In this document: piece by piece, positions 1-45,698 of the stretch
How the letters are laid out: the number at the start of each line of letters is the position of its first letter
Position numbering within the stretch: position 1 is the stretch's first letter
Made by a program: the position numbers and the translations under genes
Origin: Alphaproteobacteria bacterium
GTDB taxonomy: Bacteria; Pseudomonadota; Alphaproteobacteria; SMXQ01
Length of the DNA stretch: 45,698 bases
Reading direction: 5' to 3'
Assembly: GCA_009380075.1 (NCBI GenBank)
Contig: WHSO01000022.1
Location: 1 to 45,698 of the forward strand
Notes under the pieces: generated by a model
The model's input: only the letters and a program-made list of their open reading frames with translations
The model's database searches: none
Told to the model about the DNA's origin: nothing

Positions 1-116
1 ACCAGGGCCGGGCTGCGCTCGCGCTCCTGCCAGTGACCGCCCAGTGAATGCTCCGCCAGGCGCCGGTGCAGCGCCTGGACGCGCAGGTCATTGACCTCGG
101 CTTCGGCCTGAGTCAT
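1..116 (-). CDS. N-terminal fragment of an unidentified protein, cut by the window edge
   Basis: An open frame reads leftward from an ATG at 116 and runs off the window after 38 codons, beginning MTQAEAEVNDLRVQALHRR. A GGGGAG ribosome-binding site lies just upstream of the ATG. The visible part is hydrophilic and helical, with no signal peptide, and ends near a Gly-Gly-His-Trp segment. It faces the LysR regulator at 358 across a 241-base gap, the usual arrangement for a LysR protein and its target gene. The start weakly recalls the N-terminus of gentisate-dioxygenase-type cupins, but 38 residues cannot establish a function. Existence of the gene is fairly secure; its identity is not. Confidence 0.6.
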   Translation of the reverse strand, partial: MTQAEAEVNDLRVQALHRRLAEHSLGGHWQERERSPAL

Positions 117-357
117 CCGTCGTCTCCCCGTTTTTTGCGGTGCGGCATGCGTTCCCACGCGACAGCCCCGCCCTTATTCTTATATTGTTACACGGGTATT
201 CTAGGCTTCCCGCATAACCGGCTCAACGGCCATGACTTCACTATCCGCCCGTGTCCGCATCGTCCAATACTGATTCCTTATGTTGCCATTGGTTTTCTGT
301 ATGGTTCCGAGAAAGGTACTAATAAAATAACGGGATACGGGGAAGAGGCCTGCGCAT
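117..357. promoter_or_regulatory. Divergent promoter region between the truncated gene and the LysR gene
   Basis: This gap of about 240 bases separates two divergently read genes and is clearly more AT-rich than its surroundings around 175-205 and 265-335. LysR regulators normally bind such shared regions and control both directions. I see AT-rich candidate -10 stretches (for example TATAAG read on the minus strand near 185-190) but no convincing -35 partner and no unambiguous T-N11-A palindrome. No other gene is apparent here. Confidence 0.45.
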
Positions 358-1233
358 ATGGCAACGCTTCACCAACTGAAAATCTTCGAATGTGTTTCAA
401 GGCACCTCAACGTCACCAGTGCGGCCGAGGAACTGAAAATGAGCCAGCCCGGGGTGTCGTCACAGCTCAAGTTGCTGGAAAAGGAATACAATCTGCGGTT
501 TTACGACCGCAGCAATCAGGGCATGAGCCTGACCCGGGTCGGACGCGAATTTCTTGAGGAAATTCGTCCTCTTCTCAGGAAGATCGAAGAAATTGATCGC
601 AGATTCAAGAAAAACGACAATAGAAGTGATTCATCGCTTTTTGTCGTCGGGGGAAGCAACACCCTTTCCGTGACCGTCTTTCCGGAAATCCTGGGGAAAT
701 TCCGGGCCCGCCACCCGGATATTCAGCTGGTGCTCAAGACCAGCAGTAGCCACGCCATGGAAGCCAGTGTCCAGAACTCGGACGTCGAAGTCGCGCTGAT
801 CACCAATCCGACCTATGCCGATCACTGCATCTACAAGCCCTTCAAGGACTACGAAAGCGTGGCCTTCGTGCCGCCCGACAGCCCGATTTCAGGAGAGCGG
901 ATGACCCTGGAAAGGCTCACATCCTTCCCCCTGATCGCAAAACGCGGCAGCCTTATTATCGACGAACTTCGCAAGCGTGGTTATCCGCCGAACCTCGTGG
1001 TTCAGTGCGATGCCCCTGATGCCGTGAAGGCCGCGGTGAAGAGAGGCCTGGGCGTCGGCCTGCTGTTCGGCGGCCGGGTCGCGCTGGAGATCGAGAAAGG
1101 GGAGCTCAGGCTTCTCGATGTGCCGGAGATGAAGGAAATCAAGATCAAGGCATTCGTCGTCTACGACAACCGCAGGCGCCTTTCCGCGCGCGCGCTCGAC
1201 TTTCTCGATACCCTGAGCGGCGGCAGGGACTGA
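358..1233 (+). CDS. LysR-family transcriptional regulator
   Basis: The protein has 291 residues, normal for the family. Residues about 1-60 form the winged helix-turn-helix: the stretch with HLNVTSAAEELKMSQPGVSS is a textbook LysR recognition unit, followed by LLEKEYNLRFYDRS. Residues about 90-290 form the periplasmic-binding-protein-like effector domain, beginning near FVVGGSNTLSVTVFP. The start at 358 follows a purine-rich GGGGAAGAGG. The gene is divergent from the truncated minus-strand gene at 116, which suggests that gene (and perhaps this one) as its target. It ends 37 bases from the convergent MmgE/PrpD gene. The family assignment is firm; the effector, probably an organic acid or aromatic compound, is unknown. 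Confidence 0.93.
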   Translation: MATLHQLKIFECVSRHLNVTSAAEELKMSQPGVSSQLKLLEKEYNLRFYDRSNQGMSLTRVGREFLEEIRPLLRKIEEIDRRFKKNDNRSDSSLFVVGGSNTLSVTVFPEILGKFRARHPDIQLVLKTSSSHAMEASVQNSDVEVALITNPTYADHCIYKPFKDYESVAFVPPDSPISGERMTLERLTSFPLIAKRGSLIIDELRKRGYPPNLVVQCDAPDAVKAAVKRGLGVGLLFGGRVALEIEKGELRLLDVPEMKEIKIKAFVVYDNRRRLSARALDFLDTLSGGRD

Positions 1234-1270
1234 AGACGCTCTTCCCTGTCGGGACCTCCGCCCCTTGCCG

Positions 1271-2662
1271 TCAACCGCCGTCGTCCGCCGCCAGCATCGG
1301 CCACAGGTCGTCAAGGGCTTCCTGTTTGCTGATGCCTGTAAGGTAGTCGTGCAGCCGCAGTGCGGCGTCCTTGCTGATCGCCCGCGTGGCGCAGGACACA
1401 AATTTCTCCCTGATCTTTTCGGCGCTCATGGGCGTTTCACGCGCGCCCATGGGCACGTAAACGACCTTTTCCCGCTGCGTGCCGTCTGTCATGAAGACGG
1501 TGACCCGCCCCGGGCTGTAGCCCGATCCCGTTAAGGACTTGAATTCGTCGTCCAGCACGGTTTCGCAGCGCAGCGACAGCGCGCGGACGCTATCGTCGTC
1601 ATAGCCCTCCTCCGTAAACGCCGTCAGCGTCGGCGCACCATGGATCAGCGCGCGCGCCACCAGGTAACGGAGGCCGAAACGCGAGGAGTCCTCCGACCAC
1701 GGGTAGGCATCGATGGCGCGGTCCTTGGCGTGGTGGCTGACGCCGATGCGGATGCGGGAAATATCGTCGCCCGCCGGATGGAATTCCTCGCGGATGCGGA
1801 GCGTCGCCTCGATCGAACAGTGCAGCAGCCCGCCACAGGCGAAGGGCTTGATCTTGTAGCCGGGATCGATGAGCCGAAAGGTCCGCCCCAACTGGTCGAA
1901 GGGTTCAGTGGTCCAGGGGAGTCCCTGAGCAAAACAGGGGAGAAAACCGTGGTTGCCTTCTAGGGCGGCGGCGCTGCCGGTGAAACCGGTTTGACCGAGG
2001 AACAGTGCCATCATGCCGTTGCGCGCGGCGAGTCCGGCGTGGAGCGGCTTGGTCATGGTGCCGAAATTGGCGCTGATGGCGGAGGCCATGGACGCACTGA
2101 TGCCGATGGTCCGCGGGATCGCGTCAATGGGCATTCGGGTCAGCCGCGCCATGGCAGCAGCGGCGCCGATGGTGCCGAGGACACCCGTGCCATGCCAGCC
2201 GCCTTCGCTCGACAGTGTCGGATAGCATCGTGCCAGCGTGGCGCAGACCTCGCTGCCGACGACGAAGGCGGCAATGAGGTCCCGGGGACCGGCGCCGCTA
2301 ATTTCGGCGAGCGGCAGGAGTCCCGGGACAAGCGCCGCCGTCGATTGGCCGATCATGAAGGAAAGGTCGTAGTCGAGCGCTTGGGTGGCGGTGCCGTTCG
2401 CCAGCGCGGCGCCTTCCGGCGAGGTGCGAAGCCGCCGTCCGATCACCGTGGCCCTGGGTGTGGCCCCCTGTGCGGCGACGACGTCGGCGACCTTGCGTGC
2501 GGCGGGCTCGCGGGACCCGGCCAGCATGACCCCGACGGTATCGACGAACGCGGTCTCAACGAGGGCGCTCAGCGGCTCCGGTGCCGTCTTTAGGTCGAAC
2601 TCGCAGACAAAATCGGCGATGCGTTCGCTCAGTGTCCTCGTGCCGCTTTCTGTTATCGTCAT
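1271..2662 (-). CDS. MmgE/PrpD family protein (2-methylcitrate-dehydratase-like)
   Basis: The 463-residue product matches MmgE/PrpD in length and layout: an all-helical N-terminal domain with a GVMLAGSREPAARKVADVV segment and an NGTATQALDYD motif (family NGTAxHALDxDD), then an alpha/beta domain from about residue 270. Known members are 2-methylcitrate dehydratase, cis-aconitate decarboxylase and related (de)hydratases of tricarboxylic acids; many catabolic-cluster members have unknown substrates. The usual HALD histidine is Gln here, so classical PrpD activity is not assured. The AGGAG ribosome-binding site touches the ATG at 2662, unusually close. It is the last gene of a minus-strand block with a 3-hydroxyacid dehydrogenase, two amidohydrolases and possibly the dienelactone hydrolase. 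Confidence 0.85.
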   Translation of the reverse strand: MTITESGTRTLSERIADFVCEFDLKTAPEPLSALVETAFVDTVGVMLAGSREPAARKVADVVAAQGATPRATVIGRRLRTSPEGAALANGTATQALDYDLSFMIGQSTAALVPGLLPLAEISGAGPRDLIAAFVVGSEVCATLARCYPTLSSEGGWHGTGVLGTIGAAAAMARLTRMPIDAIPRTIGISASMASAISANFGTMTKPLHAGLAARNGMMALFLGQTGFTGSAAALEGNHGFLPCFAQGLPWTTEPFDQLGRTFRLIDPGYKIKPFACGGLLHCSIEATLRIREEFHPAGDDISRIRIGVSHHAKDRAIDAYPWSEDSSRFGLRYLVARALIHGAPTLTAFTEEGYDDDSVRALSLRCETVLDDEFKSLTGSGYSPGRVTVFMTDGTQREKVVYVPMGARETPMSAEKIREKFVSCATRAISKDAALRLHDYLTGISKQEALDDLWPMLAADDGG

Positions 2663-2703
2663 CTCCTGACCTGTATCCCGTTATCCGAAACATAGGGCCT
2701 GCA

Positions 2704-3549
2704 CTATCGCGCCCGGCCTTCCTTTTCCCACTGGGCCACCCATTCGGCGGCCGTGTCCGCGGCACCCTTCGTCACCCGCGCAGTGACGTTCCTCGCGCGG
2801 GCATATTCCGCGGCGAGGCCGACATCCTTGTTCAGCAGATTGCTTGCCGGTCGCGGAACCGCATGGCCGTTTTCGATCGTGAACGCCGCATCCCACCTCT
2901 GCATGACCGGGTGGTTGTGCTCGGCCCGCATCATCTCGAAGAAATCCTTTGGGTCCAGACCACCGGCCTCGGCCAGCCAGACGATCTCGGCAGCGGCGAC
3001 GCGCTCGATCGCCGTGGCCAGATTCTTGGCGATCTTGGCGACATTGCCGGAGCCGAGCGGCCCGAAATGGTAGCTGCGCTCGCCAAGCGCTTCGAGGTGC
3101 GGGCGCGCCCTTGCCACGACCTTCGGATCGCCGCCGAGCAGGAACACCGCCTCGCCGGCGTGGACGTGGCGCGGCACCGCCGTGACCGGCGCGTCCACCA
3201 CATCCACCTTTACCTTTGCGGCCGCCTCGGCAACGCGGCGCGTGGTCTCCGGCAGCACCGTGCTGTGCAGGATCAGGACCGTACCCGGCGCGGCACCCTC
3301 GAGAACGCCACCCGGTCCGGTGGTGGCGGCCATCTCCTCGGCGTCGGTACGGACGAACAGGTGCACGGCTTCCACGCCGCGGGCGGCCTCGGCGGCCGAT
3401 CCCACCGTTTCGGCGCCGAGTTTGCGGGCCGCCGTCATGGCCTCTTCCGAGATGTCGAACGCCCTGACCCTGGCGCCCGCAAGGATGAGGCGATGAAGCA
3501 ACGCCTGGCCCATGGCACCGACGCCGACCAAGCCGACCGATTTGAACAT
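2704..3549 (-). CDS. NAD(P)-dependent 3-hydroxyisobutyrate-dehydrogenase-family oxidoreductase
   Basis: About 281 residues, typical of the beta-hydroxyacid dehydrogenase family (3-hydroxyisobutyrate, tartronate semialdehyde and related dehydrogenases). A Rossmann fingerprint sits at the very N-terminus (VGLVGVGAMGQALLHRL), with an acidic FDIS turn suggesting NAD. The substrate-loop region reads VDVVDAPVTAVPRHVHAGE, where family members usually have DAPVSGG, so substrate binding is altered. The active-site lysine is expected in GSGNVAKIAKNLAT (family GxGxxxKxxxN), which is present. I prefer the second ATG (3549) because the AGGGGG ribosome-binding site is 7 bases from it but only 1 base from the ATG at 3555. 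It lies 41 bases upstream of the MmgE/PrpD gene, probably co-transcribed. Confidence 0.88.
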   Translation of the reverse strand: MFKSVGLVGVGAMGQALLHRLILAGARVRAFDISEEAMTAARKLGAETVGSAAEAARGVEAVHLFVRTDAEEMAATTGPGGVLEGAAPGTVLILHSTVLPETTRRVAEAAAKVKVDVVDAPVTAVPRHVHAGEAVFLLGGDPKVVARARPHLEALGERSYHFGPLGSGNVAKIAKNLATAIERVAAAEIVWLAEAGGLDPKDFFEMMRAEHNHPVMQRWDAAFTIENGHAVPRPASNLLNKDVGLAAEYARARNVTARVTKGAADTAAEWVAQWEKEGRAR

Positions 3550-3595
3550 GTGCATTCCCCCTGTTTGTGATTCGGCCGGCGGGGCCTGCGCGGCG

Positions 3596-4651
3596 TCAGT
3601 TGATCGCGTAGAGGCGGCCGGGATTGGTTTCGAGAATTTTTTTCACGCTCGCCTTGGGCAGGGTGCCGTCCGCGGAAAGGCGCTTCAGCGCCTCGACCTC
3701 GGTGGCCGTGTCCTTATGGCCGTAATCGGTCCCGATGATGAGGTGATCGTCGCCGATCTCGCCGAGCAGCCACGCCAGGTCGTCCGTCCACTGGGTCGTG
3801 ACGTAGAAATTGGAATCCTGAAGCAGGTTTCCCGGCGCTTTCCTACCCTTGCGCGCGAGACGCAGTCTGGCCTCGCCCAGAACGTAGGGCACCCACTGGG
3901 CGCTCGCCTCGACGAAGGCCCAGCGCGCCGCGGGGAAGCGGCTCGGAATCTCCTCTTCCATCAGCGCGTTGAAGGCGCCGACCACCGGAAACTTGAACGT
4001 CATCAGCGAGGAGTCCCTGAGCAGCATGTCGTGGTAGGGCGCGCTGTTGGCACCGGCGTGGAGGCAGAGCGGCAGGTCGAGGTCCTGGGCCATGGCGTAG
4101 AGGGGGAAGAAGTAGCGATGGTTCAGCAGGCGTTCGCATTCGATGCCGCGCATGAAAATGCCGCAGGCGCCGTTCGCCTTGCAGAACTCGATCTCCTCGC
4201 GGACCTTGCCGGGATTGGGCAGGGACAGGAGCGGCGGCACCGCTACCCAGCGCAGGCGGTTGTCCGAATTGGCCCAGATTTCGGCGAGCCACCGGTTGTA
4301 GCTGCGCACCAGCGCGAATTCGATGTCGTGTTCCCTGGTGATAGGGCGCAGGAACAGGCTCGGGAACAGGACCTGCACGTCGATGCCGATCTCATCCATA
4401 TGATCGAGCCGGCGGCGAACGTCCTGCATGGTGGAGGCGCCCTCGGGCACGTCCCTGCCGACGTTGCTGCCCTTCGACAGCATCTTGTCCTCCACTACCC
4501 AGAATTCCCTGCGCGAATTGGGCGGGTTGGGCGCGCCATCGGCTGGGTCGCGGAAAAAGATCCTGGGCCGGAAGACCTGTTCTTCGTCGCGCATGTAGGA
4601 CCAGGTCTGCGGTGTTTCAATCACATGAGCGTCGGCGTCGATGGTGGCCAT
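3596..4651 (-). CDS. Amidohydrolase-2 family protein (ACMSD/decarboxylase-like TIM barrel), copy 1
   Basis: The 351-residue protein begins MATIDADAHVIETPQTW, carrying the D-x-D-x-H metal motif of the amidohydrolase-2 family (2-amino-3-carboxymuconate-semialdehyde decarboxylase, gamma-resorcylate and related non-oxidative decarboxylases, and lactonases). A second metal histidine lies in LPLCLHAG, and the terminal metal Asp in LIIGTDYGHKDTATEVEAL. The start at 4651 is chosen over an upstream in-frame ATG because GGAGCGACGG precedes it and the paralogue starts at the same point. It lies 13 bases after its paralogue (4665-5723), a recent-looking tandem pair, and a third close relative sits at 31670. 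Likely role: decarboxylation or hydrolysis of a carboxylated ring or ring-cleavage product; substrate unknown. Confidence 0.85.
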   Translation of the reverse strand: MATIDADAHVIETPQTWSYMRDEEQVFRPRIFFRDPADGAPNPPNSRREFWVVEDKMLSKGSNVGRDVPEGASTMQDVRRRLDHMDEIGIDVQVLFPSLFLRPITREHDIEFALVRSYNRWLAEIWANSDNRLRWVAVPPLLSLPNPGKVREEIEFCKANGACGIFMRGIECERLLNHRYFFPLYAMAQDLDLPLCLHAGANSAPYHDMLLRDSSLMTFKFPVVGAFNALMEEEIPSRFPAARWAFVEASAQWVPYVLGEARLRLARKGRKAPGNLLQDSNFYVTTQWTDDLAWLLGEIGDDHLIIGTDYGHKDTATEVEALKRLSADGTLPKASVKKILETNPGRLYAIN

Positions 4652-4664
4652 GTTCCGTCGCTCC

Positions 4665-5723
4665 TCAGGACAGTCCGTAGAGCGCGCTGGCGTTCGCACC
4701 CAGAATCTTGTCGATCACGCCGCTGTTGAGCTTCTTTTCGTCACGCAGCACCCGCATGGCCTCGATCTCGGTCGAGGTATCGTTGTGACCGTAATCGGTC
4801 CCGACCACGAGCTGTCCTTCGCCCGCCCAGCGAACGATGTAGTCGAGGTCCTCCGTGACCTGGCAGGCGATCCACATGTTGTTGGACCGCAGCGTGTCCT
4901 CGCTCATGCGCTTGCCGCGACGCCGGAACCGCCTCTTGAGTTCGCCCAGCACATAGGGCAACCATGCCGAGCCAGCCTCGATGAAACCCCAACGCAGGGC
5001 CGGGAAGCGCTCGGGCACCCCGCGCAGCAGCAACGAATGCAGGGCGCTGATCACCGGGAATTTGAACTTGGCCAGACCGTCGCCGAACTCGAAGAAATCG
5101 TGCACGGGGGTGCTGTCCACACCGGCATGGAAGCAGACCGCGAGGTCGAGGTCCTGCGCGATGGCGTAGAGCGGATGGAAGTAGGGCGTCCAGGCCTCCC
5201 GGTCGCAGGAGAATCCGCACATGAAGACGCCGCAGGCGCCGTTCGCCTTGGCTTCGGTCAGTTCGTCCCTGACGACGGCCGGGTCGTGCAGGCTGCGGAC
5301 CGGCGCGAGGGCAACCCAGCGGAGGCGTCCCCCGCCCTTCCGCCAGATATCACCGAGCCAGCGGTTGTAGCCGCGGACCAGGGCCAGTTCCACCTCGGCC
5401 TTCCGGGTCAGGGGCCGCAGGAACAGGCTCGGGTAAAGGATCTGAACATCGATGGCAAGGTCGTCCATATGGGCAAGACGGCGGTCGATGTCGCGCATCT
5501 CCCGCGTGTCCCGGACCGTGGTATCGAGGCCGATGTTGCGCTCGCGCGGCACCAGCCGCCCATCGATTGCCCAGAACTGGTTCTGGCGCTGGGCCCGGCC
5601 TTCGGGAACCTCGCCGTCGGGGGTTTCTACCTCGACCGGCCGGAAGGACACAGCACCGTCCTTCATGTATTCCCACGTCCGTGATGTTTCGATGACGTGG
5701 GCATCCGCATCGATCGTGCGCAT
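4665..5723 (-). CDS. Amidohydrolase-2 family protein, copy 2
   Basis: This 352-residue paralogue of the neighbouring copy begins MRTIDADAHVIETSRTWEYM. The same metal set is visible: the DADAH motif, a histidine in LAVCFHAG, and an Asp in LVVGTDYGHNDTSTEIEAM. The sequence YNRWLGDIWRKGGGRLRW corresponds to a block shared with copies 1 and 3. Ribosome-binding site GGGAGA lies about 10 bases before the ATG. It is upstream of copy 1 in what looks like one transcript. The family contains both zinc-dependent decarboxylases and hydrolases, so the reaction cannot be chosen from sequence. Two copies side by side with only moderate identity suggest divided substrate range rather than redundancy. Confidence 0.85.
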   Translation of the reverse strand: MRTIDADAHVIETSRTWEYMKDGAVSFRPVEVETPDGEVPEGRAQRQNQFWAIDGRLVPRERNIGLDTTVRDTREMRDIDRRLAHMDDLAIDVQILYPSLFLRPLTRKAEVELALVRGYNRWLGDIWRKGGGRLRWVALAPVRSLHDPAVVRDELTEAKANGACGVFMCGFSCDREAWTPYFHPLYAIAQDLDLAVCFHAGVDSTPVHDFFEFGDGLAKFKFPVISALHSLLLRGVPERFPALRWGFIEAGSAWLPYVLGELKRRFRRRGKRMSEDTLRSNNMWIACQVTEDLDYIVRWAGEGQLVVGTDYGHNDTSTEIEAMRVLRDEKKLNSGVIDKILGANASALYGLS

Positions 5724-5761
5724 GAATTTTCTCCCAAGACTGGCCGTCCACGACGCTCATT

Positions 5762-5785
5762 CGCCGCCCGTCGCGGCGGGTGGCG
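5762..5785 (-). terminator. Possible hairpin between dienelactone hydrolase and amidohydrolase
   Basis: CGCCGCCCG (5762-5770) can pair with CGGGTGGCG (5777-5785) as nine base pairs including one G-U, with a six-base loop. It lies just downstream of the dienelactone hydrolase stop and before the amidohydrolase start on the same strand. There is no T-run, so it may be a weak terminator or an mRNA-stabilising element separating two transcription units. Confidence 0.35.
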
Positions 5786-5800
5786 GTTGGTCCGCGTTTC

Positions 5801-6511
5801 CTACGCGGCGAGGCTATCCTTCAGAAAGGCCATCGTCCTGTCCCACGCCAGCACCGCGTTTTCCGGATGATGCCGGCTTGGATTGTCGTTGTTGTGGAAC
5901 GCGTGCTGAGCGCCTTCGTACATGTTGAGCGTGTAGCTCTTGCCCTGGGCCTTGAGCGCCGCTTCGTACTCCGGCACCGTCTTGTTGATGTTTTCATCCA
6001 GGCTGCCGTAATGAAGCAGCATCTTCGCCCGGATCTTCGCGACATCTTCCGTCGCCGGTGAGCGCCCGTAGAACACGACCGCGGCATTGAGCTTCGGGTC
6101 GTTGACGGCAAGCTGGTTCGATAGGGCGCCGCCCCAGCAAAAGCCGATGCTGCCGACCTTTCCGTTGGAGCCGCTGTGCGTGCGCAGGTATTCCGCTGCG
6201 GCAAGGGCATCCTGTTTCGTCTTTGCCATGTCCAGGGTTCGGGTCTTTTCCGGTCCCTCAGCCTCGTCCTGGGGGGTTCCCCCCACCTGGCTCAGGAAGT
6301 CCGGCGCCAGGGCAATGAATCCCTGCGCGGCGGCGCGGCGGGCGACATCCTTTACGTACGGTGTCACGCCCTTGTTCTCGTGAATGATCACGACCGCGGG
6401 TGCGCGACTGGCGTTCGCGGGGCGAACGAGATAGCCCTTCACCTCGCCCGAGCCGCCTTTGAATGTCACGTTTTCGGCGCGAATGCGCGGATCGTTCTCC
6501 GGAATTTGCAT
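5801..6511 (-). CDS. Dienelactone hydrolase family protein
   Basis: At 236 residues this has the usual size of a dienelactone hydrolase, an alpha/beta hydrolase that opens lactones made in chlorocatechol degradation. The nucleophile elbow reads GSIGFCWGGAL, with Cys as nucleophile as in true dienelactone hydrolases. The acid is expected in LLHYGSLDENI and the histidine in GAQHAFHN. An early motif, PAVVIIHENKGVTPYVKDVARR, keeps the Glu that in the family helps activate the Cys. No signal peptide is seen, so it should be cytoplasmic. Start: AGGAGG seven bases before the ATG. It diverges from the broken solute-binding protein gene at 6843. The actual lactone or ester substrate is unknown. Confidence 0.9.
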   Translation of the reverse strand: MQIPENDPRIRAENVTFKGGSGEVKGYLVRPANASRAPAVVIIHENKGVTPYVKDVARRAAAQGFIALAPDFLSQVGGTPQDEAEGPEKTRTLDMAKTKQDALAAAEYLRTHSGSNGKVGSIGFCWGGALSNQLAVNDPKLNAAVVFYGRSPATEDVAKIRAKMLLHYGSLDENINKTVPEYEAALKAQGKSYTLNMYEGAQHAFHNNDNPSRHHPENAVLAWDRTMAFLKDSLAA

Positions 6512-6842
6512 GGCGTATCCTCCTGTCGCTCTATGCTTCTTGATTCACGCCAGAATAGTGCGGCAAGGCCGTCGGGTGCAATCGAATGGCTGATTGGCGT
6601 CGAGACCCTGGACCACGCCGGGACTCGGTGGATAGTCCGGACATGCTCCAGGGTGCGATCCCTTAAGGCATTGAACCTTGGCCGCTATTCCCGATGGCGC
6701 GCGCCAAACGTGCCTCGCCGGGCGCGCTGTTGCGGTGGGTGAGATCGGCCGCGGGCCCGTTCGCGTTTCATCGCCTCATGGGATATTAATGTATAAAACT
6801 ATGCCGATCCGTGACCGACGGACAAACGACAGGGGGACCGTC
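6512..6842. promoter_or_regulatory. Divergent intergenic region
   Basis: This 331-base gap separates the minus-strand dienelactone hydrolase from the plus-strand solute-binding protein pseudogene. An AT-rich patch (6782-6800) contains TATAAA at 6792-6797, a plausible -10 for the rightward gene about 45 bases before its ATG, but I find no good -35 at the right distance. I see no gene here. Confidence 0.35.
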
Positions 6843-8001
6843 ATGCTCAGCATCCATAAGCTGGTACCTTACGCCGTGACCGCTCTGGCTCTCTCGCTGG
6901 CGCCATCGATTGCGTACGCCGATACCTTGCCACCCGCGACCCAGAAGATGCTGGCGGCGATCAAGCTCGATCCGTCGATCCTCGATGGTATCGATGCCGA
7001 GCTGAAGGTGCCCGACGCCTGGATGGAAGGCGCGAAGGAAGAAGGAAGGCGCCGTCGTTCTTTACGACACGATGAGCCCGAACGGCTTCAAGAAAGTCTA
7101 CTCGGTCTTCTCCACGCGTTATCCGTTCGTCAAGATCACCCATTCCGAGGTGCATACCTCGACCCGGCGCTACATCGTGCCGCTGACGGCCTTCAAGGAA
7201 AGCCGTCATGTCGTCGACATCATCATGAACCTGTCCGGCAATACCTTCCTGTTCCGCCGCGTAGGCGCGTTCGTGAACCTGTCCGACCTGCCGAACTTCA
7301 AGCGCCTGCCGGATTATGCCCATGCCAAGGACAACATCACCGTTGTCACCCGGCAACGCTACTGGTGCATGTCCTATAACAAGAAGCTGGTCAAGGAATC
7401 CGACCTGCCTAGAACGTGGGACGACCTAGTCAACGGCACCCGCTTTGCCGACAAGAAACTGATGATCGGCAACCGTCCCAACAACTGGGTCCTTGCCCTG
7501 TGGCAGACTCACGGCGACGCCTGGGGCGAGGAATTCGTGCGTAAGGTGTTCGAGAACCTGAAGCCTCAGCTGCGCAAGGAAGGGCTCGGCGCGCTGGTCA
7601 AGCTGACGGGACTGGGCGAAGGCCATGCGGCGGTGCCGCAGGCGATGAGCCGCGTCGGCCAGTATGCCCAGACCGGGGCCCCGATCGGTTTCCACTGTCC
7701 TCTGCCGGTGACGACCGCCCTGACCGAAGCCGGGATCATGAGCAATTCGCCGCACCTCAACGGCGCGCGCATCTTTCTCAACTGGTTCATCTCACGCGAA
7801 GGTCAGATCGCCCAGTTCTGGGCCGACGGGTCGAATCCGGTCCGCACCGAGCTCCAGCGCAAGGAGTTCCTGGCCTTTCCTGAGGCGGTGGCCGGCAAGA
7901 AGGTCGCCGAAGAGGGAGAAGATGCGACCAAGGCCAAGCTCGCGAAAGCATGGAACGCTCGCTGGCTGAAAGCGAGCGGGGGGGACGCCAAGAAACGCTG
8001 A
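6843..8001 (+). pseudogene. ABC-type periplasmic solute-binding protein (family 1), broken by a frameshift
   Basis: The gene starts at 6843 (AGGGGGA ribosome-binding site) with a clear signal peptide ending AYA|DTLP at about residue 26. It then matches the intact paralogue at 35090 (for example MLAAIKLDPSILDGIDAEL against MLAALKLDAGILSGLDKEL). At about 7044 the frame is lost. The first frame carries on with unrelated residues to a stop at 7379, while the homologous sequence (VVLYDTMSPNGFKKV, then RYWCMSYNKKL) resumes in another frame and runs to 8001. The cause is visible: AAGG is tandemly duplicated at 7042-7049, and removing four bases restores AKEEGAVVLYD. The C-terminus ends GGDAKKR, a short version of the lysine tail of its relatives. 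Either a recent pseudogene or a sequencing/assembly error. Confidence 0.85.
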
Positions 8002-8023
8002 GGCTCGGCGGCTTTAGGTCAGA

Positions 8024-8062
8024 TTGTTGACACTTTACAATTTAATCCGATAAGTTTTCCCC
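8024..8062 (+). promoter_or_regulatory. Promoter and candidate operator of the GntR gene; probable leaderless transcript
   Basis: TTGACA (8027-8032) is followed after 16 bases by GATAAG (8049-8054), a good sigma-70-like pair. Transcription should then begin at about 8060-8063, on or next to the ATG at 8063, and there is no Shine-Dalgarno sequence before that ATG. TTGT (8024-8027) and ACAA (8037-8040) form an inverted repeat over the -35 box, similar in form to operators of FadR/FCD-type GntR regulators. This suggests autorepression. Confidence 0.6.
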
Positions 8063-8797
8063 ATGACCGACACGCCCGAGTCCGCCGCCCTGTCCACCAT
8101 TGCCCTGCTCAAGGCCAATTCCCTGACGCAGGTGATCCAGCGCGAGATCGAGCGCATGATCCTGAGTGGCGAGCTTGCCGCCGGGGAGCGGCTCAACGAA
8201 AATGCGCTGGCGGCCAAGCTTTCCGTCAGCCGCGGTCCGATCCGCGAGGCGTCCCGCGCGCTGGCCGAGCTGGGTTTCGTCCACCTGATTCCCAACCGCG
8301 GCGTTTTCGTCAAAAGCCTCGGCCGCGACGACGCGATGGAAGTCTACGACGTGCGCGCCGGACTGACCGGCCTTGCCGGCATGCTGCTGGCGCCGGTGGT
8401 GACCAAGGCCCAGCTCGCGGCCCTCGACGGCATGCTGGCGGAGATGCGGGCGGCCAGCGAGAGCACGGATTTCGCGGGTTTCTACGCGCTCAATCTGCAT
8501 TTTCACCAGTTCATCATCGAGGCCACGGGCAACAGCCGCCTGGTTCGGATATACCAGGGGCTGGTGAAGGAGTTTCAGCTTTTCCGTCGTCACGGGCTGG
8601 TGCAGCAGGATGCAATGGCGGCGTCGCTGGACGAGCATCGCGATATCGTCGCCGCGCTGCGCCAGCGTGATGCTCAAGCCTGTTACGACGCCAGCTTCCA
8701 ACATGTGCAAAACGGCAAGCAACGGATGCTCGCCGCGCTCGACAGCATGGCTGCCGATGGCACACCGGACTCGGCCGTGGCGACGCGCCTGGGCTGA
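8063..8797 (+). CDS. GntR-family transcriptional regulator, FCD (FadR) subfamily
   Basis: The 244-residue protein has a GntR winged helix-turn-helix at about residues 13-80 (ERLNENALAAKLSVSRGPIR, then LAELGFVHLIPNRGVFV). The all-helical FCD effector domain covers about 90-225. Candidate metal-site histidines lie in NLHFHQFIIEATGN, LDEHRDIVAAL and SFQHVQNGKQ, so a metal-bound organic acid effector is likely. It begins the plus-strand run of Rieske oxygenases and TctC receptors, its most likely regulon. The ATG at 8063 has no ribosome-binding site, and a promoter ends almost on it. Family assignment is firm, effector unknown. Confidence 0.93.
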   Translation: MTDTPESAALSTIALLKANSLTQVIQREIERMILSGELAAGERLNENALAAKLSVSRGPIREASRALAELGFVHLIPNRGVFVKSLGRDDAMEVYDVRAGLTGLAGMLLAPVVTKAQLAALDGMLAEMRAASESTDFAGFYALNLHFHQFIIEATGNSRLVRIYQGLVKEFQLFRRHGLVQQDAMAASLDEHRDIVAALRQRDAQACYDASFQHVQNGKQRMLAALDSMAADGTPDSAVATRLG

Positions 8798-8913
8798 TGC
8801 ATGAAACCGGTGGCGTGGCGGCGCCGGAGAATCGCTCCGTCAAACACGGTTGGCAAACCAAAGTCGGGCACGATTTCAATGGTGCCGACAGGGTCGCAAG
8901 GGGAGAGACACGA

Positions 8914-10095
8914 ATGGACGGCAGCAAGGCACTTGAACTTGCCGACCTGGAAGCGGTTGGTCCGGGCACGCCGGCCGGGCGCTACCTGCGCCTGTTCTGG
9001 CAGCCGGTAATGCGGCTCAAGGACCTGCCGCCGGGCCGGGCCAAGCCGCTGGAGATCCTGGGGGAGATGTTCACCGTCTACCGTGCCGAGGACGGCACGC
9101 CCCACGTCACCGCCTACCGCTGCCCGCATCGCGGCACGCCGCTGTCTCTGGGCTGGGTCGAGGGCGAGTCCCTGCGCTGCCGCTACCACGGCTGGCGCTA
9201 CGACGGCACCGGGCAGTGTGTCGAGCAGCCGAACGAGGACCGTCCGTTCTGCGAGCGCATCCACCTGCGCAGCTACCCGACGCGGGACTACGCCGGATTG
9301 ATCTTCGCCTATCTCGGCGACGGCAAGCCACCGCCCTTTCCCCGGTATCCGGACATGGACCGGCCTGGCGTGATCGTCACCGACCCGGTCGAGATCTTGC
9401 CGTGTTCCTACTGGAACCGGTTCGACAACGACCACTGCCATATTCCGTGGGTGCACCGCGCGACGGCGCTGCGCACCGGGCGCAACGACCTCCTTGTCAT
9501 CCGCCACGAGAGGGTGGAAGAGACCGAGTACGGCTGGCGCGGCCACCGGTCGATCAAGGGTGAGGAACCTGGAAGCGAAACCGGCCTCGGCAAGGCCAAG
9601 CTGACCCACTGGTTCATGCCCAATGTGCGCTTGTTCTTCGCGCCGTGTCGGGCCAAGGGATTCCAGGGCCGGGACCTGTGGGACACCAAGATGGTCTGGA
9701 CCGTGCCCGTCAACGATACGTCCCACGCCGCCTTCGACGTGACCCATACGCCGGTCGAGGGCGAAGAGGCCCGCGCCTTCGCAGCCGCGCGCGCGGAACA
9801 GGAAGAAGAGCACGACACGCGCTGGGACCTGGCGGAGAAGATCCTCGCGGGGGAGATGACCCTCGAAGACCTGCCGGCCGACATGACCGCCTATACCAGC
9901 TTCACCATCGAGGACTACTGCACCCAGGTCGGCCAGGGGCCGATCCGGGGCCGGGGTAAGGAAAACCTTGCGCCGACGGATGCGCGCCTTGTCCTCATGC
10001 GCCGCCTGTGGCTGCGCGAGGTGGGAGCGCTTACATCGGACCGGGAGCTCACCAACTGGAAGATTCCGACCGAACCCCTGTCGGCAGGGAATTGA
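8914..10095 (+). CDS. Rieske non-haem iron oxygenase, alpha subunit (paralogue A)
   Basis: This 393-residue terminal oxygenase resembles the phthalate-dioxygenase/vanillate-demethylase group. The Rieske [2Fe-2S] ligands are Cys70, His72, Cys89 and His92 (YRCPHRG ... LRCRYHGW). The mononuclear iron site is D-x2-H-x4-H at Asp173, His176 and His181 in DNDHCHIPWVH; the third ligand is probably the Asp in TIEDYCTQ. I start at 8914 (AAGGGGAGAG upstream; all four paralogues align there), not at an in-frame ATG at 8797. It is the first of four such genes downstream of the GntR regulator. Family enzymes hydroxylate or O/N-demethylate aromatic compounds using electrons from a separate reductase, which is not in this window. 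Residues about 25-125 are encoded by DNA nearly identical to paralogue D. Confidence 0.93.
   Translation: MDGSKALELADLEAVGPGTPAGRYLRLFWQPVMRLKDLPPGRAKPLEILGEMFTVYRAEDGTPHVTAYRCPHRGTPLSLGWVEGESLRCRYHGWRYDGTGQCVEQPNEDRPFCERIHLRSYPTRDYAGLIFAYLGDGKPPPFPRYPDMDRPGVIVTDPVEILPCSYWNRFDNDHCHIPWVHRATALRTGRNDLLVIRHERVEETEYGWRGHRSIKGEEPGSETGLGKAKLTHWFMPNVRLFFAPCRAKGFQGRDLWDTKMVWTVPVNDTSHAAFDVTHTPVEGEEARAFAAARAEQEEEHDTRWDLAEKILAGEMTLEDLPADMTAYTSFTIEDYCTQVGQGPIRGRGKENLAPTDARLVLMRRLWLREVGALTSDRELTNWKIPTEPLSAGN
8981..9293 (+). repeat. Near-identical direct repeat shared with 13813-14125 (Rieske A copy)
   Basis: Over 313 bases this stretch aligns without gaps to 13813-14125 (constant offset 4832), and I count about four mismatches, including at third codon positions. 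On both sides identity falls to ordinary paralogue level. It covers the Rieske domain coding region. This pattern fits gene conversion rather than simple descent. Confidence 0.8.
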
Positions 10096-10106
10096 AGGGC
10101 AGGACG

Positions 10107-11309
10107 ATGGACGGCAACGGTCATCTGGAATTCGCGGACCTGGAAGGCGTCGGCCCGGGCACCCCGGCCGGACTGTATTTCCGCCGCTTCTGGCAGCCGG
10201 TGATACGCGCGCGCGATCTGCCGCCGGGCCGTCCCAAGCCGCTTGAGATGCTGGGCGAGAAATTCACCATCTACCGCGGCGAGGGTGGCGTCGCCCATGT
10301 CGTCGCCTACCGCTGTCCGCATCGCGGCACGCCGCTGTCTCTGGGCTGGGTCGAGGGCGATACCCTGCGCTGCCGCTACCACGGCTGGCGGTTCGACGGC
10401 GACGGCCGTTGCGTCGAACAGCCCAACGAGGACCGCCCGTTCTGTGCCCGCGTGACCTTGCGCCGTTACCCGACGCGGGAGTACGCGGGCCTGGTCTTCG
10501 CCTATCTCGGCGACGACGCGCCACCGCCGTTCCGGAACCTCCCCGACCTCGACCTGCCTGGGGCCATCGTCGCCGATCCGGTCGAGATCCTGCCGTGCAA
10601 TTACTGGAACAAGTTCGACAACGATCATGGCCACATCCCCTGGGTCCACCGTGCTACCGGGTTGCGAAAGGGGCGCAAGGACATCTTCGTGCTGCGCCAG
10701 GAAACCATGACCGAAACGCCCTTCGGCATGCAGTCGACGCGCTTCGTCAAGGGCGCGGCGGGCGACGTCGGCGGCGCGCTCGGCATGGGGCAGTTGTCCT
10801 ATTTCATCATGCCGAACATCCGCCTGTTCTTCGTGCGCACCCGCGCCAAGGGCTATGAGGACAGCGGGTTGTGGGACAGCAAGGCGGTCTGGGTGGTGCC
10901 CATCAACGACCACAAGTTCGCCGCCTTCGACGTGACCTATACGCCGCTGGAAGGGAAGGACGCCGAAGCCTTCGTCGAAAGCCGTTATCGCCAGCAGGAG
11001 GCCGAGGCGGAAACGCGCTGGGACCTCGCCCACAAGATCATGGCGGGCGAGATGACGCTGGAGGACCTGCCCGACGACATGGGGGCCTATACCAGCTTCG
11101 CCATCGAGGACTACGTCACCCAGGTCGGCATGGGGCCGCTCAAGGGAAGGGGCAAGGAGAACCTCGCCGCCACCGACGTGAAGCTCGCGCTGCTGCGCCG
11201 CCTGTGGCTGCGCGAGGTGGGCGCGCTGACGGCGGGCAAGGCGCTCAAGGACTGGACCCTCCCGTCGGAGCCGCTGGTGTACCGGGCGAAGGCGGCGGCG
11301 GGCGTGTAG
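10107..11309 (+). CDS. Rieske non-haem iron oxygenase, alpha subunit (paralogue B)
   Basis: 400 residues, starting MDGNGHLEFADLEGVGPGTP, 11 bases after paralogue A stops. The cluster ligands keep the same numbering (Cys70, His72, Cys89, His92), and the iron site reads DNDHGHIPWVH. It is the most divergent of the four in the middle of the catalytic domain: LSYFIMPNIRLFFVRT replaces the THWFMPN segment, and the loop before it is short and alanine/glycine-rich (GAAGDVGGALGMG). This points to a different substrate. The C-terminus adds a short RAKAAAGV tail. It precedes a TctC receptor gene by 47 bases, so uptake and oxidation are probably co-expressed. Family assignment firm; substrate unknown. 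Confidence 0.93.
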   Translation: MDGNGHLEFADLEGVGPGTPAGLYFRRFWQPVIRARDLPPGRPKPLEMLGEKFTIYRGEGGVAHVVAYRCPHRGTPLSLGWVEGDTLRCRYHGWRFDGDGRCVEQPNEDRPFCARVTLRRYPTREYAGLVFAYLGDDAPPPFRNLPDLDLPGAIVADPVEILPCNYWNKFDNDHGHIPWVHRATGLRKGRKDIFVLRQETMTETPFGMQSTRFVKGAAGDVGGALGMGQLSYFIMPNIRLFFVRTRAKGYEDSGLWDSKAVWVVPINDHKFAAFDVTYTPLEGKDAEAFVESRYRQQEAEAETRWDLAHKIMAGEMTLEDLPDDMGAYTSFAIEDYVTQVGMGPLKGRGKENLAATDVKLALLRRLWLREVGALTAGKALKDWTLPSEPLVYRAKAAAGV

Positions 11310-11356
11310 GTTTTTTGTCAACCACGAAAAGAACAAGAACGGACGGGAGGCCATTC

Positions 11357-12445
11357 ATGACCATTACAATCATTTCCGCACGAGCAACGGGCCTTGCCCT
11401 GCTCGGCGCCGTGCTCGCCGTCCCGGCGGGTGGCGCGCTTGCCGATGCCGTAAGCGATTTCTACAAGGGGAACCAGGTCAAGGTCATCGTCGGCGGGACC
11501 GCCGGCGGCGGCTATGCGCCCTACTCGCGGATGCTTCAGCGCCACATGGGCCGCCATATCCCCGGCAAGCCGCAGATGGTGATCCAGTACATGCCCGGTG
11601 CCGGCGGCCTCACCGCCACCAACTTTATCGCCAATGCCGCGCCCAAAGACGGCACGGTCATAGGCGCGGTGCAGCGCTCTGTCGTGCGTCTCGGGCTGTT
11701 CGGCGGCAAGCGCGTCGCTTACGACCCACGCAAGCTGCAGTGGCTCGGTAGCCTCCATCAGGACGTGAGCGTCTGCGTGGCGTGGCATTCCTCTCCGATC
11801 AAGACCATTCAGGATGCGTTCGACCGCGAAAGCGTGATCGGTGCCATCAGCCCCAACAACGATACCGGACAATTCCCGCTGGTTCTCAACAATGTTTTGG
11901 GCACGAAGTTCAAGATCATCTTCGGCTACAAGGGGAGCTCCGGAATTACCCTCGCCATGGAACGTGGCGAGGTCGCGGGCCGCTGCGGCTGGTCGTGGGA
12001 ATCCCTCAAGAGCCAGAAGGGCGAATGGGTTCGCGACAAGAAGGTCAACGTCTTCGTCCTCTTGTCGCTGCGTAAGGTGCCGGACCTTCCCGGCGTGCCC
12101 CTCGCGACCGAATTCGCCAAGACCGAGGAACAGCGCAAGATCCTGGAATTCATCTTCGCCGAGCAGGCTATGGGCAAGCCCTTCATGCTGGCGGCCGAGG
12201 TTCCGAAGGACCGGGCCCGCGCTCTGCGCGCGGCCTTCGTCGAAACCTATAAGGACAAGGCGGCGCTCAAGGAAATGGCGGACCTCGGCCTCGAGGTCAT
12301 CCCGATGAGCGGCGAGGAGATGGACACGTTCATCGCCGAACAGATCGCCACGCCCGCGGGCATCGTCAACGCTGCCAAGAAAGCCATGGCCGTTCGCGGC
12401 GAGAAGGGCGGAGGCAAGGAAAAGAAACGGAAGAAGAGCGAGTAG
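11357..12445 (+). CDS. TctC/Bug-family periplasmic solute-binding receptor 1, lysine-rich tail
   Basis: 362 residues from the ATG at 11357 (GGGAGG six bases before). A signal peptide ends at about ALA29|DAVS. The mature protein shows the Bug-family marks: DFYKGNQVKVIVGGTAGGGY, GKPQMVIQYMPGAGG, an N-linked NVLGTKFKII segment, AMERGEVAGR and a late domain-II region. Bug proteins bind carboxylates (tricarboxylates, aromatic acids, amino acids) and hand them to TctA/TctB membrane proteins, which are absent here. The C-terminus ends in a basic tail, GGGKEKKRKKSE, not part of the Bug fold. Located between Rieske B and Rieske C (16 bases before C), so its ligand is plausibly a substrate of those oxygenases. 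Confidence 0.93.
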   Translation: MTITIISARATGLALLGAVLAVPAGGALADAVSDFYKGNQVKVIVGGTAGGGYAPYSRMLQRHMGRHIPGKPQMVIQYMPGAGGLTATNFIANAAPKDGTVIGAVQRSVVRLGLFGGKRVAYDPRKLQWLGSLHQDVSVCVAWHSSPIKTIQDAFDRESVIGAISPNNDTGQFPLVLNNVLGTKFKIIFGYKGSSGITLAMERGEVAGRCGWSWESLKSQKGEWVRDKKVNVFVLLSLRKVPDLPGVPLATEFAKTEEQRKILEFIFAEQAMGKPFMLAAEVPKDRARALRAAFVETYKDKAALKEMADLGLEVIPMSGEEMDTFIAEQIATPAGIVNAAKKAMAVRGEKGGGKEKKRKKSE

Positions 12446-12460
12446 AAGGGACCCGTATTC

Positions 12461-13696
12461 ATGGGACGGTACGGCGCATTGGAGCTTGCGGACCTCGATC
12501 CGGTTGGGCCGGGCACGCCCTCCGGACGCTATCTCCGGCTGTTCTGGCAGCCGGTGATGCGGCTCAAGGACCTGCCGCCGGGGCGGGCCAAGCCGCTCGA
12601 GATCCTCGATGAGAAGTTCACCATCTACCGGGGTGATGGTGGCGTGCCGCACCTCGTCCCCTATCGCTGTCCGCACCGGGGCACACCGCTGTCGCTTGGG
12701 TGGGTCGAGGACGATGCCCTGCGCTGCCGCTATCACGGCTGGAAGTTCGATCACACCGGCCAGTGCGTGGAGCAGCCGAACGAGGACAGGCCCTTCTGTC
12801 ACCGCATCGCGATGAAGAGCTATCCGACCCGGGAATATGCCGGATTCATCTTCGCCTATCTGGGCGAGGGCGAGCCGCCGCCCTTCGTTCGCTATCCGGA
12901 CCTCGACCGCCCCGGCGTCCTCATCGCCGATCCCGTTGAAGTGCTGCCGTGCACGTTCTGGAACCGCTTCGACAACGACCACGGCCACCGCCACTGGGTG
13001 CATCGCGCCACGGCGCTGCGGCGCAACCGGCCGGACGTGCTCGTGCTGCATCACGAGGCAGCGGAGGAAACCCCCTACGGTTGGCGAGGAGTCCGCATGC
13101 TCAAGGGCGACGGGCCGGATGTGGAGACATCCATGGGCGAGATCGTCAAGGGCGGGCGCGACCGCGCCGAAAGCCTGATGGGGCTCGCCAAATACACACA
13201 CTGGTTCATGCCCAACGCCCGCATGCTGTTCCAGCGCACTCGCGCCCGCGGGTTCGAGGGGCGCGAGCTGTGGGACACGAAGGTGGTCTGGACGGTGCCG
13301 GTGAACGACACCAGCCATGCCGCCTTCGACGTCACGCACACGCCGCTCGAGGGCGACGAAGCGGTAGCGTATGAAAAGAGCCGGACAGAACAGCAGGAGG
13401 CCGAGGCCGAAACCCGCTGGGACCTCGCCGAAAAGGTGCTCGCCGGGGAGATGACGCTGGAGGACCTGCCCGACGATATCGGCGGCTACACCAGCTTCAC
13501 CATCGAGGACTACTGCACCCAGGTGGGACAGGGTTCGGTGCGCGGCCGGGGCAGGGAAATTCTGGCGAAGGGAGACGAAGGGCCGGTGTTCCAGCGGCAC
13601 CTCTGGCTGCGCGAGGTGAACGCGATGACGGAAGGCCGTCCGCTCACCGATTGGACGCTGCCGGCAGAGACCTTCACGACGCAGACGAACCTGTGA
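12461..13696 (+). CDS. Rieske non-haem iron oxygenase, alpha subunit (paralogue C)
   Basis: 411 residues, MGRYGALELADLDPVGPGTP, 16 bases after the TctC stop. Rieske ligands Cys70, His72, Cys89 and His92 are intact, and the iron site is DNDHGHRHWVH, with His replacing the Pro of A, B and D beside the metal ligands. It has the longest loop (about residues 208-235, carrying GPDVETSMGEIVKGGRDRAE) before THWFMPNARML, where A has only a few residues. Such a loop near the substrate pocket likely changes specificity. Part of the GntR-headed operon. Needs an external ferredoxin/flavin reductase. Confidence 0.93.
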   Translation: MGRYGALELADLDPVGPGTPSGRYLRLFWQPVMRLKDLPPGRAKPLEILDEKFTIYRGDGGVPHLVPYRCPHRGTPLSLGWVEDDALRCRYHGWKFDHTGQCVEQPNEDRPFCHRIAMKSYPTREYAGFIFAYLGEGEPPPFVRYPDLDRPGVLIADPVEVLPCTFWNRFDNDHGHRHWVHRATALRRNRPDVLVLHHEAAEETPYGWRGVRMLKGDGPDVETSMGEIVKGGRDRAESLMGLAKYTHWFMPNARMLFQRTRARGFEGRELWDTKVVWTVPVNDTSHAAFDVTHTPLEGDEAVAYEKSRTEQQEAEAETRWDLAEKVLAGEMTLEDLPDDIGGYTSFTIEDYCTQVGQGSVRGRGREILAKGDEGPVFQRHLWLREVNAMTEGRPLTDWTLPAETFTTQTNL

Positions 13697-13697
13697 A

Positions 13698-13726
13698 CCG
13701 GCGCGACCAACGCGGCGGCGCGCCGG
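13698..13726 (+). other. Intercistronic hairpin between Rieske C and D
   Basis: CCGGCGCG (13698-13705) is the exact reverse complement of CGCGCCGG (13719-13726), giving an eight-pair GC stem with a 13-base loop directly after the paralogue C stop. No T-run follows, and the next gene starts 20 bases later. It is more likely an mRNA-stability or processing element than a full terminator. Confidence 0.45.
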
Positions 13727-13745
13727 CAAAGTAGCGGAGGAAGGC

Positions 13746-14969
13746 ATGGCGCGTTTCGGAAAACTGGAATTTGCCGACTTGGAAGCGGTTGGCCCGGGCA
13801 CGCCGGCGGGACGCTACCTGCGCCTGTTCTGGCAGCCGGTAATGCGGCTCAAGGACCTGCCGCCGGGCCGGGCCAAGCCGCTGGAGATCCTGGGGGAGAT
13901 GTTCACCCTCTACCGGGCGGAGGACGGCACGCCCCACGTCACCGCCTACCGCTGCCCGCATCGCGGCACGCCGCTGTCTCTGGGCTGGGTCGAGGGCGAG
14001 TCCCTGCGCTGCCGCTACCACGGTTGGCGCTACGACGGCACCGGGCAGTGTGTCGAGCAGCCGAACGAGGACCGTCCGTTCTGCGAGCGCATCCACCTGC
14101 GCAGCTACCCGACGCGGGACTACGCAGGGCTGATCTTCGCCTATCTCGGCGACGGCAAGCCACCGACCTTCCGCCGCTATCCCGATCTCGACCGGCCGGG
14201 TGTCCTCGTGACGGATCCGGTGGAAGTGCTGCCGTGCACCTACTGGAACAAGTTCGACAACGACCATGGCCATCGCCCCTGGGTGCACCGTGCCACCGCA
14301 CTGCGCCTCAACCGCAAGGACATCCTCGTGATCCGGCACGAATCGGTCGAGGAAACGGCCTATGGCTGGAGCGGCCAGCGGGTGGTCAAGGGTGAAGAAG
14401 ACGATACGGCGGCGACGTCGCTCGGCACCGTCAAGGGCGAACGGTCGTCGGCCCAAAACGGACTCGGCCGGGCGCGCATGACCCACTGGTTCATGCCCAA
14501 CGTGCGTCTGTTCTTCCAGCCGACGCGCGCCAAAGGGTTCCAGGGCCGCGATATCTGGGATACCAAGATCGCCTGGACCGTGCCTATCAATGATTCGAAA
14601 CACGCCGCCTTCGACGTCACCCTGACGCCGGTGGAGGGCGAGGAAGCGCGCGCCTATGCCGCCGCCCGTGCCACCCAGGAAGAAGAGGCCGAATCGCGCT
14701 GGGACCTCGCCGAAAGGATCCTTGCGGGCGAGATGACGCTCGAGGATCTGCCGGCCGACATGAGCGCCTATACCAGCTTCACCATCGAGGACTACTGCAC
14801 CCAGGTGGGCCAGGGGCCGATCCGCGGGCGGGGGCGGGAACATCTGGCGGCGAGCGAAGGCCGGCTCGTGCTCCTGCGGCAGTTGTGGTTGCGGGAGGTC
14901 AATGCCCTGGTCGAGGGCCGGCCGCTCAAGGACTGGACCGTGCCGGTGTCGCCGCTGGCCGGAATGTGA
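13746..14969 (+). CDS. Rieske non-haem iron oxygenase, alpha subunit (paralogue D)
   Basis: 407 residues, MARFGKLEFADLEAVGPGTP, with GGAGGAAGG just before the ATG. Rieske ligands are at Cys70, His72, Cys89 and His92; iron site DNDHGHRPWVH; terminal TIEDYCTQVGQG as in A and C. Its N-terminal third is almost identical at DNA level to paralogue A, but its catalytic domain is closer in layout to C, including a long loop (EEDDTAATSLGTVKGERSS) before THWFMPN. The gene therefore looks mosaic, with a Rieske domain homogenised with A and a distinct catalytic domain. Followed after 64 bases by a TctC receptor gene. Confidence 0.93.
   Translation: MARFGKLEFADLEAVGPGTPAGRYLRLFWQPVMRLKDLPPGRAKPLEILGEMFTLYRAEDGTPHVTAYRCPHRGTPLSLGWVEGESLRCRYHGWRYDGTGQCVEQPNEDRPFCERIHLRSYPTRDYAGLIFAYLGDGKPPTFRRYPDLDRPGVLVTDPVEVLPCTYWNKFDNDHGHRPWVHRATALRLNRKDILVIRHESVEETAYGWSGQRVVKGEEDDTAATSLGTVKGERSSAQNGLGRARMTHWFMPNVRLFFQPTRAKGFQGRDIWDTKIAWTVPINDSKHAAFDVTLTPVEGEEARAYAAARATQEEEAESRWDLAERILAGEMTLEDLPADMSAYTSFTIEDYCTQVGQGPIRGRGREHLAASEGRLVLLRQLWLREVNALVEGRPLKDWTVPVSPLAGM
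13813..14125 (+). repeat. Near-identical direct repeat shared with 8981-9293 (Rieske D copy)
   Basis: Partner of the repeat in paralogue A; about four mismatches in 313 bases and no gaps. Beyond 14125 the two genes drop to roughly 75-80 percent identity by eye, with a brief identical patch around the CTATCTCGGCGACGGCAAG stretch. Confidence 0.8.
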
Positions 14970-14978
14970 ACGACGCGT

Positions 14979-14997
14979 GGCGGCATTGCGTGCCGCC
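14979..14997 (+). other. Intercistronic hairpin between Rieske D and TctC receptor 2
   Basis: GGCGGCA (14979-14985) pairs exactly with TGCCGCC (14991-14997) around a five-base loop, nine bases after the Rieske D stop. No T-run follows. It may protect the 3' end of the Rieske message or reduce read-through into the receptor gene. Confidence 0.4.
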
Positions 14998-15033
14998 GAC
15001 GATTTAATCGAGTTGAAACAGGGAGATAATGCC

Positions 15034-16146
15034 ATGACCATCGTTACGACACGCTGCATTGGTATGCTTATCGCAATGGCGGCCATAATCGTCCTGCCGC
15101 ATGGACCCGCCACCGCCGATGCGGTCGGCGATTTCTACAAGGGCAAGAGCATCCGGTTGATCATCAGCACCGGTGCCGGCGGCGGTCAGGACCAGACCGC
15201 GCGTATCGTCGGCCGCCACTGGACCAATCACGTTCCCGGCAGTCCCACCTTCGTTCCGACCAACATGCCGGGCGGCGGGCACCTGCTCGCCACCAATCAC
15301 CTCTATAACGTGGCGCCAAAGGACGGCACGGCCGTGGGTGCGATCATTCCGTCGATCGTCATGCACCAGGTTCTGGGCCGCAAGGGCGTGCAGTACGACG
15401 CCGCCAAGTTCCAGTGGATCGGATCGAGCACGCTCAGCAATTCTATGGTGTTCGTCTGGCACACGACCGGCGTGAAGACGATTCAGGACGCGAAGGCGAA
15501 GTCGGTGATCATGGGCGGCACCGGCGCGGCGTCGAACAGCGTGCGTTACCCGGCGATGCTCAACAATGTGCTGGGGACGAAGTTCAGGGTCATCATGGGC
15601 TACCGCAGTACCAACCAGGCGGATCTTGCCATGGAGCGCGGCGAGGTCCAAGGCCGTGCCGGGGCCACCTTCAACACTATGCTGGCGACCCAGGGCGAAT
15701 GGATCAAGACTGACAAGATCAATATCCTGGCCCAGATCGGCCCGGCCAAGGAGCCCGGGTTCGAGAAGATACCCCTGGTGACCGAGCTCGCCAAGGACAA
15801 GGCCAGCCGCGACGTCCTTCAGGTGTTCTGCGACGACATCGGTCTCGGCCGGCCGTTCATGGTCGCGCCGGGCGTGCCGGCCGACCGCGTGGCGGCATTG
15901 CGCACGTCTTTCGATGCGACCATGAAGGATGCGGCCCTCCTCGCGGATGCCAAAAAGTCACGCCTCGACATTTCACCGACGAGCGGCGACAAGATACAGA
16001 AACTGGTCGAGAATATGATCCGTATGAGCCCGGACGTGCTGACGCGCGTCAAGGCGGCGCTGGAAACCAAGGATGCCATCGCCGGCAAGGCGAAGGGTTC
16101 GAAAGGCGGCAAGAAGAAAAAGAAGAAGGAGAGTTCGGGGGGCTGA
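15034..16146 (+). CDS. TctC/Bug-family periplasmic solute-binding receptor 2, lysine-rich tail
   Basis: 370 residues, ATG at 15034 after AGGGAGA. Signal peptide ends about ATA28|DAVG. Bug-family marks: DFYKGKSIRLIISTGAGGGQ, HVPGSPTFVPTNMPGGG, NNVLGTKFRVIMGY, AMERGEVQGRAG. The C-terminus carries a basic tail around KGGKKKKKKESSGG, longer than the fold requires. The overall plan is closest to receptor 1 and to the minus-strand receptor at 16756, suggesting duplication within the region. Ends 63 bases before the HbpS-like gene. Ligand unknown; an aromatic or aliphatic carboxylate is expected from the family and from the Rieske neighbours. Confidence 0.93.
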   Translation: MTIVTTRCIGMLIAMAAIIVLPHGPATADAVGDFYKGKSIRLIISTGAGGGQDQTARIVGRHWTNHVPGSPTFVPTNMPGGGHLLATNHLYNVAPKDGTAVGAIIPSIVMHQVLGRKGVQYDAAKFQWIGSSTLSNSMVFVWHTTGVKTIQDAKAKSVIMGGTGAASNSVRYPAMLNNVLGTKFRVIMGYRSTNQADLAMERGEVQGRAGATFNTMLATQGEWIKTDKINILAQIGPAKEPGFEKIPLVTELAKDKASRDVLQVFCDDIGLGRPFMVAPGVPADRVAALRTSFDATMKDAALLADAKKSRLDISPTSGDKIQKLVENMIRMSPDVLTRVKAALETKDAIAGKAKGSKGGKKKKKKESSGG

Positions 16147-16209
16147 TAGACTGCCCTGCGCCGCCGAACCGGCCATGATGAAACATTTTTGTATCAATTA
16201 GAGGACCAC

Positions 16210-16647
16210 ATGACCGATCTGACCCTCGACACCGCGAATAAGATCGTCGCTGCGGCCATCGCCGCGGGGCGGAACAAGAAACTCAAGCTCCTGGCCGTGG
16301 CCGTGCTGGATTCGCGCGGCGCGCTCAAGAGTTTCGGGGCGGAGGACGGCACCAGCCTCAAGCGGGGGGAGATTGCTGTCGGCAAGGCCATGGCGGCGCT
16401 CGACTTCGGTATCGGCACCCGTGCGATCGCCAAGATGGCGAAGGACCGCCCGTTCTTCATCACCTCGGTCGCCGGCTCGATCGGTGGGCCTTTCGTCCCG
16501 GTGCCGGGTGGCGTCCTGGTCAAGGACAAGGCCGGCGTGATTGTCGGGGCGGTCGGAATTTCCGGCGATGTCTCAGACAACGACGAAGCCGCAGCGGTCG
16601 CCGGCATCAAGGCCGCCGGGCTAGTGGCCGACCCCGGTAGCGACTAG
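16210..16647 (+). CDS. GlcG/HbpS family protein
   Basis: 145 residues from the ATG at 16210 (AGAGGA upstream). The pattern LTLDTANKIVAAAIAAGRNK, VAVLDSRGALKSF, IAVGKAMAALDFG, and PVPGGVLVKDKAGVIVGAVGISG is typical of the GlcG/HbpS (DUF336) fold. Members bind haem or accompany glycolate, diol and propanediol catabolism genes, and many are of unknown function. No signal peptide is seen. It is the last gene of the Rieske/TctC run. It might be a small binding or accessory protein for the oxygenases; that is inference only. Confidence 0.88.
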   Translation: MTDLTLDTANKIVAAAIAAGRNKKLKLLAVAVLDSRGALKSFGAEDGTSLKRGEIAVGKAMAALDFGIGTRAIAKMAKDRPFFITSVAGSIGGPFVPVPGGVLVKDKAGVIVGAVGISGDVSDNDEAAAVAGIKAAGLVADPGSD

Positions 16648-16677
16648 GACCGGCGGCACGTCCGTAACGGTGTCGCG

Positions 16678-16707
16678 GGTGGGCGGCGACAGGTATCGTC
16701 GCCCACC
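16678..16707. terminator. Bidirectional terminator-like hairpin between convergent genes
   Basis: GGTGGGCGGCGA (16678-16689) pairs with TCGTCGCCCACC (16696-16707): twelve pairs with one G-U and a six-base loop. It lies between the convergent HbpS-like gene and TctC receptor 3. There is no strong T-run on either side, but position and stability suit a shared terminator. Confidence 0.6.
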
Positions 16708-16755
16708 GGAGTCCCGGCGCATCTTATGTCGTTGAAGAGCGGCAGGCGCGGCGTG

Positions 16756-17853
16756 TCATTCCTTTTTCTTCTTCTTTTTCTTTTTTGCCCCTTTCCGCGC
16801 CTCGGCACCTTTGGCGGTGATAGCCACCTTGACCCTGTCCCGCACGCTTTGGGGCGTCGCTAGTATTTCCTCCACCAGCGCCTGGAGACGCTCGCCCGCC
16901 ATCGAGCGAATATCCATTTTCTGCTTACGCGCTTCCGCCAGGAACTTCGGCGCAACGACGGTCTTCTCATAGGCCTGGCGCAGCGCGGCGAGGCGCTCTT
17001 TCGGGACGCCCGGTGCGACCGCAAAGGGCCGCCCGACGATGACGTTGTTCGTAAGAAAACGCGCGATCGATTCCTTGTCGGGATCGCCTTTGACCACGTC
17101 GGTCAACAGCGGCACGTTCGGCAGTTCGGGCTCGCGCTCCAGACCGACCTGGATCAGGAAGGTGAGCTTGTTCTCCTTGAGCCAGTCCGGCTTGGTCGCC
17201 TTCCAGCTCGCAAGCGGATTGGCTCCGCGCGCATGAATCTCGCCCCGCTCCATCGCGAGGTTCATCTCGTTGCCGCCGGGGTAGGCGTAGATGATCTTGA
17301 GCTTGGCGTTCAGCAGATTGTTGTAAGCGGTGGGCAATTGTGCAGCGATTGAGCCAATTCCCGTGGCGCCCACGATGACCTGACGGGACTTCAGGTCGTC
17401 CAGGGACTTGATCCCGCTGGCAGTCCACGTCGCGAAGGTCTGGTTGGAATAGCTGATATTACCGACCCAACCGAATTTGGAGACGTCCGTTTCCAGACTT
17501 TTTCCGCTCAGCGCCTGATGCATGGGAATGCCCTGGTTGACGATAGTCATGACCGAGCCGTCCGTCGGGGCCGACCGCGCGACGTAGTTCACCGCCTTGA
17601 TGCCCCCGCCGCCGGGCATGTTGGAAGCTACCATGGTCGGGTTGCCGGGGATGAAGTTCACGATGTGACGGGCGAGAAGCCGCGCATAGGTATCGTAGCC
17701 TCCACCCGGGCTCGCGAAGATGATCATGCGCATCTGGCGGCCCGCGTAAAACTCCTTTACGTCCGCTGCATTCGCGGGCGAGGTGTGAATGCTCGCCATA
17801 GCTCCCGCGAACAGGCAAATACCGGCAACGGCCGTCATGGGCAGTGATTTCAT
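16756..17853 (-). CDS. TctC/Bug-family periplasmic solute-binding receptor 3, poly-lysine tail
   Basis: 365 residues when started at the ATG at 17853, preceded by GGGAGG at six bases; an upstream in-frame ATG (17877) lacks this. Signal peptide ends about ANA29|ADVK. Family marks: EFYAGRQMRMIIFASPGGGY, GNPTMVASNMPGGGG, NLLNAKLKIIYAYPGG, AMERGEIHARG. The tail reads GAKKKKKKKKE, eight consecutive lysines. It is a single-gene unit convergent with the Rieske operon and divergent from the dehydrogenase cluster at 18310. No TctA/TctB partner is present. Confidence 0.93.
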   Translation of the reverse strand: MKSLPMTAVAGICLFAGAMASIHTSPANAADVKEFYAGRQMRMIIFASPGGGYDTYARLLARHIVNFIPGNPTMVASNMPGGGGIKAVNYVARSAPTDGSVMTIVNQGIPMHQALSGKSLETDVSKFGWVGNISYSNQTFATWTASGIKSLDDLKSRQVIVGATGIGSIAAQLPTAYNNLLNAKLKIIYAYPGGNEMNLAMERGEIHARGANPLASWKATKPDWLKENKLTFLIQVGLEREPELPNVPLLTDVVKGDPDKESIARFLTNNVIVGRPFAVAPGVPKERLAALRQAYEKTVVAPKFLAEARKQKMDIRSMAGERLQALVEEILATPQSVRDRVKVAITAKGAEARKGAKKKKKKKKE

Positions 17854-18309
17854 CTTGGCCTCCCTCGTTTTCTTCACGGTCGAGCGCCGGAACTGGATAC
17901 GACCGGCAACACGTACGCTTGATTGTATGGGGACATGCTCTCGGCTCGGGCCCGCATTACAGAGGAGCCGATATTACGTAAGCGTCGAACGATGAAGGGG
18001 GCACGCGCAACCGAGCGGGTCAAGCGCGCGGGCCGCCCCGGCGACGATGTGATGGTGGGTTCATCGTCGGCATTGGCGCCTCCCTCCCGCGGTCACCGGC
18101 ACTTCAACGGGACCGCTGCCCCGGGGCTGATGGGTTTTTTGTCTATGCAGTCTTGCCCCGTACCCCGATAATGCTGCACCAGAAAGTGCATGATATTCAA
18201 TTATAAACTTCGCAGCCCGGGATCGTGCGCTATTTGGCGCAACGAAGGTGCAAGTGCCGATTTCGTGTAACGAAGCGGTGCGGGTGCTGTAGTCCGATCG
18301 GGAGGACCC
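17854..18309. promoter_or_regulatory. Divergent intergenic region with a TTCGT-GTA-ACGAA palindrome
   Basis: This 456-base gap separates TctC receptor 3 (minus) from the D-2-hydroxyacid dehydrogenase (plus). I see no convincing gene in it. TTCGT (18262-18266) and ACGAA (18270-18274) form a perfect inverted repeat 36 bases before the dehydrogenase ATG, and AACGAAG recurs at 18241, followed in both places by a GGTGC-type sequence. An AT-rich stretch (18190-18209) could hold the promoter. A small hairpin TGCAC-cagaaa-GTGCA lies at about 18175-18190. An operator for an unlinked regulator is possible. Confidence 0.4.
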
Positions 18310-19284
18310 ATGAAAGCCGTACTGATGACCTATCGCCGGGACGATGCGCATCTGCAGCTTGGCAAGGATTTTCCGGAGTTCGATCTGCAAGTCGCCTGGT
18401 CGGCAAACGAAATGGCCGCGGCGATCCCGGGTGCATCGATCCTTCTGCTCAACAACCGGATCTGCACGCCGGAACTGGGTGAGGTCATCCGGAAAAAGGG
18501 ATCTGGAGTTCGCTGGATACAGTTCATTTCCTCCGGTATCGAGCTCGGTTGGGAGATGGGTCTGCCGGATGGCGTGCCGGTGACCAACGCGGCCGGCGTG
18601 AAGGGGACGGTGATCGGCGAACACGTGATGACCATGCTGCTGGCCCTCGCGCGCCGGGTCCCGGAATTTGTCGAGGCGCGGAAGCGACGTGAATGGATTC
18701 GCACGCAGATACATTCTCAAATGTGGTCAGCGGAAGGAAAGACACTGGTGGTGGTCGGCATGGGCTCCATCGGGCGTGAGGTCGCGCGCAAGGCCAAAGC
18801 CTTCGATTTGCATGTCATCGGTGTATCCCGCGCGGGGCAGGCGGACAGCAACTTCGACGAAGTCCTGCCGAGGACGGAACTGCACCGGGCATTGGCCCGG
18901 GCGGATGCGGTCGTCATCTCCATGCCGTCGGACGCGGATACTTATCACTTCATCGGTGAAGACGAGTTCGCGGCGATGAGGCCCACGGCCTTTCTGGTGA
19001 ATGTCGCGCGTGGCGAAATCGTCGACGAGAAAGCCCTGATAAAGGCACTCAGGAGCCGACAGATTGCCGGAGCCGCGCTCGACGTCACCGACCCGGAACC
19101 GCCCATTGAGGACAGTCCATTGTGGACCCTGGATAACGTGCTGATATCGCCCCATGTTTCGGGTGGCGGCTCGACTGGATACGAACGTTTTCGCGCCCTT
19201 TTTGCCGACAATCTGGCGCGGTTCCAGACGGGGCAACCGCTCCGGAACCTGCTCACCCCACCCGATCGTCGCATTCGTGCATGA
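18310..19284 (+). CDS. D-isomer-specific 2-hydroxyacid dehydrogenase
   Basis: 324 residues, ATG at 18310 after GGGAGGA. The NAD-binding fingerprint is VVVGMGSIGREVARKAKAF at about residues 145-165. The catalytic Arg lies in VNVARGEIVDEKAL, the Glu in DVTDPEPPIE and the His in LISPHVSGG, giving the complete Arg-Glu-His set. The ring-proximal motif TVIGEHVMTMLLALAR is standard. Such enzymes interconvert 2-oxo acids and D-2-hydroxy acids in the cytoplasm. Its stop codon overlaps the start of the downstream threonine-dehydrogenase-like gene (ATGA), so the two are co-translated. The precise oxo acid is unknown. Confidence 0.92.
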   Translation: MKAVLMTYRRDDAHLQLGKDFPEFDLQVAWSANEMAAAIPGASILLLNNRICTPELGEVIRKKGSGVRWIQFISSGIELGWEMGLPDGVPVTNAAGVKGTVIGEHVMTMLLALARRVPEFVEARKRREWIRTQIHSQMWSAEGKTLVVVGMGSIGREVARKAKAFDLHVIGVSRAGQADSNFDEVLPRTELHRALARADAVVISMPSDADTYHFIGEDEFAAMRPTAFLVNVARGEIVDEKALIKALRSRQIAGAALDVTDPEPPIEDSPLWTLDNVLISPHVSGGGSTGYERFRALFADNLARFQTGQPLRNLLTPPDRRIRA

Positions 19285-20261
19285 CGTCAGTCCGCTCTAT
19301 GAGCAAGACCATTCTCGTCACGGGGGCGCTGGGGCAGATCGGTTCGGAGCTCGTGCCGGCGCTTCGGGAACGCTACGGGAAGGATGCAGTCATCGCCTCC
19401 GACCTCCGGATGCTGCCGATGGGCGCATCGGCGGGGAACGGGCCGTTCGAGCATCTCGACTGCACCCGTATCCGCCCGCTCCAGGATATCCTTTCGCGTT
19501 ATCAGGTCGGGATCATCTATCATCTTGCCGCGCTCCTGTCCGCGGTTGCGGAGGATCGACCCCAGGTCGCCTGGCATCTCAACATGGACGGCCTCTACCA
19601 GGTCCTTGAGGCGGCGCGCCAGAATCACTGCGCCGTGTTTTTCCCCAGTTCCATCGGCGCCTTCGGGCCGACCACCCCGCGCGACCACGCGCCCCAGGAC
19701 ACGGTGCAGCGTCCCACCACGATGTACGGCGTCACCAAGGTTGCGGCCGAAATGTTGTGCGATTACTACTTCCGGCGTTTCGCCGTGGACGCGCGTGGCC
19801 TGCGCCTGCCGGGACTGATCTCCCATGTGGCACCGGCGGGAGGCGGCACGACCGATTATGCGGTGGAGATTTTCTATCAGGCGATCCGCTATCGCCACTA
19901 CACCTGTTTCCTGCGTCCCGATACGCGGCTCGAGATGATGTACATGCCCGACGCGGTCCGTGCGATCATTGAACTGATGGAGGCCGATTCCACGCGGCTT
20001 GTCCATCGCAACGCCTTCAACATTACGGCGATGAATTTCACCCCGGACGAACTGGCGCAAGAAATTCGCAAGCATATTCCGGACTTCGTCATCGCCTACG
20101 AGGTCGATCCCATACGCCAGACCATCGCGGATTCCTGGCCGCGGACCATCGACGACGGCGCGGCACGCGACGAGTGGGGCTGGACCCCCCGTTACACGCT
20201 GGAAACGATGACGGGCAATATGCTCGACAAGCTGCGGCACAGGCTCAGGCCCGCCATGTGA
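19281..20261 (+). CDS. SDR-type L-threonine 3-dehydrogenase-like NAD-dependent epimerase family protein
   Basis: 326 residues. The N-terminus has the Rossmann motif TILVTGALGQIGSELVP. The active site shows a Ser in FFPSSIGAFGP and a Y-x3-K in MYGVTKVAAEM. The segments RLPGLISHVAPAGGGTTDYA, LEMMYMPDAVRAIIELM and DSWPRTIDDGAARDEWGW are characteristic of the bacterial SDR-type threonine dehydrogenase, which oxidises threonine to 2-amino-3-ketobutyrate. The ATG at 19281 overlaps the preceding stop; an alternative ATG at 19299 (MSKTILVTG) is possible, and neither has its own ribosome-binding site, so translational coupling is likely. The next gene encodes the enzyme that would cleave the product, strongly supporting the assignment. 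Confidence 0.85.
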   Translation: MTSVRSMSKTILVTGALGQIGSELVPALRERYGKDAVIASDLRMLPMGASAGNGPFEHLDCTRIRPLQDILSRYQVGIIYHLAALLSAVAEDRPQVAWHLNMDGLYQVLEAARQNHCAVFFPSSIGAFGPTTPRDHAPQDTVQRPTTMYGVTKVAAEMLCDYYFRRFAVDARGLRLPGLISHVAPAGGGTTDYAVEIFYQAIRYRHYTCFLRPDTRLEMMYMPDAVRAIIELMEADSTRLVHRNAFNITAMNFTPDELAQEIRKHIPDFVIAYEVDPIRQTIADSWPRTIDDGAARDEWGWTPRYTLETMTGNMLDKLRHRLRPAM

Positions 20262-20290
20262 CTTCACCCGTCGAACCCGGGAGGCCGCCG

Positions 20291-21514
20291 ATGCCCCATG
20301 AACGACTCGAGGACGCGCTGCGAAGCGAACTGACGGCATTGCGGGAGGCCGGCACGCTCAAGGGGCAGGAGACCGTGACGGTGGGCGTGCTGCCGCCCCA
20401 GGGTGGAAAAGGCCCGCGCTATCTTCTGGCGGGAGAGGGCGGCTGGCCCTTCCTGCGTATGAATTCCAACAGCTACCTCGGCATGTCCCGCCGGCCCGAG
20501 GTGGTTGCCGCCGACGAGACGGCAACGCGTGCCTATGGCGCCGGCCCGGGTGCGGTGCGGTTCATCAGCGGCACCTGGGCCCCGCATGTGGAGCTGGAGC
20601 AAAGGCTCGCCGCGTTCCACGGGCGCCCGGCCGGGATGATCTTCAGTTCGGCCTACGCGACCGTTATGGGACTCTTGCCGTCCCTCATCAGCCCCGATAC
20701 CGCCGTCATCAGCGACGAGCTGAACCACAATTGCATTATCAATGCCATCCGTCTCGCCCGGCCGCGAGAACGGCACGTCTACCGGCACCTGGATCTGGGC
20801 GAGCTGGAGCGCGCTCTCGATACCGCCAAGGGCGCTTGCCGGAGAGCCATCGTCGTCACCGATGGCATCTTCAGCATGCGCGGCGACCACGCGCCGCTCG
20901 GGCAGATCATGGATATCGCGCGCCGGTTCGATGCCGTGTTTGACGAAGGCGTCCTCGTGGTCGTTGATGACTCGCACGGTGTGGGGGCGTTCGGTGCCAC
21001 CGGGCGCGGGACGGAGGAGCACACCGGCTCCGGTCCCGTCGACATTCTGGTCGGGACGCTGGGCAAGGCGTTCGGCGTCAACGGCGGCTACGTCGTGGCC
21101 AGCGATACTATCATCGGCTACCTGCGGGAAAAGGCGCCCTTCTATATCTACTCCAACCCCATCACGCCGGGGGAAGCCGCGGCGGCGGTGGCGGCGCTCG
21201 CCATCGTGGACGGTCCGGACGGCCGAAGCCTGCTCGATCACCTGCGCGCGATGACGGCGCGGCTGAGTTCGGGAATCGTCGCGCTCGGCCTTGAAACGAT
21301 TCCCGGCGACCATCCCATCGTGCCGTTGATGGTGCGCGATACCGCAAGAACGTCACGGCTGGTAAGGCATCTCCGCGGCCATGGCGTACTCGCGACCGGT
21401 CTCGGCTACCCCGTGGTGCCGAAAGGCGAGGAGGAGATTCGCTTTCAGGTGTCGGCGGAGCATACGGCCGCGGACATCGACGAGGTCCTCGGTGTTCTGG
21501 CCGATGCACCGTAG
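20291..21514 (+). CDS. kbl: PLP-dependent 2-amino-3-ketobutyrate CoA ligase / AONS-family acyltransferase
   Basis: 407 residues, ATG at 20291 after GGGAGG. It is an alpha-oxoamine synthase: VRFISGTWAPHVELEQRLAAF, SDELNHNCIINAIRL, VVTDGIFSMRGDHAPL, VVVDDSHGVGAFGATGRG, and the PLP lysine in VGTLGKAFGVNGGY. The VRFISGT motif is closer to glycine C-acetyltransferase (Kbl) than to biotin-pathway KAPA synthase. Placed 29 bases after the threonine-dehydrogenase-like gene, it should convert 2-amino-3-ketobutyrate plus CoA to glycine and acetyl-CoA. The gene symbol rests on this context; a different oxoamine product remains possible, since the FYIYSNPITPG segment is unlike E. coli Kbl. Confidence 0.82.
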   Translation: MPHERLEDALRSELTALREAGTLKGQETVTVGVLPPQGGKGPRYLLAGEGGWPFLRMNSNSYLGMSRRPEVVAADETATRAYGAGPGAVRFISGTWAPHVELEQRLAAFHGRPAGMIFSSAYATVMGLLPSLISPDTAVISDELNHNCIINAIRLARPRERHVYRHLDLGELERALDTAKGACRRAIVVTDGIFSMRGDHAPLGQIMDIARRFDAVFDEGVLVVVDDSHGVGAFGATGRGTEEHTGSGPVDILVGTLGKAFGVNGGYVVASDTIIGYLREKAPFYIYSNPITPGEAAAAVAALAIVDGPDGRSLLDHLRAMTARLSSGIVALGLETIPGDHPIVPLMVRDTARTSRLVRHLRGHGVLATGLGYPVVPKGEEEIRFQVSAEHTAADIDEVLGVLADAP

Positions 21515-21530
21515 TATGCGGTGGCCATAT

Positions 21531-21548
21531 ACATTATTGAAATATAAT
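21531..21548 (+). promoter_or_regulatory. Candidate promoter with overlapping inverted repeat
   Basis: CATTAT (21531-21536) and ATAATG (21543-21548) form an inverted repeat that includes a perfect -10 hexamer TATAAT at 21542-21547. The surrounding 21523-21560 is markedly AT-rich in a GC-rich region. No good -35 box is visible, so an activator or a relaxed promoter is implied. It lies about 140 bases before the membrane spermidine-synthase-like gene. Confidence 0.45.
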
Positions 21549-21689
21549 GATAATTTAGAAACCTGGTGCTCGTAAATCGTGGCAATGTCCCGCTGCAATT
21601 ACCTTTCCTTATCTTATGCACGGTAGCGTGTCGTCGCCGAAGGAGCACCGCGCGACCTGCGCAGTTTGTCACTGGGAGTTCAAGGGGGA

Positions 21690-23906
21690 ATGCGACTCGA
21701 ATTGACGCCGGCACGTCCGATCGTGCCTCTTGTGGGGGTTTTCGGAACAGCGCTGTTCACCAGTGCATTCCTCCTGTTCTGGATCCAGCCGCTGTTCGCC
21801 AAAGCGACGCTGCCGTATCTCGGCGGCACGCCGGCCGTGTGGACGACGGCGATGGTATTCTTCCAGGCGGCCTTGCTGGCGGCTTACGGGTATGCCCACT
21901 GGTCGTGCCGGCTGTTGCCTCCTGTGCTTCAGGTCGGACTCCACGGCCTCATTATTCTTGCAGCGCTTTTCTTTCTTCCGATCGGCATCCGGTGGCAGTT
22001 CGACCCGGCCTGGCACCCGGTCGTGCAGTTCCTTCTGGTACTGACGACTTCCATCGGCCTGCCGTTCTTCGCCATAGCCGCGACCGCGCCGTTGTTGCAA
22101 CGGTGGTTCTCACGGACCGGTCACGCCAGCAGCGACGATCCCTATTTCCTCTACGGGGCGAGCAATCTGGGGAGCGTCTTGGCCCTGGTCGCGTTTCCGT
22201 TCGTCATGGAGCCGTCGTTCCGCCTGGCCCAGCAGAACTGGCTCTGGTCCTTTGGCTTCTGCGTCCTCGGCGTGCTCATCCTGGCCTGTGCGCTCCTGTC
22301 GATTCCTCGCGTCGGGGCGACCCTGCGCCCGGCGCCGTCGTCGACGACGAGAAATGCCGGGCGCAGCACCTGGTTCGACCGCGGGCGGTGGATCATCCTG
22401 GCGATGGTGCCGTCCAGCCTCATGCTCGGCGTCACCGCACATATCACCACGGACCTGGCACCATTTCCCCTGCTTTGGGTCGTGCCGCTGGCCCTCTATC
22501 TGGTGACCTACGTCATTGCGTTTTCCCGCGGTTCGGGGCGCCTCCTGCGTCTTGCCTATGTCGTGACGCCCTACGTGCTCGCTCTCGTCATGGTGGTCTT
22601 CGTTGCCGGGGTGATGAATGTCTTTACCTCGGTGTTGCTGCATCTGCTCCTGTTCTTCCTGATGGCGCTGGTCTGCCATGGTGAGCTCGTGCGTCACCGG
22701 CCGCAGGTCGCGCAATTGACGGAGTTCTATTTCTTCATGTCGCTCGGCGGCGTACTCGGCGGCCTGTTCAACGGCCTTTTCGCGCCCATCGTCTTCAACG
22801 GCATCTACGAGTATCCCATCGCCATTATCGCCGCGGCGGCGTTGCGGCCGGGGGCGAAGGACGGCGGGCCGAAGAAATGGGCCCGAGACATCGCCTGGCC
22901 CACCGTGGTCCTTGTCGTCGGAATGGCGTTCAATTACGCGAACACCCGTTATGGCTTCGGCTCGGCGGCGCGCTACGTCACGGCGGCCTATCTGGGCGGT
23001 ATTGCGATCATGGTCTTCGCTTTCAAGGAGCGGCCGCTCCGGTACGGGTTGGGCGTGTTGGCGGCATTCGTCGCGTTTTCCAGTTCCGGCAAAAAGACCA
23101 ACACTCTCTATGAGGAACGCAGCTTCTTCGGCGTCTACAGGGTGGCGGAATCCCGCGACGGCCAGTTCCGCCAGCTCATCAGTGGCACCACGACCCACGG
23201 TATCCAGCCGATCGACCCGACGCGCTGGCGCGACCCCGTTTCCTATTATTCGAAAGCCGGCCCTCTCGGACAGTTGTTCGCCGCGCTGCATCGGGAAGGA
23301 CGGCCGACCGCCCGGGTCGGCGTGGCGGGTCTCGGTCTCGGCAGCACGCTGTGCTACGCGCGGCCCGGAGAGAAATGGACCGTGTTCGAGATCGATCCGC
23401 TGGTCGTGCGTCTGGCGCGGGACACTCGCTGGTTCCACTACTGGTCCGAATGCTTTGATCCCGAAAATTTCAGGCTGCACATGGGCGATGCGCGTCTCAC
23501 GCTCCAGGACGAGGCGGACGGTGCACTCGATTTTCTCATGCTCGACGCGTACAACTCGGACGCCATACCCATCCATCTGATGACGCGTGAGGCGCTGGCC
23601 CTTTATCTACGCAAGACGGCGCCCGAGGGCATCATCGCCTTCCATATCAGCAACCGGCATCTCGACCTTGCCCGCGTGGTGGCGGGGCTCGCTGCCGACG
23701 CCGGATTGCAGGCGCGAATCCAGCACCACGGCAAGGCCGATACCGAAACCACCGGCGCCACCGCGTCGCACTGGGTGGTGGTGGCGCGACGCATGGATAT
23801 CCTGGCACCCATCACCGCGGGCGACGCCTGGAAGGATCTGAAGCCGGGGCCGTCGCCTTTGGTCTGGACGGATGATTATTCCAACCTGATCTCGGTCCTG
23901 CATTAG
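21690..23906 (+). CDS. Membrane protein fused to a spermidine-synthase-like methyltransferase-fold domain
   Basis: 738 residues from the ATG at 21690 (GGGAG and GGGGGA upstream); a TTG 24 bases earlier is also open. Residues about 8-470 hold many hydrophobic helices, starting VGVFGTALFTSAFLLFWIQPLFAK, a signature of the fused MFS/spermidine-synthase proteins. Residues about 475-735 form a Rossmann-like domain: VGVAGLGLGSTLCYARPGE, TVFEIDPLVVRLAR, MGDARLTLQ and FLMLDAYNSDAIPIHLMT, matching spermidine synthase motifs. These proteins sit in the inner membrane and are widespread, but their substrate is not established; polyamine synthesis is unproven. It is a stand-alone gene between the threonine-type cluster and the phosphatase. 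Confidence 0.88.
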   Translation: MRLELTPARPIVPLVGVFGTALFTSAFLLFWIQPLFAKATLPYLGGTPAVWTTAMVFFQAALLAAYGYAHWSCRLLPPVLQVGLHGLIILAALFFLPIGIRWQFDPAWHPVVQFLLVLTTSIGLPFFAIAATAPLLQRWFSRTGHASSDDPYFLYGASNLGSVLALVAFPFVMEPSFRLAQQNWLWSFGFCVLGVLILACALLSIPRVGATLRPAPSSTTRNAGRSTWFDRGRWIILAMVPSSLMLGVTAHITTDLAPFPLLWVVPLALYLVTYVIAFSRGSGRLLRLAYVVTPYVLALVMVVFVAGVMNVFTSVLLHLLLFFLMALVCHGELVRHRPQVAQLTEFYFFMSLGGVLGGLFNGLFAPIVFNGIYEYPIAIIAAAALRPGAKDGGPKKWARDIAWPTVVLVVGMAFNYANTRYGFGSAARYVTAAYLGGIAIMVFAFKERPLRYGLGVLAAFVAFSSSGKKTNTLYEERSFFGVYRVAESRDGQFRQLISGTTTHGIQPIDPTRWRDPVSYYSKAGPLGQLFAALHREGRPTARVGVAGLGLGSTLCYARPGEKWTVFEIDPLVVRLARDTRWFHYWSECFDPENFRLHMGDARLTLQDEADGALDFLMLDAYNSDAIPIHLMTREALALYLRKTAPEGIIAFHISNRHLDLARVVAGLAADAGLQARIQHHGKADTETTGATASHWVVVARRMDILAPITAGDAWKDLKPGPSPLVWTDDYSNLISVLH

Positions 23907-23980
23907 ATCGTCCCTTCGTTGTGGAACAAGCCAGGCCCTCCGACTAACATGGCGCCCTGTTCATGAGAGAGAGTCTCACG

Positions 23981-24487
23981 ATGGCCCGTTTCCTCCGGCG
24001 CGTCTTTCTTTTCGCAATGCTTGTGCCCGTCGCGGCCGTTGCCGGATGCGCCGGCGCGGTCTATTCGCCGCCCGGGAAAACGACAACGGTCATTCTCCTC
24101 CGCCATGCGGAACGGACGCCACTGACGGCGGAGCTTACGGATCGCGGCCGCGCCCGTGCGGCGGCACTGCCTGCGGCGCTAGCCGGTTTGAGGATCGACG
24201 CGATCTACAGCCCCAATCTGAAACGCAACCTTGATACCGCCGCGCCCCTGGCACGGGCACGGAATCTTAAAGTGAGGACCATCGACGAAACTGCGATCGT
24301 CGCCCGCCTTGTCGGCGAAAATCCCGGCGGGACCGTCGTCTGGGTCGGGAACAGCGACAACCTCGAAAAGATCTACGAGGATCTCCGCGGCGACGGGTTG
24401 CCGCCCGTGGGCTACGGGGATCTCTACATCCTGAAGGTCCCCGACAAGGGACTGACGACGGTGACCCGAATGCGCTACGGCGATTGA
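23981..24487 (+). CDS. Lipoprotein histidine phosphatase (SixA/PGM-like)
   Basis: 168 residues from the ATG at 23981 (GAGAG upstream); an ATG at 23963 lacks a ribosome-binding site. A short signal peptide with lipobox Val20-Ala-Gly-Cys23 suggests a lipoprotein facing the periplasm. The histidine-phosphatase core follows: VILLRHAERTPLTAELTDRG (RHGE-like, with RHAE), IYSPNLKRNLDTA with its Arg, and the second His expected in the region VVWVGNSDNL, where relatives have G-H-S-D or similar. Here the second histidine appears to be Asn, which could abolish or change activity. An envelope phosphatase of unknown substrate is the safest call. Confidence 0.8.
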   Translation: MARFLRRVFLFAMLVPVAAVAGCAGAVYSPPGKTTTVILLRHAERTPLTAELTDRGRARAAALPAALAGLRIDAIYSPNLKRNLDTAAPLARARNLKVRTIDETAIVARLVGENPGGTVVWVGNSDNLEKIYEDLRGDGLPPVGYGDLYILKVPDKGLTTVTRMRYGD

Positions 24488-24541
24488 TCCCGCCGAAAGA
24501 GTTTTAGGCTTTATCCGGGGAAGGAGCGAGGAACGACAAAC

Positions 24542-25417
24542 ATGGAACTGGTCGCGACCCCGCAGCATCCGCTTTTCGCCGCGCGTATTTCGGGAATTGA
24601 TATCCGCTGTCCCGTCAGCCCGGCGCAATGCCGGGAGATCGTCCGACTGATGGACCGTTACGCCGTATGCGCGATCGGGCACGACGGCCCGCCGACCAAC
24701 GAGGAGCAGATCGCCTTCTCCGTGCTTCTCGGGCCGATGGACCGGGGCCGGTCACCGAAGATCGAGGGCACCGGCATCCGCATCCCCCACAACGAGATCG
24801 TGGACCAGAGCAACCTTGACCAGGATGGTGTGATCTATGAAGAGGGCGACCGCCGCCTCCTGTTCAAGCGCGCTAATCGACTCTGGCACACGGATATGTC
24901 GTTCCGCCAGGTGCGCGCGACCTATTCACTGCTCTCCGCCCATGTCGTCCCGTCCGCCGGCGGAAACACGGAATTCGTCGACATGCGCGCGGTCTATGAC
25001 GCGCTTCCCGAAAGCACCCGATCGCGCCTGGACGGGCTGGTCGCCGAGCATTCCTACTGGTATTCGCGCAGTCTCGGTGGCGGTCCCGCGCCTACCGATG
25101 CCGAGCGCGCCTCACGCCCTCCGGCCCGGCACGCGCTCGTGCATGTGTGCCCCGGCTCCGGTCGCAAGTCGCTCTATATCGCGTCGCACATTTCGGGAAT
25201 CGTGGGCTGGCGGGAAGACGAGGCATGTGCGCTGATCGATGAGCTCATGGCCTTTGCGACCCAGCCGCGGTTCATCTACAGCCACGACTGGCGCGTCGGC
25301 GACGTCGTGATCTGGGACAACCTGGCGACGATCCACCGCGCAACGCCTTTCGACGATACCCGTTACCGTCGCGACATGCGCCGCACCACCTGCCGGGAAA
25401 GGCTCGTCCACTCGTGA
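24542..25417 (+). CDS. TauD/TfdA-family Fe(II)/2-oxoglutarate dioxygenase
   Basis: 291 residues, ATG at 24542 with GAAGGAGCGAGGA upstream. The iron triad is visible: His116 and Asp118 in LWHTDMSF and the distal His265 in ATIHRATPF. Arg276 and Arg280 (DTRYRRDMRRTT) stand 11 and 15 residues after it, as in TauD, to bind 2-oxoglutarate. Members oxidise sulfonates, phenoxyacetates and other carboxylates, often cleaving C-S or C-O bonds. No signal peptide. It is followed at 61 bases by the trypsin-like gene and preceded by the phosphatase; neither explains its substrate. Closer in motif layout to 2,4-D-type (TfdA) enzymes than to clavaminate synthases, but this is not decisive. Confidence 0.92.
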   Translation: MELVATPQHPLFAARISGIDIRCPVSPAQCREIVRLMDRYAVCAIGHDGPPTNEEQIAFSVLLGPMDRGRSPKIEGTGIRIPHNEIVDQSNLDQDGVIYEEGDRRLLFKRANRLWHTDMSFRQVRATYSLLSAHVVPSAGGNTEFVDMRAVYDALPESTRSRLDGLVAEHSYWYSRSLGGGPAPTDAERASRPPARHALVHVCPGSGRKSLYIASHISGIVGWREDEACALIDELMAFATQPRFIYSHDWRVGDVVIWDNLATIHRATPFDDTRYRRDMRRTTCRERLVHS

Positions 25418-25478
25418 GTTGGGATTGGAGCATCCACGAGAACGCGTGCACGCCGCCAAACTAGGGAAACCACGGCCG

Positions 25479-26270
25479 ATGAAGCCCGTGATGGCGCTGG
25501 TGGCGGTGGCCTGCGCCGCGGTAGGCGTCTCCTGCGCCCAGCAGCCCGCGCGCGAGCGAAGCGACGAGCCGCCGCTCGCCGTTGCGTCCATTCCCTTACC
25601 GCCACCGCCGGTTGTCGACTCGCCCCGCGCTCCGCTCAGTGCCATCGGCCGCATCAATCGTCGGCGGGGCGGATTCTGTAGCGGGGTCCTGATTGCGCCC
25701 GACAGGGTGCTGACGACGGCCCACTGCCTGTGGGACGTGGAACTCGGCCGCTGGACCGCCGTCGCTGACCTTCATTTCCAGGCCGGATACCATCTCGGCA
25801 ACGACCTTGCGCACCGCAGGGGTGCGGCGATCGAGTTTCCCGCCGGCATCGAAATGACGAAACGGGGCCTGCCCCGGCGTGCCGTGGATGACTGGGCGAT
25901 CCTGACCCTCGACCATCCCATCGCAATCGAGAGCACCATCCGACCGGTTGAACCGGCGCGCCTCGAAGGTCCACTGCCGCCGCATGGCCTGGGAGGGCTA
26001 CTTCGTGCCGGCTATGGCCCTCGTCAACCTCACGCCCTCGCATCCGCGCGCTGCAGGGCGGTGATCCCGTTCAATCCCTCCGTCCTGCTGCATGACTGTG
26101 GCGCCACCTTTGCCGAAACGGGATTTCCGATCCTCATTGAAACGTCGGAAGGATGGCGGGTGCTGGGATTGCAGATGGTCAGCCTCAACACGGCGGAGGT
26201 CCAGGACGGGCTGGGTATGGTGCTATTGGTCAATGTCCTCGCGGGGCAGCGCCAGACGGTGCGCCGGTAG
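25479..26270 (+). CDS. Trypsin-like (S1) protease-fold protein with Thr in place of the catalytic Ser
   Basis: 263 residues from the ATG at 25479 (AGGGAAA upstream). A signal peptide covers about 1-19, possibly a weak lipobox at Cys19, then a proline-rich linker (PLPPPPVVDSP). The S1 domain starts at about 54: His82 in VLTTAHCLW, Asp138 in DDWAILTL. Cys67/Cys83 and Cys192/Cys207 are placed like the conserved disulfides. At the nucleophile position the usual GDSGGP is AETGFP (212-217), so Thr214 replaces Ser and the oxyanion-hole Gly-Asp is Ala-Glu. It may be an inactive binding protein or an unusual protease. It is an exported, envelope protein. Neighbour genes give no clue. Confidence 0.8.
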   Translation: MKPVMALVAVACAAVGVSCAQQPARERSDEPPLAVASIPLPPPPVVDSPRAPLSAIGRINRRRGGFCSGVLIAPDRVLTTAHCLWDVELGRWTAVADLHFQAGYHLGNDLAHRRGAAIEFPAGIEMTKRGLPRRAVDDWAILTLDHPIAIESTIRPVEPARLEGPLPPHGLGGLLRAGYGPRQPHALASARCRAVIPFNPSVLLHDCGATFAETGFPILIETSEGWRVLGLQMVSLNTAEVQDGLGMVLLVNVLAGQRQTVRR

Positions 26271-26405
26271 CCGGGCAACATCCGGATAGCGGTGCAAGAC
26301 ACGTCCGTGATTGGGGCGCCTGCTCGATGGACACGCTCTTTTCCACGGATGTATGATCATCCCTGACGAAGAAAACGGTCCAAGAACCGGAGCGGGGAGA
26401 AAACG

Positions 26406-27458
26406 ATGGGGGTGAATTTCCCGGCCATCGATGGCGATGGCCACATCCTTGAGCGTCAGGATGAAATCCGGCCCTATCTCGATGACCCCTGGCGCGGGCG
26501 GTCGACTCCGCTGTGGCCGGGCGTCCAGCCCTGGGACGCGCATCTGTCCGGAAAGATCAAGCGGCCCGCGGGATACGGGCACAAGCTCGGCGCAAGGCAG
26601 GGCGCAAAGGAACAGGTCGACGTCTGGCACCGCATTCTCGACGACCACGACATCGAGCAGGCGATCCTTTTCACGACCGGTTCGGGCAACGCCTGCAAGC
26701 TGCAGGAGCGGGCCTTCGCGGCGGCTGTCTCCACCGCCGTCAATCGCCACCTTGCCAACGATTACGTCACCGACCGCCTGCATCCGGTGGGTGTTCTGCC
26801 GCTGCGCGATCCGGACGCCGCCGCGCGGGAGGTCGAGCGCGCCGCCGCCCTCGGCCTTCGTGCGTTCGAAATCCTGACAGATGGGTTGCCGTTCGGGCTT
26901 GGTGATCCGTTCTTCGACCCGGTCTACGAGGCCGCCCAGGCCGCCGATGTCGCGATCTGCATCCACGGCAGCCGCTCCGCGGCGCATGAATGGGGTACGG
27001 ACAAGCTGAGTACGTTTGCCGAGGTCCATTGCTACGGGTTCCCGGCGGGGATGCTGCTCAATTTCACGTCCGTCATGGCCCAGGGCGTGCCGATCCGCTT
27101 CCCGCGACTCAGGCTCGCCTTCCTCGAGATCGGCGCGACCTGGTTGCCCTATTACCTCGACCGCCTGGACGAGCATTGGGAGAAGCGCCACGAAGAGGAA
27201 ATGCCGCATCTCGGCAAGAAGCCGTCGGCGGTATTCCGTGACTCCACCATCAAGGTCTCCATCGAAGGCAAGGAGTCGCTGCTGCGCGAGACCATCAACT
27301 TCGTCGGCGTTGAACACCTGATCTACGCCACGGACATTCCCCATTGGGACGGGGAGTTCCCGGAAAATCTCGAGGAGATCCGCGCCACCAATGTCATCAA
27401 CGACGAGGAGAAGCAGGCCATATTGCGCGAAAACGCAAAGAGCCTTTACGCGCTCTAG
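26406..27458 (+). CDS. Amidohydrolase-2 family protein, copy 3 (divergent)
   Basis: 350 residues, ATG at 26406 after GGGGAGAAAA. The metal motif is FPAIDGDGHILER, another histidine lies in VAICIHGSRS, and the Asp in LIYATDIPHWDGEFPE. This copy lacks the IDADAHVIE...TW signature of the other three and belongs to a different branch of the TIM-barrel decarboxylase/hydrolase family. The phrase FLEIGATWLPYYLDRLDEHW is typical of the family's active-site region (family xEGGxxWxPxLxxRxD). It precedes a TctC receptor by 43 bases, so a linked uptake-decarboxylation step is plausible. Substrate unknown. Confidence 0.87.
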   Translation: MGVNFPAIDGDGHILERQDEIRPYLDDPWRGRSTPLWPGVQPWDAHLSGKIKRPAGYGHKLGARQGAKEQVDVWHRILDDHDIEQAILFTTGSGNACKLQERAFAAAVSTAVNRHLANDYVTDRLHPVGVLPLRDPDAAAREVERAAALGLRAFEILTDGLPFGLGDPFFDPVYEAAQAADVAICIHGSRSAAHEWGTDKLSTFAEVHCYGFPAGMLLNFTSVMAQGVPIRFPRLRLAFLEIGATWLPYYLDRLDEHWEKRHEEEMPHLGKKPSAVFRDSTIKVSIEGKESLLRETINFVGVEHLIYATDIPHWDGEFPENLEEIRATNVINDEEKQAILRENAKSLYAL

Positions 27459-27501
27459 GTCGAAACCCGCGAAGAATCCTGATCATCAATAGGGGGGCAA
27501 C

Positions 27502-28620
27502 ATGCTGAATCGACGCATTCCACTCATCGTCGCCGCTTTGGCTTTTCCGGCGACCGTCCTCGCAAGTGGTACGGCGGTCGCATCGGTCGCGGAATTCTAC
27601 ACCGGGAAGACCGGCACCATCATCGTCAGTTCGGGGGGCGGGAGCTATACCGCGATAGCGCGAATCGTCGCGCCGTACATGACGAAATACCTGCCCGGGA
27701 ATCCCACATTCATCGTGAAGAACATGCCCGGTGCCGGCCACGTTCTGGCGACGAACTTCATGTATCGCCAGGCGCCGAAGGACGGGACCCATATCGCGAC
27801 GGTGGGCAGCGCCATTCCCTTGCATCAGGTGCTTGACGGCAAGGGCGTGCGCTACGACGCGCGCAAGTTCAACTGGCTCGGCACCACGGGAATCTCCAAC
27901 CAGATGGCGATCATCTGGCACAAGGCCGGCGTCAAGACGATCGCCGAAGCCAGGAAGAAGGAAGTCATCGTCGGCGCCACGGGGATCGGAGCCGGTTCGG
28001 TCATCTTTCCCACGATCCTCAACAACCTGATCGGCACGAAATTCAAGATCATCATCGGTTACACCAACGCGAACACCATCGACCTCGCGATGGAACGGGG
28101 CGAAGTGGAATCGCGCCAGAGCTATTCCTACGGTTCTTTCAGGATCAATCACCCGACCTGGGAAAAGGAAGGCAAGGTTCATTTCCTGTACCAAGTCGGA
28201 ACCAGCGTGGATGAAGGTGTGCCCGGCATTCCGCTGATGACCGACCTCGCGGAGAACGACGAGCAGCGCAAGATCCTGCAGCTGATGACGGCGCCGTCCG
28301 TTCTCGGGCGGTCTTATCTGGCGCCGCCCGACCTCCCGGCGGACCGGCTTGCGGCCCTGCGCGAGGCCTTCGCCAAGTCCCTGAGCGACCCCGCGTTCAA
28401 GGCGGAAATGGACAAGCGCGGGCTCGATCTCTATTCGGCATCGTGGGAACGTGTCACTCAGCTCGTGAACAGCATCATCGACACCCCGCCCGATATCGTC
28501 GCCAAGGCGAAAGCCGCGCTCGAAGTGCGCGGCGCGGTGAAATGCCAGGACGTCATGGCATCCGACCCGGACCGCTGCGGCAAGAAAAAGAAGAAGCGGA
28601 AAAAGAAGAAAAAGGAATAG
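27502..28620 (+). CDS. TctC/Bug-family periplasmic solute-binding receptor 4, poly-lysine tail
   Basis: 372 residues, ATG at 27502 after GGGGGG. Signal peptide ends about AVA27|SVAE. Family marks: AEFYTGKTGTIIVSSGGG, GNPTFIVKNMPGAGH, NNLIGTKFKIIIGYTN, AMERGEVESR. Two cysteines flank an acidic-basic stretch near the end (VKCQDVMASDPDRCGK), followed by KKKKKRKKKKKE. The paired cysteines could form a small disulfide loop just ahead of the tail, a feature not in the other copies. Downstream is a hairpin, then the VOC gene. No membrane partner is encoded nearby. Confidence 0.93.
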   Translation: MLNRRIPLIVAALAFPATVLASGTAVASVAEFYTGKTGTIIVSSGGGSYTAIARIVAPYMTKYLPGNPTFIVKNMPGAGHVLATNFMYRQAPKDGTHIATVGSAIPLHQVLDGKGVRYDARKFNWLGTTGISNQMAIIWHKAGVKTIAEARKKEVIVGATGIGAGSVIFPTILNNLIGTKFKIIIGYTNANTIDLAMERGEVESRQSYSYGSFRINHPTWEKEGKVHFLYQVGTSVDEGVPGIPLMTDLAENDEQRKILQLMTAPSVLGRSYLAPPDLPADRLAALREAFAKSLSDPAFKAEMDKRGLDLYSASWERVTQLVNSIIDTPPDIVAKAKAALEVRGAVKCQDVMASDPDRCGKKKKKRKKKKKE

Positions 28621-28627
28621 CCGCCGA

Positions 28628-28669
28628 GGCGGGAATCGCCGGGCAGGCACTTTTCTGCCCCGATTCGCC
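28628..28669 (+). terminator. Hairpin downstream of TctC receptor 4
   Basis: GGGCAG (28641-28646) pairs with CTGCCC (28655-28660) and, beyond a CC bulge, AATCG (28634-28638) pairs with CGATT (28661-28665). A short CCCTTTGATC follows. It starts eight bases after the receptor stop and about 80 bases before the VOC gene, so it probably ends or attenuates the receptor transcript. Confidence 0.5.
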
Positions 28670-28749
28670 CCTTTGATCAGTCCCGCCGGGCGTATAGAGT
28701 AATGGGAACGAATGCCTGTTTGGCGCACGCATCACTATGGGAGGGCCGC

Positions 28750-29154
28750 ATGGCCAAGATACGACATCTCGCGATCAAGACACCCAATCCGCAAAGGCTG
28801 GCGGACTTCTACGAGAGCGCGTTCGAGTTCGAAGTCGTGTTGCGCAGCGAAAGCGGCGCGGTCTACCTGACCGACGGCTATCTCACGCTGGCGCTGCTCA
28901 AGTGCCGGCCCGAGGACTCGCCGCCGGGCATCAATCATTTCGGCATTGCGGTCGAGGATGCGGACGCGGCCTGCCGCAAGCTGGTCGAGCTCGGCCTGCC
29001 GCAGCCGACCGTGCGGCCGTCGAACCGGCCCTACGCCGAATTGCGGGCGATGGACCCGGATGGCAACCTGTTCGACCTCTCGCAGCACGGCTACGACGAA
29101 GAGCAATACCTGCCCGAGCGGGAAGCGGCGCGCAAAAAGGAAAAGGTGGGCTGA
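28750..29154 (+). CDS. VOC-family (glyoxalase/extradiol-dioxygenase fold) protein
   Basis: 134 residues from the ATG at 28750 (GGGAGGG upstream). It has two beta-alpha-beta-beta-beta units, with likely metal ligands His in IRHLAIKT, His in GINHFGIAVED and Asp in MDPDGNLFDLSQHG, where the usual Glu is replaced by Asp. DPDGN is diagnostic. The C-terminus is charged (EREAARKKEKVG). Family members include glyoxalase, fosfomycin-resistance proteins and ring-cleavage dioxygenases, but at this size dimeric and of unknown reaction. It sits between two TctC receptor genes; a role in transforming the imported compound is inferred only. Confidence 0.85.
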   Translation: MAKIRHLAIKTPNPQRLADFYESAFEFEVVLRSESGAVYLTDGYLTLALLKCRPEDSPPGINHFGIAVEDADAACRKLVELGLPQPTVRPSNRPYAELRAMDPDGNLFDLSQHGYDEEQYLPEREAARKKEKVG

Positions 29155-29203
29155 CGGGGCGTCTATCGTCCTGTCGTTCCATTCTGACAAACGGGAGGCT
29201 TCG

Positions 29204-30265
29204 ATGCGCATGATCGCACGCGTGATTGCTGGCGCCATGGCCGTGGCTGTGCTGGCTCTGGCCGTGCCGCAGGCGACGGTCGCCAAGGATTTTTACGAAG
29301 GAAAAAGCCTGACCCTGTTCGCCGGCTATCCGCCGGGGGGCGGTGTCGACAACGAAATGCGCCTAATCGCGCAGTTCTTCGGCAAGTTCATTCCCGGCAA
29401 GCCCAACATCGTCGCCAAGAACATGCCCGGCGCGGGCGGCATGCTGCTGGGCAACTATATGTTCAGCAAGGCCGCGCCCGACGGGCTGACGCTGGGCATG
29501 CCGGGGCGCAGCGGTTTCCTGCTGGCCAACTCCATCGGCCACAAGGGAGCGCAATACGACCTGCGCAAGTTCACCTATGTCGGCAGCGCGGTGAGCACCA
29601 ATTCGATCCTGTGGCTGCGCAAGAGCACGAACATCCGCACGCTGGACGAGTTGAAGAAGGCGAAAAAGGAAATCGTCCTCGGCGGCCTCAATTCGCGTTC
29701 GCAGAACGTGGTGGTACCGCGGGTGCTCAACAAGTATGAAGGCTTTCCCTTCCGCACCGTCTACGGCTATCCCGGGTTCCATGCCGTGCTCATTGCGCTG
29801 GAACGCGGCGAGGTCGACGGGCTGTTCTCCCATGAGGGCTCCATCCAGGGCACGCGTCCGGACATGATCGCTTCGGGCATTGTGGTCCCGATCTTCCAGA
29901 CCTTCCCGATCGAACCCAACCTGCCGGTCATGAGCAGCTTCGTGACCGATCCGCGCGAGCGCGACCTGTTGCGCCTGCTGAACGCCCCCAGCCGCATCGG
30001 CCTGCCCACTCTCGGGCCGCCCGGCATGAACGCCGAGGCGACGAAGATCCTGCGCGCCGCCTTCCAGAAAATGGCGGCCGACAAGACCTTCCGCGAAACC
30101 GCCGACAAGCGTGGCATGCACGTGGCCGACCCGGCGACGGGCGAGGAATTGCAGGCCTTCATCGCGGAAAACCTCGTCTCGGTTCCCGAAGATGTGGTGA
30201 AGGAGTATCTGTCCTATACCGAACGCAAGAAGTCGAAGAAGAAAAAGAAGAAAAAGCAGGAGTAG
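29204..30265 (+). CDS. TctC/Bug-family periplasmic solute-binding receptor 5, poly-lysine tail
   Basis: 353 residues from the ATG at 29204 (CGGGAGG upstream). Signal peptide ends about TVA27|KDFY. Marks: DFYEGKSLTLFAGYPPGGG, GKPNIVAKNMPGAGG, LNKYEGFPFRTVYGYPG, ALERGEVDGL. Compared with receptors 1-4 the ligand loop is altered (PPGGGVDNEMRL), so a different ligand is likely. The tail is RKKSKKKKKKKQE. A strong terminator follows 21 bases downstream, so the receptor and probably the VOC gene form a unit that ends here. Confidence 0.93.
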   Translation: MRMIARVIAGAMAVAVLALAVPQATVAKDFYEGKSLTLFAGYPPGGGVDNEMRLIAQFFGKFIPGKPNIVAKNMPGAGGMLLGNYMFSKAAPDGLTLGMPGRSGFLLANSIGHKGAQYDLRKFTYVGSAVSTNSILWLRKSTNIRTLDELKKAKKEIVLGGLNSRSQNVVVPRVLNKYEGFPFRTVYGYPGFHAVLIALERGEVDGLFSHEGSIQGTRPDMIASGIVVPIFQTFPIEPNLPVMSSFVTDPRERDLLRLLNAPSRIGLPTLGPPGMNAEATKILRAAFQKMAADKTFRETADKRGMHVADPATGEELQAFIAENLVSVPEDVVKEYLSYTERKKSKKKKKKKQE

Positions 30266-30286
30266 CAAGCGGGTTACACACGGAAG

Positions 30287-30311
30287 CGGCGGGGCATGCC
30301 CCGCCGTTTTT
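30287..30311 (+). terminator. Rho-independent terminator after TctC receptor 5
   Basis: CGGCGGGGCA (30287-30296) is followed immediately by its exact complement TGCCCCGCCG (30297-30306), and then five T residues (30307-30311). This is a perfect GC-rich stem with a small loop and a T-run, the clearest intrinsic terminator in the window, 21 bases after the stop codon. Confidence 0.85.
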
Positions 30312-30437
30312 CGTTCCTCGCGGGATGACCCGCTGCGCATGTCGCTTGGTCCGTGCCGGGCCCATGACCTAGTATGGTCGGGACACGCGGGTGATGCGCC
30401 CGCCGAAAAAGAAGAAAAACATCCGGGGGAGACGTCC

Positions 30438-30491
30438 ATGGCCGCAAATCGGCGGCACGATTTCATCGCCGTTGGCGACGTTCGCATCTGA
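30438..30491 (+). CDS. Possible 17-codon leader peptide upstream of the acyl-CoA dehydrogenase
   Basis: ATG at 30438 is preceded by a strong GGGGGAGA ribosome-binding site and encodes 17 residues (MAANRRHDFIAVGDVRI) ending at TGA 30489-30491. The TGA lies in the GAGGG ribosome-binding site of the acyl-CoA dehydrogenase, 10 bases before its ATG, so translation of the two would be coupled. There is no amino-acid run suggesting attenuation. It may be chance; the well-placed ribosome-binding site is the main support. Confidence 0.35.
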   Translation: MAANRRHDFIAVGDVRI

Positions 30492-30501
30492 GGGTTTGGC
30501 G

Positions 30502-31659
30502 ATGGATTTCGACCTCCCTGAAGAAATGCGCCTGTTGCAGAACACCCTGCGGCGTTTCGTTGATGGCGAGCTCATCCCACTCGAAGGCCGGTCCCTCGAC
30601 GGCCAGAAGCTGAAGCCGGAGATCGAGTCGCACCTGGTGGCGCGCGCCAGGGAGCTCGGTCTGTGGCTGATCGACCTGCCCGAGGAATACGGCGGGCAGG
30701 GCCTCGGCCTTCTCGCCCGCGCCGTGGTGTGGTCCGAGCTCGGCCGAACGACGGCGCTGCCGACGCGCCACGTACCGATCCTCGGCCCCGACATCCGTCC
30801 GGTGATGTACTTCCTGAGCGACGAGATGAAGGAACGCTATCTCTATCCCACGGTGCGCGGGGAGCGGCGGTCCTGCTTCGCCCAGACGGAGCCCGACGCC
30901 GGCTCCGACCCGGGGTCGATGCGCACCACGGCAGTGCGTGACGGCGCGGATTACGTCGTCAACGGCGTCAAGCGCTTCATCACCGGCGCCGACGAGGCGG
31001 ACTACATGCTGCTGATGGCGGCGACCGACCGCAGCAAGGGATCGCGTGGCGGCATTTCCTGCTTCATCCTCGACATGGACACGCCGGGCGTGCGGCTCGC
31101 GGGGTTCCACGAGACGATGACGGGGGAACACCCGTGGGAGATCGTGCTCGACAACGTCCGCATCCCCGCGACGCATCTGATCGGGGAGGAGGGCGGGGGG
31201 TTTGCCCTCGGCCAGAAATGGCTCGGCATCGGCCGGGTCAAGCAGGGGGCGCGTGCCTTGGGCGTCACCCGCCGGTGCCTCGAGCTTGCCGCCACCTACG
31301 CCAGGCAGCGCGTGACCTTCGGCAGGCCCCTGGCCGAACGCCAGAGCGTGCAATGGCCCCTCGTGGACAGCTACGTCGCGCTCGAAGCGGCGGAGCTGCT
31401 GGTGTACCGTACGGCATTGAAGTTCGACCGGGGCCTGGACGTTCGCCACGATGCCTTCACGGTGAAGCTCTATTGCACCGAAATGGCGTGGCGGGCGGCG
31501 GAGATGTGCCTCCAGGTGCACGGCGGCATCGGCCTCACCACGGACCTGCCGGTGGAGCGGCTGTGGCGCGACCAGCGCTCTCACCTCATCACCGAAGGTG
31601 CGCCGGAAATCATGCGCATGGTGCTCGCGCGCCATGTGCTCAACCAGTTCGGTTCGTAA
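30502..31659 (+). CDS. Acyl-CoA dehydrogenase family protein
   Basis: 385 residues from ATG 30502 (GAGGG at eight bases), MDFDLPEEMRLLQNTLRRFV. The three-domain acyl-CoA dehydrogenase fold is evident: N-terminal helices, LPEEYGGQGLG, the FAD-binding AQTEPDAGSDPGSMRTTA and GFHETMTGEHPWEIVLDNV, then ARQRVTFGRPLAERQSVQW and CLQVHGGIGLTTDLPVERLW. The catalytic Glu is in LITEGAPEIMRMV. It oxidises an acyl-CoA to the enoyl-CoA, passing electrons to ETF. The neighbouring amidohydrolase, 10 bases on, suggests a shared pathway for a carboxylic acid. An upstream open extension begins at 30391 but lacks a ribosome-binding site. Confidence 0.93.
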   Translation: MDFDLPEEMRLLQNTLRRFVDGELIPLEGRSLDGQKLKPEIESHLVARARELGLWLIDLPEEYGGQGLGLLARAVVWSELGRTTALPTRHVPILGPDIRPVMYFLSDEMKERYLYPTVRGERRSCFAQTEPDAGSDPGSMRTTAVRDGADYVVNGVKRFITGADEADYMLLMAATDRSKGSRGGISCFILDMDTPGVRLAGFHETMTGEHPWEIVLDNVRIPATHLIGEEGGGFALGQKWLGIGRVKQGARALGVTRRCLELAATYARQRVTFGRPLAERQSVQWPLVDSYVALEAAELLVYRTALKFDRGLDVRHDAFTVKLYCTEMAWRAAEMCLQVHGGIGLTTDLPVERLWRDQRSHLITEGAPEIMRMVLARHVLNQFGS

Positions 31660-31669
31660 AGGAGTCCTG

Positions 31670-32719
31670 ATGCGTGCCATAGACGCCGACGCCCATGTGA
31701 TCGAGAGCATGTCCACCTGGGACCTCGTCGCCCGGGAGGCGCCGCGCGACATGCCGATGATCACTCAGCGCGTCTCCGGCCGGGAGATCCTCAACAGCGA
31801 GGGCCACGTCCAGCAGGAGTTCTGGGTCATCAACGGCCGGGTCCACAACCGCGACCGCAACGTCGGAGCGAACACGACCGAGGACTCGCGCGAGATGCGC
31901 GACGTCACCGCCCGGCTGGAGCATATGGACGCGCTGGACATCGAGGTCCAGGTCCTGTTCCCGACCCTGCTGCTGCGGCCGATTGCGGACAACGCGCGCC
32001 TCGATTACATCCTGTGCAAGAGCTACAACCGCTGGCTCGCCGGCATCTGGAAGCAGGGCGGGGGACGCCTGCGCTGGGCGGCCGCGCCGCCGCTGCGGGC
32101 CATGGACAAGCTCGGCGACGAATTGCGCTTCGCCCGGGACAATGGCGCCTGCGCCGTGTTCATGCGGCCGCTCGAATGCGAACTGCCCCTCAGCGACGAG
32201 TATTTCTTTCCGCTCTATGAGCTTGCGAGCGAGCTCGACCTCGCGATCTGCGTGCACCTCGGCAACGGCAGTTTCGCGGTGCACGACTTCTATACGCGCG
32301 ACACCACGTTCACGAAGTTCAAGCTGCCCATGCTGGGCGCGCTCCATTCGCTGCTGATGGCGGAGATCCCGGCGAAATTCCCCAGGCTGCGCTGGGGCGT
32401 CATCGAGGCCAGTTCGGACTGGCTGCCCTTCCTGGTTGCCGACCTGCGCCAGCGCTTCCTCAAGCAGGGCAAGCGCCTGCCGGAGAACGTGCTGGCCGCG
32501 AACCGGGTCTATGTCACCTGCCAGACATACGACGACCTGCCCAACGTGCTGCGGGTGGCGGGGGAAGACAACCTCGTGATCGGCACCGACTACGGCCACG
32601 CCGATTTCTCGAGCGAGATCGAGGCCATCCGCCTGTTGCAGGACAAGGACGGCGTCTCGCGCGACGCCGTGCGGAAGATACTCTGGGACAACGCCAAGGC
32701 GCTTTACGGCCTCGCCTGA
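31670..32719 (+). CDS. Amidohydrolase-2 family protein, copy 4
   Basis: 349 residues from ATG 31670, just after AAGGAG, MRAIDADAHVIESMSTWDLV. It is a clear paralogue of copies 1 and 2: DADAH metal motif, QVLFPTLLLRPI, YNRWLAGIWKQGGGRLRW, a His in LAICVHLGNGS and the Asp in LVIGTDYGHADFSSEIEAI. The start is ten bases after the acyl-CoA dehydrogenase stop. Closest to copy 2 by eye. Function: probable zinc-dependent decarboxylase or hydrolase, substrate unknown. It is followed by the haem-oxygenase-like gene at 59 bases, possibly the same transcript. Confidence 0.86.
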   Translation: MRAIDADAHVIESMSTWDLVAREAPRDMPMITQRVSGREILNSEGHVQQEFWVINGRVHNRDRNVGANTTEDSREMRDVTARLEHMDALDIEVQVLFPTLLLRPIADNARLDYILCKSYNRWLAGIWKQGGGRLRWAAAPPLRAMDKLGDELRFARDNGACAVFMRPLECELPLSDEYFFPLYELASELDLAICVHLGNGSFAVHDFYTRDTTFTKFKLPMLGALHSLLMAEIPAKFPRLRWGVIEASSDWLPFLVADLRQRFLKQGKRLPENVLAANRVYVTCQTYDDLPNVLRVAGEDNLVIGTDYGHADFSSEIEAIRLLQDKDGVSRDAVRKILWDNAKALYGLA

Positions 32720-32778
32720 TCGAATGGATGCAGGATATCGCCCCCGTGACGAGGGGCGGAAACGACTGGAGGGACAAC

Positions 32779-33531
32779 ATGGAATCGCCTGAAGACTTCG
32801 AACGTCACATGGCCCAGACGATCTGGGACAACCGCTGGAAAATGCCGAGCGCCTATGAGGTGTTCACCCGGAACCACATGTGCCGCGACGGCGCCGCCGT
32901 CTATGCCCTGGAACACTGCGTTTTCGCCGCGCATTTTCCGCGCTGGTTCGGCTCGGTGGTTGCCAATTGCCCGCATCTCAAGGCGCGGCGCTACATGATC
33001 GAGAACATGTACGTGGAAGAAGTCAACGACCCGACCATCTCTAACGGCCACTACGAAAGCCTCGTGGACTTCGCCGTCGCCCTCGGCCACGCGCGCGAGG
33101 CGGTCTATGCCTACAAGGGCAAGATCTATACCCGCCTCGCCATCGCCTACTGGGACCGGGCGACCCGCGCCTGGCCCTGGCTCGAGGGTTTCGCTGCCGT
33201 CGCCGGGCTCGAAGCGGCCCGCGGGCCCGCCGTGCTGAAGCTCGGCAACGCGCGTCCCAACAGCCGCGCCGTGTTCAAAGCGCTGAACCTGCCCGACGCC
33301 GCGATGTCGCATTGGCAGGCAGCGGAAACCGCCGACTACGGCGAGGACGGCCACGGCGACATGACGCTCAAGATCCTGTCCGAATACGCCACCACCGAAG
33401 AGCAGCAGAGCCGAATCCTCGAGGTTCTTGCCGAGACCATGGAGGTCCGCCGGCACCATTTCGACTGCATTGGCCGCGATTGCCTGAAGGCGGCCGGCGT
33501 GCCCCTGGAAACGGTCGGGGCCGCCGCCTGA
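32779..33531 (+). CDS. Haem-oxygenase-like (TENA/PqqC fold) protein, candidate di-iron oxidase
   Basis: 250 residues from ATG 32779 (GGAGGG upstream). It is all-helical with the marks of the haem-oxygenase-like di-iron family (CADD, UndA, SznF): E80/E81 in NMYVEEVND, His91 in SNGHYESL, Glu145, His178 in MSHWQAAE, and His192 in GEDGHGDM. Spacing Glu145-to-His178 matches the family, but the last helix has extra residues between His178 and His192. Such enzymes use iron and O2 to cleave or oxidise amino-acid or fatty-acid substrates, often on aromatic precursors. TenA and PqqC themselves are different enzymes of the same fold; PQQ synthesis genes are absent. Placed next to the acyl-CoA dehydrogenase and amidohydrolase. 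Confidence 0.7.
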   Translation: MESPEDFERHMAQTIWDNRWKMPSAYEVFTRNHMCRDGAAVYALEHCVFAAHFPRWFGSVVANCPHLKARRYMIENMYVEEVNDPTISNGHYESLVDFAVALGHAREAVYAYKGKIYTRLAIAYWDRATRAWPWLEGFAAVAGLEAARGPAVLKLGNARPNSRAVFKALNLPDAAMSHWQAAETADYGEDGHGDMTLKILSEYATTEEQQSRILEVLAETMEVRRHHFDCIGRDCLKAAGVPLETVGAAA

Positions 33532-33543
33532 CCATTGCAGAGT

Positions 33544-33567
33544 GGGCGGCGGCATCGGCCGCCGCCC
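33544..33567. terminator. Bidirectional hairpin between convergent genes
   Basis: GGGCGGCGGC (33544-33553), loop ATCG, and GCCGCCGCCC (33558-33567) form a perfect ten-pair stem. It sits between the stop codons of the convergent haem-oxygenase-like gene and TctC receptor 6. No T-run, but position and strength fit a shared terminator. Confidence 0.65.
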
Positions 33568-33576
33568 CGCCGCGTC

Positions 33577-34842
33577 CTACTTACAGGCTATGGTCTTCGC
33601 CGCCGTGCCCTGGTAGGCGAAGTCGCAGGCGAGACCGGCCTTGAGCTGCTTGCGCTTCGCCGCCTTGCCGTCGATCGTCACCTTTGTGCCGCTCGACGAC
33701 ACGTTGAGGCGGCCCTTCTTCGCGCCGGCCTCGAACGACACCTTGCGTCCATCGTTCTCGACCTTGGTGATGGCGCCCTTCACCTTTTCGATGGGCCCGG
33801 CGACCTTCGCCATTTCGGTGCGGTCCGTCTTCTGCGACGCTTCGACCGCGACCTTGACGATGGCGGCGGGGATTTTCTCCAGCCGTTCGATGCGCGCCTT
33901 CATGGCGTCGCCCGACATGGGGTCGAGCACCATTTTCTGGCGGTCCATATCGGCCTTGAGCTTGGCATCTTCATAGGTCCTGACGAAGGCGGCCTTGAGT
34001 TGCGTCGCCTGCGCCGGCGCGATGTCCGGGGGAGCGACGAAGGGGCGCGTCCACGAGTCAGGGGCAAGAAGGAGCTCCAGCACCTGGCGGTCCTCCGGTG
34101 TCCTGGTGAACTCGGTGATCAGCGGCACGTCCGGCATGTGGCGCTTCTCGGCCAGCGAGATATCGAGCAGGAAGGTGATCTTCTTGCCGGGGATCCAGTC
34201 CGGGCGGCTCGAGTTGGTGCTCGATATGGTCGAAGCGCAGCGGCCCTGGATCTCTCCCCGCTCCATCGCCAGATGCAGCGCGGCCGAGCCCGGATAGCCC
34301 GCAATCACCTTGATCTTGGTGCCGACCAGGTTGTTGAGGATCACCGGGGTCGTCACGGTCATCGACCGCCCGTTGGTCCCGCCGACGATGAACTGCTTTT
34401 CGAGGATATCCTTTGTCGTCCGGAAGGGCGTCTGATGCCAGGCGACGCAATAGGTGCCTTCGCTGCCCAGGCTGCCGAGCCAGGTAAATTTCGATGCCGT
34501 GAACTTGGCGTTCTCGACACCAAGAACGGAGGACGTCGGGACCTCGCGCCCCAGCGCGCCGATCTCGCGGCCGTCCTTGCGGGCGGAGTTGTACAGGTAG
34601 TTCGCCAGCTTGACGCTGCCCGCGCCCGGCATGTTCTTGACGACAATATCCGGATTGCCGGGAATGAGACGCCCGTAATGACGGGCAAAAGTGCGCGCGT
34701 AACTGTCGTAACCGCCGCCCGGCGCGTAGCCCACGTAAAGCGTGATCTGCTTCCCCTTGAAGAAATCTTGGGCGTCTGCGGTTGCCGTACAGGCGACGAG
34801 TGCCGTCAGGACAATCGCCGTACGGAAAGTGAACGTCGTCAT
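33577..34842 (-). CDS. TctC/Bug-family periplasmic solute-binding receptor 6 with an extra C-terminal domain
   Basis: 421 residues from the ATG at 34842 (GAGGAGG upstream); upstream in-frame ATGs have no ribosome-binding site. Signal peptide ends about ADA24|QDFF. Bug marks: FFKGKQITLYVGYAPGGGY, GNPDIVVKNMPGAGS, NNLVGTKIKVIAGYPG, AMERGEIQGR. Unlike its relatives it has no lysine tail. Instead about 75 residues follow, rich in beta-forming and charged sequence (EKVKGAITKVENDGRKVSFE ... KGRLNVSSSGTKVTIDGKAA) and ending with two cysteines (ACDFAY, TIACK), reminiscent of a small beta-barrel. Divergent from the ABC-type receptor gene. The added domain is a noteworthy oddity. Confidence 0.9.
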   Translation of the reverse strand: MTTFTFRTAIVLTALVACTATADAQDFFKGKQITLYVGYAPGGGYDSYARTFARHYGRLIPGNPDIVVKNMPGAGSVKLANYLYNSARKDGREIGALGREVPTSSVLGVENAKFTASKFTWLGSLGSEGTYCVAWHQTPFRTTKDILEKQFIVGGTNGRSMTVTTPVILNNLVGTKIKVIAGYPGSAALHLAMERGEIQGRCASTISSTNSSRPDWIPGKKITFLLDISLAEKRHMPDVPLITEFTRTPEDRQVLELLLAPDSWTRPFVAPPDIAPAQATQLKAAFVRTYEDAKLKADMDRQKMVLDPMSGDAMKARIERLEKIPAAIVKVAVEASQKTDRTEMAKVAGPIEKVKGAITKVENDGRKVSFEAGAKKGRLNVSSSGTKVTIDGKAAKRKQLKAGLACDFAYQGTAAKTIACK

Positions 34843-35089
34843 GGTTGCCTCCTCTGCGGCCTTCGTCGTTCCTGACCCCGGGGGCCGGGCCTCGCCGGGC
34901 GTGGCCGCTTGCCGCTGCACGGCGCTTGATTAATAAGTATAGCGCCGACGGATGTGCGCGGCGACGTCCGTCGGAAAGGGAAAACTGTCTTTCCCGGTGG
35001 TTTTTTCTTTCGCACGCCGTCGCATTGCCCGAAAATGCGGTCCGAACGCGCCCTCAGGCGCGACCAACGATATCTAGGGGGATAGCACC
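34843..35089. promoter_or_regulatory. Divergent promoter region with a GGCGCT...AGCGCC inverted repeat
   Basis: This 247-base gap between receptor 6 and the ABC-type receptor contains CGGCGCT (34920-34926) and AGCGCCG (34941-34947), exact inverted arms of seven bases around an AT-rich 14-base centre (TGATTAATAAGTAT). Such a symmetric site in a divergent region is a likely regulator-binding site. I see no gene here. Confidence 0.5.
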
Positions 35090-36262
35090 ATGCCACCGAC
35101 GACTTCCGTCCTTCGCGCGCTCGCCATCGGCGCCGCCGTCACCGTGGCCCTGCCTGCCGGGGCGGCGGACCTCCCCAAGGCCACCGAGAAGATGCTGGCG
35201 GCGCTGAAGCTCGACGCCGGCATCCTGAGCGGCCTCGACAAGGAACTCGCCGTACCGCAGGCCTGGGTCGATGCGGCGAAGAAGGAAAAGGAAGTCATCA
35301 TCTATACGTCGACCCGCCCCAAGGCGTGGGAGAAGATGCATGGAATCCTGAAGGAACGCTATCCGTTCATCAATTTTCGCCATGAGGAAACCAACACGGC
35401 GGAACGGCGCTGGGTGCGTCCGCTCGCCGCCTTCACCCAGGGCAGGATCATCACCGACGTCGTGATGGACATGTCGGGCAGCGTCTTCAAATTCCGCGAC
35501 GCGGGCGCGCTGATCCCGCTTAACGACCTGCCGGGCTACAAGAATTTTCCGGAGGAAGTGCGCCAGAAGGACCACATCGCCGTTGCCGTGCGCTCGCGTT
35601 ACTGGTGCATGTCCTATAATACCAAGAAGATCAAGGCGGCGGATCTGCCCAAGACATGGGACGACGTGCTGACCAATCCGGCCTTTGCCGACAAGAAGTT
35701 GGCGCTGCTTAACCGCTCCAACCTCTGGCTCCTCAACGTCTGGACGGTGAAGGGCGACACCTGGGGCAAGCAGTACACCCGCGATCTCTTCACCAAGCTG
35801 TCGCCACAACTGCGCAAGGAAGGTCTCAACGCCGGGATCACCCTCGTCGGCATCGGTGAAGCCAACGCGGCCATCCCCTCGGCGATGATGCGGGTCGGCC
35901 CCGAGGCGAAGAAGGGGGCGCCCGTCGCCTTCCATTGTCCGGAGCCGGTGCCCTACACCATTTCCGACATGGCGATCCTCAAAGGCAGCCCGCGCACCAA
36001 CGCGGCCAAGATCTTCGTCAACTGGTTCCTGTCCAAGGAAGGGCAGATCGCGCAATACTGGGGAAATTACTCGCCGCCGTCACACAAGGAATTGCTGCGC
36101 AAGGAGTTCCTGTTCTACCCCGAAGCCGTCGCCGGCAAGAAGATCGCGGTCCTGGACGACCGGGCGGAGGCCCTGTCCAAGCAGGTGATCGAGGAATGGA
36201 ACAAATACTGGATCGGCGCCGGCGGACCGGGGCCGAAGAAGAAAAAGAAAAAGAAGAACTAG
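35090..36262 (+). CDS. ABC-type periplasmic solute-binding protein (family 1), poly-lysine tail
   Basis: 390 residues, ATG at 35090 after AGGGGGATAG. Signal peptide ends about AGA25|ADLP. The mature protein resembles family 1 binding proteins of the iron/spermidine type: KEKEVIIYTSTRPKAWEKM, RYWCMSYNTKKIKAADLPKT, WDDVLTNPAFADKKLAL, NWFLSKEGQIAQYWGN. The tail is GPGPKKKKKKKN. The frameshifted gene at 6843 is its closest relative in the window (shared MLAALKLD, RYWCMSYN, SKEGQIAQ blocks), so two loci encode this receptor type, only one intact. No permease or ATPase genes accompany it. Ligand unknown. Confidence 0.92.
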   Translation: MPPTTSVLRALAIGAAVTVALPAGAADLPKATEKMLAALKLDAGILSGLDKELAVPQAWVDAAKKEKEVIIYTSTRPKAWEKMHGILKERYPFINFRHEETNTAERRWVRPLAAFTQGRIITDVVMDMSGSVFKFRDAGALIPLNDLPGYKNFPEEVRQKDHIAVAVRSRYWCMSYNTKKIKAADLPKTWDDVLTNPAFADKKLALLNRSNLWLLNVWTVKGDTWGKQYTRDLFTKLSPQLRKEGLNAGITLVGIGEANAAIPSAMMRVGPEAKKGAPVAFHCPEPVPYTISDMAILKGSPRTNAAKIFVNWFLSKEGQIAQYWGNYSPPSHKELLRKEFLFYPEAVAGKKIAVLDDRAEALSKQVIEEWNKYWIGAGGPGPKKKKKKKN

Positions 36263-36369
36263 GCCGCGAGGGATCGGAATTTCCGCTTATTGGGGCGTGC
36301 AGGGGTCTCTAGATTGGTCCGGTTTGACAACAACGCCGCCGTGAGAACACGACGGAGCCGGAGCGCCTG

Positions 36370-38421
36370 ATGTCCTATGTCGTCGCCGTCGATATCGGCG
36401 GAACCTTTACCGACCTCGTCGCCTTCGATCACGACAGCCAGAACGTGATCTATACCAAGAGCCCCACGACCTATGGCAATTTCGTCGACGGCATTCTCGA
36501 ATGCTTCGCCAAGGCCCGGGTACAGCCGGCCGATGCGACATTCCTCAATCACGGGACGACGCTGGTCATCAATTCGCTGATCCAGCGCCGCGGCGCCAGG
36601 ACGGCGCTGGTGACGTCGAAGGGCTTTCGCGACGTGCTCGAGATCGCGCGCGGCAACCGCCCCGATCCGTTCGATCTCTATTACCAGCGCGACGAGCCCC
36701 TGATCCCGCGCGAGCTGCGCTTCGAGGTGCCCGAGCGCATGGACGCCAAGAACGAGGTCATAACGCCTCTCGATACGGCGGCACTTGAAGCCCTGGCCGC
36801 GGAACTGAAGGACCTGGGCGTCGAGGCCGTCGGCGTCTTCTTCATGAACTCCTATCTCAATCCGGGCCATGAGGAGCAGGCGGCCGAGACCCTGCGCCGC
36901 CTGCTGCCGGAAACCTACGTGACATTTTCGACCGAGCTGACCCGCGAATGGTACGAATACGAGCGGTCGTCTACCGTCGCCGCCAATGCCTATGTCGGGC
37001 CGCAGGTGAACACCTACATTCGCCGCCTTGAAAGCGAGATGCAGGGCAAGGGGTTCGACGGGTCCCTGTTCATGATGGGATCGAACGGCGGCCTCCTGTC
37101 GGTGGACCGGACCTGCCGGCAGCCCATCGGCTTGGTCGAATCGGGTCCCATCGGCGGCTGCATCGGCGCCGGGGCCTATGCCGGGGCGCTCGGCTTCGAC
37201 AATGTCGTCGCCTTCGACATGGGGGGCACCACGGCCAAAAGCGCGTTGGTGGAGAACGGCCGCTTCTCGGTCGAATCGGTCTATTACGTCAACGGCTACG
37301 TCAAGGGGTTCCCGATCAAGTCGCCGGTCATCGACATCGTCGAGGTCGGTTCCGGCGGCGGCTCGATCGCCTGGCTCGACGACCAGAAGCGCCTGCACGT
37401 CGGACCGCAGAGCGCGGGTTCGACGCCGGGCCCCGTGTGCTACGGCAACGGCGGCACGGAGCCGACCATCACCGATGCCAACCTCATCCTGGGCCGGCTT
37501 AACGCCTCCCGGTTCCTCGGCGGCGAAATGACCCTGGATATCGAGGCCGCCCGGCGCACCCTGGCGGAGAAGATCGCCGAACCGCTCGGCTACGGCGGCG
37601 ACGAGGGCCTGATCAGGATGGCCGATGGCATCGTCTCCATCGCCACCGTCATCATGGCGGGCGCCATCCGCCGCGTGTCCGTCGAGCACGGCCTCGACCC
37701 CCGCGATTTCGTCCTGTTCTGCTACGGTGGCGGCGGGCCGCTGCACGCCCGCGCGCTCGCCCATGAGCTGTCGATCCCGACCGTCGTCATCCCGCCCGAG
37801 CCCGGCAACTTCTCGGCCATCGGCATGCTGCTGGCGGACGCCCGGCTCGACCTGTCGAAGACCTTTGTAGGCATGTTGGAAGGCGCTACGGTGGGAGAGA
37901 TCCAGGGGCAATTCGCCGAAATGGAGTACGAGGCTGCCGCCGCCCTGGCGGCGGAATTCGGCGCGTCCGAGGTGACGTTCGAGCATCACGCCGAGATGCG
38001 CTATCGTGGGCAGCGCCACAACATCAAGGTGCCGGTCTCAGGGCTCGCCGACGAACGCGCGATCCGGGCGGCCTTCGAGCACGACTACAAGCGCCGCTAC
38101 GGCCATGCCGACCCCAAGGCCGCGGCCGAGTTCCAGGCCCTGCACCTGTCGGCTTTCGCCAGGCAGCGCCGTCCGGACATCGCCCGGCTGCCGCGGGCCC
38201 AGGCGTCGGCGGGGTCCGAAGCCAAGCGCCCGGTCTATTTTGGCGGGGCCGGTGGTATGGTCGAGACCCGGATCTACGACCGCGACGGGCTCGCCCCCGG
38301 CTTCACGGCGGCCGGGCCGGCGGTAATCGAGGAATACGGTTCGACCACCCTGGTCTGGCCGGGGGACCGCTTCGAAATCGGTCCGATGCGGGAAATCCGC
38401 ATCCAGTGCGGTGTAAAATAA
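36370..38421 (+). CDS. Hydantoinase/oxoprolinase family protein, HyuA-like subunit
   Basis: 683 residues, ATG at 36370. The N-terminus VVAVDIGGTFTDLVAFD is the phosphate-binding loop of the ASKHA-type HyuA N-domain, and a second block VVAFDMGGTTAKSALVENG is also present, with GGGGPLHARALAHELSIP near the middle. These are the ATP-binding parts of N-methylhydantoinase A, 5-oxoprolinase and acetone/acetophenone carboxylase subunits. It pairs with the HyuB-like gene 13 bases downstream, which it requires. The true substrate (hydantoin, 5-oxoproline or a ketone) cannot be told; no acetone-carboxylase gamma subunit is seen. It heads a unit with HyuB and a bicupin. Confidence 0.92.
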   Translation: MSYVVAVDIGGTFTDLVAFDHDSQNVIYTKSPTTYGNFVDGILECFAKARVQPADATFLNHGTTLVINSLIQRRGARTALVTSKGFRDVLEIARGNRPDPFDLYYQRDEPLIPRELRFEVPERMDAKNEVITPLDTAALEALAAELKDLGVEAVGVFFMNSYLNPGHEEQAAETLRRLLPETYVTFSTELTREWYEYERSSTVAANAYVGPQVNTYIRRLESEMQGKGFDGSLFMMGSNGGLLSVDRTCRQPIGLVESGPIGGCIGAGAYAGALGFDNVVAFDMGGTTAKSALVENGRFSVESVYYVNGYVKGFPIKSPVIDIVEVGSGGGSIAWLDDQKRLHVGPQSAGSTPGPVCYGNGGTEPTITDANLILGRLNASRFLGGEMTLDIEAARRTLAEKIAEPLGYGGDEGLIRMADGIVSIATVIMAGAIRRVSVEHGLDPRDFVLFCYGGGGPLHARALAHELSIPTVVIPPEPGNFSAIGMLLADARLDLSKTFVGMLEGATVGEIQGQFAEMEYEAAAALAAEFGASEVTFEHHAEMRYRGQRHNIKVPVSGLADERAIRAAFEHDYKRRYGHADPKAAAEFQALHLSAFARQRRPDIARLPRAQASAGSEAKRPVYFGGAGGMVETRIYDRDGLAPGFTAAGPAVIEEYGSTTLVWPGDRFEIGPMREIRIQCGVK

Positions 38422-38434
38422 GGAGCTTGTGACC

Positions 38435-40135
38435 ATGGACGCAGCCAGCGACAAGTCCAGCGCCCAATCCACGATCGATCCGATCACGCTGGAGGTTATC
38501 CGCCACGGCCTGATCTCGATCACCGACCAGATCGACGCCAACATCACGCGCACGGCGTTCAGTCCCTACATTTATGAATACAAGGATTTCGCCGTCGGAA
38601 TCGTCACCCCCGACGGTCACCTCATGGCCCAGTGCAAGGGCGGCATGCCGCCCTTCGTCGCCGATTCGGTCGGCACGGCGGTGCGCGACGGGCTCAAGGT
38701 CTATGGCCGCGAACGGTTGCATTACGGCGACGTGGTCGTCTGCAACCACGCCGCGGTGCAGGGCCAGCATCTCAACAACACGGTGATGTACACGCCGATC
38801 TATGCCGGGCCGGATCGCGAGGCCCTTATTGGCTTCTTCGCCATCAACGTGCACTGGATCGACGTCGCCGGCGCGGCGCCCAAGTCGGCCGACATCTTCG
38901 ACGAAGGCCTGCAACTGCGCAGCATCAAGCTGTGGTCGAAGGGCGAACCCATCGAGGAGGTCTATCGTATCATCGAGAACAACACGCGTTTCCCGGTGGA
39001 CCTGCTGGGCGACATCGAATCCCAGCTCGCGGGCTGCCTCCTCGGGCGCGACCAGACGGCGGCTCTGGCCGAACGCTACGGCATCCCCACCTTCTTCAGT
39101 GCGGTGGAAACCATTCTCGACCAGGGCGAGGCGGCGGCCCGTGCCCGCATCCGGGCGCTTCCCGACGGCACCTACGAGGCCGAAACCTTCCTCGACAACG
39201 ACGGCGACAACGACACACCGATCCCGATCCGCGTCAAGGTGGTGATCGCCGGTGACGAGCTGACGGTGGACTATACCGGTCTCGCGCCGCAGCAGAAGGG
39301 TTGCGTCAATTCGGGCTACTACGGAGGCGGCGTGACGACCGCGCGGGTCGCCTTCAAGTACCTGATCATGCCCAACGAGCCGGCCAACGAAGGCATCTTT
39401 CGCCCGCTCAAGCTGGTGCTGCCCGAGGGCACGATCCTGAGCGCCGATCCGTCGGCGCCCATGGGCAACTACTCCATGCCTTTCCCGAGCGTCATCGACG
39501 TGGTCATTCGGGCGCTGGGCAAGGCGGTGCCGGAGCTCGCCACCGGCGGCCATTTCGCCACCCATTCGGGGTTCCGCCTCCACGGCCGCTGGCCCGACGG
39601 CACGCCCTTCAACGGCCACGACAGCGGTCACGGCGGCTGGGGCGCCTCGGCCCGCGGCGACGGCGCCGGGCCGTTCCGCACCATGGCCCACGGCGACACC
39701 CGGCTGATTCCGCTGGAACTGCAGGAATCCATCCTCCCCATTCGCATCCACGAATTCACCCTGCGACAGGATTCGGCGGGCGCCGGGCGCTATCGGGGCG
39801 GGCTGGGCTTTCGCAAGGTCTACGACATCACCGCCGACTGCCTGCTGCAGACCAACCTCGATCGCACCAAACACGCGCCCTGGGGTGCCGCCGGCGGCAA
39901 GGACGCCCTGCCGGGTCGGGTCACGGTCTTTCACAAGGCGGGCGGCGACCCGGTCATCATGTGCAAGGCCAAGGGCTACAGGCTCGCGGCCGGCGACCGG
40001 GTGGTGCTCGAGACCGGCGGCGGCGGCGGTTACGGCCCGCCTCGCGAACGGGCGCGGACCGCCGTGACGCGCGACCTTGCCCGCGGCTATATCTCCCGCG
40101 AAGCTGCGGCGCGCGATTACGGATTCAAGGACTGA
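38435..40135 (+). CDS. Hydantoinase B/oxoprolinase family protein, HyuB-like subunit
   Basis: 566 residues from the ATG at 38435, with AGGAG overlapping the HyuA stop (a GTG six bases earlier is too close). The HyuB pattern is clear: ITLEVIRHGLISITDQIDAN, TRTAFSPYIYEYKDFAVGI, DVVVCNHAAVQGQHLNN, VDYTGLAPQQKGCVNSGYYG, GTILSADPSAPMGNYSMPF and ETGGGGGYGPPRERA. It combines with HyuA to hydrolyse or carboxylate with ATP. Overlapping translation with HyuA implies a fixed stoichiometry. Followed after 75 bases by a bicupin in the same direction. Confidence 0.93.
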   Translation: MDAASDKSSAQSTIDPITLEVIRHGLISITDQIDANITRTAFSPYIYEYKDFAVGIVTPDGHLMAQCKGGMPPFVADSVGTAVRDGLKVYGRERLHYGDVVVCNHAAVQGQHLNNTVMYTPIYAGPDREALIGFFAINVHWIDVAGAAPKSADIFDEGLQLRSIKLWSKGEPIEEVYRIIENNTRFPVDLLGDIESQLAGCLLGRDQTAALAERYGIPTFFSAVETILDQGEAAARARIRALPDGTYEAETFLDNDGDNDTPIPIRVKVVIAGDELTVDYTGLAPQQKGCVNSGYYGGGVTTARVAFKYLIMPNEPANEGIFRPLKLVLPEGTILSADPSAPMGNYSMPFPSVIDVVIRALGKAVPELATGGHFATHSGFRLHGRWPDGTPFNGHDSGHGGWGASARGDGAGPFRTMAHGDTRLIPLELQESILPIRIHEFTLRQDSAGAGRYRGGLGFRKVYDITADCLLQTNLDRTKHAPWGAAGGKDALPGRVTVFHKAGGDPVIMCKAKGYRLAAGDRVVLETGGGGGYGPPRERARTAVTRDLARGYISREAAARDYGFKD

Positions 40136-40210
40136 GCCGCGCCTTTCGTAGCCGACGGGCAGCCTCTATTATCGGCTTATTCAGGGCAGGAACACCAAGG
40201 ACACAAGAAC

Positions 40211-41350
40211 ATGTCGACACTTCCGTTTCCCAAGGGCGCCAAGGCCGCCGATCCCAAGGACAAGGACTGGCAGCCGATTCCCATCGACACGTTTCTCGAA
40301 TGGCGCGACGCCCAGGGCATACCTGTCGTCACGGATTTCTTCATCAAGGACATCAGCACCGTCGAGCTTGGCCACTGGGACCTGAAGGGCGTCCCCGCGG
40401 CCTTCGTCATCCTCGACGGCGCGGGCGATACCAACGACGCCTATATCTGCGAAATCCCCGCCGGCGGGAAGACCAAGCCGCAGAAGCACCTCTATGAAGA
40501 GACCGTCTATGTGACGAAAGGGCAGGGTGCAACGACCGTCTGGCAGCGCGACGGGCGCAAGCATACGTTCGAATGGGGGCCGGGAAGCCTGTTTTCCATC
40601 CCCATCAACGCCAACTACCAGCACTTCAATTCATCCGGCAGCGACGTGGTGCGCTATTACGCCGTCACCAACTGCTGTTTCATCATGAACCTGTTCCACA
40701 GTCCGGACTTCATCTTCAACAGCGACTACGCCTTCAACGACCGATTCAACGCCGACGAAGGCGAATATTTCGGCAAGCAGGAGATCTTCGGCCGCTTCTT
40801 CATGACCACTAACTTCGTGCCTGACCTCAATACGCTGCATCTTGCGGACTACAGCGAGCGCGGCAAGGGGAGCACCAACATGAAGTTCGACCTCGCTGGC
40901 AACACCATGGGGGCGCATATCTCGGAGTTTCCGGTGGGAACCTACAAGAAAGGCCACCGTCACGGCCCCGGCGCCCACGTCATCATCGTCAGCGGTCAGG
41001 GCTATTCGCTGCTCTGGCGCGACGGGGAGGAGCCGCGTCGCGTCGACTGGGGCCCCGGCAGCGTCGTCGTGCCGCCCGACCAATGGTTCCACCAGCACTT
41101 CAATTCGGGCGCCGAACCAGCCCGCTACCTCGCGCTGCGCTGGAACAACTGGCGCTTTCGCTTCATGAAGTCGGCCAAGCGCCGCAACGAAACCTTCACC
41201 AGCATCAAGGAAGGCGGCAGCCAGATCGAATTCATCGACGAGGATCCCGCCATCCATCGCGACTTTGAGGCATCGCTGGCCAGGGCCGGCGCGCAATGCG
41301 GCATGGGCGCCTATCACCCGTTCTGCTCTTACCGCAAGGCGGCGGAATAG
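40211..41350 (+). CDS. Bicupin domain protein
   Basis: 379 residues, ATG at 40211 after a AAGGA site. Two cupin barrels are seen: one with KHLYEETVYVTKGQGATTVW and PINANYQHFNSSG, the second with HRHGPGAHVIIVSGQGYSLL, then PGSVVVPPDQWFHQHFNSG. The second keeps a HxH...H set (HRHGPGAH ... HQHF); the first has K-H...E and a late His. The two barrels are likely metal-binding, and bicupins include ring-cleaving dioxygenases, oxalate decarboxylases and lyases. Downstream of HyuA/HyuB, so it could open a ring or remove a carboxylate in that pathway. Reaction not established. Confidence 0.85.
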   Translation: MSTLPFPKGAKAADPKDKDWQPIPIDTFLEWRDAQGIPVVTDFFIKDISTVELGHWDLKGVPAAFVILDGAGDTNDAYICEIPAGGKTKPQKHLYEETVYVTKGQGATTVWQRDGRKHTFEWGPGSLFSIPINANYQHFNSSGSDVVRYYAVTNCCFIMNLFHSPDFIFNSDYAFNDRFNADEGEYFGKQEIFGRFFMTTNFVPDLNTLHLADYSERGKGSTNMKFDLAGNTMGAHISEFPVGTYKKGHRHGPGAHVIIVSGQGYSLLWRDGEEPRRVDWGPGSVVVPPDQWFHQHFNSGAEPARYLALRWNNWRFRFMKSAKRRNETFTSIKEGGSQIEFIDEDPAIHRDFEASLARAGAQCGMGAYHPFCSYRKAAE

Positions 41351-41363
41351 GGGGCAGGCGCAT

Positions 41364-41385
41364 CCGGCCCGCCGAAAGCGGCCGG
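41364..41385. terminator. Hairpin between convergent bicupin and CmcJ-type genes
   Basis: CCGGCCCGC (41364-41372) pairs with GCGGCCGG (41378-41385), with one bulged base and a five-base loop CGAAA. It lies 13 bases after the bicupin stop and just before the 3' end of the convergent gene. Plausible bidirectional terminator without a T-run. Confidence 0.45.
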
Positions 41386-41386
41386 T

Positions 41387-42214
41387 TCAGTCCCGGAAGA
41401 AGCAGAGGAGGCGCGCTTCCATGCTTTCGCGCGGGGACGCATGGGGGGGCGAGGCCGGATCGTCGAAGGCGCAGTGGGCGGTGAATCGCGCGACGTCCCG
41501 ACGCGAATCGTAGCACTTGAAGACCAGCGCTTCGTCCCGCGTCATTTCCGAAAAGTAGTACCAGCGATGCGCCGGGTTGTAGGCGATGTGGTAGATCTCG
41601 CCCACCCGGTTGGGATAGCGCCGCTCCGTCGGGACGAGATCGGCCGGCGCGATGGAACGCGCGTCGCAGATGCCGAGCGGCGACGACAGGATCGGCCCGC
41701 GCACGGCGCGCCACACCTGGACGACCTGCATCCGGTGGCGAAGCAGCTCGTCGGCTTCGTCGGGCAAGAGGTCGCGCACCCGTTGCGGCCCCGACCACTC
41801 GGTATAGTCGTTGTGGACATGCCGCACCGGGCCGCGGACCTGACGCGCCTCGCGGATTTCATCGTCGCCGGCGCGGCGCGTATGGTCGAAAACGACGGCA
41901 CGCGCGCAGCCGGTCTCACGCTCCACTAGCCGCTCGAGTTCCGGGTGGTAGACGGCACGGACCTCGTCCTCGTCGTAGAAATCGGTCACCCGCGTGGGAT
42001 GGTCCACAAGGCGGAAGCCCTCGCGGTCGAGGGCGAGCGCCGCTTCCCGACCACGCAAGTCCTCGATACGGACCCGGTGATCCGCATAGGTGCCGGTATG
42101 GGTGTGGAGCGTCCCGCCTGGGCCGTAGGATGCCGACACCGGCTTCTCGCCGGTTTCGACGACATAGGCCATGTTGGCCTCGACGGTACGTGGCGCGTGG
42201 TCGGATTCGGGCAT
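41387..42214 (-). CDS. CmcJ/NvfI-type oxidoreductase (non-haem iron, 2-oxoglutarate-like)
   Basis: 275 residues from the ATG at 42214 (GGAAGGAAAG five bases before); an upstream ATG lacks a ribosome-binding site. The family pattern is evident: an iron-type HxD in VRHVHNDYTEW, RMQVVQVWRAVRGPILSSPL, IYHIAYNPAHRWYYFSEMTRDEALVFKCYDS, RFTAHCAFDDP. The HVHND triad and later His (HRWYYF or TAHCAF) suggest the family's iron site. Relatives include CmcJ of cephamycin and fungal asaB-type enzymes. A likely tailoring or demethylation enzyme for a carboxylic acid; substrate unknown. Convergent with the bicupin, divergent from the MFS gene. Confidence 0.85.
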   Translation of the reverse strand: MPESDHAPRTVEANMAYVVETGEKPVSASYGPGGTLHTHTGTYADHRVRIEDLRGREAALALDREGFRLVDHPTRVTDFYDEDEVRAVYHPELERLVERETGCARAVVFDHTRRAGDDEIREARQVRGPVRHVHNDYTEWSGPQRVRDLLPDEADELLRHRMQVVQVWRAVRGPILSSPLGICDARSIAPADLVPTERRYPNRVGEIYHIAYNPAHRWYYFSEMTRDEALVFKCYDSRRDVARFTAHCAFDDPASPPHASPRESMEARLLCFFRD

Positions 42215-42344
42215 CTTTCCTTCCGGTACCGGACCCAAGGGGCGCGGCGGGCTGCTATCAGTCTAGCGCGGTTGCGGCGGGAGAGGAAAGTGATCCTGCT
42301 TTCCATCGCTTCGTGGCACAATCGGCGCCAAAATCCGGTCCCAA

Positions 42345-43799
42345 ATGAGCGAAACCCCCGAAAAACCCTCCCTCAGAACCACCCGTCCTGCCGGTGAAGC
42401 CGCCCCGTGGGGCGACCTTTTCCGCGACGGGCGCGCCATCTATTCGGTGCTGGTGATGCTGGGGGTCGTGGTGCATGCGCTCCAGATCCTCGTCGTGACC
42501 ATCATCATGCCGACCGTCGTGGCCGACGTCGGCGGTGCTTCCTTCTACACCTGGCCGTCGATGCTCTACACCGTCGGCACCATCGTCGGCACCGCCAGTG
42601 TCGGACCGGTCTGGGGCATCTTCGGACGGCGCGGTGGCACCGTTGTGACGGCGCTCGTGTTTCTCGGCGCGACCGTCGCCTGCGCACTCGCACCCAACAT
42701 GGGTTTTCTGGTCGGTGCCCGGCTGGTGCAGGGGTTTGGCGGTGGCCTCATCTTCGGTGGCGGCATGGCGCTGATCAGCAGCCTGTTTCCCGACACGCTG
42801 CGGCGCCGGATCATCGCCGTGCAGCAGGGCATCTGGATGGTGGCGCAACTCCTCGGCCCGCTGGTCGGCGGCGGTTTCGCCGAACTCGGCTGGTGGCGGG
42901 GATCGTTCTGGGCGATGGTGCCGCTGGCGGCTGCCTTCGCGGCACTTGCGTGGTTCCGCATCCCCGACGACGACCCGTCGGCCGACGCCGCGGGAAGCAA
43001 GGCAATCCCGGTGCTGCGCCTCGCGCTTCTGGGGTCGGGCGTCTTCGCCGTCGGCTTGTCCGGTCCCGTCCCGGACATCGCCCTGCGGGTGGCTCTCGTC
43101 GCGACGGCCGTCGTGCTGGTGTGGCTGACGCTCCGGCTCGACGCGCGCGCGGCCAATCGCCTCTATCCGACCGGCGCCTTCTCCCCGCGCTCGCCGGTCG
43201 GGCTCGCGTTGCTGGTGCTGTTTATGGGAGGCATGGCGCAGACCTCGGTCAACCTGTTCATGCCGCTCCTGCTCCAGGTCGTGCATGGCGTGACGCCGCT
43301 GTTCATCAGCTTCATCGCCATCATCATCTCCTTCGGCTGGACGCTTGGCACCTTCGTCGTTTCGGGCTGGTCCGGCCGGCGCGAGGACATGGTCCTGCAG
43401 GCGGGCCCGATCCTGATGTTCGCAGGCATCGCCGTCATGGCCCTGGTGGCGGCGCAGCCGATGCTCGTCACTCTTTCGGTTGCCGCGTTCGTTCTCGGCG
43501 TCGGCGTCGGCATCCACAATGTGCATCTGGTCGCGCGAACGATCGCCCATGCCGCGCCGGGGGAGGAACGCATCACCTCCGCCTCCCTGCCGTCGATCCG
43601 TTCGCTGGGGACCGCCTTCGGCGCGGCGGTGGCCGGCGGCATTTCCACCATGGCCGGGCTCGGCGACGCGACGGAACCCGAAGCGGTCGGCCGCGCGGTG
43701 ACCCTCGTCTATACCTTCAACCTGGTGCCGCTGGTCCTCGCCATCGTCTTCATGACGCTTCTGGTGCGCATGGGGCGCCGGTCACGCGGAAAGTCCTGA
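42345..43799 (+). CDS. MFS transporter (DHA2-like, about 14 membrane helices)
   Basis: 484 residues, ATG at 42345; no strong ribosome-binding site. It is highly hydrophobic with many helices. Motif A-like GPVWGIFGRRGGTVV follows the second helix, and GPLVGGGFAELGWWRGSFW marks helix 5 to 6. Length and motif fit EmrB/QacA-type (DHA2) exporters of drugs or metabolites. It starts 130 bases from the divergent CmcJ-type gene and could export or import a related compound. Ends seven bases from the DUF1194 gene, in convergent orientation. Confidence 0.9.
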   Translation: MSETPEKPSLRTTRPAGEAAPWGDLFRDGRAIYSVLVMLGVVVHALQILVVTIIMPTVVADVGGASFYTWPSMLYTVGTIVGTASVGPVWGIFGRRGGTVVTALVFLGATVACALAPNMGFLVGARLVQGFGGGLIFGGGMALISSLFPDTLRRRIIAVQQGIWMVAQLLGPLVGGGFAELGWWRGSFWAMVPLAAAFAALAWFRIPDDDPSADAAGSKAIPVLRLALLGSGVFAVGLSGPVPDIALRVALVATAVVLVWLTLRLDARAANRLYPTGAFSPRSPVGLALLVLFMGGMAQTSVNLFMPLLLQVVHGVTPLFISFIAIIISFGWTLGTFVVSGWSGRREDMVLQAGPILMFAGIAVMALVAAQPMLVTLSVAAFVLGVGVGIHNVHLVARTIAHAAPGEERITSASLPSIRSLGTAFGAAVAGGISTMAGLGDATEPEAVGRAVTLVYTFNLVPLVLAIVFMTLLVRMGRRSRGKS

Positions 43800-43806
43800 G
43801 GCGATC

Positions 43807-44544
43807 CTATTTGACGGGCAGGTATGGCGCAGCGGGAAGGATGCCTTCCGCCGCCTGCGGCGCGTCCGGGTCGCTGCGGCCGGCGATCTCGCGGATCAGC
43901 TTGGTGAGGATCGCCGACTGGAAATCCTTGTAGTCGCGCGCTGGAATGGAAAACGCACCGGGCCCGCCGATGACGTGGTCGAGGAAGAATACGTCGAGGC
44001 CCGGAAAGTCGCCGAGGATGGGTAGCCCGTTCACGGTGATCCCCTGGGCCACCGCCTGGTCGCGCCCGACGGCCGCGGGCATGCCGTCCTTGTCGGGGCC
44101 GTCGCCGGACAGGTCCACGACCTTCCGGGTTCCTTCGAACGAGTTGGCCATGATCGACTGCGCGCCGTATAGGATGGCGCTGCCGACGGCGGTGCCGCCG
44201 CCGTAGATTTCCCGGGGATGGGTTTCGAGGGTCTGGGAAATCTTCTCGACATCGGCGGCGGTGCTGACCACCGTCCACGGTACGATCACCGATTTGTGGA
44301 AATGGCCGCTCCATTCGACATAGGAAATGGCGATGCGCCCAAGCTGACCGTTACGGATGGCCGACACGACCCTCGGATTGCGCAGGGCACGGGCATAACC
44401 GATGCGCTGGAGCAGGAATTCCTCGCGATTGACGCTGCCCGAGACATCCGCCATCAGGATGAGTTCGAGGTCCACCTTTTCCTGGGCGCGGGCCGCATCG
44501 GGGAGGGTGAGAACCAGGGTCAGGGTGAGGAACAGCCAGCGCAT
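43807..44544 (-). CDS. DUF1194 (von Willebrand-A-like) secreted protein
   Basis: 245 residues from ATG 44544 (GAGG upstream; an ATG at 44547 is too close). A signal peptide MRWLFLTLTLVLTLPDAARA is followed by ELILMADVSGSVNREEF, whose D-x-S-x-S resembles a MIDAS metal site. Further family marks are YVEWSGHFHKSVIVPWT, GGGTAVGSAILYGA, RKVVDLSGDGPDKDG, and LPILGD ... FFLDHVIGGPGAF. DUF1194 proteins are periplasmic and common in alphaproteobacteria; function unknown, possibly binding or sensing with metal. Position is unrelated to the catabolic genes. Confidence 0.9.
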   Translation of the reverse strand: MRWLFLTLTLVLTLPDAARAQEKVDLELILMADVSGSVNREEFLLQRIGYARALRNPRVVSAIRNGQLGRIAISYVEWSGHFHKSVIVPWTVVSTAADVEKISQTLETHPREIYGGGTAVGSAILYGAQSIMANSFEGTRKVVDLSGDGPDKDGMPAAVGRDQAVAQGITVNGLPILGDFPGLDVFFLDHVIGGPGAFSIPARDYKDFQSAILTKLIREIAGRSDPDAPQAAEGILPAAPYLPVK

Positions 44545-44602
44545 CATCGCCTCAAGTAGACACTTTGCCGGGGCCATTTTCCAGCGGAACTGTGGCAGGA
44601 AC

Positions 44603-44635
44603 TGGAAACCTTGTTTCCAATGGCGGTTGTCGCCA
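44603..44635. promoter_or_regulatory. Two adjacent inverted repeats in the divergent gap before the D-aminoacylase gene
   Basis: TGGAAAC (44603-44609) and GTTTCCA (44613-44619) form a perfect seven-base-arm palindrome with a CTT centre, followed at once by TGGCG (44621-44625) and CGCCA (44631-44635). The 210-base gap (44545-44754) separates DUF1194 (minus) from the aminoacylase-type gene (plus). The first repeat is a good regulator-site candidate. I see nothing else here. Confidence 0.5.
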
Positions 44636-44754
44636 CGCCGGCCCGGGGGTAGGCTACCGGCCACGGGAATGACAGGGGGCTATAGTCCCCAACAAGAAAT
44701 CCGGCCCGCGGCATGCCCGCCCGAGGCCCGTGTGTGATCCATGGGAGGAACGTC

Positions 44755-45698
44755 ATGTCCTACGACATCGTCATCAAGGGCGGCACCGTTATCGACGGCT
44801 CCGGCCTGCCGGGTTATCGCGCTGACGTCGGCATCTCCGACGATCGCGTCGCCGCCATTGGCGACCTTGCGGGCGCTTCGGCCAAGGAAACCATCGACGC
44901 CGAAGGCCACGTCGTCTCGCCGGGTTTCGTCGACGGCCATACCCACATGGATGCCCAGGTGTTCTGGGACCAGGTCGGCGGGAACTCCTGCTGGGCCGGC
45001 GTCACCTCGGTGGTGATGGGCAACTGCGGCTTCACCCTCGCGCCCTGCGCGGAGAAGGAAAAGCATCTCGTCCTGCATAATTTCGAGCGTGCCGAGGATA
45101 TCGCCCCAGAGGCGATGGAAGCGGGTATCCCCTGGACGTGGGAGACCTTTCCTGAATACCTCGACGCCGTGGACGCGCTGCCCAAGGGGCTCAACTACGC
45201 ATCCTACGTCGGCCATTCGGCCCTGCGCACCCACGTCATGGGTAAGCGCGCCATGGAGGAAGAGGCGAGCGCGGACGATTTCGCTGCCATGAAACGCGCG
45301 CTGGAGGACAGCATGCGCGCCGGCGCCATCGGATTGTCCACGTCGCGATCGGGGGCGCACCGCACGCCGCTCGGCAAGCCGGTGGCGAGCCGCATGGCGA
45401 GCTGGGACGAGTTCGCAGGTCTCGTCGGCATGCTCGGCGATCTCGGTACCGGCATTGTCGAGATGGCGCGCCAGAACATCATCGAGGATCCCGATGAGCG
45501 TCGCGACGAGCACGAGAAGATCAAGACGCTGGCCCTCGATACCGGCGTGCCGATCACCTTCGGCAGTTCATTCTACAAGCGCTCCCATCCCGACCAGTGG
45601 CGCGAACAGTTCCAGATGGTCGACGAAACCAACGCGCTCGGCGGCAAGATGCTGATCCAGGGCACGGCGACGTGGAACGGCTCGCTGCGGTCGTTCGA
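44755..45698 (+). CDS. N-acyl-D-amino-acid deacylase-type amidohydrolase, 3' end beyond the window
   Basis: 314 codons are visible from the ATG at 44755 (GGGAGGAA upstream), MSYDIVIKGGTVIDGSGLPG, the beta-sandwich start of the cyclic amidohydrolase superfamily. The metal motif is FVDGHTHMDAQVFWD; MGNCGFTLAPC and IGLSTSRSGAHRTPLG follow. This is the D-aminoacylase / N-acyl-D-amino-acid deacylase branch, a zinc enzyme hydrolysing N-acyl or related amide bonds. Many annotated members have untested substrates. The gene is cut by the window edge with no stop; a full-length protein of about 500-580 residues is expected. Confidence 0.9.
   Translation, partial: MSYDIVIKGGTVIDGSGLPGYRADVGISDDRVAAIGDLAGASAKETIDAEGHVVSPGFVDGHTHMDAQVFWDQVGGNSCWAGVTSVVMGNCGFTLAPCAEKEKHLVLHNFERAEDIAPEAMEAGIPWTWETFPEYLDAVDALPKGLNYASYVGHSALRTHVMGKRAMEEEASADDFAAMKRALEDSMRAGAIGLSTSRSGAHRTPLGKPVASRMASWDEFAGLVGMLGDLGTGIVEMARQNIIEDPDERRDEHEKIKTLALDTGVPITFGSSFYKRSHPDQWREQFQMVDETNALGGKMLIQGTATWNGSLRSF

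Follow-up and report, generated by a model that had tools for sequence, protein, structure and literature searches.

Lysine-rich tails, a basic C-terminal domain and positively charged bodies on soluble solute-binding proteins in a family of uncultured Alphaproteobacteria

Comparison of protein sequences showed a family-specific positive charging of soluble solute-binding proteins, which takes the form of lysine-rich C-terminal tails (K-tails), an alternative basic C-terminal domain, and charge at variable alignment columns of the receptor bodies. The charging covers both TctC/Bug and ABC-type receptors, is less marked in other exported proteins, and its terminal modules favor orphan receptors. 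Together, the K-tail and the second module mark one little-studied family of uncultured Alphaproteobacteria.

The original prediction, made for a stretch of 45,698 nt (the window), placed lysine tails at the ends of six receptors of two unrelated families, and all six tails are present in the sequence at those gene ends. The TctC/Bug receptor at 11357–12445 (plus strand; 40.6 bits against PF03401, cut-off 27) ends in ...GEKGGGKEKKRKKSE (12398–12442), neighbors Rieske-oxygenase-like genes, and has no TctA nearby. Two orphan TctC/Bug receptors on the plus strand, at 27502–28620 (35.4 bits) and 29204–30265 (29.7 bits), end in ...CGKKKKKRKKKKKE (28576–28617), which follows a Cys pair, and ...KKSKKKKKKKQE (30227–30262). 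Two further orphans are TctC/Bug-like by our own profile: the receptor at 15034–16146 (plus), unmatched by PF03401 at E 0.001, carries ...KAKGSKGGKKKKKKESSGG at 16087–16143 (gene end read as KGSKGGKKKKKKESSGG), and that at 16756–17853 (minus; 20.6 bits, under the PF03401 cut-off) carries ...KGAKKKKKKKKE at 16759–16794. The ABC-type extracellular solute-binding protein at 35090–36262 (plus), which is above the Pfam cut-offs for SBP_bac_1, SBP_bac_6 and SBP_bac_8 (48.7, 39.8 and 36.6 bits), ends in GPGPKKKKKKKN (36224–36259). In the structural model of 27502–28620, pLDDT is >90 in the complete fold, then 60, then 45 in the tail, which is predicted to be disordered. We set the tail criterion at a minimum of six Lys among the final 15 residues, for which the binomial chance is 7e-4 at the receptor body Lys content of 8%; the tails exceed this expectation by a wide margin. 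A frameshifted receptor (open frame 7072–8001) does have the predicted AKKR ending, read here as DAKKR, but falls below this criterion with three Lys in its last 15 residues. The window also holds a sixth TctC receptor that had been overlooked, at 33577–34842 (minus), which has no K-tail and ends in an extra C-terminal domain.

Most TctC proteins have a hydrophobic N-terminus, as judged by a heuristic and with some start codons uncertain. A PEP-CTERM/LPXTG-type sorting signal was rejected, because the tails follow a soluble fold, with neither a long hydrophobic stretch nor a shared motif in front of them. We also rejected a Braun-type lipoprotein with its C-terminal Lys linked to peptidoglycan, because a lipobox is absent in 45 of 45 K-tailed TctC and the final residue of many tails is E, S, N or Q.

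The tails are restricted to receptors. In the 3.54 Mb genome, we located every one of the 43 runs of at least five Lys codons, using stretches that cover all 121 overlapping places of the five-codon pattern. Solute-binding proteins account for 39, all in frame at the C-terminus (37 in TctC/Bug and 2 in ABC-type receptors), and the end of a frameshifted TctC gene for one more, so that 40 of the 43 are at receptor gene ends; the other three are inside a TctC, inside another protein, and in an antisense poly-Phe stretch. In the first gene set for this genome, K-tails occurred on 45 of 103 TctC (the number by our own profile), on 3 of 104 other exported proteins, all three of them ABC-type receptors, and on none of the 667 remaining proteins. 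Across six genomes, 72 of 254 TctC and 5 of 18 ABC-type receptors were tailed, compared to 0/1075 cytosolic, 0/241 membrane and 0/158 other exported proteins; one of 69 ambiguous proteins reached the threshold. Equally frequent tails on unrelated proteins, which would have spoken against the original prediction, were not found in these genomes. The counts also argue against a general expression or stability effect of terminal Lys, or AAG repeats grown by slippage, which we regard as very improbable. Biases in C-terminal residues have been reported to relate to protein expression in a set of 1,582 bacterial genomes (PMC7246954). The six-Lys pattern has 11 matches in this genome, whereas none of 397 other genomes from the phylum has more than two.

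Codon usage within the tails bears on the same point. AAA makes up 24% of Lys codons in tails versus 10% in the bodies of the same genes, the mean longest AAG run in tails is 2.75 versus 3.6–5.1 in simulations, and orthologous tails swap K and R between genera with charge preserved. Because AAA breaks up AAG runs and K/R swaps keep the charge, selection acts on the protein, and a codon-repeat artefact was rejected on these grounds and on the lack of such tails on other genes. The tails are thus a mix of AAG and AAA and not a simple repeat, as had been read from the window. On a tree of 217 receptors, tail state changed 43 times versus 102 when shuffled; tail state is inherited. The original prediction took untailed orthologues in close relatives as evidence against it, and here the outcome was divided: orthologues in genera g1, g4 and g5 carry K-tails, which favors the claim, whereas the tails are missing from genus g3 and from all rhizobial homologues compared, which lie outside the core of the family.

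Roughly one in three of the ~100 TctC proteins in the genome ends not in a Lys tail but in a basic domain of ~70 residues. In the window, this second module (33580–33804, minus; net +10) ends the receptor at 33577–34842, which is unmatched by PF03401 at E 0.001 and is assigned to TctC by our own profile and the model fold. The module has 57 matches in this genome and occurs in 11 of 11 genomes of the same alphaproteobacterial family and in none of 50 genomes from other families in the class. In 102 of 103 cases it lies 0–2 residues from the C-terminus; it also terminates ABC-type receptors and was never found together with a K-tail on one protein. The charge added is alike, about +7.9 for the K-tail and about +8.5 for the second module. 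In four genomes the module is also free-standing, in small exported proteins encoded next to TctC or TctA genes. A confident model predicts a small beta-barrel of six to seven short strands forming a compact C-terminal unit, similar in shape to OB/SH3-like domains, but the module had no significant match among Pfam, NCBIfam or PDB sequences. The best PDB matches to the model of 33577–34842 were TctC 4x9t and the terephthalate receptors TBP and TphC (E 2e-16); because the query was the whole receptor, TctC folds were returned, and the search is uninformative on the module alone. This basic C-terminal domain is undescribed.

Positive charge is not confined to the termini. With the last 20 residues excluded, TctC bodies carried charges per 100 aa of +3.9 (genome G000), +3.6 (G001), +7.4 (G002), +11.0 (G005) and +6.4 (G010), compared to +0.8 for G003 and +0.5 for a set of 42 rhizobial homologues; strictly defined exported non-receptors had +0.4, -0.6, +1.1, +2.8 and -1.1. 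SBP_bac_5 oligopeptide receptors were left out of the charge scoring. Receptor bodies gained Lys and lost Asp/Glu at variable columns only: Lys went from 6.1% to 10.3% in the variable third of columns and was unchanged in the conserved third (4.7% to 5.0%). A general acid or periplasm adaptation was rejected, because other exported proteins shifted little or not at all. However, some periplasmic enzymes are basic too in G005, the most charged genome, and part of the charge effect may reflect a general periplasmic trend. Overall, the sequence evidence strongly supports a shared selected role of the tails on the two receptor families, as originally proposed: the tails are receptor-specific, C-terminal and conserved between genera, codon repeats are actively avoided, and the second module and the surface Lys enrichment run parallel to them.

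Two possible roles bear directly on these charges. The first is colloidal stability, in which like charge would stop aggregation or cross-assembly among at least 100 similar, abundant receptors and the tail would be a naturally occurring solubility tag. Protein engineering makes use of poly-Lys tags to raise solubility, and these tails resemble them, and supercharged proteins, in being short, disordered C-terminal poly-Lys on a positive surface with the fold unchanged; they differ in being natural, receptor-specific and inherited across a bacterial family. The 103 TctC of the genome, the charging of variable surface columns and the disordered tail fit this idea, as does the reported place of Bug proteins among the most abundant in Bordetella pertussis extracts (PMC5812351). 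We nevertheless consider it unlikely, since charge of either sign should serve, yet the gain was of positive charge only, in five genomes spanning four genera, and tail-less genus g3 does without it in 59 Pfam-detected TctC. The second is electrostatic steering, in which a positive surface and tail would speed the capture of anionic carboxylates. TctC ligands are reported to be carboxylates (PMC5812351), and the fold neighbors are terephthalate and dicarboxylate receptors, but the conserved columns, expected to include the pocket, are unchanged, and steering does not explain why charge is often placed in a module at the C-terminus; we consider it more doubtful still.

The terminal modules were related to receptors lacking their own membrane genes. 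None of the TctC genes in the window has a TctA gene less than 2.5 kb away, as a complete TctCBA transporter would require. Genome-wide, K-tailed TctC comprised 40 orphan and four TctA-linked receptors, versus 14 and 10 for plain TctC (Fisher p = 0.003); p values for the orphan preference of the terminal modules were 0.003 (K-tail) and 0.002, and 14 of 85 orphans, about a sixth, had neither module. The link that the original prediction drew to such receptors thus holds statistically but not absolutely, given the four tailed TctA-linked receptors; the bodies of TctA-linked receptors are charged as well. Neither colloidal stability nor steering accounts for the orphan bias. It would suit a specific docking tag, in which both modules would be recognized by a common component of the membrane (TctB, TctA or another adaptor), and the free second-module proteins, whose genes neighbor those for TctBA and TctC, point the same way. 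However, the net charge of TctA, at about 0 per 100 aa, does not differ between genera with and without tails; a charge-complementary TctA was rejected, because TctA proteins lack compensating negative charge, and docking to TctA by net charge is unsupported. The tails are also unspecific beyond their basic residues, and whole-body charging exceeds what a tag needs, leaving a docking tag about as improbable as steering.

The best explanation overall, to which we give slightly less than even confidence, is positive charging with charge-based retention at a putative anionic envelope surface. As in the tethering originally proposed, the positive charge would hold receptors at a polyanionic phase; candidates are the inner membrane with its anionic outer leaflet, peptidoglycan, or a polymer of the periplasm or the surface. 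Orphan receptors sharing few TctAB-type permeases could thereby be retained by the cell and concentrated within a plane at the sites of shared permeases. The second module, which is also encoded as a separate exported protein next to TctC and TctBA genes, may represent the same adaptor in folded form. More tentatively, and with distinctly lower confidence, we can postulate a polycationic receptor layer, in which two independent modules and surface Lys would tie at least 100 kinds of receptor, most of them orphans, to an anionic matrix, uncoupling the choice of receptor from dedicated transporters so that a few shared permeases would serve many receptors. Some cytosolic proteins have basic membrane-associating tails; the tails described here are similarly polybasic and disordered and could bind anionic lipid, but they are found on exported proteins and lack a lipid anchor or lipobox.

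Expansions of orphan Bug/TctC receptors have been reported in Bordetella, Cupriavidus and Rhodoplanes (PMC5812351, PMC5994714). The present genome is similar in its large TctC repertoire, few TctAB membrane genes, and orphans beside catabolic genes, and differs in that most orphans end in a basic module and are charged in their bodies. The Rhodoplanes paper (PMC5994714) does not mention C-terminal extensions, lysine or charge, the C-terminal passages found in the review (PMC5812351) concern other proteins, and no description of the trait emerged from searches of open-access literature for polylysine tails, charged receptors and solubility tags.

A long-standing question (PMC5812351, PMC5994714) is how orphan TctC/Bug receptors, in sets of tens to hundreds, can function when they have no dedicated membrane partners, and a removable, receptor-specific C-terminal module that is enriched on orphans offers a handle on it. 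The charging is also a natural case of positive supercharging, affecting a single functional class of exported proteins, and is relevant to crowding in the periplasm, to protein retention and to protein engineering. If true, charge-based retention would let many orphan receptors share few membrane transporters.

All six lysine-rich C-terminal tails predicted on receptors of the TctC/Bug and ABC types were found, at exactly the positions proposed; the frameshifted receptor ending AKKR, listed with them, was not counted as a tail. This ABC-type receptor (6843-8001), similar to the intact one at 35090-36262, is split, its start and signal peptide being encoded in a different frame from the remainder, which occupies the open frame 7072-8001. 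At 8914-14969, a tailed receptor gene is interleaved with four paralogous genes that look Rieske-oxygenase-like by sequence inspection. The window is part of contig C139 of a draft genome of 3.54 Mb in 162 contigs (97% complete), from which we fetched 1.06 Mb, comprising the stretches surrounding every Pfam TctC match and poly-Lys pattern; genes were called with a simple codon model, and our own profile recognized 103 TctC homologs in these stretches. The poly-Lys pattern occurred at 121 overlapping places in the genome, all within the fetched stretches and forming 43 runs, of which 37 were at TctC C-termini, two at C-termini of ABC-type receptors, and one each at a frame-shifted TctC end, inside a TctC protein, inside another protein, and antisense. 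At L094:1176-1193, a six-codon AAR run lies antisense and corresponds to poly-Phe in a membrane protein. A TctA-linked TctC gene at L062:5325-6455 (minus strand) has a frame shift before its tail, leaving the poly-Lys codons out of frame and yielding RRRKRKSRAR...

With a tail defined as at least six Lys in the last 15 residues, 45 of the 103 TctC proteins of this genome were tailed, as were 3 of 104 other exported proteins, all three of them ABC-type receptors, and 0 of 667 others. The comparison of receptors with other exported proteins proposed in the original prediction, extended to six genomes of the family, gave 72/254 TctC proteins, 5/18 ABC-type receptors and 0/158 other exported proteins, together with 0/241 membrane proteins, 0/1075 cytosolic proteins and one of 69 ambiguous proteins at the threshold, all as predicted from draft genomes with our own gene calls and signal-peptide rules. 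The structure predicted for the receptor at 27502-28620 has a high-confidence fold to about residue 350, with pLDDT down to 60 and 45 in the tail. Many tails come immediately after two Cys residues spaced approximately C-x(6-10)-C (27502-28620 in the window; L068:4268-5386; L083:9486-10595; L102:3545-4651), which possibly forms a disulfide loop capping the fold.

In place of a tail, the sixth TctC receptor in the window (33577-34842, minus strand) ends in an additional domain; its structure model matches those of TctC and terephthalate receptors. This basic domain of about 70 residues with two conserved Cys (consensus ...GKxxxxxVSGSRTKxTIxGKxAKRxxxKAGMTCxxxYxGxxxxAxxxxCK) is undescribed: searches of Pfam, NCBIfam and PDB sequences gave nothing significant. 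It is confidently modeled as a small beta-barrel. In this genome it ends about one TctC protein in three, and it also ends several ABC-type receptors. Further loci with the domain, on receptors or as free small proteins, are L061:1535-2914 and L212, L214, L216, L218, L219, L220, L222 and L228. In genome G005, a relative in the same family, two adjacent TctC receptors (L337:1066-4111, minus strand) each carry a tandem double module. The module's profile matched 11 of 11 family genomes, compared with 0 of 50 belonging to other families of the class. The module lay within two residues of the C-terminus in 102 of 103 cases and was never combined with a lysine tail; its net charge is about +8.5, compared with about +7.9 for the tails. 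Free-standing modules also occur as proteins of 80-101 residues, most with a signal peptide, encoded next to TctC; TctA is close by as well in two of the four genomes. On contig C3, a single strand encodes TctA, TctB-like, TctA, TctB-like (so labeled from size, membrane nature and position), three free modules, and then TctC with a module. Given these free proteins beside TctCBA-type transporter genes, a docking role is conceivable.

The original prediction took absence of tails from close orthologs as evidence against it, and relatives, whose DNA was sampled around TctC genes, divided on this point: within the family, tails and second module are both present in G001, G010 and G005, whereas no tail was found among 32 TctC proteins examined in genus g3 (G003). 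Rhizobial and other homologs (38-56% identity to the query) had no tail. Tails were found on named homologs in the MAGs 13_May_SF_Bin34, SFB_Oligo_Co_118, Ww571 and B40T1L10; a contrasting pair is ...FDCKALVKDAKLCAPAKKKKKKSG in this genome versus ...FDCAKLVKDAKLCEESK in a Bradyrhizobiaceae MAG. The six-Lys-plus-stop pattern occurred 11 times in this genome, and none of 397 other genomes of the phylum had it more than twice.

The receptor bodies are charged as well. Net charge per 100 residues, excluding the last 20, was +3.9 for TctC proteins in this genome (G000), +3.6 in G001, +7.4 in G002, +11.0 in G005 and +6.4 in G010, compared with +0.8 in G003 and +0.5 in 42 rhizobial homologs. For second-module proteins this measure takes in most of the module; with the module removed, the three terminal classes of this genome (tail, module, neither) were alike, at +8 to +10 per 290 residues. 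ABC-type receptors followed the same trend (+3.2 in G000, +8.3 in G005). A stricter set of exported non-receptors, small in the relatives and with some false positives, gave +0.4, -0.6, +1.1, +2.8 and -1.1 (G000, G001, G002, G005, G010) and +0.9 in G003, and TctA showed no shift, remaining about 0. In G005 (L329-L348, 52% GC), some other periplasmic proteins, a D-Ala-D-Ala carboxypeptidase and a cytochrome c, are strongly basic too. Lys rose and Asp/Glu fell only in variable and middle alignment columns, the conserved third being nearly unchanged; an effect on the binding pocket, as a reason for the charge, is made less likely by this confinement of the change to the surface.

The three-class terminal state required 43 changes on a tree built from 217 receptor bodies, versus 102 with shuffled labels, indicating that it is inherited yet has been altered many times. 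Separately, changes numbered 28 versus 60 for the tail, a count slightly blurred by a few receptors with scattered terminal K/R scored as tailed, and 19 versus 55 for the module. The state was the same in 86 of 95 nearest pairs from different genomes, and K/R swaps between genera retained the charge, as in GPGPKKKKKKKN here versus GSGPKGKRRKRGRRGKGKKKK in a receptor of G005 that belongs to the same Pfam families. The tails had been described as AAG/AAA mixes and not a simple repeat, which was borne out by an AAA share of 24%, compared with 10% in the bodies of the same genes, and by short AAG runs, with a mean longest run of 2.75 versus 3.6 after shuffling and 5.1 when codons were drawn at the frequencies of the bodies (0 of 2000 simulations as low). 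AAA-AAA pairs numbered 5, versus 13 in shuffles (P = 0.004). This codon pattern is that of a feature selected at the protein level and protected from slippage at repeats. Stop codons of 48 tailed genes were TAG 27, TGA 15 and TAA 6, compared with TAG 275, TGA 475 and TAA 124 in all sampled genes.

Receptor genes were scored as linked when their own strand carried TctA no more than 2.5 kb away, and otherwise as orphans. Orphan/linked counts were 40/4 for tailed, 31/2 for second-module and 14/10 for plain TctC genes (Fisher versus plain, p = 0.003 and p = 0.002, which are optimistic because paralogs are non-independent and contig ends conceal neighbors). This excess agrees with the proposed tie between tails and receptors without their own membrane genes. 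The positive charge, in its three forms, is receptor-specific, lineage-specific and selected, in line with the shared selective role that the original prediction called likely for the tails on two receptor families. Attraction to a polyanionic phase of the envelope is favored over simple solubility by several observations: the charge is positive, it is confined to receptors, orphans are overrepresented, and an equally charged domain can stand in for the tail. We infer that such attraction explains the receptor charge; the polyanionic phase would retain orphan receptors and bring them to shared permeases.
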